DNA of 64,000 nucleotides, taken from the NCBI RefSeq assembly GCF_904066215.1, contig NZ_LR880474.1:2852001-2916000 (forward strand), given 5' to 3'. Positions 1-64,000 of the stretch are shown here, piece after piece; within the stretch, counting starts at the first letter, position 1, and each line of letters starts with the position of its first letter. The position numbers and the translations under genes were made by a program. The notes below the pieces were generated by a model, which was given only the letters and a program-made list of their open reading frames with translations, made no database searches and was not told the origin of the DNA. Source of the DNA: Microbacterium sp. Nx66. Its GTDB lineage: Bacteria; Actinomycetota; Actinomycetes; Actinomycetales; Microbacteriaceae.

Positions 1-194
1 CGCTTCGGCACCCGCTCCGCGACGCTCCCGCCACCCCGGGTCGCTGAGCCGCCGCCCCGGGTCGCTGAGCCGCCACCCTGGGTCGCTGAGCCGCCGCCCT
101 GGGTCGCTGAGCCGCCGCCCTGGGTCGCTGAGCCGCCGCCCTGGGTCGCTGAGCCTGTCGAAGCGCCCCGTGTCGACGCCCCCACCGCCGTCAT
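1..194 (-). CDS. phnE: Phosphonate ABC transporter permease PhnE, N-terminal fragment (runs off the window)
   Basis: An open frame starts at an ATG whose last bases overlap the stop of the upstream ATP-binding gene (ATGA) and stays open to the left edge. PhnE is the usual third component of PhnD-PhnC-PhnE phosphonate/phosphite uptake, so position and coupling suggest this identity; no membrane segment is reached inside the window. Residues from about 11 to 56 are a tandem heptapeptide of the type GSATQGG, encoded by six 21-bp DNA repeats, followed by SVAERVPKR. This low-complexity N-terminus is not expected in PhnE. The alternative is that the frame is only a by-product of an intergenic repeat and that phnE starts further left. 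Confidence 0.5.
   Translation of the reverse strand, partial: MTAVGASTRGASTGSATQGGGSATQGGGSATQGGGSATQGGGSATRGGGSATRGGGSVAERVPK
28..153. repeat. Six tandem 21-bp repeats of the TTCGACAGGCTCAG family
   Basis: Six head-to-tail 21-bp units occupy this stretch, differing only by single C/T or A/G changes, and end at about 168 in a copy of the CGCTTCGACAGGCTCAG core on the minus strand. The same core recurs near 9025 and 14857. The unit length is a multiple of three, so the copy number can change without a frame shift in the overlapping phnE frame. Confidence 0.9.
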
Positions 195-1018
195 GACGCC
201 CCCACCGCGGTCACGGCGTCGACGAGCTCCACCTGCACGGCACGGATCTCCGCCGTCGTCGTCGCGACGCGGCCGTAGATCTCCATCACCTCGGCTTTGG
301 AGAGTCCGTCCGTCGGGGTGTCCAGGACGACCTCGCCGTGTCGGAGACCCACGATCCGGTCGGCCCAGCTGATCGCGAGGTCGACCTGGTGGAGGCTGCA
401 CACGACGGTGAGTCCTTCGTCGGCGGCGATCTCGCGGATGAGGGCCATCACCTGCTCGCTCGACTCCGGATCGAGCGAGGCGACGGGCTCGTCGGCGAGG
501 AGGATCGCCGGCTTCTGCATGAGCGCCCGGGCGATCGCCACCCGCTGCTGCTGACCCCCGGACAGGGTGTCGCTGCGCTGATAGGCACGGTCGAGGAGGC
601 CGACGCGATCGAGGTGCTCCAGCGCGGTCAGCTTCGTGGCGCGGGGGTAGCTCCACAGCCCGAGCCGCGGGCCGCGCATCCGCGACAGCGATCCGGTCAG
701 CACGTTCTCCAGAACGGTCAGGGAGGGCACGAGCTCGAACTGCTGGAAGATGAAGCCCACGCTGCTGCGGAGTTCCCGCAGCGCCCGACCTTTCGTCGAG
801 GGAACGGATGCGCCGAGCACCTCGACCGACCCGGAGCTGGGGAGCTCCAGGCCGTCGAGATGGCGCAGCAGCGTGGACTTGCCGGAACCGGAGAGCCCGA
901 GCAGCACGACGATCTCTCCCCGCGCCACCTCGAGCGTGACGTCCTTCAGGGCGGTGGTGCTGCCGAAGGTCTTGGTGACGCCGGCGAGGCGGATGAGGGT
1001 GTCGGATGCCGCGGTCAT
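191..1018 (-). CDS. phnC: Phosphonate/phosphite ABC transporter ATP-binding protein
   Basis: This 275-residue protein is the ATPase of a phosphonate-family importer. Walker A (GLSGSGKST, residues 41-49), the signature LSGGQQQR, Walker B (ILLADEP) and the switch histidine (SLHQVD) are all present, and the length fits PhnC. I start it at the ATG at 1018: the longer open frame upstream is arginine/serine-rich shadow sequence overlapping phnD. It lies 28 bp after phnD and its stop overlaps the next ATG, so phnD-phnC-phnE form one minus-strand operon. No C-P lyase genes are visible, so the substrate could be phosphonate, phosphite or phosphate. Confidence 0.93.
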   Translation of the reverse strand: MTAASDTLIRLAGVTKTFGSTTALKDVTLEVARGEIVVLLGLSGSGKSTLLRHLDGLELPSSGSVEVLGASVPSTKGRALRELRSSVGFIFQQFELVPSLTVLENVLTGSLSRMRGPRLGLWSYPRATKLTALEHLDRVGLLDRAYQRSDTLSGGQQQRVAIARALMQKPAILLADEPVASLDPESSEQVMALIREIAADEGLTVVCSLHQVDLAISWADRIVGLRHGEVVLDTPTDGLSKAEVMEIYGRVATTTAEIRAVQVELVDAVTAVGAS

Positions 1019-1046
1019 GGCTTCTCCTGTCGTCAGGCGCGGGGCG

Positions 1047-1970
1047 TCAGCCCTGGCACTGCTCGGCTTCGGTCTCGGCGCAGATGTCGCGGATGAGGTC
1101 GTAGTAGGCGTCGTCCACCGGCTTGGTGGCGAAGAACACGCTGCGGAACGCGTCGGAGTCCGCGCTGTCGATGCCCGCCGCGATGATGTCGTCGATCGTG
1201 ACCTCGCCGAGGGCGTCGACGAGCTGCTTCGCCACGTCATCCGGCAGGGACGAGGAGTAGACGAGCGGAGCACCCGGGACCATGGTCTCGGCGATGACCT
1301 TCACCTTGTCGGACTTCTCGACCTCGGAGTCCTCGGCGAAACCGGCCTCGCACTCGACGCCCTCGCCGACCTTCTGCACGCTCACGTCGTGCTTGCCCGC
1401 GAACACGGGCGTGATGTCGGACTTCGGGTCCACGCCCGCCTCGATGAGGTTGTACGACGGGAAGAGGTAGCCGGAGGTGGACGAGGGGTCCACGAAGCAC
1501 ACCTTCTTGCCCGCGAAGTCCTCGAGGCTGGAGATGTCGCTGTCCGCCGGGACGATCGCCTGCGAGTAGTAGCCGGGCTCCTGGCCCTCCTCGGTGACGA
1601 TGGACGAGATCGGGGTGAGCTTCGCGCCGTTGTTGGTCGCGGTGACGTAGGTGAATCCGGAGAACGAGGCGACGTCGACCTTCCCGGCGACGGCGGCCTC
1701 GATGAGCGCGGCGTAGTCGGTGGACTCGTGGTACTCGACGGTCTTGCCGGTGACCTCGGCGATGTAGTCCATGAGCGGCTGGTAGTTCGTCTCGGTGTCC
1801 ACCGAGTCGGGGACGACGCCGAAGACGAGGGTGTTCTCGTCGACGGCGAATCCACCGGCCGACTGTGCGTCGCCGGGGGCGTCGGTGGCATCGGCCGATC
1901 CGGAGCAGGCGGCGAGGCCGAACGCGAGGATCGCAGCGCCGGCGAGGGCGGGGAGAGCGCGGAGCTTCAT
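1047..1970 (-). CDS. phnD: Phosphate/phosphite/phosphonate ABC transporter substrate-binding lipoprotein
   Basis: This 307-residue protein captures the oxyanion outside the membrane and delivers it to the PhnC/PhnE transporter. It has a lipoprotein signal with lipobox LAAC (Cys22) and the PhnD-family pattern: a VFGVVPDS start of the mature fold, the YQPLMDYIAEVTG segment, VDVASFSGFTYV, and the VCFVDPSSTSGYLFP ligand loop. It is the first gene of the minus-strand operon, with ggaggag about 10 bases before the ATG. A palindrome 56 bp upstream probably binds the divergent GntR regulator. The exact ligand cannot be read from the sequence. Confidence 0.92.
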   Translation of the reverse strand: MKLRALPALAGAAILAFGLAACSGSADATDAPGDAQSAGGFAVDENTLVFGVVPDSVDTETNYQPLMDYIAEVTGKTVEYHESTDYAALIEAAVAGKVDVASFSGFTYVTATNNGAKLTPISSIVTEEGQEPGYYSQAIVPADSDISSLEDFAGKKVCFVDPSSTSGYLFPSYNLIEAGVDPKSDITPVFAGKHDVSVQKVGEGVECEAGFAEDSEVEKSDKVKVIAETMVPGAPLVYSSSLPDDVAKQLVDALGEVTIDDIIAAGIDSADSDAFRSVFFATKPVDDAYYDLIRDICAETEAEQCQG

Positions 1971-2025
1971 GAGGACCTTTCAGGGTGGGAGGAGTGATCC
2001 ACGGACGACTCTCCCAGCAGCCTCG

Positions 2026-2047
2026 CTGAGATGTATACCTATCTCAG
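2026..2047. promoter_or_regulatory. Candidate GntR/HutC operator between phnD and the regulator gene
   Basis: Perfect 7-bp arms CTGAGAT and ATCTCAG flank an 8-bp centre GTATACCT that contains the palindrome GTATAC. GT...TA...AC patterns are typical of HutC-subfamily operators. A related half-site (ATGTACCTAT, 2131-2140) lies directly before the regulator's GTG. On the minus strand the centre offers a TATACA -10 for phnD. The assignment is inferred from position and symmetry. Confidence 0.6.
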
Positions 2048-2140
2048 AAGAGTTCAGTCGGCGTTCACCCGCCATTCGCCTGGATGAACAGCGCCACAAC
2101 ACCCTCGCGACCCTGTGACCGGACGAAGTAATGTACCTAT

Positions 2141-2884
2141 GTGGCCGAAGCTGTGTACACCCAGATCGCCGACGACCTCCGTTCGCGGATCGCGGACGGC
2201 ACGCTCCGCCCCGGCGATGACGTGCCCACGGAAGCCGAGCTCGCGGAGCACTGGCGCACGTCGCGCGGTCCGATCCGCAACGCGCTGGCGGCCCTTCGCG
2301 CGGAAGGCCTCATCGAGACGACCCGCGGCCGGCCGGCGCGCGTGGTGGCGCGCAAAGCGAATCAGGCCGTGGACGTCTCCGTCCCGTTCACCCGATGGGC
2401 GCGCGACCTCGGCGTCACCCCTGGCGCGCAGACGCAGGAGCTGAGTCTGCGGCGCGCGGGCGATCTCGGCCCGGCGCTGGGTGTCGGACGCGACGACACC
2501 ATCGTGAGCGTGGTGCGTCTGCGGCTCCTCGACGGCCGTCCCACGATGCTGGAGCGCCTCGCGTACACCGAGGACGTCGGCCGTCGGCTGTTCGAGATCG
2601 ACCTCGATGCGGTGTCGATCACCGAGTACCTCGCGTCGGTCGGGCATCCGATCGTCGCACTGCAGCACGTCATCGACGCCGTCGCCGCCGACGATCAGGA
2701 CGCCGCGCTTCTCCGCGTGCCGCGAGGAACGCCCATCCTGCGGCTGACGCGCACGTCGCGGGACGCCGAGGGGCGCATCTTCGAGGCATCGGAGGACCGC
2801 TACCTCAGCGAGGTGGTGCGCTTCACCGTGGCGGCGTCCGGGATATCGACGGACGGACACTACATGAGAGCAGTGGGCGGCTGA
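2141..2884 (+). CDS. GntR family regulator, HutC/UTRA subfamily (PhnF-like)
   Basis: This 247-residue protein has an N-terminal winged helix (residues 1-70, with the GntR signature PTEAELAEHWRTSRGPIRNALAAL split over two helices) and a C-terminal UTRA ligand-binding domain (about 95-240). PhnF-type members repress phosphate/phosphonate genes, and this gene is divergent from phnDCE, so local repression is the likely role. The GTG start has no ribosome binding site; a TAATGT hexamer six bases upstream suggests a leaderless transcript. A half-operator lies between that hexamer and the GTG, which would give autoregulation. Confidence 0.88.
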   Translation: MAEAVYTQIADDLRSRIADGTLRPGDDVPTEAELAEHWRTSRGPIRNALAALRAEGLIETTRGRPARVVARKANQAVDVSVPFTRWARDLGVTPGAQTQELSLRRAGDLGPALGVGRDDTIVSVVRLRLLDGRPTMLERLAYTEDVGRRLFEIDLDAVSITEYLASVGHPIVALQHVIDAVAADDQDAALLRVPRGTPILRLTRTSRDAEGRIFEASEDRYLSEVVRFTVAASGISTDGHYMRAVGG

Positions 2885-3098
2885 GGCCGGAGACAGATTC
2901 GCGACCGCGGGCGCGGGAGTGTAAGAAGCCAGAAAGATCGCGCCCGCGATCGCAGCGCTGGGGACGCTTTATCTGGGGAGCCTTCAGGATATGTCGGCGC
3001 CGCGAAGCCTCTGAAGTGCCGAATGTCGAGACACTCGTAGACTTTCGTCTACGGCCTCGGGGGCGGAATCACGGGCGTCGTCTCAGGATACGCGGGGC

Positions 3099-4241
3099 TC
3101 AGACCACCGGCAACACGGCGGACACGAGCCAGTGTCCGTCCACCTCCCCGGCGCTGAACTCGCCGCTGGCGCCCATCACGCGTTCGGCCATCCGCCCCAG
3201 GCCGGTCCGACTGGAGGATAGCTCCCGACGCGGCGTCGTGGGGAGCGGACTGCGCAGTGAGAGGTGCGCCTTGTCGTCGTCCACCGCGAGACGGATCTCG
3301 ACGGTTCCGGGGCCGGCATACTTCAGGACGTTCGTGGCCGACTCGCGCACGATGCGCGCGAGCACGATCTCGACCGCGCGGGGAATGCGCTCGTCGCCGG
3401 GGTCGCCGTCGAGGATGACGTCGTGCCCGGCCGCTTCGAATTCGGTCCGCGCTTCCTCGACCGCGGCGACGAGGTCACCGGTCGGCATGCCCGCAGCGCG
3501 CGGGCCGTCGTCGGCGAGGTCGATCACGAAACGGAGGTCTGTCATGGCCTTGCGGGCGGCGACGCGGATCGCCTCCCGGGAGCCATCGCTGGCGTCGGGG
3601 TCTTCGAGCATCTGTACGTGCAGCGACACCACGGTGAGGTGGTGCGCGATGCTGTCGTGCAGCTCGCCGGCGATCCATCGTCGCTCGGCGAGGACGGCTT
3701 CCCGTTCCTGCTCAGCCGCTGCCTCCAGCTCGTGCTCGAGGCGACGTCCGCGGTCGAAGGCCAGCCGGAGTCCGAGGCCGATGGCCCCGGCGACGGTGGC
3801 CGCGATCAGGTAGATGCCGACGTTGACCGGGACGTCCGAGTCGCCGTAGGCCATGACGGACGCAGCGACGAGAAAGACTCCCGTGTAGGAGAGGACAAGA
3901 GGGGTCCACCCCAGGCGCATGACCAGCGCAGACGCCAGGGCGGCGGTGATGAGGACCTGCGATTCGGTCCCCGTGAAGAACGAGGCCACCAGAACGATGC
4001 CGATCGCACAGGTGGCGATCAGAGGCGACCAGAGGAACAGAGCGGTAGCGAGAGTCGAGGCGATGCTCACCGCGGAGGCGAGGGGATTCACGGTGGGGTC
4101 CGTGAAAAGAGTGAAGACGTCGATCGCAACCATCACGCTGATGATCGCGAGGATGACGATGCTCTCTACGCGTGTGAGGCGTTCGCCGCGTGCGAGTCGG
4201 AAAATATCAGGCACCGCCCGTTTTGACTGGTCTAAGGCCAT
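3099..4241 (-). CDS. Two-component sensor histidine kinase (NarL/HisKA_3 type)
   Basis: This 380-residue protein begins with about five hydrophobic segments (residues 25-165) without a large extracellular domain, then a HisKA_3 dimerisation helix with the phosphorylation site His195 in GELHDSIAHH, and an HATPase domain with an N box (RESATNVLKYA) and a G box (GLGRMAERV). It is divergent from a NarL-type response regulator 226 bp away, its evident partner. Such membrane-embedded sensors often detect envelope stress or antibiotics in actinobacteria, but the signal is unknown here. No ABC transporter lies beside the pair. Confidence 0.93.
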   Translation of the reverse strand: MALDQSKRAVPDIFRLARGERLTRVESIVILAIISVMVAIDVFTLFTDPTVNPLASAVSIASTLATALFLWSPLIATCAIGIVLVASFFTGTESQVLITAALASALVMRLGWTPLVLSYTGVFLVAASVMAYGDSDVPVNVGIYLIAATVAGAIGLGLRLAFDRGRRLEHELEAAAEQEREAVLAERRWIAGELHDSIAHHLTVVSLHVQMLEDPDASDGSREAIRVAARKAMTDLRFVIDLADDGPRAAGMPTGDLVAAVEEARTEFEAAGHDVILDGDPGDERIPRAVEIVLARIVRESATNVLKYAGPGTVEIRLAVDDDKAHLSLRSPLPTTPRRELSSSRTGLGRMAERVMGASGEFSAGEVDGHWLVSAVLPVV

Positions 4242-4467
4242 GGTGCACTGTCTCCTATTCGCCAGCTATCCTAGCGAGTGAAACCGAAAAGCTTGCCAAC
4301 CTGCTGCCAGAAAGTCATTACATTCACCTCCGTTCTAGTGCCGTTTGTCGATGTCTGTATTCATCTTCTCGGCGGCGCGCGGAGCGCACATCTGGCCTTC
4401 GTCCAGACCTCGATAGCCAAAGGTCTACATCCTCAGAGCGCCCGCTTCACGCCGTTAGGCTTCCTCC

Positions 4468-5121
4468 ATGCAGGAAATCCGCGTCGTGATCGTCGATGAC
4501 GATCCTCTGGTCCGCTCCGCGCTGTCGCACTTCGTGTCGCGCGCGCCCGAGATCACGGTCGTGGCGCAGGCGGAGGACGGCCTGGAGGCCCTCACGACGG
4601 TCGAGCGCGAGAAGCCGGACGTCGTGATGATGGACGTCCAGATGCCGGAGATGAACGGCATCGAAGCGACCGCGGCGATCGCCGAACGATGGCCGGACGT
4701 CCGCATCCTCGCCGTCACCACGCTCGACGGCAGCGACACCGTGCTGCCCATGCTGAGCGCCGGCGCCTCCGGCTACCTGCTGAAGGATTCCAGCGCGGAG
4801 GAGATCGTCACGGGTGTTCGCGAGGTGTTCGCCGGAGCGAGCTCGCTGTCGCCCCGCATCGCGTCGATGTTGATCCGCCACGTGCGCGACTCCACTCCCA
4901 CCGCAGCCGCGGAGACCCTCGAACCGCTCACCGAGCGCGAGGAGGAGGTGCTCCAGTGCCTCGCGAAGGGCATGTCCAATGCCGAGATCGCGAAGGCGCT
5001 CATCGTCTCGGAGGGGACGGTGAAGGCCCACCTCGGCCGCATGATGTCGAAGTGGCACCTGCGCGACCGCGTGCAGATCCTCGTCACGGCCGCCCACGCC
5101 GGACTCGTCACCTTCCGCTGA
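4468..5121 (+). CDS. NarL/LuxR family response regulator
   Basis: This 217-residue protein has a receiver domain (1-120) with acidic pair D10-D11, phosphoacceptor Asp56 in VVMMDVQMP, a conserved Thr (VTT) and Lys (LLKDSS), and a LuxR-type helix-turn-helix (about 150-212: TEREEEVLQCLAKGMSNAEIA). It should be phosphorylated by the divergent kinase. The 226-bp intergenic region between the two is clearly richer in A+T than its surroundings and must hold both promoters; I could not assign clean hexamers. No target gene is evident from the neighbourhood. Confidence 0.94.
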   Translation: MQEIRVVIVDDDPLVRSALSHFVSRAPEITVVAQAEDGLEALTTVEREKPDVVMMDVQMPEMNGIEATAAIAERWPDVRILAVTTLDGSDTVLPMLSAGASGYLLKDSSAEEIVTGVREVFAGASSLSPRIASMLIRHVRDSTPTAAAETLEPLTEREEEVLQCLAKGMSNAEIAKALIVSEGTVKAHLGRMMSKWHLRDRVQILVTAAHAGLVTFR

Positions 5122-5130
5122 GACGCGGCC

Positions 5131-5994
5131 TCAGAGCGCGAGCAGCACGATCCCGACGAGGACGATCAGCGAGGCGCCCATCCGCCATCCCGGCCGGGAC
5201 TCGCGCAGGACGAAGGCGCCGAACAGGCTCACGAGCACGACGCTGACCTCCCGCAGCGGTGCGACGAGGGCCACGGGAGCGATCTGGATGGCGGTCAGCA
5301 CGAGGATGTAGGACAGCGGCGACAGGATGCCGAAGGCCAGGATGCGGCGCCACTGCGTGCGCCCCAGCGCCACGACCGCACCCCATCGTCCACGAACCGC
5401 CACGGAGTAGAACGGCACCTGCAGCAGCGTGGTGCCGACCATGAACGCCACGGGTGACAGCTCCCACTCGCGCACCGCGTGGGCGTCCCAGATCGTGTAG
5501 ACCGCGATCGCCACGCCGGTGAGGGCGCCGAACAGCAGACCGGGGTCGATGCGGCGCCCGCTCCCTGCCGGCCGGCGGTCGACGAACCCGATCGCGACGA
5601 CCCCGACGATCACCGCGGCGACGCCGACGAGCGCCAGGGCCGAGGGGCGTTCCCCGAGCAGGAGCACGGCGACGATGACCGAGAGGAAAGGCCCGGTGCC
5701 CCGCGCCGTCGCGTAGACCGTCGACAGACTGCCCTCCCGGTAGCCGCGCTGCAGCACGGCCATGTAGGCGACGTGCAGGACCGCGGAGACGGAGACTCCG
5801 AGCGCGAACGAGCCGAGGTCGGCCGCACCGAGTCCGCCCGTGAACGGCACGGCCCCGATCCAGACGACCGTGCTGGCGACGGCACCCCACCACAGGAACG
5901 GCGAGCCGGCGCGGCTGATGCCGTGCGCGATGACGTTCCAGGACGCGTGGGCGATCGCGGCGGCGAGGACGAGGACGAGAGCGACGGCGGACAC
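5131..5994 (-). CDS. DMT/EamA family membrane transporter
   Basis: This 287-residue integral membrane protein has about ten hydrophobic helices arranged as two EamA repeats, each ending in the family pattern (PFLSVIVAVLLLGERPSALALVGVAAV; PLREVSVVLVSLFGAFVLRE, both read in part). Members export metabolites or act as permeases of small molecules; the substrate cannot be told. I chose the GTG at 5994 because GGAGGG lies about 9 bases before it and hydrophobic sequence begins immediately; the longer frame upstream is proline/arginine-rich. It converges on the response regulator gene with 9 bp between the stops. Confidence 0.88.
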   Translation of the reverse strand: MSAVALVLVLAAAIAHASWNVIAHGISRAGSPFLWWGAVASTVVWIGAVPFTGGLGAADLGSFALGVSVSAVLHVAYMAVLQRGYREGSLSTVYATARGTGPFLSVIVAVLLLGERPSALALVGVAAVIVGVVAIGFVDRRPAGSGRRIDPGLLFGALTGVAIAVYTIWDAHAVREWELSPVAFMVGTTLLQVPFYSVAVRGRWGAVVALGRTQWRRILAFGILSPLSYILVLTAIQIAPVALVAPLREVSVVLVSLFGAFVLRESRPGWRMGASLIVLVGIVLLAL

Positions 5995-6232
5995 GGCAGA
6001 CCCTTCCCTCCGCCGCGGGCGCGACGAATCGGGTCCTCCGGGCTTTTGTCCTGTCAGATGACGACCCTCCTGCGGAAGAGGACCGTGGCGCCGCTCGGAC
6101 CAGACGGGTGGAGACCCCGGAACCCTAGGCGCTATCGCCACCACCCTATCCCCGACCGGGAAGGCCGCGAGACGGGGTTCGTGACGGGGCGCGACTACGC
6201 TCGAAGGACACCCCGCGCAGGAAGGTCACGCC

Positions 6233-7516
6233 ATGCCCGTCACCCCGGACGCCCTCGCCCACGCCGAGGACCTCGCCGACTTCGTCGCCGCCTCCCCGTC
6301 GAGCTATCACGCAGCCGCCGAGACGGCCCGCCGTCTGGAGGAGGCCGGATTCACACGGTTGCAGGAGGAGGACGCCTGGCCCGCGCAGCCCGGAGGCCGG
6401 TACCTCGTGGTCCGCGACGGCGCGACGATCGCGTGGGTGGTGCCGGAGGGGGCGACCGCCACGACGCCCGTGCAGGTGTTCGGGGCGCACACCGACTCCC
6501 CCGGCTTCAAGCTCAAGCCACAGCCGACCACCGGAGCCCGCGGCTGGCTGCAGGCCGCCGTCGAGGTGTACGGCGGTCCGCTGCTGAACTCCTGGCTCGA
6601 CCGGGAGCTGCGCCTCGCCGGCCGGCTCGCCCTCGCCGACGGTCGGGTCGTCCTCGCCGACACCGGAGCCCTGCTGCGCCTCCCCCAGCTCGCCATCCAC
6701 CTCGATCGGGGGGTCAACAACGGCCTCGCGCTCGACAAGCAGACCGAGACGCAGCCGGTGTGGGGTCTCGGCGACCCGACCGAGGCCGACGTGCTGGCCG
6801 AGCTCGCGGCATCCGCCGCCGTGGACCCCGCAGAGATCCGCGGCTACGACGTCGTCGTCGCCGATGCCGCGCGGGGCGCGGTGTTCGGCAAGGACGACGC
6901 GTTCTTCGCCTCCGGCCGGCTCGACGACCTCGCCTCCGTGCACGCGGGCGTGGTGGCCCTCGCGGCCCATGAACCCGAGGCGGGAGCCCCCGTCGCGATC
7001 CTCGCCGCGTTCGACCACGAAGAGCTCGGCTCCGAGTCGCGCTCCGGCGCCGCGGGCCCCTTCCTCGAGGATGTGCTGGAGCGGCTCTACGCAGGGCTCG
7101 GGGCCGACGGCTCCGCCCGCCGCCAGGCGTACGCGTCGTCGTGGTGCCTGTCCAGCGACGTCGGGCACTCCGTGCACCCGAACTACGTCGGCCGACACGA
7201 CCCCGTCGTTCAGCCCGTGCTCGGCTCCGGGCCCATCCTCAAGCTCAACGCCAACCAGCGCTACGCGACCGATGCGGTCGGCGCCGCGTCCTGGCGGAAC
7301 TGGTGCGATCGGGCCGGGGTGGTGACGCAGGAGTTCGTCTCGAACAACAGCGTGCCGTGCGGCTCGACCATCGGACCGATCACCGCGACACGGCTCGGCA
7401 TCCGCACGGTCGACGTGGGGATCCCCATCCTCTCGATGCACTCCGCGCGCGAGCTCGCCGGGGTCTCGGACCTGCACGACCTGACGCGCGTGGCCGGGGC
7501 TTTCTTCGCCGGCTGA
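6233..7516 (+). CDS. M18 family aminopeptidase
   Basis: This 427-residue protein is a cytosolic metallo-aminopeptidase that removes acidic or neutral N-terminal residues. The M18 signature is complete: metal ligands in GAHTDSPG (His86, Asp88), the insert NSWLDRELRLAGR, RLDDLAS with the bridging aspartate, the catalytic FDHEELGS, and the final ligand histidine in ILSMHSARE. Length is the family norm. AGGAAGG precedes the ATG at good spacing. It is a single gene between the divergent DMT gene and the NCS1 permease. Confidence 0.94.
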   Translation: MPVTPDALAHAEDLADFVAASPSSYHAAAETARRLEEAGFTRLQEEDAWPAQPGGRYLVVRDGATIAWVVPEGATATTPVQVFGAHTDSPGFKLKPQPTTGARGWLQAAVEVYGGPLLNSWLDRELRLAGRLALADGRVVLADTGALLRLPQLAIHLDRGVNNGLALDKQTETQPVWGLGDPTEADVLAELAASAAVDPAEIRGYDVVVADAARGAVFGKDDAFFASGRLDDLASVHAGVVALAAHEPEAGAPVAILAAFDHEELGSESRSGAAGPFLEDVLERLYAGLGADGSARRQAYASSWCLSSDVGHSVHPNYVGRHDPVVQPVLGSGPILKLNANQRYATDAVGAASWRNWCDRAGVVTQEFVSNNSVPCGSTIGPITATRLGIRTVDVGIPILSMHSARELAGVSDLHDLTRVAGAFFAG

Positions 7517-7583
7517 GCCGAGCGCCCGGCGCGGTGCCCTGATCCACGTCACGAGTGCGCTCGCGGAGTGCCAGGATGTGAGG

Positions 7584-9023
7584 ATGACCGACATCAGGCC
7601 GGCTCTCATCGAGCGCGCAGGCATCGAGATCATCCCCGAGTCCGAGCGGACCGCCACGCCCCGCGACCTGTTCTGGCCGTGGTTCGCGGCGAACGTCTCG
7701 GTGTTCGGGATGTCCTACGGCTCGTTCGTGCTCGACTTCGGCATCTCCTTCTGGCAGGCGACTTTGGTCTCAGTCGTCGGCATCGTCGTGTCATTCCTGC
7801 TGTGCGGACTCATCGCGATCGCGGGCAAGCGGGGGTCGGCGCCGACGATGGTGCTCTCCCGGGCCGCGTTCGGCGTCCAGGGGCAGAAGGTCCCCGGGAT
7901 CGTGTCCTGGCTCACGTCGATCGGCTGGGAGACCTTCCTCGCGATCATGGCGGTACTGGCGACGGCGACGGTCATCACGCAGCTCGGCGGCGACGGGGAC
8001 AGCCTCTGGCTGAAGATCCTCGCGACCGTGATCGTCGCGGCACTCATCGTCGCCGCCTCGGTGCTCGGCTACCACACGATCATGCGGCTCCAGTCGGTGC
8101 TGACCTGGATCACGGGCGTCGTGACGGTGGTGTACATCATCCTGGCGGCGCCGAGCATCGACCTCGCTGCGGTGATGGCCCGTCCCGACGGCGGCATCGG
8201 CCAGGTCGTCGGCGCGCTCGTGATGGTGATGACCGGGTTCGGACTGGGGTGGATCAACATCGCCGCGGACTGGTCGCGCTACCAGAAGCGCACCGCGTCC
8301 GACGGGGCGATCGTCGCCTGGAACACGATCGGCGGCTCGGTGGCACCGGTCATCCTCGTCGTCTTCGGTCTGCTCCTCGCGGGATCGGACGCCGAGCTCA
8401 TGGACGCGATCGCCGCGGACCCGATCGGCGCGCTGGCGAGCATCCTTCCGGTGTGGGTCCTCGTGCCGTTCCTGTTCACGGCCGTGCTCGCGCTCGTCTC
8501 CGGCGCGGTGCTCGGCATCTACTCCTCCGGCCTGACCCTGCTCAGCCTCGGCATCCGCATCCCGCGGCCGTCGGCGGCGGCGATCGACGGCGCGATCCTC
8601 ACGGCGGGCACCATCTTCGTGGTGTTCTTCGCGACCGACTTCCTCGGCCCGTTCCAGAGCTTCCTCATCACCCTCGGCGTGCCGCTGGCCTCCTGGGCCG
8701 GCATCCTCATCGCCGACATCCTGCGCCGTCGCAAGGACTATGACGACGAGGCCCTCTTCGACAGCCGCGGACGCTACGGTGCCTGGGACTGGACGTCCAT
8801 CGGCACCATGGTCGTCGCGAGCGTGATCGGCTGGGGTCTCGTCCTCAACGGCTTCGCGGACGCCGCGCCGTGGAACAACTGGCAGGGGTACCTCCTGTTC
8901 CTCGTCGGCGGGACGGACGGGGACTGGGCGTACGCGAACCTCGGGGTGTTCGTGGCGCTGGTGCTGTCGTTCCTCGTGACCTGGTTCGCCCGGGCGGGGA
9001 GGATCCGGCGGCAGGAGTCGTGA
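7584..9023 (+). CDS. NCS1 family cytosine/purine/allantoin-type permease
   Basis: This 479-residue protein has about twelve membrane helices and matches the nucleobase:cation symporter-1 family: PRDLFWPWFAANVSVFGMSYG at the start of helix 1, SRAAFG, the helix-6 segment WINIAADWSRYQ, and the long cytoplasmic linker before the last helices. It imports a nucleobase, hydantoin, allantoin or related heterocycle. The ATG at 7584 is preferred over a GTG two codons upstream. Its stop overlaps the start of a cysteine hydrolase gene (GTGA), so transport and hydrolysis of the same compound are probably coupled. Confidence 0.9.
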   Translation: MTDIRPALIERAGIEIIPESERTATPRDLFWPWFAANVSVFGMSYGSFVLDFGISFWQATLVSVVGIVVSFLLCGLIAIAGKRGSAPTMVLSRAAFGVQGQKVPGIVSWLTSIGWETFLAIMAVLATATVITQLGGDGDSLWLKILATVIVAALIVAASVLGYHTIMRLQSVLTWITGVVTVVYIILAAPSIDLAAVMARPDGGIGQVVGALVMVMTGFGLGWINIAADWSRYQKRTASDGAIVAWNTIGGSVAPVILVVFGLLLAGSDAELMDAIAADPIGALASILPVWVLVPFLFTAVLALVSGAVLGIYSSGLTLLSLGIRIPRPSAAAIDGAILTAGTIFVVFFATDFLGPFQSFLITLGVPLASWAGILIADILRRRKDYDDEALFDSRGRYGAWDWTSIGTMVVASVIGWGLVLNGFADAAPWNNWQGYLLFLVGGTDGDWAYANLGVFVALVLSFLVTWFARAGRIRRQES

Positions 9024-9634
9024 GCCCTTCGACAGGCTCAGGAGCCCAGGAGCCGACAGGCTCAGGGACCCAGGAGGCGGCAGACTCAGGGACCGAGAGC
9101 TGGCTCGTGGTGGTCGATCCGCAGGTGATCTTCGCGTCGCCCGACTCCGCCTGGGGCTCGCCGTTCTTCGCCGAGGCGATGGCGAACATCCGTCGGCTCG
9201 CGGAGGCCTTCGGCGAGCGCGTGCTCGTGACCCGCTGGCTTCCGACGGCCGACCGCTCCACCTCCTGGGGCGAGTACTTCGCGGCGTGGCCGTTCGCCGA
9301 CCGGTCCGCCGACGACGCGCTCTATGCACTGGTCCCCGAGGCGGAAGGCCTGTCTCCTCATCCGACCGTCGACCTGCCCACGTTCGGCAAGTGGGGCCCG
9401 GAGCTCGAGGCGATCGTCGGGCACGGTGGCCGTATCGTGCTGGCGGGGGTGTCGACGGACTGCTGCGTCGTGTCCACCGCTCTCGCCGCCGCCGATGCCG
9501 GAGCACGGGTGACGCTCGCCGCCGACGCCTGCGCCGGCTCCACGGCCGAGAACCACGCCGCCGCCGTGCAGGTCATGAGCCTGTATCCCCCGCAGATCAC
9601 CGTGACCGACACCGCCACCCTCCTCTCTCCCTGA
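9020..9634 (+). CDS. Isochorismatase-like cysteine hydrolase with repeat-derived N-terminus
   Basis: This 204-residue protein carries the isochorismatase/nicotinamidase fold with the Asp-Lys-Cys triad: Asp33 in VVVDPQ, the lysine in TFGKWG, and cysteine in the nucleophile loop VSTDCCV, preceded by the family cis-peptide region. Family members hydrolyse nicotinamide, ureidoacrylate, carbamoyl-sarcosine or similar amides. The GTG overlaps the permease stop. The first 26 residues (STGSGAQEPTGSGTQE and onward) are encoded by a dispersed DNA repeat and lie before the first strand of the fold, so they should be a disordered tail. A later start has no in-frame ATG. Confidence 0.87.
   Translation: MSPSTGSGAQEPTGSGTQEAADSGTESWLVVVDPQVIFASPDSAWGSPFFAEAMANIRRLAEAFGERVLVTRWLPTADRSTSWGEYFAAWPFADRSADDALYALVPEAEGLSPHPTVDLPTFGKWGPELEAIVGHGGRIVLAGVSTDCCVVSTALAAADAGARVTLAADACAGSTAENHAAAVQVMSLYPPQITVTDTATLLSP
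9024..9104. repeat. Three degenerate copies of the GACAGGCTCAGGGACC repeat in the hydrolase N-terminus
   Basis: CCTTCGACAGGCTCAGGAGCCC is followed after 27 bases by a second copy (CGACAGGCTCAGGGACCCAG) and then by a third, more degenerate copy (GGCAGACTCAGGGACCGAG). The elements sit in frame at the 5' end of the hydrolase gene, immediately after the permease stop. The same family is found at 28-170 and at 14856. Confidence 0.9.
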
Positions 9635-9943
9635 CCCTCTCCCTCTCCCCCTCCCCGCCCGTGCGAGACGGAAATCGCACCTCCGCGCGCCCCATCCGGC
9701 CCGTTTTCGATCCCGGCACGAGGTGCAGTCCGGCCGCGGGACGGATTCCACTCCTTGAGAGGGTCCATCGGGAACGGTTTCGATCCCGCGCGGAGTGTCC
9801 GTCGCGGGACGCGAAACGCACCTCCGCCGCGCGACTGCGGTGCGGTATCGATCCGGCACTGGGGTGTGGCGTTCGGGCGGGACGCGAAGCGCGCCTCGGC
9901 AGCCACGGGGAGGAGCGTTCTTGAGCTCGGCAGGGGCGGCGGG
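9635..9943. repeat. Gene-free stretch made of degenerate ~70-bp repeat modules
   Basis: Between two convergent genes there is no plausible coding frame. After a pyrimidine-rich tract (9630-9660) three copies of a block TTTCGATCCCGGCACGRGGTG-like (at about 9703, 9778 and 9844, successive spacings about 76 and 66 bp) alternate with copies of a block GCGGGACGCGAAACGCACCTCC-like (about 9664, 9735, 9795, 9885; the second is weak). This is a decayed tandem array. I see no start codon, ribosome binding site or good hairpin. Confidence 0.65.
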
Positions 9944-10654
9944 TCAGGCGTGGGCACGGACCGCGGCGGCGATGTCGGCGGGAGTTCCGCGCCAGGGAGC
10001 ACCATGACCGGGGAGGACCCACGCGGCGTCAAGTGCGGCGAGGCGGTCGAGCGAGGCCAGGGCTTCCGTGGGCTCGTCGGTGAACGGGGCGGGTTGCGCA
10101 CCCTCCTCCCCCGTGAGCACATGCCGCGTGGTCAGGGCATCGCCGACGAATACCGCGCCGACCGCCGGGACATGCACCGCGATGCTCCCCGGCGAGTGCC
10201 CCGGAAGCCCCACGACGACCGGAGCCCCGGGGAGGTCGAGCACATCACCGTCCGCGACCTCGGAGACCTCGGTGACGTGGCGCGTGCGGAGGGCGCTCTT
10301 GCGGAGACCGTAGGCGAGGAAGCCGAGCATCGGACCGGGCCGTGCAGGGCCCATCGGAGTCTTCGGCTTCTCCCCTGTACGCACGCGGTGAGCATCGGCG
10401 CCGTGGATGTAGACCGGAACTCCGGCCTCGCGGCGCAGCCGTTCCGCGAAACCGATGTGGTCGCTGTCGCCGTGGGTCAGCACGAGTCCGCGGATGTCGG
10501 ACAGCGGTCGGCCGATCACGGCGAGCTCTCGCTGAAGGTCGTTCCAGTGCCCGGGCAACCCGGCGTCGACGAGGGTGATGCCCTCGGGCAGGTCGATGAG
10601 ATACGAGGCGACGATGTCGTTGCCGAGGCGGTGGAGGTGGGGGGCGAGCTTCAT
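9944..10654 (-). CDS. MBL fold metallo-hydrolase
   Basis: This 236-residue protein has the metallo-beta-lactamase fold: the metal motif in THGDSDHIG (an HxDxDH variant of the usual HxHxDH), a later ligand histidine in GLPGHSPGS, the bridging aspartate in VFVGDAL, and the last histidine in LPGHGAP. Such proteins hydrolyse lactones, thioesters or phosphodiesters; which cannot be said. It is divergent from a TetR regulator across 78 bp that contain two palindromes, so it is very likely the regulated gene. A TTGACA hexamer (10708-10713, minus strand) lies inside the second palindrome. Confidence 0.9.
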   Translation of the reverse strand: MKLAPHLHRLGNDIVASYLIDLPEGITLVDAGLPGHWNDLQRELAVIGRPLSDIRGLVLTHGDSDHIGFAERLRREAGVPVYIHGADAHRVRTGEKPKTPMGPARPGPMLGFLAYGLRKSALRTRHVTEVSEVADGDVLDLPGAPVVVGLPGHSPGSIAVHVPAVGAVFVGDALTTRHVLTGEEGAQPAPFTDEPTEALASLDRLAALDAAWVLPGHGAPWRGTPADIAAAVRAHA

Positions 10655-10676
10655 GATGATCCTCTCGGGCGGTTGC

Positions 10677-10699
10677 GATGGCTACGTTACGTAGCTATC
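10677..10699. promoter_or_regulatory. TetR operator 1
   Basis: A 23-bp palindrome centred on T10688 has perfect inner arms GCTACGT/ACGTAGC, and outer GAT/ATC pairs separated by one mismatch. A plus-strand promoter overlaps it: TTGCGA (10673-10678), a 17-base spacer, and TATCAT (10696-10701). Binding of the regulator would block transcription of its own gene. Confidence 0.75.
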
Positions 10700-10720
10700 A
10701 TGGCTACTGTCAATAGCCAT
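10700..10720. promoter_or_regulatory. TetR operator 2, adjoining operator 1
   Basis: A 21-bp palindrome with arms ATGGCTAcTG and CAaTAGCCAT (one mismatch per half) abuts operator 1 directly. It shares the GGCTA/TAGCC element with it. It covers the minus-strand TTGACA of the hydrolase promoter. Two adjoining sites suggest binding of two dimers to shut both divergent promoters. Confidence 0.72.
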
Positions 10721-10732
10721 CGAGGAGGATCC

Positions 10733-11257
10733 GTGCCCACCCCCGAACGCACATCGATCGATGCCATCGTCGCGGCCGGCCAGGAGATCCTCGAGGCCAA
10801 CGGCCCTGCGGGACTCACGATGCAGGCGGTCGCGGAGCGTGTGGGCGTGCGTGCCCCCTCCCTCTACAAGCGCGTGCGGGATCGTGAAGCCTTGCGTGTC
10901 GCGGTCGCCACGGCCTCCGTCGACGCCCTCGCGACCCAGCTCGAGGCGGCGGGCGACGACCTCTCCACCCTCGCCCGGACCTATCGCACCTTCGCTCACG
11001 CGCACCCGGAGGGCTTCCGCCTCATGTTCAACGCCGCGGTCTCCCATCAGACTCTGGAACGCTCCGCCGCTCCCATCATCCGTGCCTGCACCACCGCGGT
11101 CGGCGAGGCGGACGCCCTCGACGCCGCACGCCTCTTCACCGCCTGGGCCACCGGATTCCTGCAGATGGAGCTGTCCGGGGCGTTCCGACTCGGCGGTGAC
11201 GTCGACCGCGCATTCGACTACGGCCTCCGGCGCCTCATCGCGAGCCTCGCCGATTGA
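10733..11257 (+). CDS. TetR/AcrR family regulator (WHG-domain type)
   Basis: This 174-residue protein has an N-terminal TetR helix-turn-helix (residues 7-50: LTMQAVAERVGVRAPSLYKRV in part) and an all-helical ligand domain of the WHG type, as found in regulators of hydrolases and oxidoreductases. I prefer the GTG at 10733, preceded by GAGGAGG, to the in-frame ATG at 10700, because that ATG lies within an operator and only a few bases after a -10 hexamer. It probably represses itself and the divergent MBL hydrolase. The ligand is unknown, perhaps the substrate of that hydrolase. Confidence 0.88.
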   Translation: MPTPERTSIDAIVAAGQEILEANGPAGLTMQAVAERVGVRAPSLYKRVRDREALRVAVATASVDALATQLEAAGDDLSTLARTYRTFAHAHPEGFRLMFNAAVSHQTLERSAAPIIRACTTAVGEADALDAARLFTAWATGFLQMELSGAFRLGGDVDRAFDYGLRRLIASLAD

Positions 11258-11308
11258 CGACGCTGGTCATTCCCTGTCCACGACGGCGGATACTGGCACA
11301 CTGAGGCC

Positions 11309-12361
11309 GTGGAAGACTCCCGCAGCACCGCCGGTACCGTGGCCGCGAAGACCGGCCGGTCGCCCTGGCGTCGCACGAAGATCGCCGTGGGCGTCCTCGC
11401 CGCGGTCGCCGCCGTCGTCGCGATCATCGGGGCGCTCACGCCGTGGCCATCCGCGATGATCATCCGCTCGGTGTTCACGAAGGGCGGCGACGAGACCGCG
11501 GCGGAGATGACGAAGCACGTCCCGGACACGCCTCTCGACGAACGGAAGGACATCGCCTACGGGGATGCCGGCGCGGACACGACGATGGACGTCTTCCGCC
11601 CCGCCTCCGCCGACAGCGCGCTGCCGACTGTCGTGTGGATCCACGGAGGTGCCTGGATCTCGGGCTCGAAGGAGGACGTCGATCCCTACCTCCGCATCCT
11701 CGCCGCGGAGGGCTACACGACCATCGGCGTGAACTACGCCCGCGGACCCGAGGGCGTGTACCCGCTCGCCGTCCACCAGCTCGACGAGGCCCTCGCCTAC
11801 ATCGACGCGCACGCGGCGGAACTGGGCGTCGACCCGCGTCGCATCGTGCTGGCGGGGGACTCCGCGGGCGCTCAGCTCGCCAGCCAGATGGCCACGCTCA
11901 TCACGAATCCGGACTACGCCGAGATCCTCGGCATCCGCCCGTCGATCCGCGCCGACCAGCTCGTCGCGACCGTGCTGAACTGCGGCGTCTACGACCTCGC
12001 CGCACTGGCCGAGCTCGACGGAGTCCCGGGGTGGGGCTTCAAGTCGGCGATGTGGGCGTACTCCGGGACGAAGACCTGGGCGGAGGACTCGACCGGCGCC
12101 ACGATGTCGACCGTGGACTGGGTCACCTCCGACTTCCCCGCGACGTACATCTCGGGCGGCAACGGCGACGGGCTCACCTGGCTCCAGTCGATCCCGATGG
12201 CGAAGCGGCTGCAGGAGCTCGGCGTCGATGTGACGCCGGTGTTCTGGCCCGCGCCGCACGAGCCCGCCCTCCCGCACGAGTACCAGTTCCACCTCGATCT
12301 TCCCGAGGCTCGAAAGGCCCTGGCGGACACCATCGCCTTCCTCGACGCGCACACCCGCTGA
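11309..12361 (+). CDS. Membrane-anchored alpha/beta hydrolase (HSL/carboxylesterase-like)
   Basis: This 350-residue protein has a positively charged N-terminus and one membrane helix (residues 25-47), which should place the enzyme outside. The catalytic domain has the oxyanion motif IHGGAW, the nucleophile elbow GDSAG, a region ISGGNGDGLTW where the acid is expected, and a late histidine in HEPALPHEYQF. This pattern belongs to the hormone-sensitive-lipase/carboxylesterase group acting on esters. The start is a GTG at 11309. It is transcribed alone, 51 bp after the TetR gene. Confidence 0.86.
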   Translation: MEDSRSTAGTVAAKTGRSPWRRTKIAVGVLAAVAAVVAIIGALTPWPSAMIIRSVFTKGGDETAAEMTKHVPDTPLDERKDIAYGDAGADTTMDVFRPASADSALPTVVWIHGGAWISGSKEDVDPYLRILAAEGYTTIGVNYARGPEGVYPLAVHQLDEALAYIDAHAAELGVDPRRIVLAGDSAGAQLASQMATLITNPDYAEILGIRPSIRADQLVATVLNCGVYDLAALAELDGVPGWGFKSAMWAYSGTKTWAEDSTGATMSTVDWVTSDFPATYISGGNGDGLTWLQSIPMAKRLQELGVDVTPVFWPAPHEPALPHEYQFHLDLPEARKALADTIAFLDAHTR

Positions 12362-12458
12362 CCCGGCCCCTGTCGTCCGGCGGGGCTGCCACGGTCGCAC
12401 GATCCCGACACGACGGCACGACTCGTTCGGCCGGACGTCTGTTCATCCGTTCCCCGAT

Positions 12459-12582
12459 CGTGCAGGCGGACCTCGGCACGGGTGGAAACGGACCCGGGCA
12501 CGGGTGCACGACCCGGGCACGGGTGCACGACCGAATCCGGGAGATACCCGTGCCCCTGGCGCCGGGTCGTGCAGGCGGGGCG
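12459..12582. repeat. Direct and inverted repeats upstream of kynA
   Basis: Two adjacent 19-bp copies of ACCCGGGCACGGGTGCACG (12492-12529) are followed by an interrupted inverted copy: TACCCGTGCCC, six bases, CCGGGTCGTGCA (about 12545-12576). In addition TCGTGCAGGCGG occurs at both ends (12459 and 12571). The arrangement could form alternative hairpins, either as terminator of the hydrolase gene or as a control region of the kyn operon. Confidence 0.7.
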
Positions 12583-12637
12583 GGATCTGGACATAACATG
12601 TCTGTGACGATCGGCACGGAAGTGATATGTTCGCGGG

Positions 12638-13489
12638 ATGCACACGGAGAACGAACGCGCACTCGAGTCGGGGATCGTCACGGATCTCTCCGGTCGTATG
12701 ACCTACGGCTCGTACCTCGCGCTCGACCAGCTCCTCACGGCACAGCATCCGGTGAGCGACCCGCAGCACCACGACGAGATGCTGTTCATCATCCAGCATC
12801 AGACGACGGAACTCTGGCTGAAGCAGCTGCTGCATGAGCTCAGCTCGGCGCGGGAGCTGCTCGCGGCGGACGACCTGCGCGAAGCCCTCAAGCGCATCGC
12901 CAGGGTCAAGCGGATCCAGGACGTGATGACGCAGCAGTGGTCGGTGCTCGCGACGCTGACCCCGACGGAGTACGCCCAGTTCCGCGGCGCCCTCGGCAAC
13001 TCGTCCGGCTTCCAGTCGGTGCAGTACCGGGCCGTCGAGTTCGCGCTGGGCAACAAGAACGAGAAGATGCTGAGCGTCTTCCGCGACCACCCGGCGAACC
13101 TCGCGCTCCTCACGGCCGAGTGGGAGAAGCCCACGCTGTACGACGAGTTCCTCCGCTACGCCTCTCGCCGCGGTCTCCCGATCCCCCGCGAGATCCTGGA
13201 CCGCGACGTGCGGGAGCCCTACCGCGAGACCCCGGACCTCGTACCTGCCATCCGTGCGATCTACCAGGACCCGCGCACCCACTGGGACCTCTACGAGGCC
13301 TGCGAGGACCTCGTCGATCTCGAGGACAACTTCCAGTTCTGGCGCTTCCGTCACCTCAAGACCGTGTCCCGCACCATCGGGATGAAGGTCGGCACCGGCG
13401 GGTCGAGCGGCGTCGGCTTCCTGCAGCGCGCCCTCGACCTGACCTTCTTCCCCGAGCTCTACACCGTCCGCACCGAGATCGGTTCCTGA
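12638..13489 (+). CDS. kynA: Tryptophan 2,3-dioxygenase
   Basis: This 283-residue cytosolic heme enzyme opens the indole ring of L-tryptophan to N-formylkynurenine. The family pattern is clear: MTYGSYLALDQLL, the distal region HHDEMLFIIQHQTTELWLK, NSSGFQSVQYR, and the proximal heme histidine in FRHLKTVSRTIGMKVGTGGSSGV. Length is normal. It is the first gene of a four-gene operon and its stop overlaps the next ATG (TGATG). A TATGTT hexamer at 12626-12631, with TGTGAC 17 bases further upstream, lies only six bases before the ATG, so the transcript may be leaderless. Confidence 0.97.
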   Translation: MHTENERALESGIVTDLSGRMTYGSYLALDQLLTAQHPVSDPQHHDEMLFIIQHQTTELWLKQLLHELSSARELLAADDLREALKRIARVKRIQDVMTQQWSVLATLTPTEYAQFRGALGNSSGFQSVQYRAVEFALGNKNEKMLSVFRDHPANLALLTAEWEKPTLYDEFLRYASRRGLPIPREILDRDVREPYRETPDLVPAIRAIYQDPRTHWDLYEACEDLVDLEDNFQFWRFRHLKTVSRTIGMKVGTGGSSGVGFLQRALDLTFFPELYTVRTEIGS

Positions 13490-14508
13490 TGCTCACGGCG
13501 ACGTTCTTCGACGGCGAGCGCTGGCGGGACGGCGTCGTCGGACTCGGCGAGGACGGGCGCCCCCGGCTCGGTGAGGAGACGCCCGCGCCGGGGTGCCCGC
13601 TCCTCCCCGGCCGCATCGTCGGGGGCTTCACGGACCACCACGTTCACCTGCAGCTCGTCGACCACGCGTTCCTGGCCTCGTCTCGCCTCGGACGAGTGGT
13701 CGACCTCGGCGGCGATCCGTCCACGGTGGCGCGGATCGCCGTTCACAACTCAGGAGTTTCGACCGGCGGAGGCGCTTCCGAGGCGGTTCCGGGTGTGCCT
13801 GGGCCGGATTCTCCTGACTTGCGAACCGTCGATTTCGCCGGCGCGTTCCTCACACCTCCCGGTGGATACCCCTCGGACCGCGCCTGGGCGCCGGCGGGTT
13901 CGGTGCGGGAGATCGCCGACCCCGCGGCAGCGGCGACCGCGGTCGAGGAGATGGCAGCGGCCGGTGTCTCCTGCGTCAAGGTCGCGAGCAACAGCACCGC
14001 CGGCCCGGTCTTCTCCGACGCCCTCTTCCGCACGATCGCCGACCTCGCCGCAGCCCGAGGCCTCCCGGTGATCGCCCATGCGGAGGGCTCCGGCGAAGCG
14101 CAGCGCGTCGTCCGCCTCGGAGCGACGCAGCTGGCCCACGCCCCGTTCTCCGAGCGCCTGGACGACGAGGAGATCGCGGAGCAGGCCGCCCGCATTTCCT
14201 GGATCAGCACCCTCGCCATCCACGACTCCCACGCGCGGGCCATCGCGATCGACAACGTCGCCCGCTTCCACGCCGCCGGCGGCACCGTCCGCTACGGCAC
14301 CGACATGGGCAACGGCCCGACCCCCGTCGACCTGAACCCGGCTGAGGTCGCCGCCCTCCGCACCGCCGGCCTCGACGACGACGCCCTCCTCCGCGCCCTC
14401 GCGCCCGTCGACCCGCTCGATCCCCGCTCTCTCCTCCTCCTGCTGCCACCCGGATCCGCCGATCCTCTGGCCGCCCGCCCCCTCACCCCCGCCGACCTGA
14501 AGGTGTGA
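13489..14508 (+). CDS. Amidohydrolase family protein, candidate N-formylkynurenine formamidase
   Basis: This 339-residue protein has the metal site of the amidohydrolase superfamily: HVH in GGFTDHHVHLQL, the lysine in CVKVASN, histidines in VIAHAEG and QLAHAPFSE, and the aspartate in RYGTDMGNG. It sits between kynA and kynU, overlapping the first by one base and 1 bp from the second. No KynB- or arylformamidase-like gene is present, so hydrolysis of N-formylkynurenine to kynurenine is the role I infer; this is not established for the family. Residues 85-115 (glycine/serine/proline-rich) are an apparent insertion encoded by a palindromic element. Confidence 0.82.
   Translation: MLTATFFDGERWRDGVVGLGEDGRPRLGEETPAPGCPLLPGRIVGGFTDHHVHLQLVDHAFLASSRLGRVVDLGGDPSTVARIAVHNSGVSTGGGASEAVPGVPGPDSPDLRTVDFAGAFLTPPGGYPSDRAWAPAGSVREIADPAAAATAVEEMAAAGVSCVKVASNSTAGPVFSDALFRTIADLAAARGLPVIAHAEGSGEAQRVVRLGATQLAHAPFSERLDDEEIAEQAARISWISTLAIHDSHARAIAIDNVARFHAAGGTVRYGTDMGNGPTPVDLNPAEVAALRTAGLDDDALLRALAPVDPLDPRSLLLLLPPGSADPLAARPLTPADLKV
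13743..13822. repeat. Palindromic element inside the amidohydrolase gene
   Basis: The ends of this segment are imperfect inverted repeats: AACTCAGGAGTTTCGACC on the left and GGCCGGATTCTCCTGACTT on the right, around a GC-rich centre. It stays in frame and encodes a low-complexity stretch (NSGVSTGGGASEAVPG and onward) in the middle of an otherwise compact catalytic domain. This looks like a small mobile or REP-type element. Confidence 0.55.
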
Positions 14509-14509
14509 C

Positions 14510-15781
14510 ATGACCGACCGCTCCGCCGACACCGCCCTCCTCGATGCCGCCCGCGCCCTGGACGCGTCCGACCCCCTCGCGGCCCACCTCGACGCCTTCG
14601 TCGAGGCCCCGGGCGTCACGGCCTACCTCGACGGCAACTCGCTCGGCCGCCCGCTGCGCGACGTGCCGGAGAAGCTCGCCGCGTTCGTGCGCGAGGACTG
14701 GGGCACCCGCCTCATCCGCTCCTGGGACGAGCAGTGGATGGCGCTGCCGATGGAGCTCGGCGACCGCATCGGCGCCGTCGCCCTCGGCGCGGGCGCGGGG
14801 CAGACGGTCGTCTCCGACTCCACGAGCGTCCTCATCTACAAGCTCATGCGGGGCGCCCTTCGACAGGCTCAGGGACCCACGGGAGCGGCTCAGGGACCCA
14901 CGGGGCGGACGGAGCTCGTGATCGAGGAGGGGAACTTCCCCACCGACCGGTTCCTCGCCGAAGGCGTCGCGGCGGAGATGGGGGCCACGCTGCGCTGGAT
15001 CACGCCCGATCCGGTGCACGGCGTCACGATCGACGACGTCGCGGCTGTGGTCTCGGAGCGGACGGCGCTCGTCTCGCTCAGCCACGTCGACTACCGCTCT
15101 GGCGCCCTCGCCGACATGCCGGGCATCACCGCCGTCGTCCACGAGGCCGGGGCACTGATGATGTGGGACCTCTGCCACTCGGCGGGTGTCGTGCCGATGC
15201 AGCTCGACGACTGGGGCGTCGACATGGCGGTCGGCTGCACGTACAAGTACCTCAACGGCGGCCCGGGGTCGCCCGCGTTCGCCTACCTCCGCCACGACCT
15301 GCAGGGCGTGCTGCGGCAGCCGATCCAGGGCTGGTGGAGCGCCGCCGACATCTTCGCCATGGGCCCCGAGTACGTCCCGGCGGACGGCATCCGTCAGCTC
15401 CTCAGCGGCACGCCGCCGGTGACCTCGATGCTCGCGATGCAGGGCATGATCGACCTCATCGAACAGTCGGGGATCGACGGCGTGCGCGCGAAGTCGGAGT
15501 CGCTCACCGCGCTCGCGGTCCGGGCGTACGACGAGCTGCTCGCGCCCCTGGACGTCCGCCTGCTCAGCCCTCGCGACCCCGCGCTGCGCGGCGGACACAT
15601 CACGATCGGCCACCCGGACTTCCGGGAGGTCACCCGGAGACTCTGGGCCGACGGCGTCATCCCCGACTTCCGCTTCCCGGACGGGATCCGGCTCGGGCTG
15701 TCGCCGCTGAGCACGTCGCACGCCGAGACCGTCGCCGGGGTGCTCGCGGTGAGGGACGCACTGGAGTCCGGTGTCTCCTGA
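14510..15781 (+). CDS. kynU: Kynureninase
   Basis: This 423-residue PLP enzyme cleaves kynurenine to anthranilate and alanine. Landmarks are YLDGNSLGRP near residue 40, the phosphate-binding SDSTSVLIYK, the cofactor aspartate in MMWDLCHSAG, the Schiff-base lysine in CTYKYLNGGPG, and LSGTPPVTSM. It is the third gene of the kyn operon, ending inside the start of the PaaX-like gene. Residues 116-134 (RQAQGPTGAAQGPTGR) are encoded by two copies of a dispersed DNA repeat and lie where other kynureninases have a short loop. Together with TDO the operon yields anthranilate; no anthranilate-degrading genes follow. Confidence 0.95.
   Translation: MTDRSADTALLDAARALDASDPLAAHLDAFVEAPGVTAYLDGNSLGRPLRDVPEKLAAFVREDWGTRLIRSWDEQWMALPMELGDRIGAVALGAGAGQTVVSDSTSVLIYKLMRGALRQAQGPTGAAQGPTGRTELVIEEGNFPTDRFLAEGVAAEMGATLRWITPDPVHGVTIDDVAAVVSERTALVSLSHVDYRSGALADMPGITAVVHEAGALMMWDLCHSAGVVPMQLDDWGVDMAVGCTYKYLNGGPGSPAFAYLRHDLQGVLRQPIQGWWSAADIFAMGPEYVPADGIRQLLSGTPPVTSMLAMQGMIDLIEQSGIDGVRAKSESLTALAVRAYDELLAPLDVRLLSPRDPALRGGHITIGHPDFREVTRRLWADGVIPDFRFPDGIRLGLSPLSTSHAETVAGVLAVRDALESGVS
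14856..14908. repeat. TTCGACAGGCTCAGGGACCC repeat inside kynU
   Basis: One full copy (CCTTCGACAGGCTCAGGGACC) is followed by a truncated copy (GCGGCTCAGGGACCCACGGG). It is read in a different frame from the copies in the hydrolase and phnE genes, giving RQAQGPTG instead of STGSGT. The insertion keeps kynU open. Confidence 0.9.
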
Positions 15782-16592
15782 CCCCGCGGCACCGGTGGTG
15801 CTCGATGACATCGACGCCCGCCCCGGCAGCACCGCCTCGCTCCTGCGCACCCTGATCGGCCTGTATCTGCGCCCGCTCGGCGGCTGGATCTCGGCTGCCG
15901 ACCTCGTGGCGCTGGCCGGCGACCTCGGAATCCCGGCGGCTCCCGCCCGGACGGGCATCGCCCGTCTCAAGCAGAAGGGTCTGCTCCTCCCCGAGCGCCG
16001 CGACGCGATCGGCTACCGCCTCAGCCCTGCGGCGGTGCCGATGCTGGAGCGGGGCGACCGCCGGATCTTCCGGATGCGGGAGATGACCGACGACGATCCG
16101 TGGTGTCTCGTCTCGTTCTCGATCCCGGAGAGCGCACGCAGCGTGCGCCATCAGCTGCGGCGCCGACTGCACTGGATCGGCGCCGGCGTCGTCTCCCCCG
16201 CCCTGTGGATCTGCCCCGGACATCTCCGGGAGGAGGCGGAGCAGATCCTCGACGAGCTGGATGCCCGGCGCTGGGCGACCCTGTTCGACGCATCGGCCCC
16301 GGCCCCGGCAGGGACCCTGGCCGAGGCCGCCGCGGCGTGGTGGGACCTGGACGGGCTGCGCGCCGAGCACGAGGCCTTCCAGACATCGCTCGCGGCCCTG
16401 CCCGACGCGCCGTTCCCGGCCTACGTGCACCTCATCGACCGGTGGCGGGTGCTGCCCTACACGGATCCCGGGCTGCCCCCGGCGATGCTGCCGGCCGACT
16501 GGCCGGGCGGACGCAGCTTCGGGGCGTTCGCCCGGCTGTCGGCGGCGTGGGAGGCACCCGCCCTCGCCCACGTGCGCGCCGTGACGGCCTAG
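15771..16592 (+). CDS. PaaX family transcriptional regulator
   Basis: This 273-residue protein has the PaaX layout: an N-terminal winged helix (about 22-85, GGWISAADLVALAGDLGIP and ARTGIARLKQKGLL), a central ferredoxin-like domain with WCLVSFSIPES, RRRLHWIGAG and SPALWICPG, and a C-terminal helical domain. PaaX proteins repress aromatic catabolism, with a CoA thioester as inducer in the phenylacetate system. Translational overlap with kynU (11 bp) indicates that it controls the kyn operon, an unusual assignment for the family; ligands such as kynurenine or anthraniloyl-CoA are only a guess. Confidence 0.85.
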   Translation: MSPDPAAPVVLDDIDARPGSTASLLRTLIGLYLRPLGGWISAADLVALAGDLGIPAAPARTGIARLKQKGLLLPERRDAIGYRLSPAAVPMLERGDRRIFRMREMTDDDPWCLVSFSIPESARSVRHQLRRRLHWIGAGVVSPALWICPGHLREEAEQILDELDARRWATLFDASAPAPAGTLAEAAAAWWDLDGLRAEHEAFQTSLAALPDAPFPAYVHLIDRWRVLPYTDPGLPPAMLPADWPGGRSFGAFARLSAAWEAPALAHVRAVTA

Positions 16593-17083
16593 AGGGTCAG
16601 ACCGGCGACCTCGCGGACGAACCCGGTCACGTGCTCCTGCAGCCGCAGGATCCGCATCTCGCGCGCGAGCTCGCGGTCGTACCCCGGATAGGCCAGCGGC
16701 GGGAGCCTGCGCACCGCGACATTGCACCCGAACTCCGCACACGCCAGCACGCCGACGGTGTCGCCCTTGCGACCGGCGGCCCCGGCGCGGCGGGCGACGT
16801 ACAGCTGCACGTCGTTGCGGAGCGTCACGTCCTCGCACCAGGAGCACTGCGCGCGGGCGAGCACGCGCTGCTCGGCGCGCTGCAGCACGACGCCGACCGG
16901 CTCGTCGTCGATCCACGTGACGACGTAGGAGCGACGAGGCAGCTTCGGGTCGACCCAGCCGAGGTAGTCGAGCCGGTCGAAGTCCGTCTCGGCGAAGCCG
17001 GGCGGCAGGGTGATGTCGGAGATCTCCTTGCGAGAGGCGTTGCGGAAGGAGGCGCGCAGAGCGCGCTCGTCGATGGGACGCAT
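16589..17083 (-). CDS. FBP-type treble-clef zinc-finger protein (EF-G-binding family)
   Basis: This 164-residue protein matches the FBP C-terminal zinc-finger family, related to the EF-G-binding FusB proteins. Two cysteine pairs are seen, CSWC and CAEFGC, about 29 residues apart, with the typical ALRASFRNASRKE start and the VGVLACAEFGCNV segment. Related FusB proteins free EF-G from ribosomes stalled by fusidic acid; an influence on translation is therefore possible but not proven for this group. It converges on the PaaX gene with a 4-bp overlap of the ends. Confidence 0.82.
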   Translation of the reverse strand: MRPIDERALRASFRNASRKEISDITLPPGFAETDFDRLDYLGWVDPKLPRRSYVVTWIDDEPVGVVLQRAEQRVLARAQCSWCEDVTLRNDVQLYVARRAGAAGRKGDTVGVLACAEFGCNVAVRRLPPLAYPGYDRELAREMRILRLQEHVTGFVREVAGLTL

Positions 17084-17374
17084 AGGGGAAGAGCTTTCGG
17101 TGTGATCGCCGGAACGGCGAGACGGATCGGAGGATCACCCGGACGGTGCCGGGGTACGACGCAGCACCGGGGACGGGATTCCGCCTCCGGCCGGTCCTCA
17201 GCCTCTGCCTGCGGCGCTGAACGCGCCTGCAGCTCCGCTCCGCGCCCCGAGGGCGCTCATCGACGACAGCACCCGGCGAGCCTACACCCGTTTGTTTCGT
17301 CGCGTGTCGGGGGCGCTGCGGGATCCCGACCCGGTCGACGTACTCTGGCCGGACGCCGATCCGAAGGAGTCCCC

Positions 17375-17722
17375 GTGTCCACGCCGCTGCACCGCCGTCC
17401 GCCCCTCGAGGTGCGTGAGCGTGCGACGTGCATGTGCGGGAACGGCGGCCGCTGCTCGTCGTCGGCCCCCGGCCATGCCCTGCATCTGATCCAGGAGCGC
17501 CTCGCGGCGGCGACTCCGGCAGGATGGTCGGACGCGTTCGTGACCGCGGCGGATCCGGTCGCCGGAGACCTCGTCGTCCGCACGCTCGACGGCACCACGC
17601 ACACGCTGTGGAACGGCTCCGGCGCCGCGCTGGAGGCCACGATCGGCAGCCCGGTCGCCCTCCACCTCGACTACGCCGTCCTCGCCGTCGGGCGCACCCG
17701 CTTCAACGTCGCCGTCGTGTGA
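17375..17722 (+). CDS. Small hypothetical protein with a CxCx5C motif
   Basis: The gene encodes 115 residues from a GTG with AAGGAG five bases upstream. Residues 19-27 read CMCGNGGRC, a compact cysteine motif that might bind a metal; the rest is a small mixed alpha/beta region without signal peptide or membrane helix. I do not recognise the family. It converges on the copper storage protein gene with 20 bp between the stops, which makes a link to metal handling imaginable but untested. Confidence 0.65.
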   Translation: MSTPLHRRPPLEVRERATCMCGNGGRCSSSAPGHALHLIQERLAAATPAGWSDAFVTAADPVAGDLVVRTLDGTTHTLWNGSGAALEATIGSPVALHLDYAVLAVGRTRFNVAVV

Positions 17723-17742
17723 CGATGCCCTGACCCCTCGGG

Positions 17743-18144
17743 TCAGGCGCTCGCCATCATCATGTCGCGGACCGCCATGCAGGCGTTCATGCAGGCCTGA
17801 CACGCCTGAGCGCAGAGCCGGCAGACGTCGCTGTGATCGGCGTGCTGCATGCACTCGTCCATGCACATCTGGCACATCGCGATGCAGGCGTCCAGCATCG
17901 CCATCATCGTGGCCGGCGTCATCCCCTGCATGCGGAGCATCGACCGCATCATCGTGTGACACATGTCCGCGCAGTTCATGCAGGCCGGAGCGCAGTCCAT
18001 CTCCTGGGTCGCGCACACGGTGCAGGCCTGCTCGCAGGCGGCGCAGGCATCCATGCAGGCCTGCAGCACCGACATGTCCATCATCGCCATGTCCGGCATC
18101 GACTCCATGTTCTTGGACATGGCACCCATCATCATCGCGTCCAT
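17743..18144 (-). CDS. Cytosolic four-helix-bundle copper storage protein (Csp-like)
   Basis: This 133-residue protein contains 18 cysteines, mostly in CxxxC and CxxC helical spacings, and a methionine-rich N-terminus (MDAMMMGAMSKNMESM). This is the pattern of Csp1/Csp3 proteins (formerly DUF326), whose four-helix bundles hold many Cu(I) ions in the core. It has no Tat signal, so it corresponds to the cytosolic Csp3 type. The ATG at 18144 has AAGGGAG upstream. A perfect 14-bp palindrome (18187-18200) lies 43 bp before the start. No copper ATPase or CsoR is adjacent. Confidence 0.92.
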   Translation of the reverse strand: MDAMMMGAMSKNMESMPDMAMMDMSVLQACMDACAACEQACTVCATQEMDCAPACMNCADMCHTMMRSMLRMQGMTPATMMAMLDACIAMCQMCMDECMQHADHSDVCRLCAQACQACMNACMAVRDMMMASA

Positions 18145-18186
18145 CGCACACCGCTCCCTTCGTCGAGGACGACGGGCAGGACACCC

Positions 18187-18200
18187 GCCTGGCGCCAGGC
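18187..18200. promoter_or_regulatory. Perfect palindrome upstream of the copper storage gene
   Basis: GCCTGGCGCCAGGC is a perfect 14-bp dyad 43 bp before the copper storage start codon, in the only region that can hold its promoter. It could be an operator for a metal sensor. No known copper-box consensus fits well enough to name the regulator. Confidence 0.4.
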
Positions 18201-18335
18201 TAACCCCTGCGCGGACGGGAGTCGATGGTCGCGGGACGCTGACACGCCGCTGCGCGAATGTCAATCCCGTGGACGGTGCGGAGGGCTGGTGGGAGGCTCG
18301 AAGAGCAATCGATCCGTCAAGGAGAGGAGCCTCTT

Positions 18336-18542
18336 ATGAGTGGCGCAGATGACATGAAGAACTCCGCCGAGAAGCTGGGTGGCAAGGCCAAGGAAGGCTT
18401 CGGCAAGCTGACCGACAACGAGAAGCTCGAGGCCGAAGGCCAGGCGGATCAGGTGAAGGCCGACGCGAAGCAGGCCGGCGAGAACGTCAAGGACGCCGCG
18501 GGCAAGGCCGGGGACAGCGTCAAGGACGCGTTCAACCGCTGA
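18336..18542 (+). CDS. CsbD family stress protein
   Basis: This 68-residue, highly charged, probably helical protein has the CsbD pattern: NSAEKLGGKAKEGFGKLTDNEKLEAEG followed by KA/KQAGENVKDAAGKAGDSVKDAF repeats (read in part). CsbD members are induced by general stress in Bacillus and other bacteria; their biochemical function is unknown. The ATG has AAGGAGAGG upstream. A strong bidirectional terminator follows 25 bp after the stop. Neighbouring small genes look like other stress-type proteins. Confidence 0.92.
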   Translation: MSGADDMKNSAEKLGGKAKEGFGKLTDNEKLEAEGQADQVKADAKQAGENVKDAAGKAGDSVKDAFNR

Positions 18543-18567
18543 TCCCCCACCCGCTGAACCCATGAAG

Positions 18568-18600
18568 AGGGGGAGGCTCGCCGATGGCGAGCCTCCCCCT
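18568..18600. terminator. Bidirectional terminator hairpin
   Basis: A perfect 15-bp stem (AGGGGGAGGCTCGCC paired with GGCGAGCCTCCCCCT) with a 3-base loop GAT sits between the convergent CsbD gene and the small membrane protein gene. No long T tract follows, as is common in actinobacteria. Confidence 0.9.
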
Positions 18601-18611
18601 CCGCACTCGGG

Positions 18612-18776
18612 TCAGACCTTGCGGCTGCCGGTGATCGCTCGGATCAGCCAGGCGATCACGGCGATGGCCAGGAGCACCAGACCGACCCACAGCAGGAACT
18701 GGAGCGACTGCACCAGTCCTCCGGTGATCGCGAGGATCACGGCGATGACGATGACGATGATCAGGAGGATGTTCAT
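18612..18776 (-). CDS. Small two-helix membrane protein
   Basis: The frame encodes 54 residues: an N-terminal hydrophobic helix (MNILLIIVIVIAVILAIT), a short polar link (GGLVQSLQ), a second helix (FLLWVGLVLLAIAVIAWLI) and a basic tail RAITGSRKV. AGAAGGGA precedes the ATG at good spacing and the terminator lies 12 bp after the stop. This resembles the tiny hydrophobic proteins found beside CsbD and other stress genes in actinobacteria. No function can be assigned. Confidence 0.8.
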   Translation of the reverse strand: MNILLIIVIVIAVILAITGGLVQSLQFLLWVGLVLLAIAVIAWLIRAITGSRKV

Positions 18777-18897
18777 CGGTCTTTCCCTTCTCTGGGGGCG
18801 CGGGCGCCCGACTGCGGTGACACCACGCTAAACCCGAACCACACCCTCCCTGGAGGGGGTTGACTTCGACCCTCCCGATGCGCGAAGGAGCAGAGCA

Positions 18898-19164
18898 ATG
18901 CCAGGACGACGCAACAATTCCCTGAAGGATCCGGAACTGTACGAGGAACTCCGCGACGACGGCGCCTCGAAGGAGAAGGCCGCCCGTATCTCGAACGCCG
19001 CCGCACGCGACGGCCGCAGCTCGGTCGGCCGGCGCGGCGGGGAGCACGGGGACTACGAGGACTGGACCGTCCCCGAGCTGCGGAAGCGCGCGAAGGAACT
19101 GGGCCTCACGGGCTACAGCGGCAAGCGCAAGGCCGAGCTCATCTCCGAACTGCGAAACCACTGA
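18898..19164 (+). CDS. Rho-N/SAP-like small DNA- or RNA-binding protein
   Basis: This 88-residue protein has a polar N-terminal part (NNSLKDPELYEELRDDGASKEKAARISNAAA) and a C-terminal Rho-termination-factor-N/SAP-like helix-extended-helix (WTVPELRKRAKELGLTGYSGKRKAELISEL, read in part), a module that binds nucleic acids. Such proteins are frequent in high-GC actinobacteria as short single-domain proteins; their role is unknown. GAAGGAG precedes the ATG. The YbdK-like gene begins 5 bp after the stop, so both probably share a transcript. Confidence 0.88.
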   Translation: MPGRRNNSLKDPELYEELRDDGASKEKAARISNAAARDGRSSVGRRGGEHGDYEDWTVPELRKRAKELGLTGYSGKRKAELISELRNH

Positions 19165-19169
19165 CCCGG

Positions 19170-20246
19170 ATGACGCGCTTCGGGATCGAGGAGGAGTTCC
19201 TCCTGCTCGATGAGGATTCGCTCGTCCCCGTCGCCCTCAGCGGTGACATCCTGGAGCGCATCGGCGGCGAGGTCGCCGCCGGACGCGTGACCACCGAGTA
19301 CCTGGCCTCGCAGCTCGAGGCCCTCACCGATCCGGTGCGGACCGGAGCCGAGGCCCTGCAGCAACTGACGACGCTGCGGGCTGCCATCGGCGCGGAGGCC
19401 CGCGCGCGGCGCGCGATCGCGGCACCGACCGGCTCGCCGTTCACCACTCTCCGCTCTCCCCGGCTCTCGCCGTCGGCGCACTACGACGACGTCGCGCGCC
19501 GCCTGGCGCACCTCACCCGCGAGCACGAGGTGAACGGGCTGCACGTGCACGTCGAGGTCCCGGACGAGGAGGAGCGGGTCCGTGCGCTGAATCGACTCCG
19601 CGCGTGGCTGCCCCTGCTGCTCGCCCTCAGCACGAACAGTCCGTTCGGCAACGGCATCGACACCGGCTTCGCGAGCTGGCGGAGCATGCTCATCCGCCGG
19701 CTCCCCTCGTCGTGGTGCCCGCCCCGGTTCGCCGATGTCGACGACTACCGCACGCGCGTGGACCAGCTCCTCGATCTCGGGACCATCGGGGAGGCGACCT
19801 CCCTCTCCTGGGCGGTGCGCCTGTCCGAGCGCTACCCGACGGTCGAGGCGCGCGTCGCGGACACGCAGCTGACCGCGGAGGACGCCGTTCTCTCCGCGCT
19901 GCTGACCCGCGGCATCGCCCTGTCGTCCGCGCAGCGGATCGTCGCCGACGAGACGGAGACGATCGACGCGTCGATCTGGATGGCGTCGAGAGCGGGGATG
20001 ACGGCCCGCATCCTGGATCCGCTCACGGGCGAGGTCGCCCCGGCCTGGACCGTGGCCGAGCACCTGCTCGACGACATCGGCCCGGTGCTGGACGAGCAGG
20101 GCGATGCGGACACCGTGCGAGCGGGACTCGCCCGGATGCGGGCGGACGGCACCGGCGCGGCGCGGCAGCGCGCGGCGCACGGACGGGACGGCCTCCCCGC
20201 ACTCCGACGGCTGCTGGCGGAAGGTACCGGGACATCGGCTGACTGA
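19170..20246 (+). CDS. YbdK-type carboxylate-amine ligase (GCS2 family)
   Basis: This 358-residue protein belongs to the glutamate-cysteine ligase GCS2 family: the N-terminal FGIEEEFLLLD, TTEYLASQLE, HVHVEVPDEE metal/ATP region, STNSPFGNGIDTG and the late basic residues of the active site. YbdK has weak gamma-glutamylcysteine synthetase activity; because actinobacteria use mycothiol instead of glutathione, the true acceptor amine is uncertain. It follows the Rho-N gene by 5 bp. Some family members attach amines to carboxylates in pathways not yet known. Confidence 0.88.
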   Translation: MTRFGIEEEFLLLDEDSLVPVALSGDILERIGGEVAAGRVTTEYLASQLEALTDPVRTGAEALQQLTTLRAAIGAEARARRAIAAPTGSPFTTLRSPRLSPSAHYDDVARRLAHLTREHEVNGLHVHVEVPDEEERVRALNRLRAWLPLLLALSTNSPFGNGIDTGFASWRSMLIRRLPSSWCPPRFADVDDYRTRVDQLLDLGTIGEATSLSWAVRLSERYPTVEARVADTQLTAEDAVLSALLTRGIALSSAQRIVADETETIDASIWMASRAGMTARILDPLTGEVAPAWTVAEHLLDDIGPVLDEQGDADTVRAGLARMRADGTGAARQRAAHGRDGLPALRRLLAEGTGTSAD

Positions 20247-20285
20247 CCGGCCCCTCGCGTCCGACCCCGGGAGTAGGGTCGGCCT

Positions 20286-21692
20286 GTGTCATCCTTCGCC
20301 CCGCTCCAGCGGCTCGTCATCGCGATCGCCGTGCTGGCCTCGTTCGTCACGTTCCTCGACGGAACGGTGGTGAACGTCGCGCTTCCCGCCATCAGTGAAG
20401 AGCTGGGCGGCGGGATCACCACGCAGCAGTGGGTGGTCGACGCGTACCTCATCACCCTCAGCGCGCTGATCCTGCTCGCCGGGTCCCTGTCCGACGCCTA
20501 CGGCCGGGTCCTGGTGATGCGGATCGGGCTCATCGCCTTCGGCATCGCGTCGGTCGCGGTCGCCGCAGCGATCGATCCGCTCATGCTCATCGTGGCCCGC
20601 GGAGCGCAGGGAGCGGCCGGCGCCCTCCTCGTCCCGAGCTCCCTCGCCCTCATCACCGCGACCATGCGCGGCGACCTGCAGGCGAGGGCCATCGGCGTCT
20701 GGACCGCCTTCACCACGGCGGCCCAACTGATCGGCCCCCTCCTCGGCGGGCTCTTCGTCGACTTCCTCTCCTGGCGCTTCGTGTTCCTCATCAACGTCCT
20801 CCCCATCGGAGTGACGCTGCTGCTGCTCGCCCGCCTGCACCTGCCGGAGCACCCTCGGGGCGTCCGGGTGGACTGGTGGAGCGGAGCACTGTGCGCGCTG
20901 GGCCTGGGCGCCATCGTGTTCGCCCTCATCGAGCAGCCGAACCTCGGGTGGGCCTCCCCCGCGATCTGGATCCCCGCCGTGGTCGGGGCCGCGCTCTTCG
21001 CCGTCTTCCTGTGGCGGCAGGGCCGCTCGGCCACGCCGCTCATGCCGCTCTGGCTGTTCCGGGTGCGCGACTTCGGGTGGGGCAACCTCGCCACGCTCTT
21101 CGTCTACGCCGCGCTCTCGCTCAACGGCTTCGTCGTCGGCGTCTACCTCCAGCAGGGGGCGGGACTCAGCGCGACGGCGGCGGGACTCGCGAGCCTGCCG
21201 ATGACGATCCTGATGATCCTGCTGAGCTCCCGCGCCGGCGGGTGGGCGGGGCGCTGGGGCCCGCGCATCTTCATGACAGTCGGGCCGCTGATCATGGCCG
21301 TCGGAGCGCTGATGCTGCTGACCGTGAACACCGCCTTCGACTACTGGGCGCAGGTGCTCCCGGCCATGATCGTGATGGGGCTGGGCCTGTCGCTCACCGT
21401 CGCCCCACTGACGGCCGCGATCCTCGGGGCCATCGACGAGAACCACTCCGGCATCGCCTCCGCCGTGAACAACGCCGTCTCCCGCGTCGCGGGGCTGCTG
21501 GTCGTCGCGATGCTGTCGACCATCGTCGGCGGCTCCCTCGACCTCGACGGGTTCCACAACGCCGCCTGGGTCACCGCGGCGCTCCTCGTGCTCGGCGGCG
21601 TCGTGTCGTGGATCGGCATCCGCCGGAACCCCTCGGAGGCGGCGGCGCCGCCGGTCGACGCCCCCGCGCAGCCGACGCCTCAGCCGCGATGA
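20286..21692 (+). CDS. DHA2-type MFS multidrug exporter (EmrB/QacA)
   Basis: This 468-residue membrane protein has 14 predicted helices. The DHA2 marks are LDGTVVNVALPAI in helix 1, the helix 2-3 loop motif GSLSDAYGRVLVMRIG, and motif C (GPLLGGLFVD). It should export hydrophobic or cationic compounds by proton antiport. The GTG start follows a short GGGAG. Its stop overlaps the ATG of a GH114-type lipoprotein gene (ATGA), an unusual partner for an exporter. No dedicated regulator is adjacent. Confidence 0.92.
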   Translation: MSSFAPLQRLVIAIAVLASFVTFLDGTVVNVALPAISEELGGGITTQQWVVDAYLITLSALILLAGSLSDAYGRVLVMRIGLIAFGIASVAVAAAIDPLMLIVARGAQGAAGALLVPSSLALITATMRGDLQARAIGVWTAFTTAAQLIGPLLGGLFVDFLSWRFVFLINVLPIGVTLLLLARLHLPEHPRGVRVDWWSGALCALGLGAIVFALIEQPNLGWASPAIWIPAVVGAALFAVFLWRQGRSATPLMPLWLFRVRDFGWGNLATLFVYAALSLNGFVVGVYLQQGAGLSATAAGLASLPMTILMILLSSRAGGWAGRWGPRIFMTVGPLIMAVGALMLLTVNTAFDYWAQVLPAMIVMGLGLSLTVAPLTAAILGAIDENHSGIASAVNNAVSRVAGLLVVAMLSTIVGGSLDLDGFHNAAWVTAALLVLGGVVSWIGIRRNPSEAAAPPVDAPAQPTPQPR

Positions 21693-22558
21693 CCGCCCCG
21701 CGCTCTCGACGCGGTCGAAGAACGGCACGCGTGTCCCTGACGCTGGCGGCGTGCGCCGCGGTGGGGATCCTCGCTCTCGCCGGCTGCGCCGCCCCGACCG
21801 CCCTCCCTGCGGAGGGAACGGGGTCATCGGCCGGCGTCGTGCTTCCTCCGGCCGGAGCCCTTCCGGATTACCAGCTCGGCGGCGCGTACGATCCGGCCGA
21901 GGGCGTGGGCATCGTCGGGCGAGACCGCAGCGCGGAGCCGGTCGCGGGACTCTACTCCGTCTGCTACGTCAACGGATTCCAGACCCAGCCGGGCGAGCTC
22001 GCCGAGTGGCCCGACGACCTCCTCCTGCATGACGGTGACGATGTGGTCTTCGACCCGGACTGGCCCGACGAGGCCCTTCTGGATACCGGCAGCGCAGCGC
22101 AGCGGTCCCGCATCGCGGAGATCGTGATCCCCTGGATCGAGGGCTGCGCGGACTCCGGCTTCCAGGCGGTCGAGTTCGACAACCTCGACTCCTTCTCACG
22201 CTCGCTCGGCCTCCTGACTCTGGACCACAACCTCGCGCTCGCAGAGCTCCTCGTCGACGCGGCGCACGGCGTCGGGCTCGCCGCCGGACAGAAGAACGCT
22301 GCCGAGCATGCGGAGGCCCTGAAGGAGCGCGCAGGCTTCGACTTCGCCGTGACGGAGGAGTGCGCCGCGTACGCCGAGTGCGGCGCATACACCGCGGTCT
22401 ACGGGCCGCACGTGATCGACATCGAGTACACCGACCAGCTCCCGCGGTCGTTCGCGGAGCTGTGCGCCGACCCGGACGCCCCGGCATCCCTCGTGCTCCG
22501 CGATCGCGACCTCGTCACGCCGGACGACGAGGAGTACGTCTTCGCCGGGTGCCCCTGA
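21689..22558 (+). CDS. Secreted lipoprotein of the GH114 (endo-alpha-1,4-polygalactosaminidase) family
   Basis: This 289-residue protein has a long signal peptide with lipobox LAGC (about residue 32) and a TIM-barrel domain typical of glycoside hydrolase 114: the first strand YQLGGAYDP, YSVCYVNGFQTQP, then AVEFDNLDSF with the acidic catalytic residues, and FAVTEECAAYAEC. Family members cleave polygalactosamine exopolysaccharide. Coupled translation with the MFS pump suggests that both are made together, perhaps for export and trimming of a cell-surface amino sugar; that is inference. Confidence 0.87.
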   Translation: MTAPRSRRGRRTARVSLTLAACAAVGILALAGCAAPTALPAEGTGSSAGVVLPPAGALPDYQLGGAYDPAEGVGIVGRDRSAEPVAGLYSVCYVNGFQTQPGELAEWPDDLLLHDGDDVVFDPDWPDEALLDTGSAAQRSRIAEIVIPWIEGCADSGFQAVEFDNLDSFSRSLGLLTLDHNLALAELLVDAAHGVGLAAGQKNAAEHAEALKERAGFDFAVTEECAAYAECGAYTAVYGPHVIDIEYTDQLPRSFAELCADPDAPASLVLRDRDLVTPDDEEYVFAGCP

Positions 22559-22666
22559 CGATCGACGGAGGCGCTTGCCTGCCGAGCGCCTCGGCGTCAA
22601 GTCCCTGGTGGCCCCCGTTCGCGCGGACGAGGATATCGGTGATCGACTCGATGGGAGCCCCTCCTC

Positions 22667-23719
22667 ATGACCGTTTCCACCCTCGACCCCGATACCGCCG
22701 TCGCCTTCTCGCCGCGCGGTCCTCTGTCGGGCGCCGTCCTCGACGTCCTCACCGGTCGCGGCGAGGACGCCGCCGCCCTGCCCGACCTCGCCACCACAGC
22801 CGTCGCTGAGAGCAGCGATGTGGTCCGGGACGACGACATCCAGCTCGCCCTCTTCGTCCTCTATGCGTCCTCGTACGGCTCGCTGCCGCAGCTCGATGCG
22901 GCGCTGGAGTGGGAGGCCGGGGTGGTCACCGCGCGCCGGATCCTCGAGGACGCCTTCGAGGCCGCACTGCGCGAGACCGTGCCCGTGCCCGTGCCCGAGC
23001 TTCCGGAGCCGACAGTCGACGCCGTGGGGCGCGCCCTGTTCGCCCTCGCCGCTGCGGACACGGGCCCCAGCCTGTCGCGGCACATCGCCAGGAAGGCCAC
23101 CCGCGAGCAGGCCGAGGAGTCGCTGATCCTCCGTTCCGTGTACACGCTGCGGGAGGCCGATCCGCACTCCTGGGCGATCCCACGGCTGACCGGCCGCCCC
23201 AAGGCGGCGCTGGTGGAGATCCAGTCGGACGAGTACGGCGGCGGCCGACCGCAGCGGGTCCACGCGGAGCTCTACGCCCGCGCCCTTCGCGCCGCCGAAC
23301 TCGACGACACATACGGCGCCTACGTCGACGACGCCCCCGCGATCACGCTCGCCTCGCACAACATGATGAGCCTGTTCGGCCTCAACCGCCGCCTCGTGGG
23401 CGCAATCGTGGGTCACCTCGCCGCCTACGAGATGACCTCGTCGATCCCGTGCCGCTTCTACGCCGACGGCCTGCACCGGCTGGGGTTCGCCGACGATGTC
23501 GCCGCATACTTCGAGGAGCACGTGGAGGCCGACGCGGTGCACGAGCAGATCGCGGCCCGCGACCTCGCGGGCAGCCTCGCCGAGGACCGTCCGGAGCTGC
23601 TCGCAGACATCCTGTTCGGCGCGGCCGCGTGCCTCACGGTCGACGGCTGGGCTGGTGCGCACACCCTCGACGCGTGGACCGAGGGCCGCTCGGCGCTGCG
23701 GGAGAGGACGACGGCATGA
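22667..23719 (+). CDS. Heme-oxygenase-like diiron protein (iron-containing redox enzyme family)
   Basis: This 350-residue helical protein has the marks of the heme-oxygenase-like diiron oxidase/oxygenase group: an early glutamate region (LEWEAGVV), then EIQSDEYGGGRPQRVHAELYARAL with the E...D-E...H ligand spacing, and a late FADDVAAYFEEHVEADAVHE with further acidic and histidine ligands. Such enzymes perform N-oxygenation, C-C cleavage or desaturation in known cases. The stop overlaps the start of a CDGSH protein (ATGA). The substrate is unknown. Confidence 0.88.
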   Translation: MTVSTLDPDTAVAFSPRGPLSGAVLDVLTGRGEDAAALPDLATTAVAESSDVVRDDDIQLALFVLYASSYGSLPQLDAALEWEAGVVTARRILEDAFEAALRETVPVPVPELPEPTVDAVGRALFALAAADTGPSLSRHIARKATREQAEESLILRSVYTLREADPHSWAIPRLTGRPKAALVEIQSDEYGGGRPQRVHAELYARALRAAELDDTYGAYVDDAPAITLASHNMMSLFGLNRRLVGAIVGHLAAYEMTSSIPCRFYADGLHRLGFADDVAAYFEEHVEADAVHEQIAARDLAGSLAEDRPELLADILFGAAACLTVDGWAGAHTLDAWTEGRSALRERTTA

Positions 23720-23922
23720 CCGCCCGGGACGAGCCGGTCACCGTCACGGCGTACCCGGACGGCCCCCTCCTGGTGCGCGGAGAGATCGAGTTGCACGCGA
23801 GCGACGGCACGGTGATCGACCCGCGTCGACGCACGGTGGCCCTGTGCCGCTGCGGGCTCTCCGCGCTGAAGCCGTTCTGCGACGGCACACACAAGGCGGC
23901 CGGTTTCCGCACCGAGGACTGA
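23716..23922 (+). CDS. CDGSH iron-sulfur domain protein
   Basis: This 68-residue protein contains a single mitoNEET-like motif CRCGLSALKPFCDGTH, which binds a redox-active 2Fe-2S cluster with three cysteines and one histidine. It is translationally coupled to the diiron protein and is therefore a good candidate for its electron donor. The preceding strands (GPLLVRGEIELHASDG) are typical of the bacterial CDGSH family. Seven bp separate it from the convergent YggS gene. Confidence 0.94.
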   Translation: MTARDEPVTVTAYPDGPLLVRGEIELHASDGTVIDPRRRTVALCRCGLSALKPFCDGTHKAAGFRTED

Positions 23923-23929
23923 GCGGGCG

Positions 23930-24709
23930 TCAGCCCTCCGGCCAGTAGTGACTGTCCGGGACGGCGCGCGCACCGAAGATCGCCTGCCCGACCCGCACGC
24001 ACGTCGCGCCCTCCTCGACGGCGATCTCGTAATCCCCGGACATACCCATCGACAGGGCGCCGTCGCCGATGAGTTCGGGGTTCTCCTCACGTGCTCTGTC
24101 ACGGAGGGTCCGCAGCATCGCGAAGCATTCCCGCACCCGGGCATCGTCCGGTGTGAGCAGCGCCAGCGTCATCAGGCCGCGCACACGGAGAGCACCGTAC
24201 GAGGGCAACGCCTTCAGGAAGTCGAGAAGCTCCTCCGGCGGCATCCCGAACTTCGAGTCCTCGGCCGAGGTGTTCACCTGCACGTACACGTCGAGGCTGC
24301 GCCCCGCGGCCTGCAGGCGCCGGTCGAGAGCCTCGGCGACCCGCAGCCGGTCGAGCGCCTGGAACTCGGTGGCGAAGGAGGCGACGTCCCTGGCCTTGTT
24401 CGTCTGCAGGTGGCCGATGACCACCCAGTCCACATCGAGGTCGGCCGTCTCCCGGTGCTTGCGCACGGCTTCCTGCACCTTGTTCTCGCCGAGTCGGCGC
24501 AGCCCGGCGTCGATGGCCACCCGCACCCGATCGGTCGGCACCGTCTTGCTCACCGGGAGCAGGTGCACCTCACCGGGGTCGCGTCCTGCGCGCTCCGCGG
24601 CGGCGTCGATGCGGGCGCGGACGTCGGCGACGTTGGCGCGGAAGTCCGCGGCGGTGAAGGCCGTCGGGTAGCGCTCGGCGCTCTCCCCCACACGCTCGAT
24701 TTTTGACAT
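23930..24709 (-). CDS. YggS family PLP homeostasis protein
   Basis: This 259-residue protein folds as the barrel domain of alanine racemase fold type III and carries PLP without known catalysis; homologues buffer PLP and amino acid levels. Signature pieces are LLPVSKTVPTDRV with the PLP lysine, LGENKVQEA, WVVIGHLQTNKA, VQVNTSAEDSKFG, and LSMGMSGDYEIAVEEGAT. The ATG at 24709 lies inside a palindrome that I connect to the MocR regulator at 31.6-32.9 kb. It has no ribosome binding site, so either the transcript is leaderless or the start is the GTG six codons later. Confidence 0.93.
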   Translation of the reverse strand: MSKIERVGESAERYPTAFTAADFRANVADVRARIDAAAERAGRDPGEVHLLPVSKTVPTDRVRVAIDAGLRRLGENKVQEAVRKHRETADLDVDWVVIGHLQTNKARDVASFATEFQALDRLRVAEALDRRLQAAGRSLDVYVQVNTSAEDSKFGMPPEELLDFLKALPSYGALRVRGLMTLALLTPDDARVRECFAMLRTLRDRAREENPELIGDGALSMGMSGDYEIAVEEGATCVRVGQAIFGARAVPDSHYWPEG

Positions 24710-24731
24710 AGGTCAAAATCTAACATAGCTT
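24698..24731 (+). promoter_or_regulatory. Operator copy 1 and promoter of gabT (MocR-linked palindrome)
   Basis: Arms TTTTGAC (24701-24707) and GTCAAAA (24712-24718) flank ATAG. The 21 bases 24701-24721 are identical to the minus strand of the copy before the MocR gene. TTGACA (24703-24708) is a perfect -35, followed after 17 bases by TAGCTT (24726-24731), which serves gabT downstream. The YggS ATG lies in the spacer on the other strand. Confidence 0.8.
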
Positions 24732-24782
24732 CGACACCACGTCGCGTACCCGCCGACACCCCCTTCACGAAGGAGCCCGTCC

Positions 24783-26126
24783 ATGTCCGCACCCGGCCTG
24801 TTCTCCGACACCGCCCTGTCGACCCCGCGCCTGCGCACCGAGGTGCCAGGGCCGCAGAGCCGGGCGCTGCACGAGCGCCGGCAACGGGTCGTCCCGCGCG
24901 GCGTCGGCAGCGTGCTCCCCGTCTACATCGAGCACGCCGACGGCCCCTGGGTCACCGACGTCGACGGCAACCGCTTCCTCGACCTCGGCAGCGGGATCGG
25001 CGTGACGACCATCGGCCACACCAACCTCGCAGCCGTCACCGCCGCGGCGGAGCAGCTCGACCGGGTCACGCACACGCTCTTCACCGTCACCCCCTACGAG
25101 GGCTACGTGCGCCTCGCCGAACTGCTCGCGGAAAAGGTCCCCGGCACCCACGAGACCCGCACGGCCTTCGCGAACTCCGGCGCCGAAGCCGTCGAGAACG
25201 CGGTCAAGATCGCCCGGAGGCACACGGGACGGCGCGCCGTCGCCGCCCTGGACCACGCGTTCCACGGGCGCACCAACCTCGCACTCGCGATGAACCACAA
25301 GGCGGCGCCGTACGGCACCGGGTTCGGTCCGTTCGCGCCCGATGTCCACCGCGTCCCCAACTCGTACCCCTACCGCGACGGCCTCGACGGCGAGGAAGCC
25401 GCCGCGCGCACGATCGCCCATCTCGAACAGCGGATCGGCGTCCACGACCTCGCGGCCGTCATCGCCGAGCCCATCCAGGGCGAGGGCGGCTTCGTCGTCC
25501 CGGCCGAGGGCTACCTCCCCGCCCTGCGGGAGTGGTGCACGGAGAACGGCGTGGTGTTCATCGCCGATGAGATCCAGACGGGCCTCGGGCGCACCGGGAC
25601 GTGGTTCGCGAGCACGCACTTCGACCTCGTGCCGGACCTCGTGCTCACGGCGAAGGGCATCGCCGGCGGGCTGCCCCTGGCCGGGGTGACCGGCCGCGCC
25701 GAGATCATGGACGCGCCCGACCCTGGCGGCCTCGGCGGCACATTCGGCGGCAACCCGGTCTCGATCGCCGCCGCCCTCGCAGTGTTCGACGAGCTCGAGC
25801 ACGGGACCTTCTTCGCCGACGCCCGCCGGATAGGCGCCCACCTGTCCGCCCGACTCGAGGGTCTGCGCACTCGCCATGCGGTCATCGGCGACGTCCGCGG
25901 GATCGGCGCCATGCAGGCCTTCGAGCTGAGCACCCCCGGGACGACGCGACCGCTGGCCGGGGCCGCCTCCATGATCGCGGAGTTCGCCGCCCAGCGCGGC
26001 ATCCTGCTGCTCACCGCCGGCAGCGACGGCAACGTGATCCGCTTCCTCCCCACTCTGACCACGACCGACGAGCAGCTCGACGTCGCCGTGGACGTGATCG
26101 ACGAGGCCCTCAGCGCGCTCCGCTGA
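24783..26126 (+). CDS. gabT: Class III aminotransferase, probable 4-aminobutyrate transaminase
   Basis: This 447-residue PLP enzyme transfers the amino group of GABA or a related omega-amino acid to 2-oxoglutarate. Seen are [63 protein letters not shown] with the cofactor aspartate, and the Schiff-base lysine in [24 protein letters not shown] precedes the ATG. The promoter overlaps the shared palindrome, so it is probably controlled by the MocR regulator, as GabR controls gabT in Bacillus. The 3' end overlaps the convergent HAD gene by 17 bp. Confidence 0.9.
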
Positions 26127-26790
26127 GCACGCGGAGGCACAGCGCCTCCCCGCTCCACCGCACGTGGGCGAGGTCGTGCACGACCAGGTCGGGGTCAGCC
26201 GCCCCGGAGTCTGCGCCCACCCCGACCACGAGGCCGGCACCGGCCGCTCGCGCCGCGCTGATCCCCGGCGCCGAGTCCTCGAAGACGACGCAAGCCCCCG
26301 GGTCCCGCCCGAGGAGCCGTGCGGCACGGACGTACGGGTCGGGCGCGGGCTTGCCTCTGTCCACGTCTTCGGCGGCGACCAGCACCGCCGGCGTCGGGAT
26401 ACCCGCTCCGCCCATCCGTGCGGTCGCGACCGCTCGGTTGCTGCTCGTCGCGACCGCCCACAGCTTCGGGGGCAGCGCAGCGAGCAGGGCAGCGGCCCCG
26501 GGGATCCCGGTCGTCACCGGGGCGACGGCGAGCTCCCGAGCGAGGAGGTCGGCCGCCGCCTCGGCCGCGCGTTCCGGCCCCACGATCGCCGCGACCACCT
26601 CACTCGGCCGCATGCCATGAGGCGCGTCCCGCAGGAAGTCGAATCCCGGGGCGTGCCGGTGCGCCCAGGCGTCCCACGCGATCGCCGCCGAGGGGACGGA
26701 ATCCACCAGCACGCCGTCGCAGTCGAACAGGACCCCCGCGGCGCGCACGATCACCTCGGCACCGCGAACCTCGTGTGCTATTTTTGGCAT
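26110..26790 (-). CDS. HAD family phosphatase (subfamily IA)
   Basis: This 226-residue hydrolase has all HAD motifs: nucleophile DCDGVLVDS, motif II TSSNRA, lysine in GKPAPDPYV and the acidic pair in [10 protein letters not shown]. The helical cap between motif I and II classifies it with beta-phosphoglucomutase/glycerol-phosphatase-like enzymes; the substrate is unknown. The ATG at 26790 lies inside palindrome copy 2, at the same place as the YggS ATG in copy 1. A later GTG (codon 14) would start just before the fold and is a serious alternative. Confidence 0.88.
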
Positions 26791-26801
26791 AGGTCAAATC
26801 T
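26780..26801. promoter_or_regulatory. Operator copy 2 (degenerate MocR-linked palindrome)
   Basis: TTTTTGGCATAGGTCAAATC matches copy 1 except for one substitution and one missing A. It separates the HAD gene from the divergent amidotransferase gene (16 bp before the latter's ATG). Unlike in the other two copies I see no well-spaced -10 hexamer, so the direction of control is open. Confidence 0.65.
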
Positions 26802-26816
26802 ATCCGAGGAGAGTGC

Positions 26817-27530
26817 ATGTCCGCGTCCCGCACGCCCCGGACGGCGATCGCCGTCCGCCACGTCCCCTTCGAAGACCTCGGGATCCTCGCCCCGCTGCTG
26901 GCGGCGCGCGGCTACGAGACCACACTGCTCGACGCCGGCATCGACGCGATCGACCCGGACGCCGTCGCTGGCACGGACCTGCTCCTCGTCCTCGGCGGAC
27001 CGATCGGCGTGTACGACGAGGATCGGTATCCCTTCCTGCACTCCTCGAAGGCGGCTCTCGCGACCCGGCTCGCCACGGGCGGCGCCACGCTCGGCGTCTG
27101 TCTCGGCACCCAGCTCCTGGCCGAGGCTCTGGGCGCAGAGGTACGCCCGACCGGGGCCGTCGAGATCGGCTACGGCCCGCTCGCACTCACCCCCGAGGGC
27201 CGGGAGTCCGTCCTCGCCCCTCTCGACGGCGAGCCCGTGCTGCACTGGCACGGCGACGAGTTCGCGATCCCCGCCGGGGCGCACTCCCTGGCGCACACGC
27301 CCGGCTTCCCCCATCAGGCCTTCGCCGTCGCGCGCACGCTCGGACTCCAGTTCCACCTGGAAGCCGACCACCGCGTCATCGAGCGCTGGCTCATCGGTCA
27401 CGCGCACGAGCTCCATCACCACGGCATCGACCCGCGGACGATCCGGGAGCAGGCGCAGCGGCACGGCCCGCGGCTCGAGGCCCTCGCCATCCGTGTGCTG
27501 AGCGACTGGCTCGACGAGGTCGAGGCGTAG
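26817..27530 (+). CDS. Class I glutamine amidotransferase-like protein
   Basis: This 237-residue protein has the GATase-1 fold with nucleophile cysteine in GVCLGTQLLA, oxyanion region LVLGGPIGVYDED, and the His-x-Glu pair in LQFHLEAD. It resembles stand-alone GMP-synthase-like amidotransferases, which have no fixed function; gamma-glutamyl hydrolases such as PuuD are another branch. GAGGAG precedes the ATG. It lies directly behind operator copy 2 and before a bidirectional terminator. Co-regulation with gabT suggests nitrogen or amine metabolism. Confidence 0.87.
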   Translation: MSASRTPRTAIAVRHVPFEDLGILAPLLAARGYETTLLDAGIDAIDPDAVAGTDLLLVLGGPIGVYDEDRYPFLHSSKAALATRLATGGATLGVCLGTQLLAEALGAEVRPTGAVEIGYGPLALTPEGRESVLAPLDGEPVLHWHGDEFAIPAGAHSLAHTPGFPHQAFAVARTLGLQFHLEADHRVIERWLIGHAHELHHHGIDPRTIREQAQRHGPRLEALAIRVLSDWLDEVEA

Positions 27531-27545
27531 CGGGCGGGCAGGGGA

Positions 27546-27576
27546 AGAGGCCGGACCCCCAGCGAATCCGGCCTCT
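27546..27576. terminator. Bidirectional terminator hairpin
   Basis: AGAGGCCGGA and TCCGGCCTCT form a perfect 10-bp stem with an 11-base loop, and flanking GGGGA/TCCCC bases can extend it. It lies between the stops of the amidotransferase gene and the convergent AhpD-like gene. Confidence 0.85.
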
Positions 27577-27589
27577 GCTCCCCTCGACC

Positions 27590-28135
27590 TCAGGCGGCGC
27601 GACGCAGCGGCACCGTCGGGAAGTCGATCGGCACGTCGAGCGCGATGTTCACGTAGTTCGTGAAGAGGTTCAGCGCGACCTGGCCGATGGTCTCGACGAT
27701 CTGCTCGTCGTTCCAGCCGTGCGCGCGGAGAGCGTCGACGTCGGCCGAGGTCACCTGACCCCGCTCCTCGACGAGCTTGAGCGCGAAGGCCAGCAGAGCG
27801 GCCGTACGGGGGTCGTCGGAGTTGCCGGCCTGGGCCTCGGCGAGCGCCTCGGTCGTGAGGCCCGCCTTCTTGCCGAGCGCGGTGTGCGCCGCGAGGCAGT
27901 AGCCGCAGGAGTTGCGGTTCGCGACCGCGACCGCGATCTGCTCACCGAGGGCCGCGCCGAGCGTGCCCCCACCGTAGGCGCCGAAAGCGCTCCACATGCT
28001 GGTGAGCGCGGCGGGCGAGTTCGCGACCGCGCGGAACATGGCGGGGACGGCGCCGAAGGCGGAGCCGATCTGCTCCAGCTGCTCCTTGACGGGGCCGGTG
28101 GCGGTCTCACGGTCGACGAGAGGGACGTTGGGCAT
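27590..28135 (-). CDS. Carboxymuconolactone decarboxylase/AhpD-like alkylhydroperoxidase
   Basis: This 181-residue all-helical protein belongs to the AhpD/CMD family: the redox pair with downstream histidine in CGYCLAAH, preceded by an upstream EQIAVAVANRN. Family members reduce peroxides with the help of a thiol relay or act as peroxidase-related enzymes. The ATG at 28135 has AAGGAGC upstream. It is divergent from an AraC regulator (123 bp) that probably controls it; such pairs respond to quinones, aldehydes or oxidants in other bacteria. Confidence 0.9.
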   Translation of the reverse strand: MPNVPLVDRETATGPVKEQLEQIGSAFGAVPAMFRAVANSPAALTSMWSAFGAYGGGTLGAALGEQIAVAVANRNSCGYCLAAHTALGKKAGLTTEALAEAQAGNSDDPRTAALLAFALKLVEERGQVTSADVDALRAHGWNDEQIVETIGQVALNLFTNYVNIALDVPIDFPTVPLRRAA

Positions 28136-28258
28136 GGGGTGCTCCTTTGTGTTTCGGACGGGCCGGATTCGGCTTCCCCTCCAGTCTTGCTCGCCGCGCA
28201 GTACGATACGCATCATTTGGTCTTGCGTTCGTGACATATCGTCCAGAAGAATGGAAGC

Positions 28259-29110
28259 ATGCCACCGCTCGACCGCCTCACCCCGCTGCTCGACCGCTTC
28301 CGGGTGCGCAGCCGCCTGTTCCACACCGGACCCCTGTGCGGGACCACGGTCTTCGCCGCGAGTGCGGGCCACGGCTTCCTCCACGTGCTGCGTCGCGGCG
28401 AGATGGAGGTGACACACCAGCGCCCGGACGGCGGCATCGAGCGCGAGACGATCACCCGCCCGAGCCTGCTGTTCTTCCCCCGCCCCGTCGACCACACCTT
28501 CCTCAACGCCCCGACCGATGAATCCGACTTCGCCTGCGCGACGATCGACTTCGACGGCGGAGCCACGCACCCGCTCGTCCGCACCCTCCCCTCGGTGATC
28601 GTCCTGCCGCTCGACGAGGTGTCCACCCTCGCCCCCGCGCTGGACCTCCTGTTCGCCGAGGTCGACAACGTGCGCTGCGGTCGTCCGCTGCTGGCGGACC
28701 GGATGTTCGAGGTCGTGCTCATCCAGCTCCTGCGCTGGATGCTCGACCACTCCGGCGATCTCACCCTCCCGCCGGGGCTGCTGCCCGGCCTTGCGGACGA
28801 ACGCCTCGCACCCGCCCTCGTGGCGATGCATGAGGCCCCCGGCGAGCCGTGGACGCTCGACACTCTCGCGCGGACCGCCGCGATGTCGCGCAGCGCCTTC
28901 GCGGCGCGCTTCAAGGAGGTCGTGGGCCGAGCGCCGGGCGACTACCTCACCGAGTGGCGTCTCACGATCGCCCAGGAACAGCTCCGTGCGGGGATGTCCG
29001 TGAGCGCTGTGGCCGCCGACCTCGGCTATGCGAGCGCCTCCGCCTTCTCCCGCGCGTTCGCCCAGCGGCTTGGTCGCTCTCCGCGGGCCTGGCTCGGCCT
29101 CGCCGCCTGA
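28259..29110 (+). CDS. AraC family regulator with cupin domain
   Basis: This 283-residue protein has an N-terminal cupin-type sensor domain (about 1-170, with HVLRRGEMEV and LLFFPRPVDHTF) and a C-terminal double helix-turn-helix (about 185-283: TLDTLARTAAMSRSAFAARFK, VSAVAADLGYASASAFSRAF, in part). The pattern places it in the AraC_binding_2/cupin_6 group that controls divergent oxidoreductase or peroxidase genes. The likely target is the AhpD-like gene. No clear paired operator could be read in the intergenic region. Confidence 0.9.
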   Translation: MPPLDRLTPLLDRFRVRSRLFHTGPLCGTTVFAASAGHGFLHVLRRGEMEVTHQRPDGGIERETITRPSLLFFPRPVDHTFLNAPTDESDFACATIDFDGGATHPLVRTLPSVIVLPLDEVSTLAPALDLLFAEVDNVRCGRPLLADRMFEVVLIQLLRWMLDHSGDLTLPPGLLPGLADERLAPALVAMHEAPGEPWTLDTLARTAAMSRSAFAARFKEVVGRAPGDYLTEWRLTIAQEQLRAGMSVSAVAADLGYASASAFSRAFAQRLGRSPRAWLGLAA

Positions 29111-29112
29111 GC

Positions 29113-30225
29113 TCAGCCGCCGGCTGACATCACGGCAGCGACCCCGGTCACGATCCGGTCGAGGTCGCCGGCCGTGAGCGAAGGGTGCACGGGGAGGGAG
29201 AGCACCTCCTGCGCTGCCCGTTCGGTCTCCGGAAGCTCGTCGGCCGGCGCGAAGCGCGCCAGCGAGGGTAGCCGGTGGTTCGGGATCGGGTAGTAGACGC
29301 CGGAGCCCACCCCGTGTTCGTCGCGGAGTGCGTCGCGCACCCGGTCGCGCTCCCCCGCGGCGACCCGCACCGTGTACTGGTGGTAGACGTGCTCGGCGCC
29401 CTCCGCGACCGCAGGCACGGTGAGCCCGTCGATGCCGGCGAGCGCGCCGTCGAGGAATGCGGCGTTCTCCTGGCGCTGGCGGATCCAGGCGGCGACCCGC
29501 CCGAGCTGCACCCGACCGACCGCGGCGTGCACCTCGCTCATCCGGTTGTTGTAGCCGACGACCTCGTTCGCGTACTGGGTCTCCATACCCTGGTTGCGCA
29601 GCAGTCGGACCCTGCGCGCGACCTGCTCATCGACGCACGAGACCATGCCGCCCTCGATCGCCGTCATGTTCTTCGTCGGGTAGAGGCTGAACATGCCGAA
29701 CCTGCCGATGGTCCCGGCCGGCCGGCCTCGCCAGGCGGCGCCGTGGGCCTGCGCGGCGTCCTCGTAGATGTCCAGGCCATGGTCCCTGGCGACCTCCTCG
29801 ATGTCGTCCACGAGGAACGGATGCCCGTACAGGTGCACCGGCATGATGCCTTTCGTGCGGGCGGTGACGGCGGCACGGACCCGCGCCGGATCCAGCGTGA
29901 AGTGCCTCGGCTCGATGTCGACGAACACCGGCGTCGCGCCGGCCAGGACCACGGAGTTCGCCACCGCCGCGAAGGTGAAGGACGGCACGATCACCTCGTC
30001 GCCCGGGCCGACACCGGAGGCGAGCAGGCCCAGGAGCTGGCCGCTCGTCCCCGAGTTCACCGCGACGGTGGTGCGGCCCTCCACGAACTGCGTCGCGAAC
30101 TCGCGCTCGAACGCCGCCACCTCGGGGCCCTGGGCGAGCATGCCGCTGCGGAGCACGCGTTCGACGGCTGCCACCTCGTCGTCGCCGATGAGCGGCGCGG
30201 CGGCCGGGATGAAGTCCTTCTGCAT
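29113..30225 (-). CDS. DegT/DnrJ/EryC1/StrS family sugar aminotransferase
   Basis: This 370-residue PLP enzyme aminates keto-sugar nucleotides for surface glycans or secondary metabolites. Motifs: GDDEVAAVERVLRSGMLAQGPEV, AVNSGTSGQLL, EVIVPSFTFAA, the cofactor region YEDAAQAHGA, and the Schiff-base lysine in SLYPTKNMTAIEGG. The start at 30225 avoids the tRNA gene that the longer frame would cross. It stands alone without other sugar-nucleotide genes, 44 bp after the tRNA on the same strand, so co-transcription with the tRNA and the upstream aminotransferase is possible. Confidence 0.9.
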   Translation of the reverse strand: MQKDFIPAAAPLIGDDEVAAVERVLRSGMLAQGPEVAAFEREFATQFVEGRTTVAVNSGTSGQLLGLLASGVGPGDEVIVPSFTFAAVANSVVLAGATPVFVDIEPRHFTLDPARVRAAVTARTKGIMPVHLYGHPFLVDDIEEVARDHGLDIYEDAAQAHGAAWRGRPAGTIGRFGMFSLYPTKNMTAIEGGMVSCVDEQVARRVRLLRNQGMETQYANEVVGYNNRMSEVHAAVGRVQLGRVAAWIRQRQENAAFLDGALAGIDGLTVPAVAEGAEHVYHQYTVRVAAGERDRVRDALRDEHGVGSGVYYPIPNHRLPSLARFAPADELPETERAAQEVLSLPVHPSLTAGDLDRIVTGVAAVMSAGG

Positions 30226-30269
30226 GGGTATGTCCTTCGTCGGGAACGGCTCGGCGCGAGCCGGATCGG

Positions 30270-30340
30270 AGGTGGAGGCAGGAATCGAACCTGCGTGCAC
30301 GGTCTTGCGGACCGCGACCTGGCCACTCGGTCACTCCACC
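30270..30340 (-). tRNA. tRNA-Cys (GCA)
   Basis: The minus strand folds as a 71-nt cloverleaf: acceptor GGTGGAG/CTCCACC, D arm ACC-GAGTGGCCA-GGT, anticodon stem GCGGT/ACCGT (outermost pair G-U) with loop CCGCAAG, T arm GCAGG-TTCGATT-CCTGC and discriminator T. The anticodon GCA reads cysteine codons. The genome bases after the discriminator are CCG, so CCA is not encoded. Position 33 is C where U is nearly universal. It lies 13 bp after one aminotransferase gene and 44 bp before another, all in the same direction. Confidence 0.93.
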
Positions 30341-30353
30341 GGGTCAGATGTCC

Positions 30354-31592
30354 TCACGCGCCCGGCGGCGAGTACCCCTGCAGGAAGCGGCCGAAGCGCT
30401 GCACCGCATCGATCAGCGTGTCGGTCCCGGGCAGGAAGGCGAGGCGCACGTGATCGGTGTCGGCGCCGTTGAAGGCGCGGCCGTGCACCAGCAGGATGTG
30501 CTCCGCGTCGAGGAAGTCGAGCACCAGACGCTCGTCGTCACGGATGCCGAACACCTCAGGGTCGAGGCGCGGGAAGAGGTAGAGCCCTCCACCCGCCTCC
30601 TGCACATCGACGCCGGGGATGGCTCGGAGCGCGGCCGTGGCGGCGTCGCGCTGCATTGTCAGCCGCCCCTCGGCCGCGACGAGCGCGTCGAGCGATGCGT
30701 CGTGCTCCAGGGCCGCCGTGATCGCGTGCTGTGCCGGCACGGACGCGCACATCCGCATCGAGGCGAGCAGCCGCAGACCGGAGAGGAAGGGGTCATCGGC
30801 AGCGAACCCGGTCGTCAACGCCCAGGCGGCCCGATACCCGGCGACGCGGTGCGTCTTCGACAGGCCGGCGAAGGTGACGCAGGGCACGTCGGGGGCGACC
30901 TGCGCCGTGGAGACGTGCGTGAATCCGGGGTACACGACACGGTCGTAGATCTCGTCCGACAGCAGCAGCAGACCATGGCGACGGGCGAGCTCCGCCACGC
31001 CCTCCAGGGTCTCCCGCGGGTAGACCGCGCCGGTGGGGTTGTTCGGGTTGATTATGACGATGGCCACGGTCCGTGGGCCGATCGCCGCCGCCATGGCCTC
31101 GAGATCCGGGAGCCACCCGGCCTCCTCCGCGCAGCGGTAGTGCACGGGCTCACCCCCGGCGAGGACAGTCGATGCGGTCCACAGCGGATAGTCGGGACTC
31201 GGGATGAGGACCTCGTCGCCCGGCTCCAGCAGCGCCTGCAACGTGAGACCCACCAGCTCGGACACGCCGTTGCCGACGGTCACCGCCTCGATCCCGAGGG
31301 ACGGGAACCCGGCCCGGCGCGAGTAGTGCACGCGGATCGCCTCCCTCGTCTCCGGAAGGCCCGGTGATTCCGAGTACCCATGGGCGTGCGGAAGAGCCTC
31401 GCGCAGGGCCTCCACGATGACCGGCGGCGCCTCGAAACCGAACGGGGCCGGGTTGCCGATGTTCAGGCGGAGGATCTGCTCGCCGCGGGCTTCCAACTCG
31501 GCCGCACGCTCGGCCACCGGACCCCGCAGGTCGTAGAGCACGCCGTCCAGGCGCGATGATCGGCCGATCCGGAACGGGGCCCTGGCCGTCAT
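30354..31592 (-). CDS. Class I/II aminotransferase (AlaA-like alanine transaminase)
   Basis: This 412-residue PLP enzyme resembles AlaA/AlaT, which make alanine from pyruvate and glutamate. Landmarks: LNIGNPAPFGFE, YSESPGLPETREAI, GNGVSELVGL, the cofactor NPNNPTGAVYP, DEIYDRVVYPG, the Schiff-base lysine in FAGLSKTHRVAGYRAAW, and the C-terminal arginine in HVRLAFLPG. Its ATG overlaps the stop of the MocR gene (ATGA), which makes it part of the regulator's operon and a likely target. Confidence 0.92.
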   Translation of the reverse strand: MTARAPFRIGRSSRLDGVLYDLRGPVAERAAELEARGEQILRLNIGNPAPFGFEAPPVIVEALREALPHAHGYSESPGLPETREAIRVHYSRRAGFPSLGIEAVTVGNGVSELVGLTLQALLEPGDEVLIPSPDYPLWTASTVLAGGEPVHYRCAEEAGWLPDLEAMAAAIGPRTVAIVIINPNNPTGAVYPRETLEGVAELARRHGLLLLSDEIYDRVVYPGFTHVSTAQVAPDVPCVTFAGLSKTHRVAGYRAAWALTTGFAADDPFLSGLRLLASMRMCASVPAQHAITAALEHDASLDALVAAEGRLTMQRDAATAALRAIPGVDVQEAGGGLYLFPRLDPEVFGIRDDERLVLDFLDAEHILLVHGRAFNGADTDHVRLAFLPGTDTLIDAVQRFGRFLQGYSPPGA

Positions 31593-32944
31593 TCGTCCCC
31601 CTCGGCCTCGGCCGGACCGGAAGCGGCGGCGATGTCGTCGGCCAGTCGTCGCAGGTCGGCGTCGTCGAGGTCGTGCACCGTCAGACGCAGATGGTGGCCG
31701 CCGGGCGAGCCGTCCTCCAGCGCGAACTCGGACCCCGGTCGAACGAGCCATCCGCGGTGCGCGAGCCGCTCGGCGACGACCGCGGCCTCCTCGCGGACAT
31801 CGACCCACGCATTCAGACCGCTCTCCGCGGTGACGTCCGATCCACGGGCGGAGACGAGCGCGGCGAAGGACCTGTTGCGCGCGGCGTATCGGGCCCCCGC
31901 CTTCGCGATGAGCCGGTGCACGTCTTCGTCACGGAGCATGGTCGCGGCGAGCTGCTGCATGACGTGGCTCACCCACATCGTGCCGGGGCTGAGCCGGAGG
32001 GCGAGGCGCTCGGCGGTGACGGGGTCGGACGCGGTGAGGGCCAGCCGCATGTCGGGTCCGAGGAACTTGGACACCGACCGCACGAGAGCCCACCGTTCGT
32101 GGCCCGGTCCGATGACGGTGGCGTACGGAGTCGGGGCGAGCAGCGAGAAGTGGTCGTCCTCGATCACCAGGACGTGGGGGTGCGGAGCGAGCACCTCGCG
32201 CAGCGCCGCGGCACGCGCGGGACTGATGCTGACCCCGGTGGGGTTGTGCGCGCGGGGCGTGCAGACGATCGCGCGCACACCGCTCTCCAGAGCGTCACGC
32301 ACCCCCTCCACGGTCATGCCCTCGTCGTCGACGGGTATCGCGACGGGCGTGTACCCCGCCAGACGCGCGGTCTGGATGCTCGAGAGGAAGCACGGATCCT
32401 CGAGACCCACCCGGTCGCCGTGCACGAGCGTCTGAGCGAGCAGGCGCTCCACCGCGTCGACCGCCCCGGCGGTGACCGAAAGGCGGAAGGGGCGAGGCTG
32501 GTCCTCCGCGATCCATCGGGTCGCCCACTCGGCGAGACCGGCATCGATCACCGACTCGCCGTAGAGGACGGGGCTCGGGTGCACGGCTGCGAGAGCGGCG
32601 GCGAGGTCGGGAAGGAGGGCCGCCTGAGGGTTGCCGTTGGCGATGTCGCGGAGCGCGGTTCCGGGCGTGAAGCCCTCATCCGGCGTGGCGACGGGTCCGA
32701 GCACGGTCGTCCCTGTGCGCCCGCCGGTGGTCGCGATACGGGCGGTGACGAGTGCGCGGTAGGCGGCGAGCACAGTGTTGCGATTGACGCCGAGCCGCTC
32801 GGCCAGCGTGCGGACCGGCGGCAAGCGGTCCCCGGCGACGAGCGTCCCCCGTTCGACGAGGTCGCGCACGCTCTCCGAGATCTCCGCGGCGGTGACGCCG
32901 CTGATCCCGTCGGTCTCGTCGTCTCTGCTCTCCGCCGCTGCCAT
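31589..32944 (-). CDS. MocR family PLP-binding transcriptional regulator
   Basis: This 451-residue protein fuses an N-terminal GntR winged helix (about 15-80: LPPVRTLAERLGVNRNTVLAAYRAL) to a fold-type I aminotransferase-like domain with the cofactor lysine in VRSVSKFLGPDMRLAL and CTPRAHNPTGVS. GabR and PdxR are relatives that sense PLP together with GABA or PLP itself. The ATG lies about 7 bases after a -10 hexamer, so the mRNA should be leaderless. The palindrome over its -35 is repeated at gabT/yggS and, degenerate, at the amidotransferase. I infer autoregulation and control of these genes. Confidence 0.92.
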   Translation of the reverse strand: MAAAESRDDETDGISGVTAAEISESVRDLVERGTLVAGDRLPPVRTLAERLGVNRNTVLAAYRALVTARIATTGGRTGTTVLGPVATPDEGFTPGTALRDIANGNPQAALLPDLAAALAAVHPSPVLYGESVIDAGLAEWATRWIAEDQPRPFRLSVTAGAVDAVERLLAQTLVHGDRVGLEDPCFLSSIQTARLAGYTPVAIPVDDEGMTVEGVRDALESGVRAIVCTPRAHNPTGVSISPARAAALREVLAPHPHVLVIEDDHFSLLAPTPYATVIGPGHERWALVRSVSKFLGPDMRLALTASDPVTAERLALRLSPGTMWVSHVMQQLAATMLRDEDVHRLIAKAGARYAARNRSFAALVSARGSDVTAESGLNAWVDVREEAAVVAERLAHRGWLVRPGSEFALEDGSPGGHHLRLTVHDLDDADLRRLADDIAAASGPAEAEGDE

Positions 32945-32950
32945 GACTCG

Positions 32951-32983
32951 ACGGTAGGGGAGATTTTGACCTATGTCAAAATC
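32951..32983 (-). promoter_or_regulatory. Operator copy 3 and promoter of the MocR-aminotransferase operon
   Basis: Perfect 9-bp arms GATTTTGAC (32962-32970) and GTCAAAATC (32975-32983) flank CTAT. On the minus strand TTGACA (32979 to 32974) and TACCGT (32956 to 32951) are 17 bases apart, and the expected transcription start coincides with the ATG at 32944. Repressor binding would cover the -35. Confidence 0.82.
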
Positions 32984-32993
32984 TCCTCGGGGA

Positions 32994-33143
32994 TCAGGGG
33001 CGGTCGTCGACCTCCACGCCGTCCTCGATCTCCTCAGGCTCCAGGTCGGTCACGTCGACCTCGGGCGCGTCGCCCTCCCCGTTGTTCGCGGTCGGGGGCT
33101 CGCCGTGGAATCCGGTCGTCTCGTCCTGTCGCGGATCGGTCAT
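32994..33143 (-). CDS. Small acidic hypothetical protein
   Basis: The frame encodes 49 residues, strongly acidic and without hydrophobic stretches (MTDPRQDETTGFHGEPP ... DVTDLEPEEIEDGVEVDD). GGAGG lies at ideal distance before the ATG, supporting translation. Short acidic, disordered proteins of this kind are common in Microbacteriaceae; two others lie at 42.1 and 44.3 kb. Its stop is about 10 bp from operator copy 3. I do not recognise a function. Confidence 0.65.
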   Translation of the reverse strand: MTDPRQDETTGFHGEPPTANNGEGDAPEVDVTDLEPEEIEDGVEVDDRP

Positions 33144-33347
33144 GATGCCTCCTCGGTTGATGGGACTCCATGATCGGCCCGCCGCGCTGCCGGAGCGAGC
33201 ACCTTGACAACGCCGCCTCCGGTGGCCCGGCTCCCGATGCACGCAGGCGGAGCCCAGGTACACCGGTTACCGTTCAGGAGCGGTCGGTCCCCACGGATCT
33301 CCTCCCGCATCCCGCACGATCACCGCGATCCCCCGACAGAGGACACG

Positions 33348-34037
33348 ATGACCCCCGGCACTCTCCCCCTCGCCGCTTCCGCCCCCGGCTACGACGGATT
33401 CATCGGCTGGGTGCTCAGCCTGATCGAGACCCTGGGCGAGGTCGGCGTCGGCCTCGCCGTGCTCATCGAGACGTTCGTCCCGCCGATCCCCTCGGAGGCG
33501 ATCCTCCCGGCGGCGGGATTCCTTGCCTACGACGGGCGGATGAACGCCTGGGGCGCCTGGGCCGCGGCCACCATCGGCGGACTCGTCGGTGCATGGATCT
33601 GGTATGCACTCGGCGCGGCCGTGGGCCGGGACCGCACACGGCGCATCGTCGGACGCATCCCCCTTCTCGACCACGACGACTTCGACAAGGCCGAGGCGTT
33701 CTTCGCGCGCTGGGGCGGCGGTGCCGTGCTGTTCGGTCGCTGCGTGCCCCTCGTGCGCTCGTTCATCTCGATCCCGGCCGGCATCGAGCGCATGGCGCTG
33801 TGGAAGTTCACGCTGTACACGCTGGTCGGCTCGGCGGTCTGGAACGGCATCTGGATCGGCCTGGGCTTCGCCTTCGGCCCCGCCATCCGGCCGATCCTCG
33901 AGCAGTGGAGCGGCGTGATCTCCGATGTGGTCGTCGGCGTGCTCATCCTGCTGCTTCTGGTGTTCATCGCGCTGCGCATCCGCCGCCGCATGCGCGAAGC
34001 CGCGGCACGGCGGGCAGAGGACAACGGTCAGGCCTGA
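33348..34037 (+). CDS. DedA family membrane protein
   Basis: This 229-residue protein has the DedA/SNARE-associated architecture: a first helix with the ETFVPPIPSEAILPAAG re-entrant motif, the central GRDRTRRIVGRIPLLDHDDFDKAEAFFARWG, the signature FGRCVPLVRSFISIPAG, and two C-terminal helices with a basic tail. DedA proteins contribute to lipid-carrier flipping and proton-motive-force homeostasis. The ATG at 33348 is chosen because the upstream frame is not hydrophobic and GACAGAGGA lies before the ATG. Confidence 0.9.
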   Translation: MTPGTLPLAASAPGYDGFIGWVLSLIETLGEVGVGLAVLIETFVPPIPSEAILPAAGFLAYDGRMNAWGAWAAATIGGLVGAWIWYALGAAVGRDRTRRIVGRIPLLDHDDFDKAEAFFARWGGGAVLFGRCVPLVRSFISIPAGIERMALWKFTLYTLVGSAVWNGIWIGLGFAFGPAIRPILEQWSGVISDVVVGVLILLLLVFIALRIRRRMREAAARRAEDNGQA

Positions 34038-34072
34038 GGCCCCTCCCCCGCGCGGCTTCGTGTCACGAGGTG

Positions 34073-35470
34073 TCAGCCGGCGGCGTCGGCCGCGACGATG
34101 TCGCCGAGCTTCCAGGACCGATCGAAGTACGGCTGCAGCGGCCCGTAGAAACGGAAGTAGCTGAACCAGTGCCGCCCCGGAATCGTCTGCACCCACTTCG
34201 AGCGCCCCTCCGTCGGCGGTTCCGGGCCGAACCACAGATCGACGGAGCCGTCCTCGTTGTATCGGAGGTCCTCATCGCGCGACCCGCGGTCGCCGCGCTG
34301 CTGCTCGTTGTCGATGAGGCAGCGGGTGTCGGCGTCGTACACCGTCGCAGACCAGAACAGCTTCGCCGGCACGTCCGCCGGCACGTGCAGGCGATAGGTG
34401 CGGGCACCGTCGAGCCACTCTCCGTCGGCATCGGTGTAGGCACCGAGGTAGGCCTGCCCGACACCGGGAGTGGTGCTCTTCATCGCCTCCGAGAAGCTGA
34501 CAGCCTCGTAGAACCATGAGGCCCTCTCGAGGAGCTCGTCATAGCCGTCGCCCCGCTGCGCGGAGTTGTCCAGGACGATCGCCTGCTCCCACACACGGTC
34601 GGGCCAGTAGCTCCCCTGCGCGAAGCGCTTCGCGAACGTGTTCGCCTGCGCCATCAGCTCACCCGCTTCGGCGCCGCGCTCCAGGATGCGGGTGAGACGG
34701 TCGTCCGGCGCGAAGGGCTCCCCGACGCGGATGCCGAGCTGCCGCAGCATCGCGAGATAGAAGCGATCGCGTTCGTCGACGACCTCCGACTGGTAGATGC
34801 GGTGCAGAAGACGCCAGTAGTCCATGCCGCGCGGCTGATCGCCGCTCCACGGCCGACCGTCCGGAGAGATGATGCGCGTCGGTGCGGGGTCCTCCCGATC
34901 GCGGTACGGGTAGATCCGTACGGCGCGCACGAGGGCATCGGCGCGCTCCGGATCAGGGTCGAGCGTGCGGAAGCCGAACATGATGTTGACCCCGGAGGAC
35001 TGCAGGATCCGGAACTCGGCCGTGATGTCTGCGGGGACGGTCGCCCCGGGCGCGACGATCACGTACTTGCCGCCGCGCCCCTGGTCCGGCCCCATCTCCC
35101 CCATCGCCCCGACCTCCCGCTGCCAGAAGTCGGAGACGCCGCCGGCCGTGTGCCCCGGGGGCAGGTCGATGACCAGCGGTCCGGTCTCGGCGAGGTCGAA
35201 GAAGTTCAGGATGTACGGCGTCGTGGCATTCGCCGTGATGAGGCCGAGGCGGTCGCGATACGTCAGGTATCGGACGAGATCACTGCTCGTCGCACCGAAG
35301 ACCTCCTCGTGCTGCGACTTCCACTGCGCGTAGGAGACGAGCGGAAGAGCCCAGAGGTAGGCCTGGCAGGCGAACTGGAAGTCCAGCTCGTCGAAGATCG
35401 CGGGGATCGACTCCCGCGCCGGCAGCTCGCCGTCCTTCCGTACCCCGTCGAGTCCGCTCGCTCCGGTCAT
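34073..35470 (-). CDS. DUF1254/DUF1214 domain protein
   Basis: This 465-residue protein combines an N-terminal DUF1254 domain (about 30-180; QAYLWALPLVSYAQWK, TYRDRLGLITANATTPYI) and a C-terminal DUF1214 domain (about 340-455; DGARTYRLHVPADVPAKLFWSATVYD, NEDGSVDLWFGPEPP, RHWFSYFRFYGPLQPYFDRSWKLGD, all in part). The pair is widespread but functionally undefined; many members are exported, but I see no signal peptide here. It converges on the DedA gene (35 bp apart) and is transcribed alone. Confidence 0.87.
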   Translation of the reverse strand: MTGASGLDGVRKDGELPARESIPAIFDELDFQFACQAYLWALPLVSYAQWKSQHEEVFGATSSDLVRYLTYRDRLGLITANATTPYILNFFDLAETGPLVIDLPPGHTAGGVSDFWQREVGAMGEMGPDQGRGGKYVIVAPGATVPADITAEFRILQSSGVNIMFGFRTLDPDPERADALVRAVRIYPYRDREDPAPTRIISPDGRPWSGDQPRGMDYWRLLHRIYQSEVVDERDRFYLAMLRQLGIRVGEPFAPDDRLTRILERGAEAGELMAQANTFAKRFAQGSYWPDRVWEQAIVLDNSAQRGDGYDELLERASWFYEAVSFSEAMKSTTPGVGQAYLGAYTDADGEWLDGARTYRLHVPADVPAKLFWSATVYDADTRCLIDNEQQRGDRGSRDEDLRYNEDGSVDLWFGPEPPTEGRSKWVQTIPGRHWFSYFRFYGPLQPYFDRSWKLGDIVAADAAG

Positions 35471-35596
35471 ATCCGTCCCCCTCTGTCAGCGCGCTCCCGT
35501 ACTGCGCGAATCGGCTCCGCCTGAACCCCGACAGTAGTGGGGCGGACGAGCACGCGGAAGAGGTGTGATGTCGGCGGGGCGGGGCACGATGGTGGC

Positions 35597-36382
35597 ATGA
35601 CGGACGGCTACGACCCCGCGTTCCTCGGCATCCCGCTGCCGCTGCCCGTGCCCCCGATGCCGGTGCGCGCGCTCCCTGCGCCCCGGTTCACGGTGCTGCT
35701 CGATCCGGAACGGCGCCTCGCCGCGGTGACGGGCGTGACCATCGATGGCGCCCGCCTGCGGGATCTCCCGCGCACGGGTGAGTGGCGCCTCGACCCCCGG
35801 GTGCCCGCGGAGGAACAGGCGGGGTCCGCCGTCTACGCCCGGAACGACCTCGACCGCGGACACCTCGTCCGTCGCCGCGACCCGGGCTGGGGGGAGCTCG
35901 ACGAGGCCCGCGCCGCTGCGGAAGCCACCTTCACCTACCCCAACGCGGCCCCGCAGGCGGCCGCCTTCAACCAGTCGAAGGACCTCTGGCTCGGGTTGGA
36001 GGACCACGTGCTGGCGTATGCCGAGGCGACCGCGCAGCGCCTGTCGGTGTTCACGGCCCCGGTGCTCGCGGACGCCGACCCGCCGTACCGCGGCATCCGC
36101 GTGCCCCTGCAGTACTGGAAGATCGTGGCGTGGCGCTCCGAGGACCGACTCGCGGCCGCCGCATTCATCCTCGACCAGACCGAGCTCGTGGACACGCGGG
36201 AGGGCGTCTTCGCCGTCGCGAGTCTCGGGGCCTTCCGCACGTTCCAAGTACCGGTCGCCGAGGTGACCGCCCTCACCGGAGTCGACCTCGGCCCCCTTCC
36301 CGACGCCGATGTGCTCCCCCGGCGCGGACTCCGCGAGACGGCATGGCGCCCGCTGCACACCGCCGACGACATCGTCCTGTGA
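35597..36382 (+). CDS. DNA/RNA non-specific endonuclease
   Basis: This 261-residue protein has the beta-beta-alpha metal nuclease motif DRGHLVRR (general base His89) and the metal-ligand asparagine region TFTYPNAAPQAAAFNQSKDLWLGLEDHV. This is the NucA/EndoG-like family. It has no secretion signal, which is unusual since such enzymes are mostly exported; no immunity-like gene is adjacent. The ATG at 35597 follows a weak Shine-Dalgarno. The mid part RGIRVPLQYWKIVAWR is also typical. A role in nucleic-acid turnover is probable. Confidence 0.9.
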   Translation: MTDGYDPAFLGIPLPLPVPPMPVRALPAPRFTVLLDPERRLAAVTGVTIDGARLRDLPRTGEWRLDPRVPAEEQAGSAVYARNDLDRGHLVRRRDPGWGELDEARAAAEATFTYPNAAPQAAAFNQSKDLWLGLEDHVLAYAEATAQRLSVFTAPVLADADPPYRGIRVPLQYWKIVAWRSEDRLAAAAFILDQTELVDTREGVFAVASLGAFRTFQVPVAEVTALTGVDLGPLPDADVLPRRGLRETAWRPLHTADDIVL

Positions 36383-36398
36383 CAGCGGGCACCCCGCG

Positions 36399-37487
36399 TC
36401 ACTCGCCGGCGCGCACGCCCTCGAGCGACGGGTAGTCGATGTACCCCTCGGCAGTCGAGCCGTAGAACAGCTCGGGGCGGGGCTCGTTCAGCTCGGCCCC
36501 GGTCCGCCACCGCTCCACGAGGTCGGGGTTGGCGATGACGGGACGCCCGGCCGCGACCGCGTCGGCCCAGTCCTCCGCGACCAGTTCCTCGGCCGCGGCT
36601 CGGGTGGTCTCGACGCCGAAGCCGGTGTTGACGATGAACGCAGCGCCCGCCGCTCGGCGGATGGCCTGCACGAGTTCTCCGGCCGGCTCGGGGTGCAGCA
36701 CATCGACGAAGGCCAGCCCCAGAGGTGCGAGTCCTTCGGCGAGCGCGGTGTAGGTCGCGAGCACGTCGGCGGGGTCGTCCTCGATGACGCCCTGGATGCC
36801 GTGGGCCGGTGAGAGGCGGATTCCGGTGCGGTCGGCACCCACGGCTGCTGCGACCGCCGTGGTCACCTCGACCGCGAAGCGCGCACGGTTCTCCGGCGAG
36901 CCGCCGTACCGGTCGTCGCGGACGTTGGACACCGGGGACAGGAACTCGTGGACGAGGTAGCCGTTGGCACCGTGCACCTCGACGCCGTCGAAGCCGGCCG
37001 CGATCGCGTTACGCGCGGCCTGGACGAACTGCTCGACGACCACGGGGATCTCGTCCAGGGTGAGGGCATGCGCGACGGGCAGATCGGCCTTGCCCTTGAG
37101 GGTCCGCGTCTGCCCGGGGGCCGCCAGAGCACTCGGCGCGACGACGCGGGGCTCGCCGGAGATGTCCGGGTGGCCCACACGGCCGCCGTGCATGAGCTGC
37201 ATGACGATGGTGCCGCCCTCGGCGTGCACGGCGTCGGCCACGCGGCGCCATCCCTCGATCTGCGCGGGGGTCACGATGCCCGGCTGCCCAGGGTACGACT
37301 TGCCTTCGAGGACCGGCCAGACCCCCTCCGAGATGATGAGTCCCTGCCCGGCCCGCTGGCGGTAGTACTCCTCGATGATCGCGGTCGGCACGCCCTCCGC
37401 GTCCGCACGGGTGCGGGTGAGCGGCGCCATGACGACGCGGTTGGACAGGTGCAGCGAGCCGAAGTCGGCGGAGTCGTAGAGAGTCAC
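36399..37487 (-). CDS. Alkene reductase, old yellow enzyme family
   Basis: This 362-residue FMN enzyme reduces activated C=C bonds of enones with NAD(P)H. Signatures: RVVMAPLTRTRA, LMHGGRVGHP, GFDGVEVHGANGYLVHEFLSP, DRYGGSPENRARF, and IVNTGFG near the FMN phosphate. I start at the GTG at 37487, since the frame upstream adds 22 residues not typical of the family. No ribosome binding site is visible; two direct repeats (CACCGGAATAC and CACGGGAATAC, minus strand, 37512-37547) upstream may belong to the promoter. It follows the first MarR gene on the same strand. Confidence 0.9.
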   Translation of the reverse strand: MTLYDSADFGSLHLSNRVVMAPLTRTRADAEGVPTAIIEEYYRQRAGQGLIISEGVWPVLEGKSYPGQPGIVTPAQIEGWRRVADAVHAEGGTIVMQLMHGGRVGHPDISGEPRVVAPSALAAPGQTRTLKGKADLPVAHALTLDEIPVVVEQFVQAARNAIAAGFDGVEVHGANGYLVHEFLSPVSNVRDDRYGGSPENRARFAVEVTTAVAAAVGADRTGIRLSPAHGIQGVIEDDPADVLATYTALAEGLAPLGLAFVDVLHPEPAGELVQAIRRAAGAAFIVNTGFGVETTRAAAEELVAEDWADAVAAGRPVIANPDLVERWRTGAELNEPRPELFYGSTAEGYIDYPSLEGVRAGE

Positions 37488-37549
37488 AGTGGGGCCAAGG
37501 CGTCCGACCGCCACTGTATTCCCGTGAATCGATGACGTATTCCGGTGTA

Positions 37550-38017
37550 TCAACCGCCCAGATCGGCGACGAGGTTCGCGAAGTGGTCGAGGTCGGCGGC
37601 GGTCCAGCCGCGCAGGCGCTCGCCGATGCGCCCCTCATACCGGGAGCGGGCGAGAGCCACGCGCTCCTCGGCCAGCGGGGTCGCCACCAGCACCCGGGCG
37701 CGACCGTCCTCGGGATCGGGGATGCTCTCGACGAGCCCGAGCTGCTCGAGCTGACGCACCTGCCGGCTCACCGCGGACTTGTCCGTCTGCAGGCGCTCGA
37801 TGAGTGCTCCCGCCGAGGTCGCCCGTCCGGCGAGGATCGAGGTCAGCACCTGGTAGCCCAGCGGCTGGAGATCCGGATGCACGGTGACCGCGGCCTCGCG
37901 CCACCCGACGCGGATGCGGGCGAACAGCCGGCCGAGCTCGTGCTCGACGCGGGCGACCGCCTGGTCGAGGTCGTCGATCGGAGCGCCGTCGGCGGGTTCG
38001 TCGGACGGGGCGCTCAT
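37550..38017 (-). CDS. MarR family regulator (copy A)
   Basis: This 155-residue protein has the MarR winged helix (about 60-125: AGALIERLQTDKSAVSRQVRQLEQLGLVESIPDPEDGRARVL in part). It is clearly paralogous to the MarR gene just upstream, sharing the order HP(D/E)LQ...GY..LT and DKS(A/V)VSRQVR. A strong terminator lies between the two genes, so it probably has its own promoter. It precedes the alkene reductase gene on the same strand by 62 bp and may control it. Confidence 0.9.
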   Translation of the reverse strand: MSAPSDEPADGAPIDDLDQAVARVEHELGRLFARIRVGWREAAVTVHPDLQPLGYQVLTSILAGRATSAGALIERLQTDKSAVSRQVRQLEQLGLVESIPDPEDGRARVLVATPLAEERVALARSRYEGRIGERLRGWTAADLDHFANLVADLGG

Positions 38018-38035
38018 ATCGCCAGTGTACGGCGA

Positions 38036-38065
38036 AGCCCCGCGACCGGATGCGGTCGCGGGGCT
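38036..38065. terminator. Terminator between the two MarR genes
   Basis: A perfect 13-bp stem, AGCCCCGCGACCG paired with CGGTCGCGGGGCT, closes a GATG loop. It ends the MFS-MarR(B) transcript 5 bp after the MarR(B) stop and lies 19 bp before the MarR(A) start. Confidence 0.88.
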
Positions 38066-38069
38066 GTGC

Positions 38070-38525
38070 TCAGACCTCGGCGAGGAGCCGGAACACCTTG
38101 GATGCGGCGTCGATCTCCGCGGGCGTGAGCTCATCGATGACAGCGCGGAGTCGGCTGCCGTACTCCCGGCGGACATCGGTGAGCGCGGTGCACGCGGCCG
38201 GTGTCGCGGTGAGCACCCGGAGCCGGCCGTCGCGCTCATCCGGCACCGAGGCGATCAGCCCGAGCTCCTCCAGCATCCGCACCTGGCGGCTGACGACGGA
38301 CTTGTCCATCTCGAAGCGCTCGGCGAGCTCATGCGCGCTGGCCGAGCCCGCCCGGTCGATGAAGGTGAGCAGCTTGTACCCCGCCACCTGCAGCTCCGGG
38401 TGGACCCGGGACGCCGATTCCTTCCACAGCGACCGGGTCCGCGCGAAGATGAGGTTGAGATGCGCCTGGAGGTCGCTGAGGGCGGTATCGACGTCGGGGG
38501 TGCCGACCGCCTCGGACGCGCTCAT
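38070..38525 (-). CDS. MarR family regulator (copy B)
   Basis: This 151-residue protein has the MarR winged helix (about 58-120: HELAERFEMDKSVVSRQVRMLEELGLIASVPDERDGRLRVL in part). It lies 1 bp after the stop of the MFS pump gene and must be co-transcribed with it. It is therefore the probable repressor of that operon, acting on the palindromes at 40260-40308. Sequence similarity to copy A shows a tandem duplication. Ligands are probably the pump's aromatic or phenolic substrates. Confidence 0.92.
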   Translation of the reverse strand: MSASEAVGTPDVDTALSDLQAHLNLIFARTRSLWKESASRVHPELQVAGYKLLTFIDRAGSASAHELAERFEMDKSVVSRQVRMLEELGLIASVPDERDGRLRVLTATPAACTALTDVRREYGSRLRAVIDELTPAEIDAASKVFRLLAEV

Positions 38526-38526
38526 G

Positions 38527-40236
38527 TCAGCGCTCCTGCTTCCGATCGTCGCGCTCGAGCACGCTCACGGACCCCGTGGTGGTCGCCGGTTCGGCCTGCC
38601 CGGTGCGAATGGTCCCGGTCGAGAGGTTCGCGCCGACCTCGGCCTCGGAGACCTCGATGACGGACTCCTCGGCCTGCTCGCGCAGCTGCTCCGCGGCGTT
38701 CTTGGTGGACAGCGGCTTGTTCTTGATGAACGCGATCGCGATGATCGCGATGACCGCCAGCGGGATGGCGAGGATGAACGCGTCCGCGATGCCGTGCCCG
38801 TAGGCGCTCTCGACGATCGTGCGGATCGTGTCGGGCAGCTCGCCCACCTTCGGCACGTCGCCGGAACCCAGGCGCTCCAGGGCGCTGATCTCGTCGGGCG
38901 TGGTCGGGACGAAGCCCTTCAGACCGTCCTTCATGAAGTCGGCGACGCTCGTGGAGAGCAGCGACCCCATGACGGTCACACCGATGGTGCCGGCGATCGT
39001 ACGGAAGAAGTTGACGTTCGACGAGGCCGCGCCCAGCTGCTGCGGAGCCGTGTCGTTCTGCACGATCAGGGTCAGGTTCTGCATGACCATGCCGAGCCCG
39101 GCACCGAGGACGAACATGTAGACAGCGACCAGCGGGAACGGGGTGTCGTAGCGCAGCGTCGCCATCAGGCTCACGCCGATCGTGGCGAGGATCGAGCCGG
39201 TGACCATCCAGCTCTTCCACTTGCCGAAGCGGCTGACGAGCTGGCCGATGATGATCGACGCGCCCATCTGACCGATGATCATCGGGATGGTCATCAGGCC
39301 CGACTCGGTGGGCGTCGCGCCCCGGGCCAGCTGGAAGTACTGCGCGAGGAAGACCGAGGTCGCGAACATCGAGACGCCGATCGCGATCGAGGCGATGACC
39401 GACAGCGTGAAGGTGCGGTTGCGGAACAGCGTCATCGGGACGATCGGCTCCTTGACGAAGAACTCGACCACGATGAAGGCGGCGATCGCGACGACCGCGG
39501 TCACGATGAGCGCGATGCTCGTCCCGGAGTCCCAGTCGAACTGGTTGCCACCCATGGACACCCAGATGAGGAGCGTCGAGACGCCGACGGCGAGCAGGAC
39601 GATGCCGAAGTAGTCGATCGAGACCTTCGTGCCGCGCTGCGGCTTGGGCAGGTGCAGCGTGAACTGCAGCAGCACGAGGGCGAGGATCGCGAACGGGACG
39701 CCGACGAAGAAGTTGGAGCGCCAGCCCCACACGTCGGTGAGGAGTCCGCCCAGCAGCGGTCCGCCGATCGTGCCGAGGGCCATGATGCCGCCGACGACGC
39801 CCATGTACTTGCCGCGCTCACGCGGCGAGATGATGAGGGCCACCGCGATCATGACGAGCGACATGAGACCGCCGACGCCGATGCCCTGCACGACGCGGAC
39901 AGCGATGAGCATGTTCGTATCGGTCGAGAATCCGGCGATCACGGTGCCGACCGTGAAGAGGATGAGCGAGATCTGGACCAGCACCTTGCGGTCGACCAGG
40001 TCGGCGAGCTTGCCCCAGATCGGGGTGGAGACGGCGGTGGCGAGAAGGCTCGCGGTGATGACCCAGGTGTACTGCGACTGCGTGCCACCGAGGTCGGCGA
40101 TGATGACCGGCATCGAAGTCGAGACGACCGTGCCGGAGAGCACGGCGACGAACATGCCGACGATGAGGCCGGAGATCGCGGTGAAGACCTCGCGGGCCGA
40201 GCGCGTGGTCTCGGAAGAGGATGAGGTGTGTGTCAC
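38527..40236 (-). CDS. DHA2-type MFS drug exporter
   Basis: This 569-residue protein has 14 predicted helices with DHA2 marks: SGTVVSTSMPVIIADLGG in helix 1, GKLADLVDRKVLVQIS between helices 2 and 3, motif C GPLLGGLLTD, and a long C-terminal tail of about 60 mostly polar residues. I prefer the GTG at 40236, with GCAGGAG eight bases upstream, to the ATG at 40254. It heads an operon with the MarR(B) gene. Its promoter overlaps two palindromes. The function is export of toxic compounds under MarR control. Confidence 0.92.
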   Translation of the reverse strand: MTHTSSSSETTRSAREVFTAISGLIVGMFVAVLSGTVVSTSMPVIIADLGGTQSQYTWVITASLLATAVSTPIWGKLADLVDRKVLVQISLILFTVGTVIAGFSTDTNMLIAVRVVQGIGVGGLMSLVMIAVALIISPRERGKYMGVVGGIMALGTIGGPLLGGLLTDVWGWRSNFFVGVPFAILALVLLQFTLHLPKPQRGTKVSIDYFGIVLLAVGVSTLLIWVSMGGNQFDWDSGTSIALIVTAVVAIAAFIVVEFFVKEPIVPMTLFRNRTFTLSVIASIAIGVSMFATSVFLAQYFQLARGATPTESGLMTIPMIIGQMGASIIIGQLVSRFGKWKSWMVTGSILATIGVSLMATLRYDTPFPLVAVYMFVLGAGLGMVMQNLTLIVQNDTAPQQLGAASSNVNFFRTIAGTIGVTVMGSLLSTSVADFMKDGLKGFVPTTPDEISALERLGSGDVPKVGELPDTIRTIVESAYGHGIADAFILAIPLAVIAIIAIAFIKNKPLSTKNAAEQLREQAEESVIEVSEAEVGANLSTGTIRTGQAEPATTTGSVSVLERDDRKQER

Positions 40237-40259
40237 GGGGGAATGCTCCTGCATAGAAA

Positions 40260-40308
40260 GTTGATCGAGATCAACCATACGCCGATAGTTGCGGTTTCGC
40301 AACTATCG
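40260..40308 (-). promoter_or_regulatory. MarR operators and promoter of the MFS pump
   Basis: Two dyads are visible: GTTGATC-GA-GATCAAC (40260-40275), and perfect 11-bp arms CGATAGTTGCG/CGCAACTATCG with a GTTT centre (40283-40308). A minus-strand promoter fits exactly: TTGCGA (40302-40297), a 17-base spacer, TATGGT (40279-40274). The large dyad covers the -35 and spacer, the small dyad the start region. This is a typical MarR repressor layout. Confidence 0.82.
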
Positions 40309-40378
40309 ACGGCTACCGCACTCGGAGGCCGGGGTCAAGGACGTCGCCGGGGTGGGCGGGACGGACGACCCTGACCGC

Positions 40379-40840
40379 ATGACCTCCGGAGCCATGCCCC
40401 GCCCCGACCGGCGCCTGCTGCTGTCGGGCTTCCTGTTCGGCTGCGGGATCGCCGCCTCGATGATCGACCTCTTCGTCTTCCACCTGGTGCTGCACTGGCA
40501 CCACTTCTACGATCTGTCGACCCCTGACGTGGCCCTCGTCTCGGACGGGTTCTTCCATGCGTTCGGCTGGTTCATCACGATCCTCGGCGCCTTCCTCCTC
40601 GCCGACGTCCGCCGTCGTGGCCCCGTGCGATGGACGCGCTGGACGGGCGCGGTGATCACCGGGGTCGGGTTCTTCCAGCTCTTCGACGGCGTGGTCGATC
40701 ACAAGCTCCTCGGGATCCACCAGATCCGCTACGGCGTCGACCTCGTGCTCTACGACACCGTCTGGATCGTGTCGGCCGTCCTGTTGCTCGCTGCAGGGAT
40801 CCTCATGGTGTGGCGGACCCGCCCGGACCCGGCGCGGTGA
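40379..40840 (+). CDS. DUF2243 membrane protein
   Basis: This 153-residue protein has four membrane helices with the DUF2243 features LLLSGFLFGCGIAASMIDLFVFHLVLHWHHFYDL and GFFQLFDGVVDHKLLGIHQIRYGVD (in part); histidines are concentrated at the membrane faces. It is regularly found beside CtaG-like genes and here overlaps one (GTGA), so a role in copper delivery to or biogenesis of a heme-copper oxidase is likely. It is divergent from the MFS pump. No ribosome binding site is obvious. Confidence 0.85.
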   Translation: MTSGAMPRPDRRLLLSGFLFGCGIAASMIDLFVFHLVLHWHHFYDLSTPDVALVSDGFFHAFGWFITILGAFLLADVRRRGPVRWTRWTGAVITGVGFFQLFDGVVDHKLLGIHQIRYGVDLVLYDTVWIVSAVLLLAAGILMVWRTRPDPAR

Positions 40841-41727
40841 CGGCCATGCGCGAGGGTCACGACGGACACCACGGACCGCCCGAGACGCCGGGCATCGACA
40901 CCGACGCCGTCGGAGGCGGGATCGATCTGCTCGCGCCGGTCGCGCTCGTCGCCCTCCTCGCCGCAGCCGTTCTCTATCTCGTCGGGTTGCGGCAGACCCG
41001 GGACCGCAGCCCCTGGCCTCGGCCGCGGACGGCCGCCTGGATGGCGGGTCTGCTCTGCGCCGGAGTCGGCATGGTCGGACCGTTCGCCGCCCTGGCCCAC
41101 AGCAGCTTCCCGGTGCACATGGCCGGGCACGTGCTCGTGGGGATGCTGGCGCCACTCCTCCTCGTGCTCGGGCGGCCGGTCACGCTGGCCCTGCGCGCCC
41201 TCCCCGTGCCGCGGGCGCGCACTCTGTCCCGAGTGCTGCGCAGCGGCCCGATCCGGGCGCTCACGCATCCGGTGGTCGCCGGCGCCCTCAATGTCGGCGG
41301 TCTCTGGCTCCTCTACGCCACACCGCTGTTCCCCCTGATGCACGCCTCACCATGGCTGCATGCCGCCGTGCATCTTCACGTGCTGCTGACCGGATACCTG
41401 TTCACGGCGAGCATCGTGGGGCTCGATCCGGATCCGCACCGCGCGTCGGTAACCGTGCGGGCCGGGGTCCTCATCGTCTTCGTCGCCGCGCACTCGATCC
41501 TCGCCAAGTGGCTGTGGGCCCACCCGCCCGCTGGCGTCGACGTCGGGGACGCTCGGATCGGCGCGGAGCTGATGTTCTACGCCGGTGACGCGGTGGACGT
41601 GCTGCTCATCGTGCTGCTGCTCCGACAGTGGTTCGTGGCGACCCGACCGCGGGATTCGGCTCAGCCGCAGAACGAGGAGAGCCCGTCGTGGAGGCGTTCG
41701 ATCGCCTCGACGGTCTCCGGAGCCTGA
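40837..41727 (+). CDS. CtaG-like cytochrome c oxidase assembly protein
   Basis: This 296-residue protein (GTG start; ATG three codons later possible) has a histidine-rich start (REGHDGHHGPPETPGID) and about seven membrane helices of the caa3_CtaG family, with SSFPVHMAGHVLVGMLAPLLLVLG, WLHAAVHLHVLLTGYLFTASIVGLDP and AHSILAKWLW (in part). It is thought to help insert copper in the oxidase. Genes of the oxidase itself are not in the window. The last 22 codons overlap the convergent lipoprotein gene by 67 bp, so its polar tail may be longer than that of relatives. Confidence 0.87.
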   Translation: MTAMREGHDGHHGPPETPGIDTDAVGGGIDLLAPVALVALLAAAVLYLVGLRQTRDRSPWPRPRTAAWMAGLLCAGVGMVGPFAALAHSSFPVHMAGHVLVGMLAPLLLVLGRPVTLALRALPVPRARTLSRVLRSGPIRALTHPVVAGALNVGGLWLLYATPLFPLMHASPWLHAAVHLHVLLTGYLFTASIVGLDPDPHRASVTVRAGVLIVFVAAHSILAKWLWAHPPAGVDVGDARIGAELMFYAGDAVDVLLIVLLLRQWFVATRPRDSAQPQNEESPSWRRSIASTVSGA

Positions 41728-42029
41728 AGGTCGGTCATGCCGCCGAGCTGATCGGCGCCGGAGCGGATGAGGTCGCCGAGCTGTCCGTCCATGCCGTCGG
41801 CGACGCGGTCGAGCGTGGCGACGAGGTCGTCGCGGGCGGCGTCGAGCTGCTCCGCGGACACGTCGCCCTGCGCGAGCAGCGCCTGGTACTGGGCGTATGC
41901 GTCATCGAGCGTGGCGCAGGTCTCCACGACCGGGACTCCGAACGCGTCTCCGGCAGCCTGAGTGACCTGGGCGCACCCGGCCAGAAGACCGGCGGCGAGC
42001 AGCAGGGGGACGATGGCGATTCGGCGCAT
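41661..42029 (-). CDS. Small lipoprotein, unknown function
   Basis: This 122-residue protein starts with a lipoprotein signal (MRRIAIVPLLLAAGLLAGC, lipobox LAGC, Cys19) followed by a helical domain with two further cysteines (residue 38 in VVETCATLDD and the penultimate residue of the protein), which may form a disulfide outside the membrane. I do not recognise the family. The C-terminal 22 codons lie opposite the end of the CtaG gene. Both frames look real: this one because of the signal and the conserved-looking terminal cysteine. Confidence 0.75.
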   Translation of the reverse strand: MRRIAIVPLLLAAGLLAGCAQVTQAAGDAFGVPVVETCATLDDAYAQYQALLAQGDVSAEQLDAARDDLVATLDRVADGMDGQLGDLIRSGADQLGGMTDLQAPETVEAIERLHDGLSSFCG

Positions 42030-42085
42030 GACCCGAGGGTAGCCGCGCCGCCTGGGGCGCGGCTGACCCTCGGGCGGTGCGGCGG

Positions 42086-42250
42086 TCAGCCGCCGGACGG
42101 GTTCTCGAGGGGCTTGCCCTCGTCGTCCGTCGTCTCACGCTCGAGCACGTCGTCGGTGCTCTCGCCGCTGTCGTCGGGAGCGCCGCCGGAGGCCGTGTCG
42201 GCTTCCTCGTCGGCGCCGGGAGTGCCCTGCGTGTTCTGGGGGTCGCTCAT
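42086..42250 (-). CDS. Small acidic hypothetical protein
   Basis: The frame encodes 54 residues (MSDPQNTQGTPGADEEADT ... NPSGG), acidic and without predicted fold. GAGGAGGAG stands six bases before the ATG, which is strong support for translation. A CAACCCCC octamer lies on the same strand 54 bp upstream of the ATG. Similar short acidic proteins are at 33.0 and 44.3 kb. No function is known to me. Confidence 0.65.
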   Translation of the reverse strand: MSDPQNTQGTPGADEEADTASGGAPDDSGESTDDVLERETTDDEGKPLENPSGG

Positions 42251-42356
42251 GCTCTCCTCCTCTGTTCGTTCCGACGACCGTATGCGCGCCGGCCCCGGCG
42301 ACGCAGGGGGTTGACCGGGGACACCGCGACGGCCACACTGCCGGCGCGCCGGGGCG

Positions 42357-43682
42357 TCATCCCTGCGTCCAGAGCCGTTCGATCGGTACCGTCCGTCCGA
42401 GAATGCGCTCGGCCGCGCGATGCCCGGAGAACACGGCCGCCGGCACGGTCGCCGGGTCGTCGGTCCAGGTGGCTTCGCCCGCCAGGTGCAGCACGCCGCC
42501 GACCGGGGTGGCGAGGTCGTCGTGATCCGCGGTGGTCGACCCGACCGTCATGTACGCGTAAGACCCGTGCGCGAACGGATCGTCCTGCCAGGCCGTGCGA
42601 TGCAGGCCGATCGGATCCGGGATCCCGTCCCCGTACAGCCGGCGGAGCTGGACCATGATCGAGGCCTGCACCTGGTCGTCGCTCCAGTCCCTCGTCGCGA
42701 CGGCCGCGGGCCCTGCGGCGAAGGTGAGCAGGAGCGGCTCGTCGTGCAGCGCCGTGAGGTCGTACCAGGAGTGCCACCACCGTGCCTCGGGCCCCTGCTG
42801 CCGGAACGCGTAGACCCCGTCTTCCCAGAACCGGGTGGGGAACCGCAGGAAGACCTTCTCGAAGGCGTTCATGCGCAGCCGTCCCAATGCCTCGGCGTTG
42901 ACGGGCGGCAGCGGAGGCACGATCTCCATGGTCCCGGACTGCAGCACGCCGACCGGGACCGTGACGACCGTCGTATCGCCGGAGAACTCCCCGCGCGAGG
43001 TCCGCGCCCAGACGCCGTCCTCGCTCCAGTCGACGCGGGTGACGATGTGCTCCAGCCGGACGTCCAGCCCTTCGGCGAGGCGCTCCGGGAGCACCCCGTA
43101 CCCGTCCGGGAACACGACCTCGTCGCCCGCGATCGCGTCGTCGTCGAGGCCATGCGCGGCGAGGTCCTCGATCCACGCCCCGTACTGCTCCTCGGCGCGA
43201 TGCTCCAGGTATTCACGCACTCGCTGTGCGCGGTCCGCGCTCCACTGCCGGCGTGAGAGCACCTGGTCCGTGACGTCGCGGTAGGAGGCCTCGGGGCCGG
43301 AGGCGGCGATGACAGCCGGCAGCGCCTCGTCCACCGCGTGGACATCCGCGGCGAAGGCGCGCGCCTCCTCCGCCGAGAGCGGGCGACCGTCGGGACCGTG
43401 ATACGCGATCGGCCGGCTGTCCACCTGGAACCCGCCGACGGTGAACTCCACGGTCCGCATGCCGAAGGCCTCGGCGGCGGCAGCCACCGGGCTGCCGTCG
43501 ACACCGTGGATCCACGAGGCGCCGAGATCGACGATGCCGTCGGTCCGGTCCGTATGCACCCGGCCGCCGACCCGGTCGCGCGCTTCGAGCACCACGACCG
43601 TCCGCCCCTCGCCCTGCAGCAGCCGCGCAGCGGTCAAGCCCGCCACGCCCGCGCCCACGATCACCGCGTCGACCTGCTCCAT
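42357..43682 (-). CDS. Flavin monoamine oxidase family protein
   Basis: This 441-residue FAD enzyme oxidises amines to imines/aldehydes. The dinucleotide motif VIVGAGVAGLTAARLL starts at residue 6, followed by VLEARDRVGGRVHT, LGASWIHGVDGSP near the flavin, and the C-terminal FAD-contact region VLHLAGEATWTDDPATVPAAVFSGHRAAERI. The set matches polyamine/monoamine oxidases. The ATG at 43682 is preceded by GAGGGGC. It stands alone; a substrate such as putrescine, tyramine or an N-acetylpolyamine cannot be distinguished. Confidence 0.92.
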   Translation of the reverse strand: MEQVDAVIVGAGVAGLTAARLLQGEGRTVVVLEARDRVGGRVHTDRTDGIVDLGASWIHGVDGSPVAAAAEAFGMRTVEFTVGGFQVDSRPIAYHGPDGRPLSAEEARAFAADVHAVDEALPAVIAASGPEASYRDVTDQVLSRRQWSADRAQRVREYLEHRAEEQYGAWIEDLAAHGLDDDAIAGDEVVFPDGYGVLPERLAEGLDVRLEHIVTRVDWSEDGVWARTSRGEFSGDTTVVTVPVGVLQSGTMEIVPPLPPVNAEALGRLRMNAFEKVFLRFPTRFWEDGVYAFRQQGPEARWWHSWYDLTALHDEPLLLTFAAGPAAVATRDWSDDQVQASIMVQLRRLYGDGIPDPIGLHRTAWQDDPFAHGSYAYMTVGSTTADHDDLATPVGGVLHLAGEATWTDDPATVPAAVFSGHRAAERILGRTVPIERLWTQG

Positions 43683-43771
43683 GCGCCCCTCCTCGCAGCC
43701 CCGCCGCACGGAGCCGTGCCCCGACGATAGCCCAGGCGGGCGGGCATCGACAGGGTGGCGGGGCCTCTGCG

Positions 43772-44146
43772 TCAGGCGGCGTGCTGGATGACCCCGAGCA
43801 GGGTGCCGTCAGGGTCGAAGAACTTCAGGAAGAGAGCGAAGCCGCCGTCGTCGAAGCTCACGACATCGACGCCCTCTGCCGCGAACCGCTCCGCGAGGGC
43901 GTGGACCTCGGTCGTGCGCAGGAAGAAGATCGGCCGCTCCTCCCCCGCCACCGTCAGCTTCATCGGCGCGTGCCCCGGCGCTTCCCAGAGCATGAGGTCC
44001 GGGCCACCCTCGGCCCGGAGCATGGCGCTCGTGCCGTAGTCGGTGAGGACGCGGAAGCCGAGCAGGCGCTGGTACCACGCGATGGACGCGGCCAGATCGG
44101 CGACGGGCAGCTGGATGTGGTCGAGTCCGGTGAGGACGGATGCCAT
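43772..44146 (-). CDS. VOC family protein (glyoxalase/bleomycin-resistance fold)
   Basis: This 124-residue protein has the vicinal-oxygen-chelate fold: LDHIQLPVADLAASIAWYQRLLGF, MLRAEGGPDLMLWEA, FFLRTTEVHALAERFAAEGVDVVSFDDGGFALFLKFFDPDGTLLGVIQ (in part). A metal histidine in LDHIQL, and the pattern FFDPDGTLLGV, fit dioxygenase/glyoxalase relatives. It stands alone with GGAGGG before the ATG. Substrate unknown. Confidence 0.9.
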   Translation of the reverse strand: MASVLTGLDHIQLPVADLAASIAWYQRLLGFRVLTDYGTSAMLRAEGGPDLMLWEAPGHAPMKLTVAGEERPIFFLRTTEVHALAERFAAEGVDVVSFDDGGFALFLKFFDPDGTLLGVIQHAA

Positions 44147-44259
44147 GTGGGAAACCCTCCGTGGTCGTGTCCGTTCACCGTAGCGCTCCCCACCGACCAC
44201 ACCGCCGACCGGATGACAACCCCCTGGGCGCTGCAGGCGGAACAGCGCACCCTGGGTCC

Positions 44260-44466
44260 ATGAGCCACCACCCCGATGACATCAAGCAGCCCCTGGACCA
44301 CCTCCCCCCGGCGGATGAGCGGGACAAGGCCGTCGAGATCGACGAGCCGCACTATCCGACGTCCGGCGCACCCGCCGACAGCCCGGACGTGACGCCGGAG
44401 ACGGCGGCAGAGCCGGACAAGCCGAACCGCCACGGCGTGGACAAGCTTCCGCCCACGTCGCGCTGA
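44260..44466 (+). CDS. Small hydrophilic hypothetical protein
   Basis: The frame encodes 68 residues rich in Pro, Asp, Glu and His (MSHHPDDIKQPLDHLPPADE ... VDKLPPTSR), probably disordered. CAACCCCC lies 35 bp before the ATG. Codon usage fits a real gene (third positions mostly G or C). It is followed by the SoxR gene with its operator 15 bp after the stop. No family recognised. Confidence 0.6.
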   Translation: MSHHPDDIKQPLDHLPPADERDKAVEIDEPHYPTSGAPADSPDVTPETAAEPDKPNRHGVDKLPPTSR

Positions 44467-44481
44467 CCCGTTCCGCCCGTT

Positions 44482-44499
44482 CCTCAACTATTGTTGAGG
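44482..44499. promoter_or_regulatory. SoxR operator (sox box)
   Basis: CCTCAAC-TATT-GTTGAGG is an 18-bp dyad with perfect 7-bp arms, very close to the SoxR binding site described at soxS in E. coli (CCTCAAG-TTAA-CTTGAGG). It lies 18 bp before the soxR ATG, which suggests autoregulation. Confidence 0.88.
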
Positions 44500-44517
44500 T
44501 CTACGGAAGGGCGGCGG

Positions 44518-44952
44518 ATGGAACCCGACGATCTCCTCCCGATCGGAGAGGTCACCCGACGCACGGGCGTCGCCCCCTCCGCGCTGCACTTCTACGAGCA
44601 GCTCGGTCTCATCGCCTCGACGCGCACGCCCGGCAACCAGCGGCGATATCGCCGACACATGCTGCGCCGGATCTCCATCATCGTCGTGGCCAAGCGCATC
44701 GGCATCCCGCTCAGCGAGGTGCAGGAGCTCTTCCAGACCCTGCCCGTGGACGCGCCGCCCTCGCACGGCGACTGGCGCCGCGTGGCCAAACGCTGGCGCG
44801 CCGAGCTCGAGGAGCGACGGACGCAGCTCGAGCATCTGCAGCGCGAGCTCGCGGGCTGCATCGGTTGCGGCTGCCTGTCCCTCAAGGCCTGCCGCCTGCT
44901 GAACCCCGAGGACGCCTTGGGCGAGAACGGTCCCGGCCCTCGCCGCATCTGA
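44518..44952 (+). CDS. soxR: Redox-sensitive MerR-type regulator SoxR
   Basis: This 144-residue regulator senses redox-active compounds via a 2Fe-2S cluster. The N-terminal MerR helix-turn-helix (residues 6-40: PIGEVTRRTGVAPSALHFYEQLGLI in part) is followed by the dimerisation helix and the cluster motif CIGCGCLSLKAC. The start ATG has GGAAGGG upstream. A sox box lies just before the gene. No target other than soxR itself is in the window: the genes around it are not redox-cycling pumps, so its regulon must lie elsewhere. Confidence 0.96.
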   Translation: MEPDDLLPIGEVTRRTGVAPSALHFYEQLGLIASTRTPGNQRRYRRHMLRRISIIVVAKRIGIPLSEVQELFQTLPVDAPPSHGDWRRVAKRWRAELEERRTQLEHLQRELAGCIGCGCLSLKACRLLNPEDALGENGPGPRRI

Positions 44953-45102
44953 GACCGGGGACCTCCGCCGCGACCGCTGGACGAAGGTGGGGTGTTGCGA
45001 ATCCGGGATAGGTGAGACCGTAGAGATATCCCCACCAGCGATCAGCGTGGTTGCGCCTCTTGGCAACGGGTTCCTGTGGTGATGGAACGAAGGATCCATC
45101 CA

Positions 45103-45441
45103 ATGGGCAAGTTCATCTACGAGGGCGGTCCGAAGGTCGAGATCGAGGACCGCGCTCTCACACATATCCAGCTCGTCATGATGACGAAGCTCCGGCGCGG
45201 AGAGCCGATGCCGTTCTCGTGGAAGGAAGACGCCTCCGTCGGCGGCGGCCGGACGACAGTCTGGGTGCACGCGAACGCGAACATCGTGTTCAAGTTCTTC
45301 GGCAGCAGGCCCCCGGCCATCAACCGGCGGTGGGTGGACGCTCTGGCGTACACCGCGAACACGACGAACGGTCTGTACCTGGTGCCGGAGCCGACCGAGA
45401 CGAGCAGTGCCTCCCGGCAGCTCGCGGACCTCACCGTCTGA
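45103..45441 (+). CDS. DUF7882-like small protein of Microbacteriaceae
   Basis: This 112-residue protein begins MGKFIYEGGPKVEIEDRAL and contains LRRGEPMPFSWKEDASVGGGRTTVWVHANANIVFKF (read in part), a pattern I recall from a short family widespread in Microbacteriaceae and often misnamed ATP-dependent DNA ligase. It is far too short to be a ligase and lacks the KxDG motif. The fold and function are unknown; multiple paralogues per genome are usual. It ends 39 bp from the convergent kinase gene. Confidence 0.8.
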   Translation: MGKFIYEGGPKVEIEDRALTHIQLVMMTKLRRGEPMPFSWKEDASVGGGRTTVWVHANANIVFKFFGSRPPAINRRWVDALAYTANTTNGLYLVPEPTETSSASRQLADLTV

Positions 45442-45480
45442 CACCGGCTCCGCCGACGCGGAGGTCGCAGGCCCGAGGAC

Positions 45481-46929
45481 TCAGTCCTCGAGGTCGGCGT
45501 CCTCCGCTTCCGCTTCCTCCGCCTCCTCCTGGGCCTTCTCCGCCTCCTTCTCGGCGCGCTCCTGAGCCTTCTCGGCCTTCTTCTGCGCGTCCTCCTCGGC
45601 CTTCCGCTGCTCCTCGGCGGCCTTCTGCGTGGCCTTCTCCGCGGCCTCCTGAGCCTTCTCCGCCTTCTTGTCGGCCGGCACGCCGGGCCCGGGTTCCGGT
45701 GCCGCGGGCGGAGCCTCGGCCGGTGTCGACGGCTCTTCCCCGTCTTCCGGGACGGTCACGGGCACCACGACTGCCGGCGTGGGCGATGAACGAGGGCTCG
45801 GCTCGGTGTCGACAGGCGTCACCGCGGGATTCGGGTTGAGTGCCCCCGCCGCCCAGAGCGTTCCGGCGACGGTGAGCGCCACCGCGACCGCGACCGCGCC
45901 GGTCAGGAGCCCGCGGCGCCGCCGGACGCGCTGCGTGCGAGGGGCCTGGGCGCGGAGCATCGCCCCCTCGGCAGACGGACGAACGGGAAGCACGCGGGTC
46001 TGCGTCGGGGGCGCGGAGGGGCCGGTCGGTGTCCGATCCGCGAATGCTGCGGCGGCGATGGGGGCCGGCACCGGCGGGCGGGGCGGCAGCGAAGGATCCT
46101 GTGCGAGCGCGGACACCGCCGCGAAGACGCCGGCGGCGCTCGGCCGGTCCTCGGGATCCGTGGCGGTCATCCGCTGGAGCAGCGCGGACCACGCCGGACC
46201 CACGGATTCCGGGATCGTAGGCGGCTCGATCAGGCGGGCCAGGGTGGCCCCGATCCCCTCCGCCTCGGCGAACGCGCGCTCTCCGGTGAGCGCTTCGCGC
46301 AGGACCAGCCCCAGTGCGTAGATGTCGGCGGCGGGCGCCGGCGCCGCGCCGTTCAACTGCTCCGGCGCCAGGTACGCCGCGGTCCCGATCACCGTCCCCG
46401 GAGACGTCAGCCGGGCCGCGTCCACGAGCACCGAGATCCCGAAGTCGGCGAGCTTCGCGCCCGATCGGCTCCCGGCGAGAGAGCGACCCGTGAGCAGGAC
46501 GTTGGAGGGCTTGATGTCGCGGTGCACGATGCCCGCGCCGTGCACGACGTGCAGGGCCTCCGCCAGGTCGGCAGCCAGCGCCGCCACCTCGTCCGAAGGA
46601 AGCGGCCCCTGGGCGATCCGCGCCGCGAGGGTCGGCCCGTCGATGAACTCCATGACCAGGTACTCGGCCCGCCCGGGATGCAGCTGCGCGTCGTACAGCG
46701 TGACCAGCGCGGGATGGTTGAGTGAGGCGAGGACGGTCATCTCGCCACGAGCGCGCTCGGACGCGGCCCCCTCCTCCGTCTCCGCACGCAGCATCTTGAT
46801 GGCCACTGTGCGCCCGAGCAGCGAGTCCTCGGCGCGGTACACCCGCGCCATCCCGCCCTGCCCGACGCACTCCCGGAGGTGGTAGCGACCATCGAGCAGC
46901 GCCTCCGTGGGAAGCGAGTCATCCGTCAT
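45481..46929 (-). CDS. Hanks-type Ser/Thr protein kinase with charged extracytoplasmic helix
   Basis: This 482-residue membrane kinase has a full kinase domain (about 12-275): glycine loop GQGGMARVY, AIKML lysine, HRDIKPSNVLL, DFGIS, AYLAPEQ, and ADIYALGLVL. After a proline-rich juxtamembrane part comes one membrane helix (about 342-362). The outer part has no PASTA repeats; instead about 70 residues of Lys/Glu/Ala/Gln-rich sequence form one long predicted charged helix ending EDADLED. AGGAGG precedes the ATG at 46929. It could read cell-wall state or simply span the wall. Confidence 0.93.
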   Translation of the reverse strand: MTDDSLPTEALLDGRYHLRECVGQGGMARVYRAEDSLLGRTVAIKMLRAETEEGAASERARGEMTVLASLNHPALVTLYDAQLHPGRAEYLVMEFIDGPTLAARIAQGPLPSDEVAALAADLAEALHVVHGAGIVHRDIKPSNVLLTGRSLAGSRSGAKLADFGISVLVDAARLTSPGTVIGTAAYLAPEQLNGAAPAPAADIYALGLVLREALTGERAFAEAEGIGATLARLIEPPTIPESVGPAWSALLQRMTATDPEDRPSAAGVFAAVSALAQDPSLPPRPPVPAPIAAAAFADRTPTGPSAPPTQTRVLPVRPSAEGAMLRAQAPRTQRVRRRRGLLTGAVAVAVALTVAGTLWAAGALNPNPAVTPVDTEPSPRSSPTPAVVVPVTVPEDGEEPSTPAEAPPAAPEPGPGVPADKKAEKAQEAAEKATQKAAEEQRKAEEDAQKKAEKAQERAEKEAEKAQEEAEEAEAEDADLED

Positions 46930-47061
46930 CGTCGAGTCCTCCTGCCACGGCGTCGGGAGCGCCACGGCGAGGCCACTCTAGAAGCGTGGCCGGAGGTCGT
47001 CTCGGGCCTTGACAGCGGGGCGGTCGATCGGGAGGTCCTCGCCCGCGGGAGAATGGGACAT

Positions 47062-48462
47062 ATGCCCGCGCGTTCCCCTCAGCGACTGCTCCACTCCGTC
47101 CGCCGGCTGCTGCACACCGATCCGTCCACCGTCGCCCACACCGAGGCGATGCCCGTGATCGACGAGCACACCGTCCCGCGGGTCCTCGATCTCGCGACGC
47201 GCATCGGGGAGTCGATGTTCGCGGTCGGCGCCTCCGCCCACGAGGTCACGCTCGCGATCACCCGCGTGTGCGAGGCCTATGGACTCAAGGGCGTGCAGGT
47301 CGACGTGACCTACAACTCGATCACGGTCTCCTTCCATCTCAGCGGGGAGGTGTGGCCGGAGACCCTCGTCCGCGTGGTCCGCGTCGCCGCCCCGGACCAC
47401 GCCAAGCTGCAGCGCGTGCAGGCGCTCGTGGCCGACATCGACGGCGGCCTGGACCTGGAATCCGCGCGCACCGCCTTCCGCGTCATCCGCCGCGTGCCCT
47501 TCCGCTATCAGCAGCCCGTGGTGATCGTCGCACGGGCGCTCCTCGCGGTCGGGGTGAGCATCATGCTCGGGGCCTCTCCGCTCATCGTGGGTCTCACGTT
47601 CGTCGCGGCCCTGGGGGCGGCGCTCACCCAGGCGGGCCTCGCCCGGCTGCGGGTGCCGCTGTTCTTCAGCCAGATCGCCGGGGGCCTCGTCACCACGGTC
47701 GTCGCGGTGGCTGTCTCGGCGCTCGGCAGCGCGGGGATCGAACCGTTCGTCGGCATCCGTCCGTCGATCATCGTCGCCTCGGGCATCGTGCTCATGCTCG
47801 CCGGGCTCACCGTGGTGGGCGCGGCGCAGGACGCCATCGACGGCTTCGCGCTCACCGCCGGCGGGCGCATCCTCGACCTGACGATGCAGACGCTCGGCGT
47901 GGTGATCGGCATCCTCGTCGGGCTGGAGCTCGGTGGCGTGCTGGGCTTCACGATGGAGCTCCCGGACGACCCGGCGCCGTTCGGTCCCCTGCTCAACCAG
48001 TTCGCGGGGGCCATCATCATCGCGGTCGCGGTGGCCGTGTTCAACGGCGCCGGGATCCGCATCATCCTCGTCAGCGCCCTGCTCAGCGCCGTCACCCTCG
48101 CCGGGTACGCGGGCACCGTCGCGCTCCAGCTGCACCCGGCCGCGGCGAGCGCGGTCGGAGCATTGCTGGCGAGCTTCATCGGCATGCTCATCGCACACAA
48201 CCTGCACGTGCCCTCGGTCGCGGTGACGACGGCGGCGATCGTCCCGCTCGTCCCCGGCGTCGCGGTCTTCCAGGGCCTGCTCGAGGTCGTGCACGCGGCG
48301 GGCACCTCCACCGGGATGCTGACCGTGGGCGGATCGCTCATCGACGCCGCCGTGATCGGCATCGCCCTCGCCTCCGGCGCCTCCCTCGGGCTCTACCTCG
48401 GAACGCCGGTGCGGGCGACTCTCGCCGGGGTGGCGAAGACCAGGGCGCGCGTGCGCCGCTGA
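47062..48462 (+). CDS. ThrE-type threonine/serine exporter
   Basis: This 466-residue protein joins the soluble N-terminal ThrE domain (about 30-170; RIGESMFAVGASAHEVTLAITRVCEAYGL, YNSITVSFH in part) to about ten membrane helices (175-455; PFFFSQIAGG-like LFFSQIAGGLVTT, AAIVPLVPGVAVFQGL). ThrE of Corynebacterium glutamicum exports L-threonine and L-serine. The ATG at 47062 has GGGAGA nine bases upstream and is preferred to that at 47053. It is divergent from the kinase gene. Confidence 0.93.
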   Translation: MPARSPQRLLHSVRRLLHTDPSTVAHTEAMPVIDEHTVPRVLDLATRIGESMFAVGASAHEVTLAITRVCEAYGLKGVQVDVTYNSITVSFHLSGEVWPETLVRVVRVAAPDHAKLQRVQALVADIDGGLDLESARTAFRVIRRVPFRYQQPVVIVARALLAVGVSIMLGASPLIVGLTFVAALGAALTQAGLARLRVPLFFSQIAGGLVTTVVAVAVSALGSAGIEPFVGIRPSIIVASGIVLMLAGLTVVGAAQDAIDGFALTAGGRILDLTMQTLGVVIGILVGLELGGVLGFTMELPDDPAPFGPLLNQFAGAIIIAVAVAVFNGAGIRIILVSALLSAVTLAGYAGTVALQLHPAAASAVGALLASFIGMLIAHNLHVPSVAVTTAAIVPLVPGVAVFQGLLEVVHAAGTSTGMLTVGGSLIDAAVIGIALASGASLGLYLGTPVRATLAGVAKTRARVRR

Positions 48463-48472
48463 CCCGACGGCG

Positions 48473-48988
48473 TCATCCCGTCGAGGAGTCGGCGGCGAGG
48501 TCGAGCACCCACTCGTTGACCGTGAGCTCGGCCCCGCGGAAGTCCTCCGTGATCGTTCCCCGGCGAGTGAACCCGCCGCGACGACACACGGCGTTCGACG
48601 CGGGGTTGTCGACCGCGGGGAACGCGAGCAGGAGCCGCCCGTCCCCCACTCGACCACGGAGCACGTCGACGAGCAGAGCGAGAGCGCGGGCGGCCACCCG
48701 CCGGCCCTGCGCGGCAGGCAGCACGAACCAGCCGGTCTCCCACGCGGGCTCGTCCTGCCACGTGATCCGCCACGCGCCGATCGAGCCGAGAGGCTGCCCC
48801 TCGTCGTCGATGATCGCGAACATCAGGGCCTCGCCGTCTGCGACGAGACGCAGGTACCTCTCGTGACGCGCCTGCACCTCCGCCGCGCTCTCCGGCCCGT
48901 TGAGGTGCACCGTCATCTCCGGGGTGTTCGCCGCCCGCAGGAGAGGGAGATCGTCGGCCGACCAGGGCCGGAGGCTCAGTGTGTCCAC
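48473..48988 (-). CDS. GNAT family N-acetyltransferase (RimJ/RimL-like)
   Basis: This 171-residue protein has the GNAT fold of the RimJ-like branch: LSLRPWSADDLPLLRAANTPEM, GSIGAWRITWQDEPAWETGWFVLPAAQGRRVAARAL (acetyl-CoA binding with Q-x-x-G-R-R/V), NPASNAVCRRGGFTRRGT (in part). It acetylates amino groups of proteins or small molecules. The GTG start at 48988 has no strong Shine-Dalgarno. It converges on the ThrE gene (10 bp between ends). Confidence 0.9.
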   Translation of the reverse strand: MDTLSLRPWSADDLPLLRAANTPEMTVHLNGPESAAEVQARHERYLRLVADGEALMFAIIDDEGQPLGSIGAWRITWQDEPAWETGWFVLPAAQGRRVAARALALLVDVLRGRVGDGRLLLAFPAVDNPASNAVCRRGGFTRRGTITEDFRGAELTVNEWVLDLAADSSTG

Positions 48989-49027
48989 GCGCGCAGCCTT
49001 GCACGCCCCACCGACACCGGAGACGAC

Positions 49028-49065
49028 GATGCGCCCGCCGCGGGCGGATCCACGGCGGGCGCATC
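49028..49065. terminator. Terminator hairpin after the DUF1269 gene
   Basis: GATGCGCCCGCCG pairs perfectly with CGGCGGGCGCATC (13 bp) around a 12-base loop, 9 bp after the stop of the minus-strand DUF1269 gene. Confidence 0.82.
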
Positions 49066-49074
49066 AGTGGGCGG

Positions 49075-49566
49075 TCAGTGGCCGCCGAGGTCCCTGACCA
49101 GCTCGGCCTCGTCCTCCTTGGACAGCGAGGTCTGCACGACGGTGCCGTTGTACGGGGCGAGCGCCTCGGCGAACTTGTCCTCCGTGAGCTTGAGGGCGTA
49201 GATGACGACGGCCGACTTGCCGGCCGTCACGGTGGCCTTGACCCGGTCGCGGAACTCGGCGTCGATGCCGGTCTTGTCGAGACCGGAGAACAGGGCCCCG
49301 AGCAGGCCGCCGAACACCAGGCCGGCGACCGGGATGAAGAACAGGATGCCGATCAGCGCGCCGAACAGGGCACCAGACGCGACGCCCAGGCCGATCCTGC
49401 TCCCGGCGCCCGGGTACTCCACCTTCGTCTTGCCTTCCCCGTCGACCTTCACGAGCGCGAGGCCCGCGAGCTCGACGACGAGGTCGTCCTGCAGGGCCTG
49501 GACGCGGTTGTAGGCGCCCTCCGCGTCGCTCTCGGTGTCATAGGAGATGACGATCAGTTCAGCCAT
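49075..49566 (-). CDS. DUF1269 family protein with glycine-rich membrane segment
   Basis: This 163-residue protein starts MAELIVISYDTESDAEGAYNRVQAL and has a central glycine-zipper-like hydrophobic hairpin (GVASGALFGALIGILFFIPVAGLVFGGLLGALF, in part), both typical of DUF1269. The two flanking parts are ferredoxin-like strands. Members are thought to be stress-related membrane proteins. AAGCAGGAAAC precedes the ATG. The GC-rich neighbourhood holds the terminator downstream. Function unknown. Confidence 0.88.
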   Translation of the reverse strand: MAELIVISYDTESDAEGAYNRVQALQDDLVVELAGLALVKVDGEGKTKVEYPGAGSRIGLGVASGALFGALIGILFFIPVAGLVFGGLLGALFSGLDKTGIDAEFRDRVKATVTAGKSAVVIYALKLTEDKFAEALAPYNGTVVQTSLSKEDEAELVRDLGGH

Positions 49567-49733
49567 GGTTTCCTGCTTTCGGTTGCGGTCGGAGATGCTC
49601 TCCACGCGCGCAGAGGCACCGGTCTTCGCCACCGACCCTAGGCGCGCCCCTGGGGACACGACAGAGCGGCGAGCGATGTTCACCCTGGTGACTCCGCGCG
49701 GCGATGTCCGTGGCCTGGCCTACGGTCGCTGTC

Positions 49734-50564
49734 GTGCCCGAGTCCGTGCAGCAGTGGTGGGCGAGACGGCAGTTCTCGCGCGGACTCGACGTGCCTTACG
49801 CGGTCGGGACGTACCGGGCGGCGTGGGCGGCTTACCCCGAGCTCATCCGGCAGTACCACCCGGAGCTCAACCACGGCATCGTGCTCTCGCAGATCCCGCT
49901 GGCCGCCGATGTCCTGCTCTGCTGGGAGTGCGCCGTCGGGCACCTGTTCGCGGCGACGCCGACCGAGCAGCGCGAGCGTCCGGGGCGGGTCCGACGGCGC
50001 TCGTCCTGGTGTCCGGAGTGCGCGGCGCTGGCGCGGCCGCAGCCGGTGATCCTCGGAGAGGCGCGTGCGCTCCCCGCCCGTCCGAAGAAGCCGGCACCGG
50101 CGCTCTGCACCAAGACTCCTGCGCTGCCGACGGGAACCGCGTTCCTGAGCGCATGCGCTCCGAAGCCGGCCTCGGCGGCGGAGGGGAAGCTCCGGCAGGC
50201 ACTGGCCGAACGGCTGGTGTTCCCCGACGAGCTCAACGCGATCAAGGTCGGGCGGCCCTTCTTCCGGCATACGGAGGTGTGGCCCGACATCCTGCTCCCC
50301 GAGCTGCGCATCGCGGTCGAGTACGACACGGTCGGCCGGCACGGGCTGGAGCACGTCGGCAAGCGGGAGGAGACGGACCGCCGGAAGGACCGCGCGGTCC
50401 GCAGCGCCGGATGGGAGGTCGTCCGGCTGCGCATGGGGAAGCTGGAGCCCCTGGGCCCGTTCGACCTTCCCCTCGCCTCCGTGGGCACAGCCGGGATCAC
50501 CCGGCTCATCGACCGGCTCCGCGACATCCGCGGCGCCCTGATGGTCGACGCCTATCTGCGCTGA
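49734..50564 (+). CDS. Zinc-ribbon protein with DUF559/VSR-like nuclease domain
   Basis: This 276-residue protein (GTG 49734; an ATG at 49704 is possible) has a split zinc ribbon (CWEC near residue 60 and CPEC near 95) and a C-terminal PD-(D/E)xK-like domain: GRPFFRHTEVWPDILLPELRIAVEYDTVGRHG and DRRKDRAVRSAGWEVVRLRMG, in part. This matches DUF559/very-short-patch-repair-like nucleases in which D...E-x-D/K form the site. No methyltransferase or other restriction gene is near. It could be a repair or defence nuclease; the activity is unproven. Confidence 0.78.
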   Translation: MPESVQQWWARRQFSRGLDVPYAVGTYRAAWAAYPELIRQYHPELNHGIVLSQIPLAADVLLCWECAVGHLFAATPTEQRERPGRVRRRSSWCPECAALARPQPVILGEARALPARPKKPAPALCTKTPALPTGTAFLSACAPKPASAAEGKLRQALAERLVFPDELNAIKVGRPFFRHTEVWPDILLPELRIAVEYDTVGRHGLEHVGKREETDRRKDRAVRSAGWEVVRLRMGKLEPLGPFDLPLASVGTAGITRLIDRLRDIRGALMVDAYLR

Positions 50565-50636
50565 ACCGCTTATCCCCTGCTCGAGGATCGACGCAACCCC
50601 CGTGCCGGAGGGTGCCGACGACGACAAGATGTCCTC

Positions 50637-50981
50637 ATGAAACTCGTCTCCTACGCCGGCCAGCAGCTCCTCACCTCTGACGACGTCGCCGAGACGCTCC
50701 TCACCCTCGCGGCCGCGATCGCCAGCGAGGGCGAGTCCGAAGCGGTGGAGATCCCGATCCTCCTGGACGGGGAGAAGGACTGGGCCGATCTGCTCGTGGG
50801 TGTCGGCAACGATGTGCTCGTGAGCCCCCACCACACCGCGGACCCCGAACCCGACTTCGCGACGGAGGTCGACGAGCTGCGCGCGCATCGCCACTTCCCG
50901 AAGACCACGGGCGATTCGTCATCGCGCGGAGACATCGACATCCCCGCACTCTCCGACTTCGACATGGGGCACGGTCTCTGA
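50637..50981 (+). CDS. Hypothetical protein
   Basis: This 114-residue protein (MKLVSYAGQQLLTSDDVAETLLTLA start) has two amphipathic helical segments and a strand-rich middle (VEIPILLDGEKDWADLLVGVGNDVLVSPHH) and an acidic, polar tail. No family recognised. The last 63 bp overlap the convergent aztA gene. The 5' region carries an 18-nt sequence (50592-50609) repeated exactly at 63861-63878. Confidence 0.7.
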   Translation: MKLVSYAGQQLLTSDDVAETLLTLAAAIASEGESEAVEIPILLDGEKDWADLLVGVGNDVLVSPHHTADPEPDFATEVDELRAHRHFPKTTGDSSSRGDIDIPALSDFDMGHGL

Positions 50982-51662
50982 CCGCACCGCCGTGCGCGCG
51001 TCCCGGCGACGCGGATCGGCCTGGCGCACCCCGTCGAGGAGGGCGATCCCGTGGTCGGCCGCCGCGATCAGCCCGGCGTCGTGCGTGACGCAGATCACGG
51101 TCGCTCCGCGCTCGGCCTCCTCGCGCAGCACGGCCCGGATCCGCTGGACCGATTCCGCATCCAGAGCGGTCGTCGGCTCGTCCAGCAGGAGGACCGCCGC
51201 GCCTGCCGCCAGCCCCTGAGCCAGCAGCACCCGCTGCTGCTGGCCACCGGAGAGCTCCGCGAACGGACGACGCCCCAGAGCCTGCACGGCCGTGCGTTCC
51301 ATCGCCGCCTCGACCGCGTGGCGCGCACGCTGATCCCGCCGCCGGAAGGCGCCGAGGCGCCCCCACGTACCCACCTCCACGACATCTCGCGCCGTGAGCG
51401 GCAGGCCGGGAGGCACCACGGCGCGCTGCGGCACGAAGGCGATCCGGCCCGTCACGCTCCGCCGCCCTCGCGTCGGTGAACGCACGCCGGCGACGACCTC
51501 GAGAAGGGTCGACTTCCCGGCGCCGTTCGGGCCGGAGACGGCGACGACCTCTCCGACTCCGATCGACAGGGTGAGGTCGCGCAGCGCATCGCGCTCCCCG
51601 AACCACACGGAGACACCGTCCAGGCACACCGAGGGGTCGGTGGTCGATGAGAGCGTCGTCAT
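50919..51662 (-). CDS. aztA: Zinc ABC transporter ATP-binding protein
   Basis: This 247-residue ATPase has Walker A GPNGAGKST (about 43-51), signature LSGGQQQR, Walker B VLLLDEP, and switch histidine VTHDAG. It matches the metal-uptake branch (AztA/ZnuC). It is divergent from aztB across a 55-bp region with a Zur box, so both arms should be repressed by zinc. The C-terminal part overlaps the end of the upstream hypothetical gene; the stretch RQADPRRRDARTAVRSETVP is poorly typical of the family. The ATG has no clear Shine-Dalgarno. Confidence 0.9.
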   Translation of the reverse strand: MTTLSSTTDPSVCLDGVSVWFGERDALRDLTLSIGVGEVVAVSGPNGAGKSTLLEVVAGVRSPTRGRRSVTGRIAFVPQRAVVPPGLPLTARDVVEVGTWGRLGAFRRRDQRARHAVEAAMERTAVQALGRRPFAELSGGQQQRVLLAQGLAAGAAVLLLDEPTTALDAESVQRIRAVLREEAERGATVICVTHDAGLIAAADHGIALLDGVRQADPRRRDARTAVRSETVPHVEVGECGDVDVSAR

Positions 51663-51679
51663 ATCTCCAGTTTATGAAT

Positions 51680-51696
51680 TTGATAATCATTCTCAA
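51680..51696. promoter_or_regulatory. Zur box between aztA and aztB
   Basis: TTGATAAT-C-ATTCTCAA is a 17-bp palindrome with one mismatch per half and matches the actinobacterial Zur consensus (TGAAAATNATTTTCA type). It lies 17 bp before aztA and 21 bp before aztB, so it must overlap both promoters. The surrounding 40 bp are the most A+T-rich in the area. Confidence 0.88.
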
Positions 51697-51717
51697 CTAC
51701 GCATAGGCTCGCGTTCC

Positions 51718-52596
51718 GTGACCTCCTCGTTCTCCGCCCTCCTCACCCCGTTCACGCTCGAGTTCTTCCAGCGCGGGCTCCTCGGCGGCGCGCTCGTCGC
51801 GGTCCTCTGCGGGGTCGTCGGCACCTGGGTCGTCGTCCGAGGGATGGCGTTCCTCGGTGAGGCACTGGCCCACGGGATGCTGCCCGGTGTCGCGCTGGCG
51901 ACAGTGCTCGGGGCTCCCGTCCTCGTGGGCGGAGCGCTCAGCGCCGTCGCGATGAGCATCGGCATCGGCGCCCTGCAACGACGCGCCCGGCTCTCCTACG
52001 ACACGAGCATCGGTCTGCTGTTCGTCGCGATGCTGGCTCTGGGCGTCATCATCATCTCCCACTCGGGGAGCTTCGCCACGGACGCGACGGCCATCCTGTT
52101 CGGCGACATCCTCGCCATCACCCGCGCCGATCTCCTCCTGCTCGCCGCAGCCGCGGCACTGGGAGTGATCGCCGCCACCCTCTGCCACCGACCGTTCGTC
52201 GCGCTGGCCCTCGACACCCGGATCGCGACGGTGCTCGGGCTCCGTCCGCGGTGGGCCCAGGCGGCCCTGGTCGGGCTGGTGACCCTCGCGGTCGTGGCGT
52301 CGTACCAGGCGGTCGGCTCGCTGCTCGTCGTCGGTCTGCTCCTCGCTCCGGCGGTCGCCGCCGCACAGTGGACGTCGCGGCTGCCCACGCGCATGGTCCT
52401 GGCCTCCGCGTTCGGGGTCGCCGCGGTCCTCGTCGGGCTCCTCGCGTCCTGGTACGCGGCCACCGCGGCCGGAGCGTCCGTCGCCGCCGCCGCGATCGGG
52501 CTCGCCGGCCTCTCCTGGGCGGTGCGGGCCGCCGTGCGCACACGGCATCCGTTCGCCGACCGGGCCGCCCATCCCGACCCTGCTCCCGCCTCCTGA
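51718..52596 (+). CDS. aztB: Zinc ABC transporter permease
   Basis: This 292-residue protein has about eight or nine membrane helices of the ABC-3 metal permease family: FFQRGLLGGALVAVLCGVVGTWVVVRGMAFLGEALAHGMLPGVALA, GILFGDILAI-type AILFGDILAITRADLLLL, VASYQAVGSLLVVGLLLAPAVAA (in part). It starts at the GTG at 51718, 22 bp after the Zur box. It heads the plus-strand operon aztB-propeller-aztC-aztD. The full locus provides high-affinity Zn uptake. Confidence 0.92.
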   Translation: MTSSFSALLTPFTLEFFQRGLLGGALVAVLCGVVGTWVVVRGMAFLGEALAHGMLPGVALATVLGAPVLVGGALSAVAMSIGIGALQRRARLSYDTSIGLLFVAMLALGVIIISHSGSFATDATAILFGDILAITRADLLLLAAAAALGVIAATLCHRPFVALALDTRIATVLGLRPRWAQAALVGLVTLAVVASYQAVGSLLVVGLLLAPAVAAAQWTSRLPTRMVLASAFGVAAVLVGLLASWYAATAAGASVAAAAIGLAGLSWAVRAAVRTRHPFADRAAHPDPAPAS

Positions 52597-52616
52597 CCCG
52601 TCTCCGAAAGGTTCTC

Positions 52617-53843
52617 GTGCGCTCCCGCCTCCTGCCCCTCATCACTCTCGCCGCCCTCTCCCTCGCCCTCACCTCCTGCGCCGGTCCCGCGGCGCAGAGC
52701 CCGGCCGCGCCCTCGACTCCCGCGGACGGGCACGGCGCGATCGCCGGAGCGGAAGAGGTCGCCGAACCGCAGCTCGGCCTCACGACCGTCGACGACGCGG
52801 GTCGGGTGACCCACCTCGACCTCCTGGATGAGAGCGTCACCGACATCGGTGCGGTCGCCGCCCCCGAGGGCATGGCCACCGATGGCCGGTACCTCTTCGC
52901 GGACACCGGCGACGGCGTCGAGGTCGTCGACAGCGGCGTCTGGACATGGGACCACGTCGACCATTTCCACTACTACCGGGCGGAGCCCGCGCTGCTCGGC
53001 ACGGTCGAGGGCCACGGCACGGCAACGGTCGCGACGACGAACAGCTCGACCACCGGCGGCACGGGGATCTCCTTCTCCGGATCCGGTGACGCGGTCCTCC
53101 TCGATACGGAGGCCCTGTCGAAGGGGGAGATCCGTGAGCTGTTCCGCATCGAGCGCACTCCCCACGCGGGTCTGGTGGTACCGGTCGGGTCGTTCGCCCT
53201 CGTGACCGAGGCCGATGGTGAGGCGGGCGGATCCGTCGTCGGCCACACGGCACACGGCGAGCGCACCGGGCTCCGGGAGAGCTGCGTCGCGCCGAGCGGC
53301 ACGATCACGACCAGGGTCGGAGCGGTGATCGGCTGCGCCGACGGCGCCCTGCTGGCTCACGTCGAGGACGGCGCCGTCGTCGTCGACCGCATCCCGTACC
53401 CGGAGGACGCGCCGGCCGGAGCCGTGACGTCCTTCCACAATCGTGAGGGGCGCCCCACGGTCGCCGGCCTCGCCGGGCCCACCGACATCCGCATCCTCGA
53501 CACCCGGGCCCGGGCCTGGACCCTCCTCACCGCTCCGGCCCCACTCGTGCAGGTGACAGCCGTCGGCGATGAGGACGACACCCTGCTCGCCCTCGCGGAG
53601 GACGGCCGTGTGCTCGTGCTCAGCGCGCTCGACGGGGCGGTGCGAGCGGAGACGGCGCCGCTGGTGGCGGAGTCGGTGGCGGGGGGAGCCACCCCGGTCC
53701 TCATCGCCGACCAGCACCGTGCCTACCTCAGCGGCCCGGCGGAGCACCGGCTGTTCGAGATCGACTACGCCGACGGCGCCCGCGTCGCGAGGACCTTCGA
53801 CACGACCGACGCCCCGGCCTTCGTCGCCGAGACGGGGCGCTGA
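52617..53843 (+). CDS. Beta-propeller lipoprotein of the azt operon (AztD paralogue)
   Basis: This 408-residue protein has a lipoprotein signal (LALTSCAG, lipobox Cys about 21), then repeats of beta-propeller type (EGMATDGRYLFADTGDGVEVVDSGVWTWDHVDHFHYYRAEP in part). The segment WDHVDHFHYY is rich in His/Asp and suits metal binding. It has the same layout as the AztD-like protein two genes downstream but little sequence identity. AztD of Paracoccus hands zinc to AztC. Placed between aztB and aztC it probably does the same in this operon. Confidence 0.82.
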   Translation: MRSRLLPLITLAALSLALTSCAGPAAQSPAAPSTPADGHGAIAGAEEVAEPQLGLTTVDDAGRVTHLDLLDESVTDIGAVAAPEGMATDGRYLFADTGDGVEVVDSGVWTWDHVDHFHYYRAEPALLGTVEGHGTATVATTNSSTTGGTGISFSGSGDAVLLDTEALSKGEIRELFRIERTPHAGLVVPVGSFALVTEADGEAGGSVVGHTAHGERTGLRESCVAPSGTITTRVGAVIGCADGALLAHVEDGAVVVDRIPYPEDAPAGAVTSFHNREGRPTVAGLAGPTDIRILDTRARAWTLLTAPAPLVQVTAVGDEDDTLLALAEDGRVLVLSALDGAVRAETAPLVAESVAGGATPVLIADQHRAYLSGPAEHRLFEIDYADGARVARTFDTTDAPAFVAETGR

Positions 53844-53844
53844 C

Positions 53845-54762
53845 ATGCGCTTCCTCCGCGTTCTCACCGCCACGGCGCTCGCCGCGTGCGCCGCTGCCAC
53901 CCTGACCTCCTGCGCCACCCCTGCCGACACGCGACCGGTGGTGGTCGTCTCGACGAACATCCTGGGCGACGTGGTCGGCGAGCTCGTCGGGGGTCAGGCT
54001 CGCGTCGTCACCCTCATGAAGCCGAACGCGGACCCGCACTCGTTCGAGATCTCGGCGCAGGAGGCCGCCACGCTCCGGGACGCCGACCTCCTCGTCTCCA
54101 ACGGGCTCGGGCTCGAGGAGGGCCTGCAGCAGCATCTCGACGCGGCCGTCGCCGCGGAGGTGCCGTCCTTCGTCGCCGGCGACGCGATCGAGGTGCTGGA
54201 CTACCGCGACGGCGACGCCGCGGGAATGCCCGATGCGCACTTCTGGACCGACCCCGCGCGCATGATCGACGTCGTCGATGCCCTGGAGCCCGCCCTGGCC
54301 GCGCTCGACGGGATCGACGCCGACACCCTCGCCGCGGACGTCGCCGACTACCGCGAGGAGCTCACGACGCTCGACGCCGAGATGACCGTCGCATTCGCCC
54401 GAATCCCGGACGAACGCCGGGCGCTCGTGACCAACCATCACGTCTTCGGCTACCTCGCCGACCGCTTCGATTTCGAGGTCGTCGGCGCCGTGATCCCGGG
54501 CGGAACCACGCTCGCGGCACCCTCGGCCTCCGACCTCGCCGACCTCGTGGGCGCCGTGGAGGACACGGGCGTGCCCGCCGTCTTCGCGGAGTCCTCCTCC
54601 CCCGACCGCCTCGTCCAGGCGCTCGCCGAGGAGGCCGACGTCCACGTCGAGGTGATCGAGCTGTTCACCGAGTCGCTCACCGCGGAAGACGGCGGCGCCC
54701 CGGACTACCTGACCATGATGCGCGTCAACACCGAGCGCATCTCCTCCGGTCTCACCCGTTGA
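53845..54762 (+). CDS. aztC: Zinc ABC transporter substrate-binding lipoprotein
   Basis: This 305-residue protein belongs to cluster A-I metal-binding proteins: signal peptide with lipobox LTSC (Cys23), then VVVSTNILGDVVGELVGG, first ligand His in MKPNADPHSFEIS, second in MPDAHFWTDP, third in VTNHHVFGYLADRF, and an acidic ligand in FAESSSPDR. It lacks the long His-rich loop of ZnuA, as described for AztC. It starts 1 bp after the propeller stop, so both are translated together. Confidence 0.93.
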   Translation: MRFLRVLTATALAACAAATLTSCATPADTRPVVVVSTNILGDVVGELVGGQARVVTLMKPNADPHSFEISAQEAATLRDADLLVSNGLGLEEGLQQHLDAAVAAEVPSFVAGDAIEVLDYRDGDAAGMPDAHFWTDPARMIDVVDALEPALAALDGIDADTLAADVADYREELTTLDAEMTVAFARIPDERRALVTNHHVFGYLADRFDFEVVGAVIPGGTTLAAPSASDLADLVGAVEDTGVPAVFAESSSPDRLVQALAEEADVHVEVIELFTESLTAEDGGAPDYLTMMRVNTERISSGLTR

Positions 54763-54790
54763 GACCACCCTCACAAGAAAGAAGCACCGC

Positions 54791-55990
54791 ATGAAGACAC
54801 TCCCCCTGCGCCGGGCGCTGGCCGGGGCGGTCGCCCTCGGCGCCGCCGTGACGCTCGCCGCCTGCTCGACCAGCCCCGGGTCCGGCTCCGCCGGAAGCGA
54901 TGCCCCGGAGTCGGACCCCGGCCCCCGGGTGGCCATCTCGTACGAGGGCGGCATCCTCGTCCTCGACGGGGAGACCCTCGACACCGTCGCCGGCTTCGAT
55001 TCGGAGCCGTTCACCCGCCTGAACCCGGCGGGCGACGGTCGCCACGTCATGGTGACGATGAGCGAGGGCTTCCAGGTACTCGACACCGGAGCCGGGTCGA
55101 CCGATGACGCGGCGCTGACCGACACGGTGTTCGAGGCCGACATCCCCGGCCACGTGGTCCGTCACGGCGGCAAGACCATCCTCTACGCCGACGGCACGAG
55201 CGACACCACGATCTTCGACACCGCCGCCCTCGGCGACGACGGCCTCCCGGAAGTGGAGACCATCGACGGCGTCGAGGCGCACCACGGCGTCTCGGTGCTG
55301 CTGGAGGACGGCACGTTCCTCACCACGGTGGGCGATGCGGACGGTCGCAGCGGCATCGTGGTGCGCGATGCGGAGGGCACGGAGATCGCGGCGTCCGATC
55401 AGTGCCCCGGCGTCCACGGCGAAGGCACGGCGTCCGACGAGGTCGTCGTCTTCGGCTGCGAGGACGGCGCGCTCGTCTACAAGGACGGCGAGATCACCAA
55501 GCTCGCCGCCCCGGACCAGCCGTACGGCCGCATGGGCAACGCCTACGTGAGCGAGACGAGCCCGATCGTGGTGGGCGACTACAAGAACGATCCCGACGCC
55601 GAGGGGTACCTGCTCGACGCCGTAACGCTCATCGACACCGCGGCGATGACGTCCGAGGTCGTGTCCCTGCCGGAGGGAGCGGAGTACACCTTCCGCGACG
55701 TCGTGCGGGGGCCGGACGACCTGGCCTACATCCTCGGCGCCGACGGTGCCATCCATGTGCTCGACCCCGAGACCGGGGAGATCACCGACTCCTACCCCGT
55801 CATCGAGGCGTGGGAAGGGCCGGCCGAGTGGCAGGACCCGCACCCCGCCATCGTCGTCGCCGGTGACATCGCCTACGTGACCGAGCCCGCCGCGGACAGC
55901 GTGCACGCGGTGAACCTCAGCACGGGCGAGGTGCTCGCGAGCACCGAGCTGGAGGTCACCCCGAACGAGATCGCGCCGGCGGCCGGCTGA
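54791..55990 (+). CDS. aztD: Zinc metallochaperone-type beta-propeller lipoprotein
   Basis: This 399-residue protein has a lipoprotein signal (lipobox LAAC, Cys25) and propeller blades with the recurring VLDxxxG pattern. Histidines in AHHGVSVLLEDGTFLTT, CPGVHGEG and the cysteine pair SDQCPG/VFGCEDG agree with AztD, which stores and hands zinc to AztC. It ends with VTEPAADSVHAVNLSTGEVLASTELEVTPNEI, in part. AAGAAAG precedes the ATG. A strong terminator follows the stop. Confidence 0.9.
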   Translation: MKTLPLRRALAGAVALGAAVTLAACSTSPGSGSAGSDAPESDPGPRVAISYEGGILVLDGETLDTVAGFDSEPFTRLNPAGDGRHVMVTMSEGFQVLDTGAGSTDDAALTDTVFEADIPGHVVRHGGKTILYADGTSDTTIFDTAALGDDGLPEVETIDGVEAHHGVSVLLEDGTFLTTVGDADGRSGIVVRDAEGTEIAASDQCPGVHGEGTASDEVVVFGCEDGALVYKDGEITKLAAPDQPYGRMGNAYVSETSPIVVGDYKNDPDAEGYLLDAVTLIDTAAMTSEVVSLPEGAEYTFRDVVRGPDDLAYILGADGAIHVLDPETGEITDSYPVIEAWEGPAEWQDPHPAIVVAGDIAYVTEPAADSVHAVNLSTGEVLASTELEVTPNEIAPAAG

Positions 55991-55998
55991 GCCTCGGC

Positions 55999-56035
55999 GC
56001 TGCGGGTCCGTCCCGTTCCGGGGCGGACCCGCAGC
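55999..56035. terminator. Terminator of the azt operon
   Basis: GCTGCGGGTCCG pairs perfectly with CGGACCCGCAGC (12 bp) around a 13-base loop, 9 bp after the aztD stop and 45 bp before the stop of the convergent oxidoreductase gene. Confidence 0.85.
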
Positions 56036-56079
56036 ATCGTGTCCCGTGCACGTTCCCGGCACGACCAGACGCGGAACCC

Positions 56080-56700
56080 TCAGGGCAGCAGGGTGAATCC
56101 CGACTCGTAGCTCGTGGCGCCGAGCGCGGCGAGGACGATCTGGAGGAACCCCATCGCCTCGAGCTCCCGAGCACGGGACAACGGACCGACGTCGACGGCG
56201 CGGAGCCCCGCATCCTCGATCAGCGACGCGACGGCGATCTTCGCCTCCGCGTAGTCACCGGCGAAGAGGACCGTCGTCCGCGTGGTGCCGTTGGTGCCGG
56301 TGACCAGGGTGTCGCCGAGGTTGACGTTGAACGCCTTGACGACCGCTGCCCCCTCGGGGAGCATCCGCGCGAGTTCCGCGGCGCTCGACGAATCGGACGG
56401 GACGGTCAGTTCGTCGTAGGTCGTGAAGTCGATGGGGTTGCTGATATCGATCACGACCTTGTCGCGCAGGCGCTCGCGATAGTGGTCGAGGATGCTCGGG
56501 TACGCCGCAGAGGGGACTGCGAGCACCACCAGGTCACCCGTGAGGTCGTCGCCGAGCGCGGCATACGTGACGTCGGGGCGGTCGCCGGAAGAACTGGCGG
56601 TGCTCCGACGGACGATCTGGATACCCGCGCCGGCGCGCGCGGCGACGTCCGCGATCGCCGCGCTCATCCTCCCGCTGCCGATGATGCTGATCGAGGTCAT
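56080..56700 (-). CDS. NAD(P)-binding reductase of the F420/NADPH-reductase-like family
   Basis: This 206-residue Rossmann protein begins MTSISIIGSGRMSAAIADVAARAG and continues with VLAVPSAAYPSILD, VVIDISNPIDF, VVKAFNVNLGDTL and VLFAGDYAEAKIAVASLIEDAG. This is the pattern of NADPH-dependent F420 reductases and related oxidoreductases. Its ATG overlaps the stop of the FAD hydroxylase gene (ATGA), so it may supply or recycle a cofactor, or reduce a ring-cleavage or quinone intermediate. It is the last gene of the operon. Confidence 0.83.
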   Translation of the reverse strand: MTSISIIGSGRMSAAIADVAARAGAGIQIVRRSTASSSGDRPDVTYAALGDDLTGDLVVLAVPSAAYPSILDHYRERLRDKVVIDISNPIDFTTYDELTVPSDSSSAAELARMLPEGAAVVKAFNVNLGDTLVTGTNGTTRTTVLFAGDYAEAKIAVASLIEDAGLRAVDVGPLSRARELEAMGFLQIVLAALGATSYESGFTLLP

Positions 56701-57917
56701 GCGTACTGCTCCTTCCGGAAGCGGGCCAGCGCCCTCTCGGCGACCTTCCTCGCGTCGTAGTCGAAGACCGCGCTCCGGCGGAAGTCGCGCCCGACGCGCA
56801 GGTCGGTGTCGCGCTTCCGCCGGTCCGCGAACTCGTGCTGCGCGTCGAACATCCACCCCGCCCGCCGTGAGCCGTGCTGCAGGATCGCGGTCCGCTGCAT
56901 GCGGACCGAGGTGTAGCGCCGGAACGCCTCCGGGATGTCGGCGACCGTGTCGGCGGCCTTCAGGAACACGGCGAGCGCCATGCTGTCCTCGATCGCCTGG
57001 TTCACGCCCTGGCCCTGGTGCGGCAGCATCGTGTGTGCGGCGTCGCCGAGCAGGGTCACCGCTCCGTGGGACCAGTTGCGGAGCGGCTCGTGGTCGAAGA
57101 GCCCCCACCAGAACGTCTTCTCGATCGCTCCCAGGAAGCGCTGGAGCCGGGTGTCCCACATCTCGCCGGCGAACTCGGCGCGGAGCTCGCTCACGTCGGC
57201 GGGGCCCGACCAGGGGCCGTGGAGCGGGCGGTCGCTGGGCACCCCGGCGACGAAGTTGAACAGGGTGCGCTGTTGCAGCGGGTAGCACATGAAGTGCCGC
57301 TGATCCCCCATCCACACCTGGCTGATCCGCGGCCAGTCCGCGGGCAGGTGGGAGGCGTCGACGACGCCCCGGTAGACGATGTAGCCGGAGTACACGGGCT
57401 CCGGATCGGGCACGATGCTGCGGCGCACCACGGAGTGGATGCCGTCCGCCCCGATGACCGCGTCGAAGAGGTCGGTCACCCCGTTCTCGAAGGTGACGCG
57501 GACGCCGGACTCCTCCGTGCGCAGGGAGGCCAGGCGGTGCCCGAGGCGGATGCTCTCCCCGTCGACCTCGCGCGCCAGGACCTCGATGAGATCCGGGCGG
57601 TACATCCCGATGTTCCGGTACTGCTTCGCGGAGTCCTCCCACGCCGCGTCGGTGACGAGCGCCCCACTCGCATCCAGGTAGACGCCGTGCCCGTCGGGGG
57701 TCGCCCCGGCCCGTCGCACCTGGTCGAGCACACCGAGGGCGTCCAGCACGCGCTGCGCGTTCGGGGCGACGGTCACGCCTGCTCCCACCTCGCCGAGCGC
57801 CGTCGCCTGCTCGAACACGGTGACCTGGACACCGGCGATCCGGGTGAGGGCGATCGCGGCCGTGAGCCCGCCCATCCCCCCGCCGATCACGGCGATCCTC
57901 GTCCTGCTGTCTACCAT
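56697..57917 (-). CDS. FAD-dependent aromatic monooxygenase (3-hydroxybenzoate 6-/salicylate hydroxylase-like)
   Basis: This 406-residue class A flavoprotein hydroxylase has the GxGxxG motif AVIGGGMGGLTAAIAL at residue 9, VFEQATALGEVGAGVTVAPNAQRVLDALG, the DG motif GADGIHSVVR, and the GD motif LLGDAAHTMLPHQGQGVNQAIEDS. The pattern fits salicylate or 3-hydroxybenzoate hydroxylases. The reductase gene overlaps its stop; the transporter gene upstream (40 bp) belongs to the same operon. No ring-cleaving dioxygenase is in the window, so the pathway must be completed elsewhere. Confidence 0.9.
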   Translation of the reverse strand: MVDSRTRIAVIGGGMGGLTAAIALTRIAGVQVTVFEQATALGEVGAGVTVAPNAQRVLDALGVLDQVRRAGATPDGHGVYLDASGALVTDAAWEDSAKQYRNIGMYRPDLIEVLAREVDGESIRLGHRLASLRTEESGVRVTFENGVTDLFDAVIGADGIHSVVRRSIVPDPEPVYSGYIVYRGVVDASHLPADWPRISQVWMGDQRHFMCYPLQQRTLFNFVAGVPSDRPLHGPWSGPADVSELRAEFAGEMWDTRLQRFLGAIEKTFWWGLFDHEPLRNWSHGAVTLLGDAAHTMLPHQGQGVNQAIEDSMALAVFLKAADTVADIPEAFRRYTSVRMQRTAILQHGSRRAGWMFDAQHEFADRRKRDTDLRVGRDFRRSAVFDYDARKVAERALARFRKEQYA

Positions 57918-57957
57918 TGCCTCTCCTTCATCGAATGACGCACGAACAGGCGTCCTC

Positions 57958-59334
57958 TCACTTCGCGGCCAGCGCGGGCGCAGCCGGGCGCGACCGGAAC
58001 ATCGTGGCTCCCGTGGCCTGCTCGGCCTCGTGGTCCGGTCCCAGCGGAATCCCCGATCGATCCCGCAGACACAGCGTCGCGATGCCGCCGAGGAGCGAGG
58101 CCACCAGGAGGTAGGCCGACACGGCCACGGTCGTACCGGTCCTGTCGAGCAGCAACTGGGCGATCATCGGTGCGAACGCACCACCCAGCACCGCGCCGAT
58201 CGCGTAGGTGATCGAGACGCCCGAGAAGCGGATCGAGGCGGGGAAGATCTCGGAGTACCAGGCGGCCAGCGGTCCGTAGGTGAGGCCCAGTCCGGTCGAG
58301 ATGAGGACGAGCGCGGTGTACAGCCCCGGGAGACCTCCGTGGTCGACGAGCCAGAACACGGGGAAGACGACGAGAGCCTGCAGGGCGAAACCGATCAGGA
58401 AGGTGCTCCGCCGCCCGATCACGTCGGAGAGGTACCCGGCGAGGAGCGTCGAGAAGAACCAGACGACGGCGGCCACCGACGCGGCGACGAGCACCGCCGT
58501 GGTGTCGAGGCTCTGCACGTTGATCGCATAGCTGTTGAGGAAGCCACCCGTCGTCATGTACCCGAGCGTGCCGTTGCCCGCGAACACGAGGGCGGCCAGG
58601 AGCACCAGATACCAGTGGCGCCGGAACAGGGTCACGATCGGCGCCTGGGACTGCCGTCCGCGGCGTGCGATCTCCGCGAAGACGGGGCTCTCCGACACGG
58701 AGCGCCGGATGACGAACCCGACGGCGATGAGCACGACGCTCACCAGGAACGGCACGCGCCAGCCCCACTCCAGGTACGCGGCACCCGGGGTGATGACGCC
58801 GGTCATGAGGGCCGTCACTCCGGAGGCGAGGAGGAAGCCGAGGGGCACCCCGAGCTGGGGCCACGACCCCGCGCGCCCTCGACGGTCGGCCGGGGCATGC
58901 TCGACGGCCATCAGCACCGCGCCTCCCCACTCACCGCCGGCCGAGAGACCCTGGAGGATCCGGAGCAGCAGGAGGAGGATCGGCGCGGCGATCCCGATCT
59001 GGGCGTACGTCGGCAACAGACCGATGAGGGTGGTGGCCGCTCCCATCAGCACGAGGGTGAGGACGAGCATCGTGCGCCGCCCCAGGACGTCGCCGAAGTG
59101 CCCGGCCAGGAAGGCGCCGAGCGGACGGAAGAGGAAGGAGATGCCGACCGTGGCGAAGGAGAGCAGCAGGCCGATCTCCTTGCCGGCGGGTTGGAAGAAG
59201 AGCTGTGCGAAGACGAGCCCGGCGCTCGTCGCGTAGATGAAGAAGTCGTACCACTCGATGGTCGTGCCGATGATCGTCGCGAAGGCGATGCGGCGCTGCG
59301 AGCTGGCGTTGCCTGATGCGGAAGAGGAGGTCAT
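57958..59334 (-). CDS. MHS family MFS transporter (metabolite:H+ symporter)
   Basis: This 458-residue membrane protein has 12 helices and the MHS marks: ATIIGTTIEWYDFFIYATSAGLVF, FRPLGAFLAGHFGDVLGRRTML, GLSAGGEWGGAVLMAVEHAP and RSVSESPVF. Members import aromatic or dicarboxylic acids such as shikimate, protocatechuate or benzoate derivatives. It is the first gene of the operon with the hydroxylase, so it likely imports that enzyme's substrate. A divergent LysR regulator lies 146 bp away. Confidence 0.93.
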   Translation of the reverse strand: MTSSSASGNASSQRRIAFATIIGTTIEWYDFFIYATSAGLVFAQLFFQPAGKEIGLLLSFATVGISFLFRPLGAFLAGHFGDVLGRRTMLVLTLVLMGAATTLIGLLPTYAQIGIAAPILLLLLRILQGLSAGGEWGGAVLMAVEHAPADRRGRAGSWPQLGVPLGFLLASGVTALMTGVITPGAAYLEWGWRVPFLVSVVLIAVGFVIRRSVSESPVFAEIARRGRQSQAPIVTLFRRHWYLVLLAALVFAGNGTLGYMTTGGFLNSYAINVQSLDTTAVLVAASVAAVVWFFSTLLAGYLSDVIGRRSTFLIGFALQALVVFPVFWLVDHGGLPGLYTALVLISTGLGLTYGPLAAWYSEIFPASIRFSGVSITYAIGAVLGGAFAPMIAQLLLDRTGTTVAVSAYLLVASLLGGIATLCLRDRSGIPLGPDHEAEQATGATMFRSRPAAPALAAK

Positions 59335-59356
59335 GGTCGTCCCTAACGTCGTTGTC

Positions 59357-59374
59357 CCCCTCGCGAGCGAGGGG
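59357..59374. promoter_or_regulatory. Palindrome in the MHS/LysR intergenic region
   Basis: CCCCTCGC-GA-GCGAGGGG is a perfect 18-bp dyad just upstream of the transporter start. It could be an operator or 5'-UTR hairpin. A second, smaller dyad CCCTC...GAGGG (59387-59403) follows. Neither fits the LysR T-N11-A form well; an A+T-rich stretch at 59425-59450 is the better candidate for the actual LysR site and the two promoters. Confidence 0.4.
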
Positions 59375-59480
59375 ATCGGGATGTGTCCCTCTCATCGTGA
59401 GGGCGGGGACTCTGTACGTAAATCGCACTTCTTCGTGGTTATAGTTCAGGTGAGCGGAAGAGGAATCGAGGGGAGCCGTC

Positions 59481-60413
59481 ATGTCCGACGTGAGCATGAG
59501 GCAGCTCGAGCTGTTCGCCGCCCTGCCCAACTTCCCGACCCTCAGCGCCGCGGCAGCTCATCTGCACATCTCGGAATCGGCGCTGTCCCAGGCGGTGACG
59601 AGCCTGGAGCGGGCGGTCGGCGCCCAGCTCTGCGTGCGACGGAAGGCACGCGGCCTCACTCTGACGCCGACCGGTCAGCAGTTCGCCAAGCAGGCCCGTC
59701 GGATCGTCGCGGATGCTCAGGAGCTCGTCCTCGACGCGCGCCGCGGCACCGAGCTGCGCGGCCCGGTCACGCTCGGGTGCTACGCCAGCTTCGCGACCAG
59801 CGTGGTTCCGGAGCTGCTCGAAGGCTTCCCGAAGCGCCATCCGGGCGTGCAGCTCGAGATCATGATCGGCACGAACGAGGAACTCCTCGCGGCACTCGAC
59901 GCGGGAGACCTCGATGTGGCGCTCGTGTACAACGTGTCCCTGCCCGCCGGATACCGTCGTCGGCGGATCTATGCCACCGAGCTCGAGGTCCACCTGCCGC
60001 CCACGCACCCGCTGGCCGATGCGGCGACCCTGGACCTGCCGGACCTCGCCGACGAGCCCTACATCCAGTACGACGCCAGCCCGGGGACGCGCAACGTCAT
60101 CGATGCCTTCACCGCGCGCGGACTCGAGCCCCGGATCGAGGCCCGCGTCAGCCAGCTCGCCCTCGTCGAAGCCCTCGTGGGCCGAGGCCTGGGCTACGGC
60201 CTCCTCATGTCCCGCCCCAACACCCTGCCCGTGAGCAGCGAGGGACGCCCGGTCGTGATCCGCCCCCTGGACCCCCCGGTGACGGTCTCCCACGTCGTGG
60301 GGATCTGGCCGGCGGACATGACCCTGACGTCGCGTGCCGATGCCCTCCTCGACTTCGCGGTGGAGAAGCTCGGCGACTACGGACGCGCGGACGTGCGGAC
60401 ACCTGTTCCCTGA
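59481..60413 (+). CDS. LysR family regulator
   Basis: This 310-residue protein has the N-terminal winged helix (residues 5-65: MRQLELFAALPNFPTLSAAAAHLHISESALSQAVTSLERAVGAQL in part) and a type 2 periplasmic-binding effector domain (about 95-300). Divergent position to the MHS-hydroxylase operon makes it the regulator of the latter with an aromatic acid as inducer. The ATG has GGGGAG upstream. The 3' end overlaps the convergent surface-protein gene by 37 bp. Confidence 0.92.
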   Translation: MSDVSMRQLELFAALPNFPTLSAAAAHLHISESALSQAVTSLERAVGAQLCVRRKARGLTLTPTGQQFAKQARRIVADAQELVLDARRGTELRGPVTLGCYASFATSVVPELLEGFPKRHPGVQLEIMIGTNEELLAALDAGDLDVALVYNVSLPAGYRRRRIYATELEVHLPPTHPLADAATLDLPDLADEPYIQYDASPGTRNVIDAFTARGLEPRIEARVSQLALVEALVGRGLGYGLLMSRPNTLPVSSEGRPVVIRPLDPPVTVSHVVGIWPADMTLTSRADALLDFAVEKLGDYGRADVRTPVP

Positions 60414-63172
60414 TCCGTTCCTCGCCGTCGGCGACGGCGGGTCGCGATCAGCACGGCCCCGAGGAGCACGAGCAGACCACCGGCGCCTGCCATCACGACC
60501 GTCGCCGGCGCGAGCCCTGTCGTGGCCAGGTCGGAGGCCGCCCCGCCTTCCGATCCGGTCGCCGGGCCGGGGCCTCCGTCCGTTCCGCGATCCGGGTTCT
60601 CCGGTTCCGGTTCGGGTTCGGGCTCGGGCTCGGGCCCCGGGTCGTAGACGTTCGTGACCGTGCACACGGTGTCCATCCCGGCCGTGACCTCGACGACGTC
60701 GCCCTCCAGCGCTCCCCCGGTGCACGCCCAGCCGTCGCTGCGGTAGTCCGCTGTGGGCGCCCCCGCGACCGCCCGCTCCGAGAGCCGGAACGCACCGGCG
60801 CCGAGCGGAGCGAGGGTCACCGCGGTCTCTCCGGACGCCCCCTCGATGCGCGGACGCGGGAACTGCCCGCCGCCGATGGCGCGCAGGGTCCAGTCCGTGG
60901 CGTCGGCGGGCCCGGTCGGCGCCCCGGGGCCGACCCCGACGATGGCCTTCCGAAGCGTCAGGGTTCCGCCGACGAACGTGTTGGTCGCGGTGCAGATCGC
61001 GTCCTCCCCGAACCCCAGCGTCGCCGTGGTCCCGTCCCAGGCGGTGCCCGTGCAGGACCACTCGCCCTCGTAGCCGCTCGGGCCGTCCTCGGAGAAGATG
61101 TAGTCGCCCGGCGGAAGCTGCATGTCGGTGACGAACTCCGAGCCGCTGGGACCGGAGAGAGCCGCATTGCCCGGACCGCGGGCCTTCAGCTCGAAGTCCG
61201 CAGGCACTGCTCGGCCGCGCTCGCCGTTCACCACCTGCTTGACCAGCGTGAGGCTGGGCGTGATCGATGCGTTGGTGAGGATGCACACCACGTCCTTGGA
61301 CGGAGGAACCTGGACGACATCCCCGGACACGGACCCGCCCGAGCAGTTCCACCCGAGAGGGTCGTAGCCGGATGGGCCTCCCGTCTCGCCGAGGGTCCAC
61401 GCGCCGGGGGCGACCGCCGCCTGCGTGACAGCCGGGGAGTTGGCGGGCCCCGACACCGTGGCGGCGCCGTCGGTCGCGGTCAGCGTCCAGGCCGAGGGCA
61501 GGGCCGGCGTGCCGAAGGCGGAGGCGACCTGCTTGCGCAGCGTCAGGGTCGACTCGGTCCATCGATTCGTGACGGTGCAGATCACACTCTCCAACGGCAC
61601 GACCTCCACGGTGTCGCCCGTGCCGACCGGAGTGCCCTCGTCATCGACGCACGACCAGCCCTCGCTCGTATAGGAGCCCGCCTCCGGAGCGGTACTGGCC
61701 TCCGACAGGGTGAAGGTCCCCGGTGCCACCGCCGCGAAGCTGACCTTGCCCGAGCCGGAGGCGCCGCTGATGACGGTGTCGGCCGATCTCGCGGTGAGCT
61801 CCCAGTCCTGCGCGGTGAGCGGGCCGCCGCCCGCGTTCACGACGTTCTTCACCAGGGTGAGCTGGCCGACCTCGAGGGTGTTCGTGACCGTGCATGTCAC
61901 GTCCGCTCCGGCGCCGACCGTCACGGTGTCGGTCGCCAGGGCGCCGCCCGTGCACGACCACGGGCCGGCCGCATACCCGGCGGGGCCATCCGCCTCGGCG
62001 AGCGCGTAGTCGCCGACCGGCACCGGGACGCGGGAGACGGCAGCGGATCCGGAGGCACCGGTGACCGTTTCCGGTCCTGCAGCCGTCAGGGTCCAGTCGG
62101 ACGGCGGTTGGTCGCTGCCCACCACGTTCTTGACGAGGGTGAGCCAGCCGCCCGCGAAGGTGTTGGTGATGCGGCAGGTGATGTCGGAGCTTTCGCGCAC
62201 GAAGAGGAGGCCGCCGTCGATGCCGCCGTCGCTCGTGGCGTCGACGCAGGTCCACGCGCCTCCGCTGTATCCGGCAGGGCCGCTCTCGGCGAGCGTGTAG
62301 GCGCCGGGGTCGATGGAGGCGTGGTCGACGGCGTCCGAGCCGGAGGGACCGGAGATCCGCTCGGGTCCGCTCGCGCTCAGCACGAAGTCCGACGGGGCGG
62401 CCAACGGGTATCCGGTGGCTGCCGGGTCGACGACCTCCTTGACGAGCGTCAGGTGGGGCAGATCCCCGGTGTTCGTGATCTGACAGGTCACCGCACCGCC
62501 GAGCGTCATCTCGAACTGGTCGCCGCTCACGGGGACCTCGGCGACCTCTCCGGTCGTCAGATCCCGCCGCTCGCACGTCCACGGCCCCGGCACGTAGCTC
62601 CCCGGTCCGCCGAACTCGCTCAACGTGTAGACGCCGATCCGGGCGGGCTGGTTCTGCACTTCGGCCGAGCCTCCCACCCCCTCGATGGTCGACGGTCCCT
62701 GGGCCCGCAGCGTCCACTCCGACGGGGCCGCGCCGCCGCCCTGCACGTTCTTGACGAGCGTGAGTCTGCCCTGGATGGCGTTGTTCTGCACCGTGCACGT
62801 CATCGACTGGTTCGCGGTGATCGTGATCGTGCGTTCCGGCTCCGTCGTCATGTCGCCGTCGCAGTTCCAGGCGAAGAAGGCGTAACCGGCCACGCCGCCG
62901 GTCTCGAAGATGCGGTAGGTGCCCGGCGGGACGAGGCGCGACTGCATGCCGTTGAGGCCGTCGCCGGTGAAGGTCTCCCCCGTGGCCACGTTGACGGCGT
63001 GCATCGTCCACAGGGTCCGATCCCCCAGACTGGCCCCCGTGTCGAGGTTCTCGATCGCCTTGAAGAGCGAGAGCCGGGCAGTGGGCTCGGCCGCGACGGC
63101 GGGGAGTGCGCCGCCGAAACCGACCACGGCGGCCAGCAGCACGCCCAGAACGCCGAATCGGACTCTTCTCAT
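60377..63172 (-). CDS. Sortase-anchored surface protein with eight CnaB-like repeats
   Basis: This 931-residue protein has a signal peptide (1-28), eight tandem domains of about 95-115 residues, a Pro-Glu stretch (PEPEPEPEPE) and a C-terminal sorting signal: LATTG, a hydrophobic helix and a run of arginines. LAxTG is the motif recognised by class E sortases. Each domain starts with a LTLVKNV-like strand, has an L-x-E-x-GP-x-GY turn and ends with CTVTN, placing Lys, Glu and Asn as in isopeptide-forming CnaB/SpaA domains, plus two cysteines (W-x-C and C-x-V-T-N). It is probably an adhesive stalk. No sortase gene is adjacent. Confidence 0.87.
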   Translation of the reverse strand: MRRVRFGVLGVLLAAVVGFGGALPAVAAEPTARLSLFKAIENLDTGASLGDRTLWTMHAVNVATGETFTGDGLNGMQSRLVPPGTYRIFETGGVAGYAFFAWNCDGDMTTEPERTITITANQSMTCTVQNNAIQGRLTLVKNVQGGGAAPSEWTLRAQGPSTIEGVGGSAEVQNQPARIGVYTLSEFGGPGSYVPGPWTCERRDLTTGEVAEVPVSGDQFEMTLGGAVTCQITNTGDLPHLTLVKEVVDPAATGYPLAAPSDFVLSASGPERISGPSGSDAVDHASIDPGAYTLAESGPAGYSGGAWTCVDATSDGGIDGGLLFVRESSDITCRITNTFAGGWLTLVKNVVGSDQPPSDWTLTAAGPETVTGASGSAAVSRVPVPVGDYALAEADGPAGYAAGPWSCTGGALATDTVTVGAGADVTCTVTNTLEVGQLTLVKNVVNAGGGPLTAQDWELTARSADTVISGASGSGKVSFAAVAPGTFTLSEASTAPEAGSYTSEGWSCVDDEGTPVGTGDTVEVVPLESVICTVTNRWTESTLTLRKQVASAFGTPALPSAWTLTATDGAATVSGPANSPAVTQAAVAPGAWTLGETGGPSGYDPLGWNCSGGSVSGDVVQVPPSKDVVCILTNASITPSLTLVKQVVNGERGRAVPADFELKARGPGNAALSGPSGSEFVTDMQLPPGDYIFSEDGPSGYEGEWSCTGTAWDGTTATLGFGEDAICTATNTFVGGTLTLRKAIVGVGPGAPTGPADATDWTLRAIGGGQFPRPRIEGASGETAVTLAPLGAGAFRLSERAVAGAPTADYRSDGWACTGGALEGDVVEVTAGMDTVCTVTNVYDPGPEPEPEPEPEPENPDRGTDGGPGPATGSEGGAASDLATTGLAPATVVMAGAGGLLVLLGAVLIATRRRRRRGTDQGTGVRTSARP

Positions 63173-63288
63173 GATCGAACGGCCCCCGCCTCGGGTGCGG
63201 ATCCCACCCGTCACCTCACCGTAGGGGCGAGGACCTCGTCAGGGCAAGGGTTGCCGACGGATGGGGAGGGGTGGGCTACGGTCGCCTC

Positions 63289-63822
63289 ATGGCCGAGCCG
63301 TTCTTCACCATCGGGCACTCCACCCGCACGATCGATGAGTTCCTCGCGTTGGTGCAGGAGAGCCGTGTGGAGAGCGTCGTGGACGTGCGCCGCCTCCCCG
63401 GTTCGAAGCGGCATCCGCAGTTCGACCAGGACGCACTCGCGTCCTCCCTCCGCACCGCCGGGATCGCCTACCACCGTGCAGAGGGGCTGACGGGTCGCCG
63501 CCCCGTGAGCAGGGACGTTCCCTTCGAGACCAACGCGTGGTGGCAGAACCGCAGCTTCCACAACTACGCCGATCACGCCCTCTCCGCGGATTTCGGGCAG
63601 GCCCTGGACGAGCTCCGCGCCGAGGGCCGCGAGCGGCGCGTCACGGTGATGTGCTCGGAGAGCGTGTGGTGGCGGTGCCATCGACGGATCATCGCCGACC
63701 ACCTCCTCGCGCGGGACGAAGTCGTCCGCCACATCCTCGGTCCCGGGCACGTCGATCCGGCCGAGCTCAGCGCCGGCGCGGTCGTCCGCGCGGACGGGAC
63801 GGTCACCTACCCGGCCGCATGA
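63289..63822 (+). CDS. DUF488 family protein
   Basis: This 177-residue protein starts FFTIGHSTRTIDEFLALVQE and has VVDVRRLPGSKRHPQFDQDAL, the central FHNYADHALSADF, and MCSESVWWRCHRRIIADHLL with two cysteines, the full DUF488 pattern. The C-x6-C-H motif may bind metal or support a redox role; some members lie near nucleic-acid or stress genes. The ATG at 63289 is chosen since the longer frame lacks a Shine-Dalgarno. Function unknown. Confidence 0.9.
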   Translation: MAEPFFTIGHSTRTIDEFLALVQESRVESVVDVRRLPGSKRHPQFDQDALASSLRTAGIAYHRAEGLTGRRPVSRDVPFETNAWWQNRSFHNYADHALSADFGQALDELRAEGRERRVTVMCSESVWWRCHRRIIADHLLARDEVVRHILGPGHVDPAELSAGAVVRADGTVTYPAA

Positions 63823-63943
63823 CCGCACGCCGGCACAGCATCCCCCTCGTCTCGTCTTCGCGCAACCCCCGTGCCGGAACACCTCTTCTCCTCATAGGAC
63901 TGGATCGCGGGAGCAGTGCTCGCGCCGACGCCGAGGAGGAGCC

Positions 63944-64000
63944 ATGTCGAAGGCAGCCACAGGACGAAGCGGATCCGCGTCCGCTCCATCGCCAGAGCAC
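63944..64000 (+). CDS. Start of an unidentified gene (truncated by the window edge)
   Basis: An ATG with a strong GAGGAGGA five bases upstream opens a frame to the window end: MSKAATGRSGSASAPSPEH, 19 residues, polar and probably disordered. Catalases of some actinobacteria start with a similar polar tail, but nothing decisive is visible. The exact 18-nt repeat CGCAACCCCCGTGCCGGA lies 66 bp before the ATG. Confidence 0.55.
   Translation, partial: MSKAATGRSGSASAPSPEH

Follow-up and report, generated by a model that had tools for sequence, protein, structure and literature searches.

Microbacterium sp. Nx66 carries a hairpin repeat of about 24 nt that lies both within and between genes, and it is probably a non-autonomous, REP-like mobile repeat, with no known transposase, whose in-gene copies survive as linkers. 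The first-pass annotation of the window (the whole stretch of 64,000 nucleotides that was analysed) had reported one core in three reading frames, phnE, a hydrolase gene and kynU. This sequence observation was confirmed: with up to three mismatches, the 19-mer was matched at 144–162 (−), 9028–9046 (+), 9052–9070 (+) and 14859–14877 (+), that is, at all three places, and these four matches are far above chance, with a mean of 0.06 in 100 shuffles, none of which reached four. In the genome of 3,457,093 bases, the 14-mer TTCGACAGGCTCAG occurred in 69 exact copies, with no copy of the reversed control pattern; with the variant TTCGACARGCTCAG included, there were 76 copies. Stretches fetched round all 69 copies and a few near-matches held 73 of these 76 units, in 41 clusters. 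A chance origin was rejected on the window shuffles, the reversed control and shuffles of the stem pairs.

In the sense orientation, the unit has the form SSCT-TCGACAGGCTC-AGSG-ACCCA, a short hairpin with a four-base covarying stem, a feature missed in the first-pass annotation. Read from the tag, it is TGGGT-[CSCT]-GAGCCTGTCGA-[AGSG] (99 loop-seeded sites where three or all four stem pairs form), of which the sense form SSCTTCGACAGGCTCAGSGACCCA is the complement; the consensus 5' of the stem at these 99 sites was T76 G82 G86 G89 T80. All four stem pairs were present at 73 of 102 loop sites in the Nx66 genome, against a mean of 28.8 and a maximum of 38 in 200 shuffles. Across phyla, 205 of the 257 loop sites in the 119 loci listed were fully paired (shuffled mean 85, maximum 101), with 16 stem types; these loci had been chosen with CSCT in the search pattern, which favours the CSCT stem types and not the others. 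It is clear that the stem is kept by compensatory change and that the unit is a hairpin. Judged by sequence, it has four Watson–Crick pairs and an 11-nt loop; if G.A pairs closed the loop, which is our own idea, seven pairs and a 5-nt loop would result. Translated from the letters, the unit has five open frames out of six, the exception being an antisense frame with a TGA. The arrays at 1–16000 of the window gave no Rfam match at E-values up to 0.5. A separate, full-length match like a Guanidine-I riboswitch was seen at 6034–6139 (−); its 49.2 bits (E-value 2.4e-6) fall short of the Rfam gathering score, which is 63. The match extends over the 5' region of an ORF at 5131–6144 (−), which we take from its look to be an EamA-type transporter.

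The 5' part of phnE lies at 1–194 (−) and the gene, with a BPD_transp_1 domain in its body, runs on past the window. Its ATG (194–192) overlaps the stop codon (193–191) of an upstream ORF for an ABC transporter ATPase at 191–1018 (−), which has an ABC_tran match and which, following the first-pass annotation, we presume to be phnC-like. The array at 28–170 (−) encodes an N-terminal linker of PhnE and consists of six head-to-tail GGGTCSCTGAGCC units, as had been described, of which one is full and the following five are truncated. The full 24-nt hairpin, CGCTTCGACAGGCTCAGCGACCCA, occupies 142–165 (−) with the stem CGCT/AGCG, an assignment that also draws on the stem covariation. The translation begins with MTAVGASTRGASTGSATQ, followed by five more GGGSAT(Q/R) units. 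In 14 of 14 relatives read, the phnE start was the corresponding ATG; the linker was short in L327, L329, L331 and L334, held units in L321, L328, L330 and L332, and by our reading was intermediate or decayed in L322–L326 and L333.

The second site is in an isochorismatase-family hydrolase gene at 9020–9634 (+) (Isochorismatase domain, E 6.8e-27), whose GTG overlaps the stop codon of an upstream transporter gene (7578–9023). Here sequence and translation bore out a three-unit array at 9024–9104 (+) in the N-terminus, the first unit at 9025–9048 and the others degenerate. It is read as SPSTGSGAQEPTGSGTQEAADSGT and is placed between the GTG and the conserved start of the hydrolase. Among 15 relatives, we read units in L217, L219, L226 and L227, decayed units in L216 and L224, a different repeat in L214 and L215, and no unit in the other seven.

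At the third site, one full and one half unit were found in kynU (14510–15781, +; kynureninase, with KYNU_C and Aminotran_5 matches), in agreement with the 1.5 units reported at 14856–14908 (+). The full unit, CCCTTCGACAGGCTCAGGGACCCA, lies at 14856–14879 (+) with the stem CCCT/AGGG, and a truncated 3'-half unit, GGCTCAGGGACCCA, at 14887–14900 (+); together they are read as LRQAQGPTGAAQGPTG. The first-pass annotation was also right about the two frames, STGSxT in phnE and the hydrolase and RQAQGPTG in kynU. The insert falls in a variable loop that is gapped in the alignment to the solved kynureninase 1qz9. The kynU search matched 118 of 119 genus genomes, and the loop was read in 30 genomes, a sample made up of the 30 best loci and four requested places, with three loci lacking a match to our motif. 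Units were present in four (our genome, G140, G029 and G111), decayed in G005 and not recognisable in 25; the insert in G111 KynU was open and longer than 60 residues.

Inserts were also found in the genes for isoleucyl-tRNA synthetase (IleS), phenylalanyl-tRNA synthetase beta (PheT) and PEP carboxylase, and further insert-bearing genes are present, whose names are presumptive. The IleS insert was missing from 13 of 16 relatives, while G029 and G140 had the same insert and G022 the second repeat described below. For PheT, 13 of 16 loci were readable, with a unit in four, a decayed one in one and none in eight. Both inserts sit at gapped or weakly aligned places with respect to solved structures. 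For KynU, IleS, PheT, the hydrolase and PhnE, the same site is occupied in some relatives and unoccupied in others, with differing unit numbers. The first-pass proposal of an element spreading as low-complexity inserts is largely right: the inserts are dispersed in unrelated genes at sites empty in many relatives (kynU 25/30, IleS 13/16, PheT 8/13). No recent insertion was seen, and most sites common to our genome and G029 are old; no target duplication was definable in the filled and empty pairs compared, which have diverged and include no recent insertion, so it is the distribution of the copies that points to mobility. A second repeat, GGTCGTTGAGCGAG...CGAGACGAAACG, was seen at the same gene sites in congeneric species (the hydrolase N-terminus in L214, L215 and L219, and IleS in L246); its search expression gave 19 matches in the relatives' loci and none in our own stretches. 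As this repeat shares the gene sites and a GGTCG-TGAG start, both repeats may use one insertion route.

The units form head-to-tail arrays as well as opposed pairs. Near-perfect 24-nt head-to-tail copies were seen at G000:C1:645109, and elsewhere repetition was limited to the 3' half. Of 73 half units in the stretches of our genome, G029 and G005, 51 stood only 3' of a full unit, two only 5' and 10 between full units; the remaining 10 had no full unit within 120 nt. Spacings between neighbouring units were multiples of three in all 18 cases within genes, as an open frame demands, and in 15 of 25 outside. Such arrays, with unit numbers that differ between species, are what one would expect if GC-rich, low-complexity DNA had slipped independently at many places without any dispersal. 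The common core in 41 clusters, many of them single units, its two orientations and several frames, and its presence in other phyla already contradict this explanation, which we regard as scarcely credible except for the growth of arrays.

By a looser gene call, 21 of our 41 clusters were in genes, 20 of these 21 in the sense orientation only; counted as units, 33 of 73 were in genes, compared with 28 of 59 in G029 and 14 of 46 in G005, both covered in part. The repeat, proposed to spread through coding DNA, is not confined to it: 40 of our 73 units lie outside genes, as do 59 of 64 in 220 kb of Plantibacter (G157) and 69 of 74 in 180 kb of Planctomonas (G169). In these last two, five units each were in genes, three of the Planctomonas ones in a single gene. 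Under a strict rule, with both flanks in one open coding frame, which leaves out the N-terminal arrays of phnE and the hydrolase, 17 of our 41 clusters were intragenic, and 15 of the 17 included the STGSxT frame (p 3e-9, assuming that the five open frames are equally likely). The other two read LRQAQGP only (kynU) and VPEPVEG. The in-gene copies mostly read STGSGTQG, a Gly/Ser/Thr-rich linker. The STGSxT frame was used by six of eight in-gene clusters in G029 and two of seven in G005, making 23 of 32 for the three genomes, some of them orthologous.

Outside genes, too, the orientation was biased in our genome and G029. Between codirectional genes, sense and antisense units numbered 30 and 5 in our genome, 18 and 4 in G029, and 7 and 8 in G005; among our own clusters there, 10 were sense only, five mixed and none antisense only. 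Selection on the peptide can account for the frame within sense copies, not for an orientation bias outside genes. The weak frame bias of G005 (2/7) and its even intergenic orientation count against a mobile repeat. Distances from the upstream gene were measured with genes called by our own codon score. Our genome, G029 and G005 together had 58 first sense units behind a gene on the same strand; 13 of these began 0 nt after the stop codon (TGA 11, TAG 1, TAA 1), a further three at +1 and none at +2; the antisense units listed stood at least 8 nt away, the nearest at 8 nt. One orthologous pair, 3187626 in our genome and L273, is among the 13.

A host-useful RNA element, whose hairpin would tune termination, re-initiation or mRNA stability, with in-gene linkers as by-products, would place sense copies right behind stop codons and between codirectional genes, and the parts of PMC3733652 drawn on here credit REPs close to ORF 3' ends with a presumed role at the RNA level. 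About half of our clusters are nevertheless inside genes (21/41), the unit is missing at the same sites in many relatives, and neither the sense bias nor the abutment is general. In G157 and G169, sense and antisense units between codirectional genes numbered 12 and 9, and 7 and 16, and only one of 42 and none of 45 sense units, respectively, followed directly after a stop; these stretches were chosen where copies were listed, and all units were counted, not first ones alone. Together with G005, they reject both features as family-wide traits, and we regard an RNA element as unlikely. The contrast with G157 and G169 assigns sense bias, stop abutment and linker frame to the clade of our strain: the coding lifestyle belongs to this clade and is most pronounced in our genome and G029. 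Two other ideas about the stop codons failed. That the element supplies the stop and truncates the gene is unsupported, because four orthologous pairs, once aligned, show an equivalent stop in the relative too (own362665/L315, own346602/L317, own3118200/L276 and own3027100/L279), and a TGA target motif was rejected as in-gene copies inspected by eye were not preceded by TGA. REPs near stop codons have reportedly been described before.

The repeat is patchy within the genus and reaches far beyond it. The R-variant 14-mer occurred in 0–125 copies in 35 genus genomes, with none in nine of the 34 relatives, and 0 or 1 times in 23 other genomes of the order. A scan of named genomes gave at least 119 stretches with the hairpin; Proteobacteria, Bacteroidetes, Chloroflexi, Actinobacteria, Patescibacteria, Eremiobacterota, Cyanobacteria, Spirochaetes and Fibrobacter are among the matches listed, and the hairpin flanks differ by lineage. 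In 43 genomes that we picked behind the cross-phylum loci, all known beforehand to hold the core, the 15-mer CTGAGCYTGTCGAAG occurred 1–517 times per genome and the reversed control in none. The loop GAGCYYGTCGA, which was itself the search seed, recurs with different stems and flanks, and this wide spread might be thought to reflect sites that a conserved DNA-binding protein recognises, for instance in DNA uptake or segregation, and that selection, not copying, has scattered. Its lack in nine of 34 sampled congeners, and the occurrence of whole units against empty sites and of tandem arrays, unlike sites made by point mutation, render this quite improbable.

We looked for a transposase with the Y1_Tnp profile (PF01797) and found none in the 35 genus genomes, our own included, so that mobilisation by a RAYT is rejected for the genus as far as PF01797 is concerned. 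Y1_Tnp was present in 24 of the 43 other core-holding genomes; among those with the highest copy numbers, G157 (517), G169 (426), G143 (283), G160 (163), G149 (157) and G184 (148) were without it, and G142 (465 copies) and G171 (170 copies) had three matches each. We know of no mobilising enzyme, and this counts against a mobile repeat. A 48-nt tandem query matched three phage records, none above 80%, and 46 plasmid records, seven above 80%, all with weak E-values. One weak match of this query, at NZ_CP072877.1:200700 on a Microbacterium sp. replicon among the plasmid records, lies in a gene annotated as uvrC; the sections of PMC3733652 that we used comment on the presence of REPs in genes for excision repair.

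Among known systems, the nearest are the CGTC-tagged REPs which, as far as the consulted part of Di Nocera et al. (2013, PMC3733652) goes, are short hairpins with lineage-specific copy number, near ORF 3' ends and sometimes intragenic, and have no associated transposase. Our repeat shares the hairpin, the patchy copy number, the position near ORF 3' ends, some intragenic copies and the lack of Y1_Tnp (0/35). It differs in its tag, which is TGGGT(C) instead of an unpaired CGTC (or TGTC/CCTC) at one end (YGTC[AG] in 12 of 205 cross-phylum hairpins), in having four Watson–Crick pairs and an 11-nt loop instead of 8–9 bp and 4–5 nt, in a stem base without AT, and in truncated head-to-tail units. 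Head-to-head dimers predominate in the CGTC family; in our repeat, head-to-tail arrays and opposed pairs both occur. GTAG REPs with RAYT transposases are likewise dispersed tagged hairpins, and CGTAG precedes four of the 205 paired cross-phylum hairpins; our genome, however, has no GTAG consensus tag, and none of the 35 genus genomes has Y1_Tnp. CGTAG before the hairpin, with the look of a GTAG REP, was seen in L118, L136 and L143 (Sphingopyxis and a Sphingomonadales MAG); the three genomes from which these loci come (G181, G182 and G184) gave no Y1_Tnp match.

The first-pass annotation had likened the inserts to the palindromic elements of Rickettsia. The likeness to the RPE-1 type holds for in-frame palindromic inserts in unrelated, conserved protein genes, but these elements measure 105–146 bp in the portions of PMC10969869 and PMC2229807 consulted and our tandem unit about 24 nt, so it is no RPE. 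MITEs (ERIC/RU-1, Correia/NEMIS) are also small non-autonomous repeats giving in-frame fusions; in the sources as consulted, they are of about 100–200 bp, most of them bear terminal inverted repeats, and several are flanked by target-site duplications. Here no duplication was definable in the diverged pairs. Its tag sets the repeat apart from both REP superfamilies and its size from RPEs; transposase-less REPs fit better than RPEs, though no REP tag matches. A literature text search, consensus figures and the supplements of PMC3733652 lying outside it, found no paper with any of four 13–14-mers or with at least two of six peptide and DNA strings, and nothing on Microbacterium repeats was among the matches listed; the hairpin may have been described earlier as a Sphingopyxis REP.

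If the unit is indeed a mobile hairpin, new copies would be made in trans by a factor acting on the single-stranded hairpin, and arrays would be lengthened by slipped-strand duplication. Insertions within genes would be purged unless they fell in a loop or terminus, in frame, and encoded a flexible linker, and old copies would decay into ordinary linker sequence. More tentatively, and with considerable doubt, there may be a pan-bacterial REP-like superfamily of one hairpin, with this loop, a covarying stem and lineage-specific flanks, copied either through a process that hosts have in common or by an undiscovered non-RAYT enzyme, from which one actinobacterial clade shifted to a coding-DNA lifestyle. 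If so, sense copies behind stops or in genes would pass selection as Gly/Ser/Thr linkers, adding loops to essential enzymes.

One hairpin turns up in many phyla, and the transposase domain that one would expect is often missing, which raises the question of what copies it. Knowledge of mobile short repeats within protein genes has come chiefly from Rickettsia, along with sporadic examples among REPs and MITEs; in the present case, an actinobacterium has such repeats in conserved enzymes, the tRNA synthetases IleS and PheT included, with a clear frame filter. Since filled, partly filled and empty sites coexist in one genus, it becomes possible to test how mobile DNA gives rise to protein linkers.
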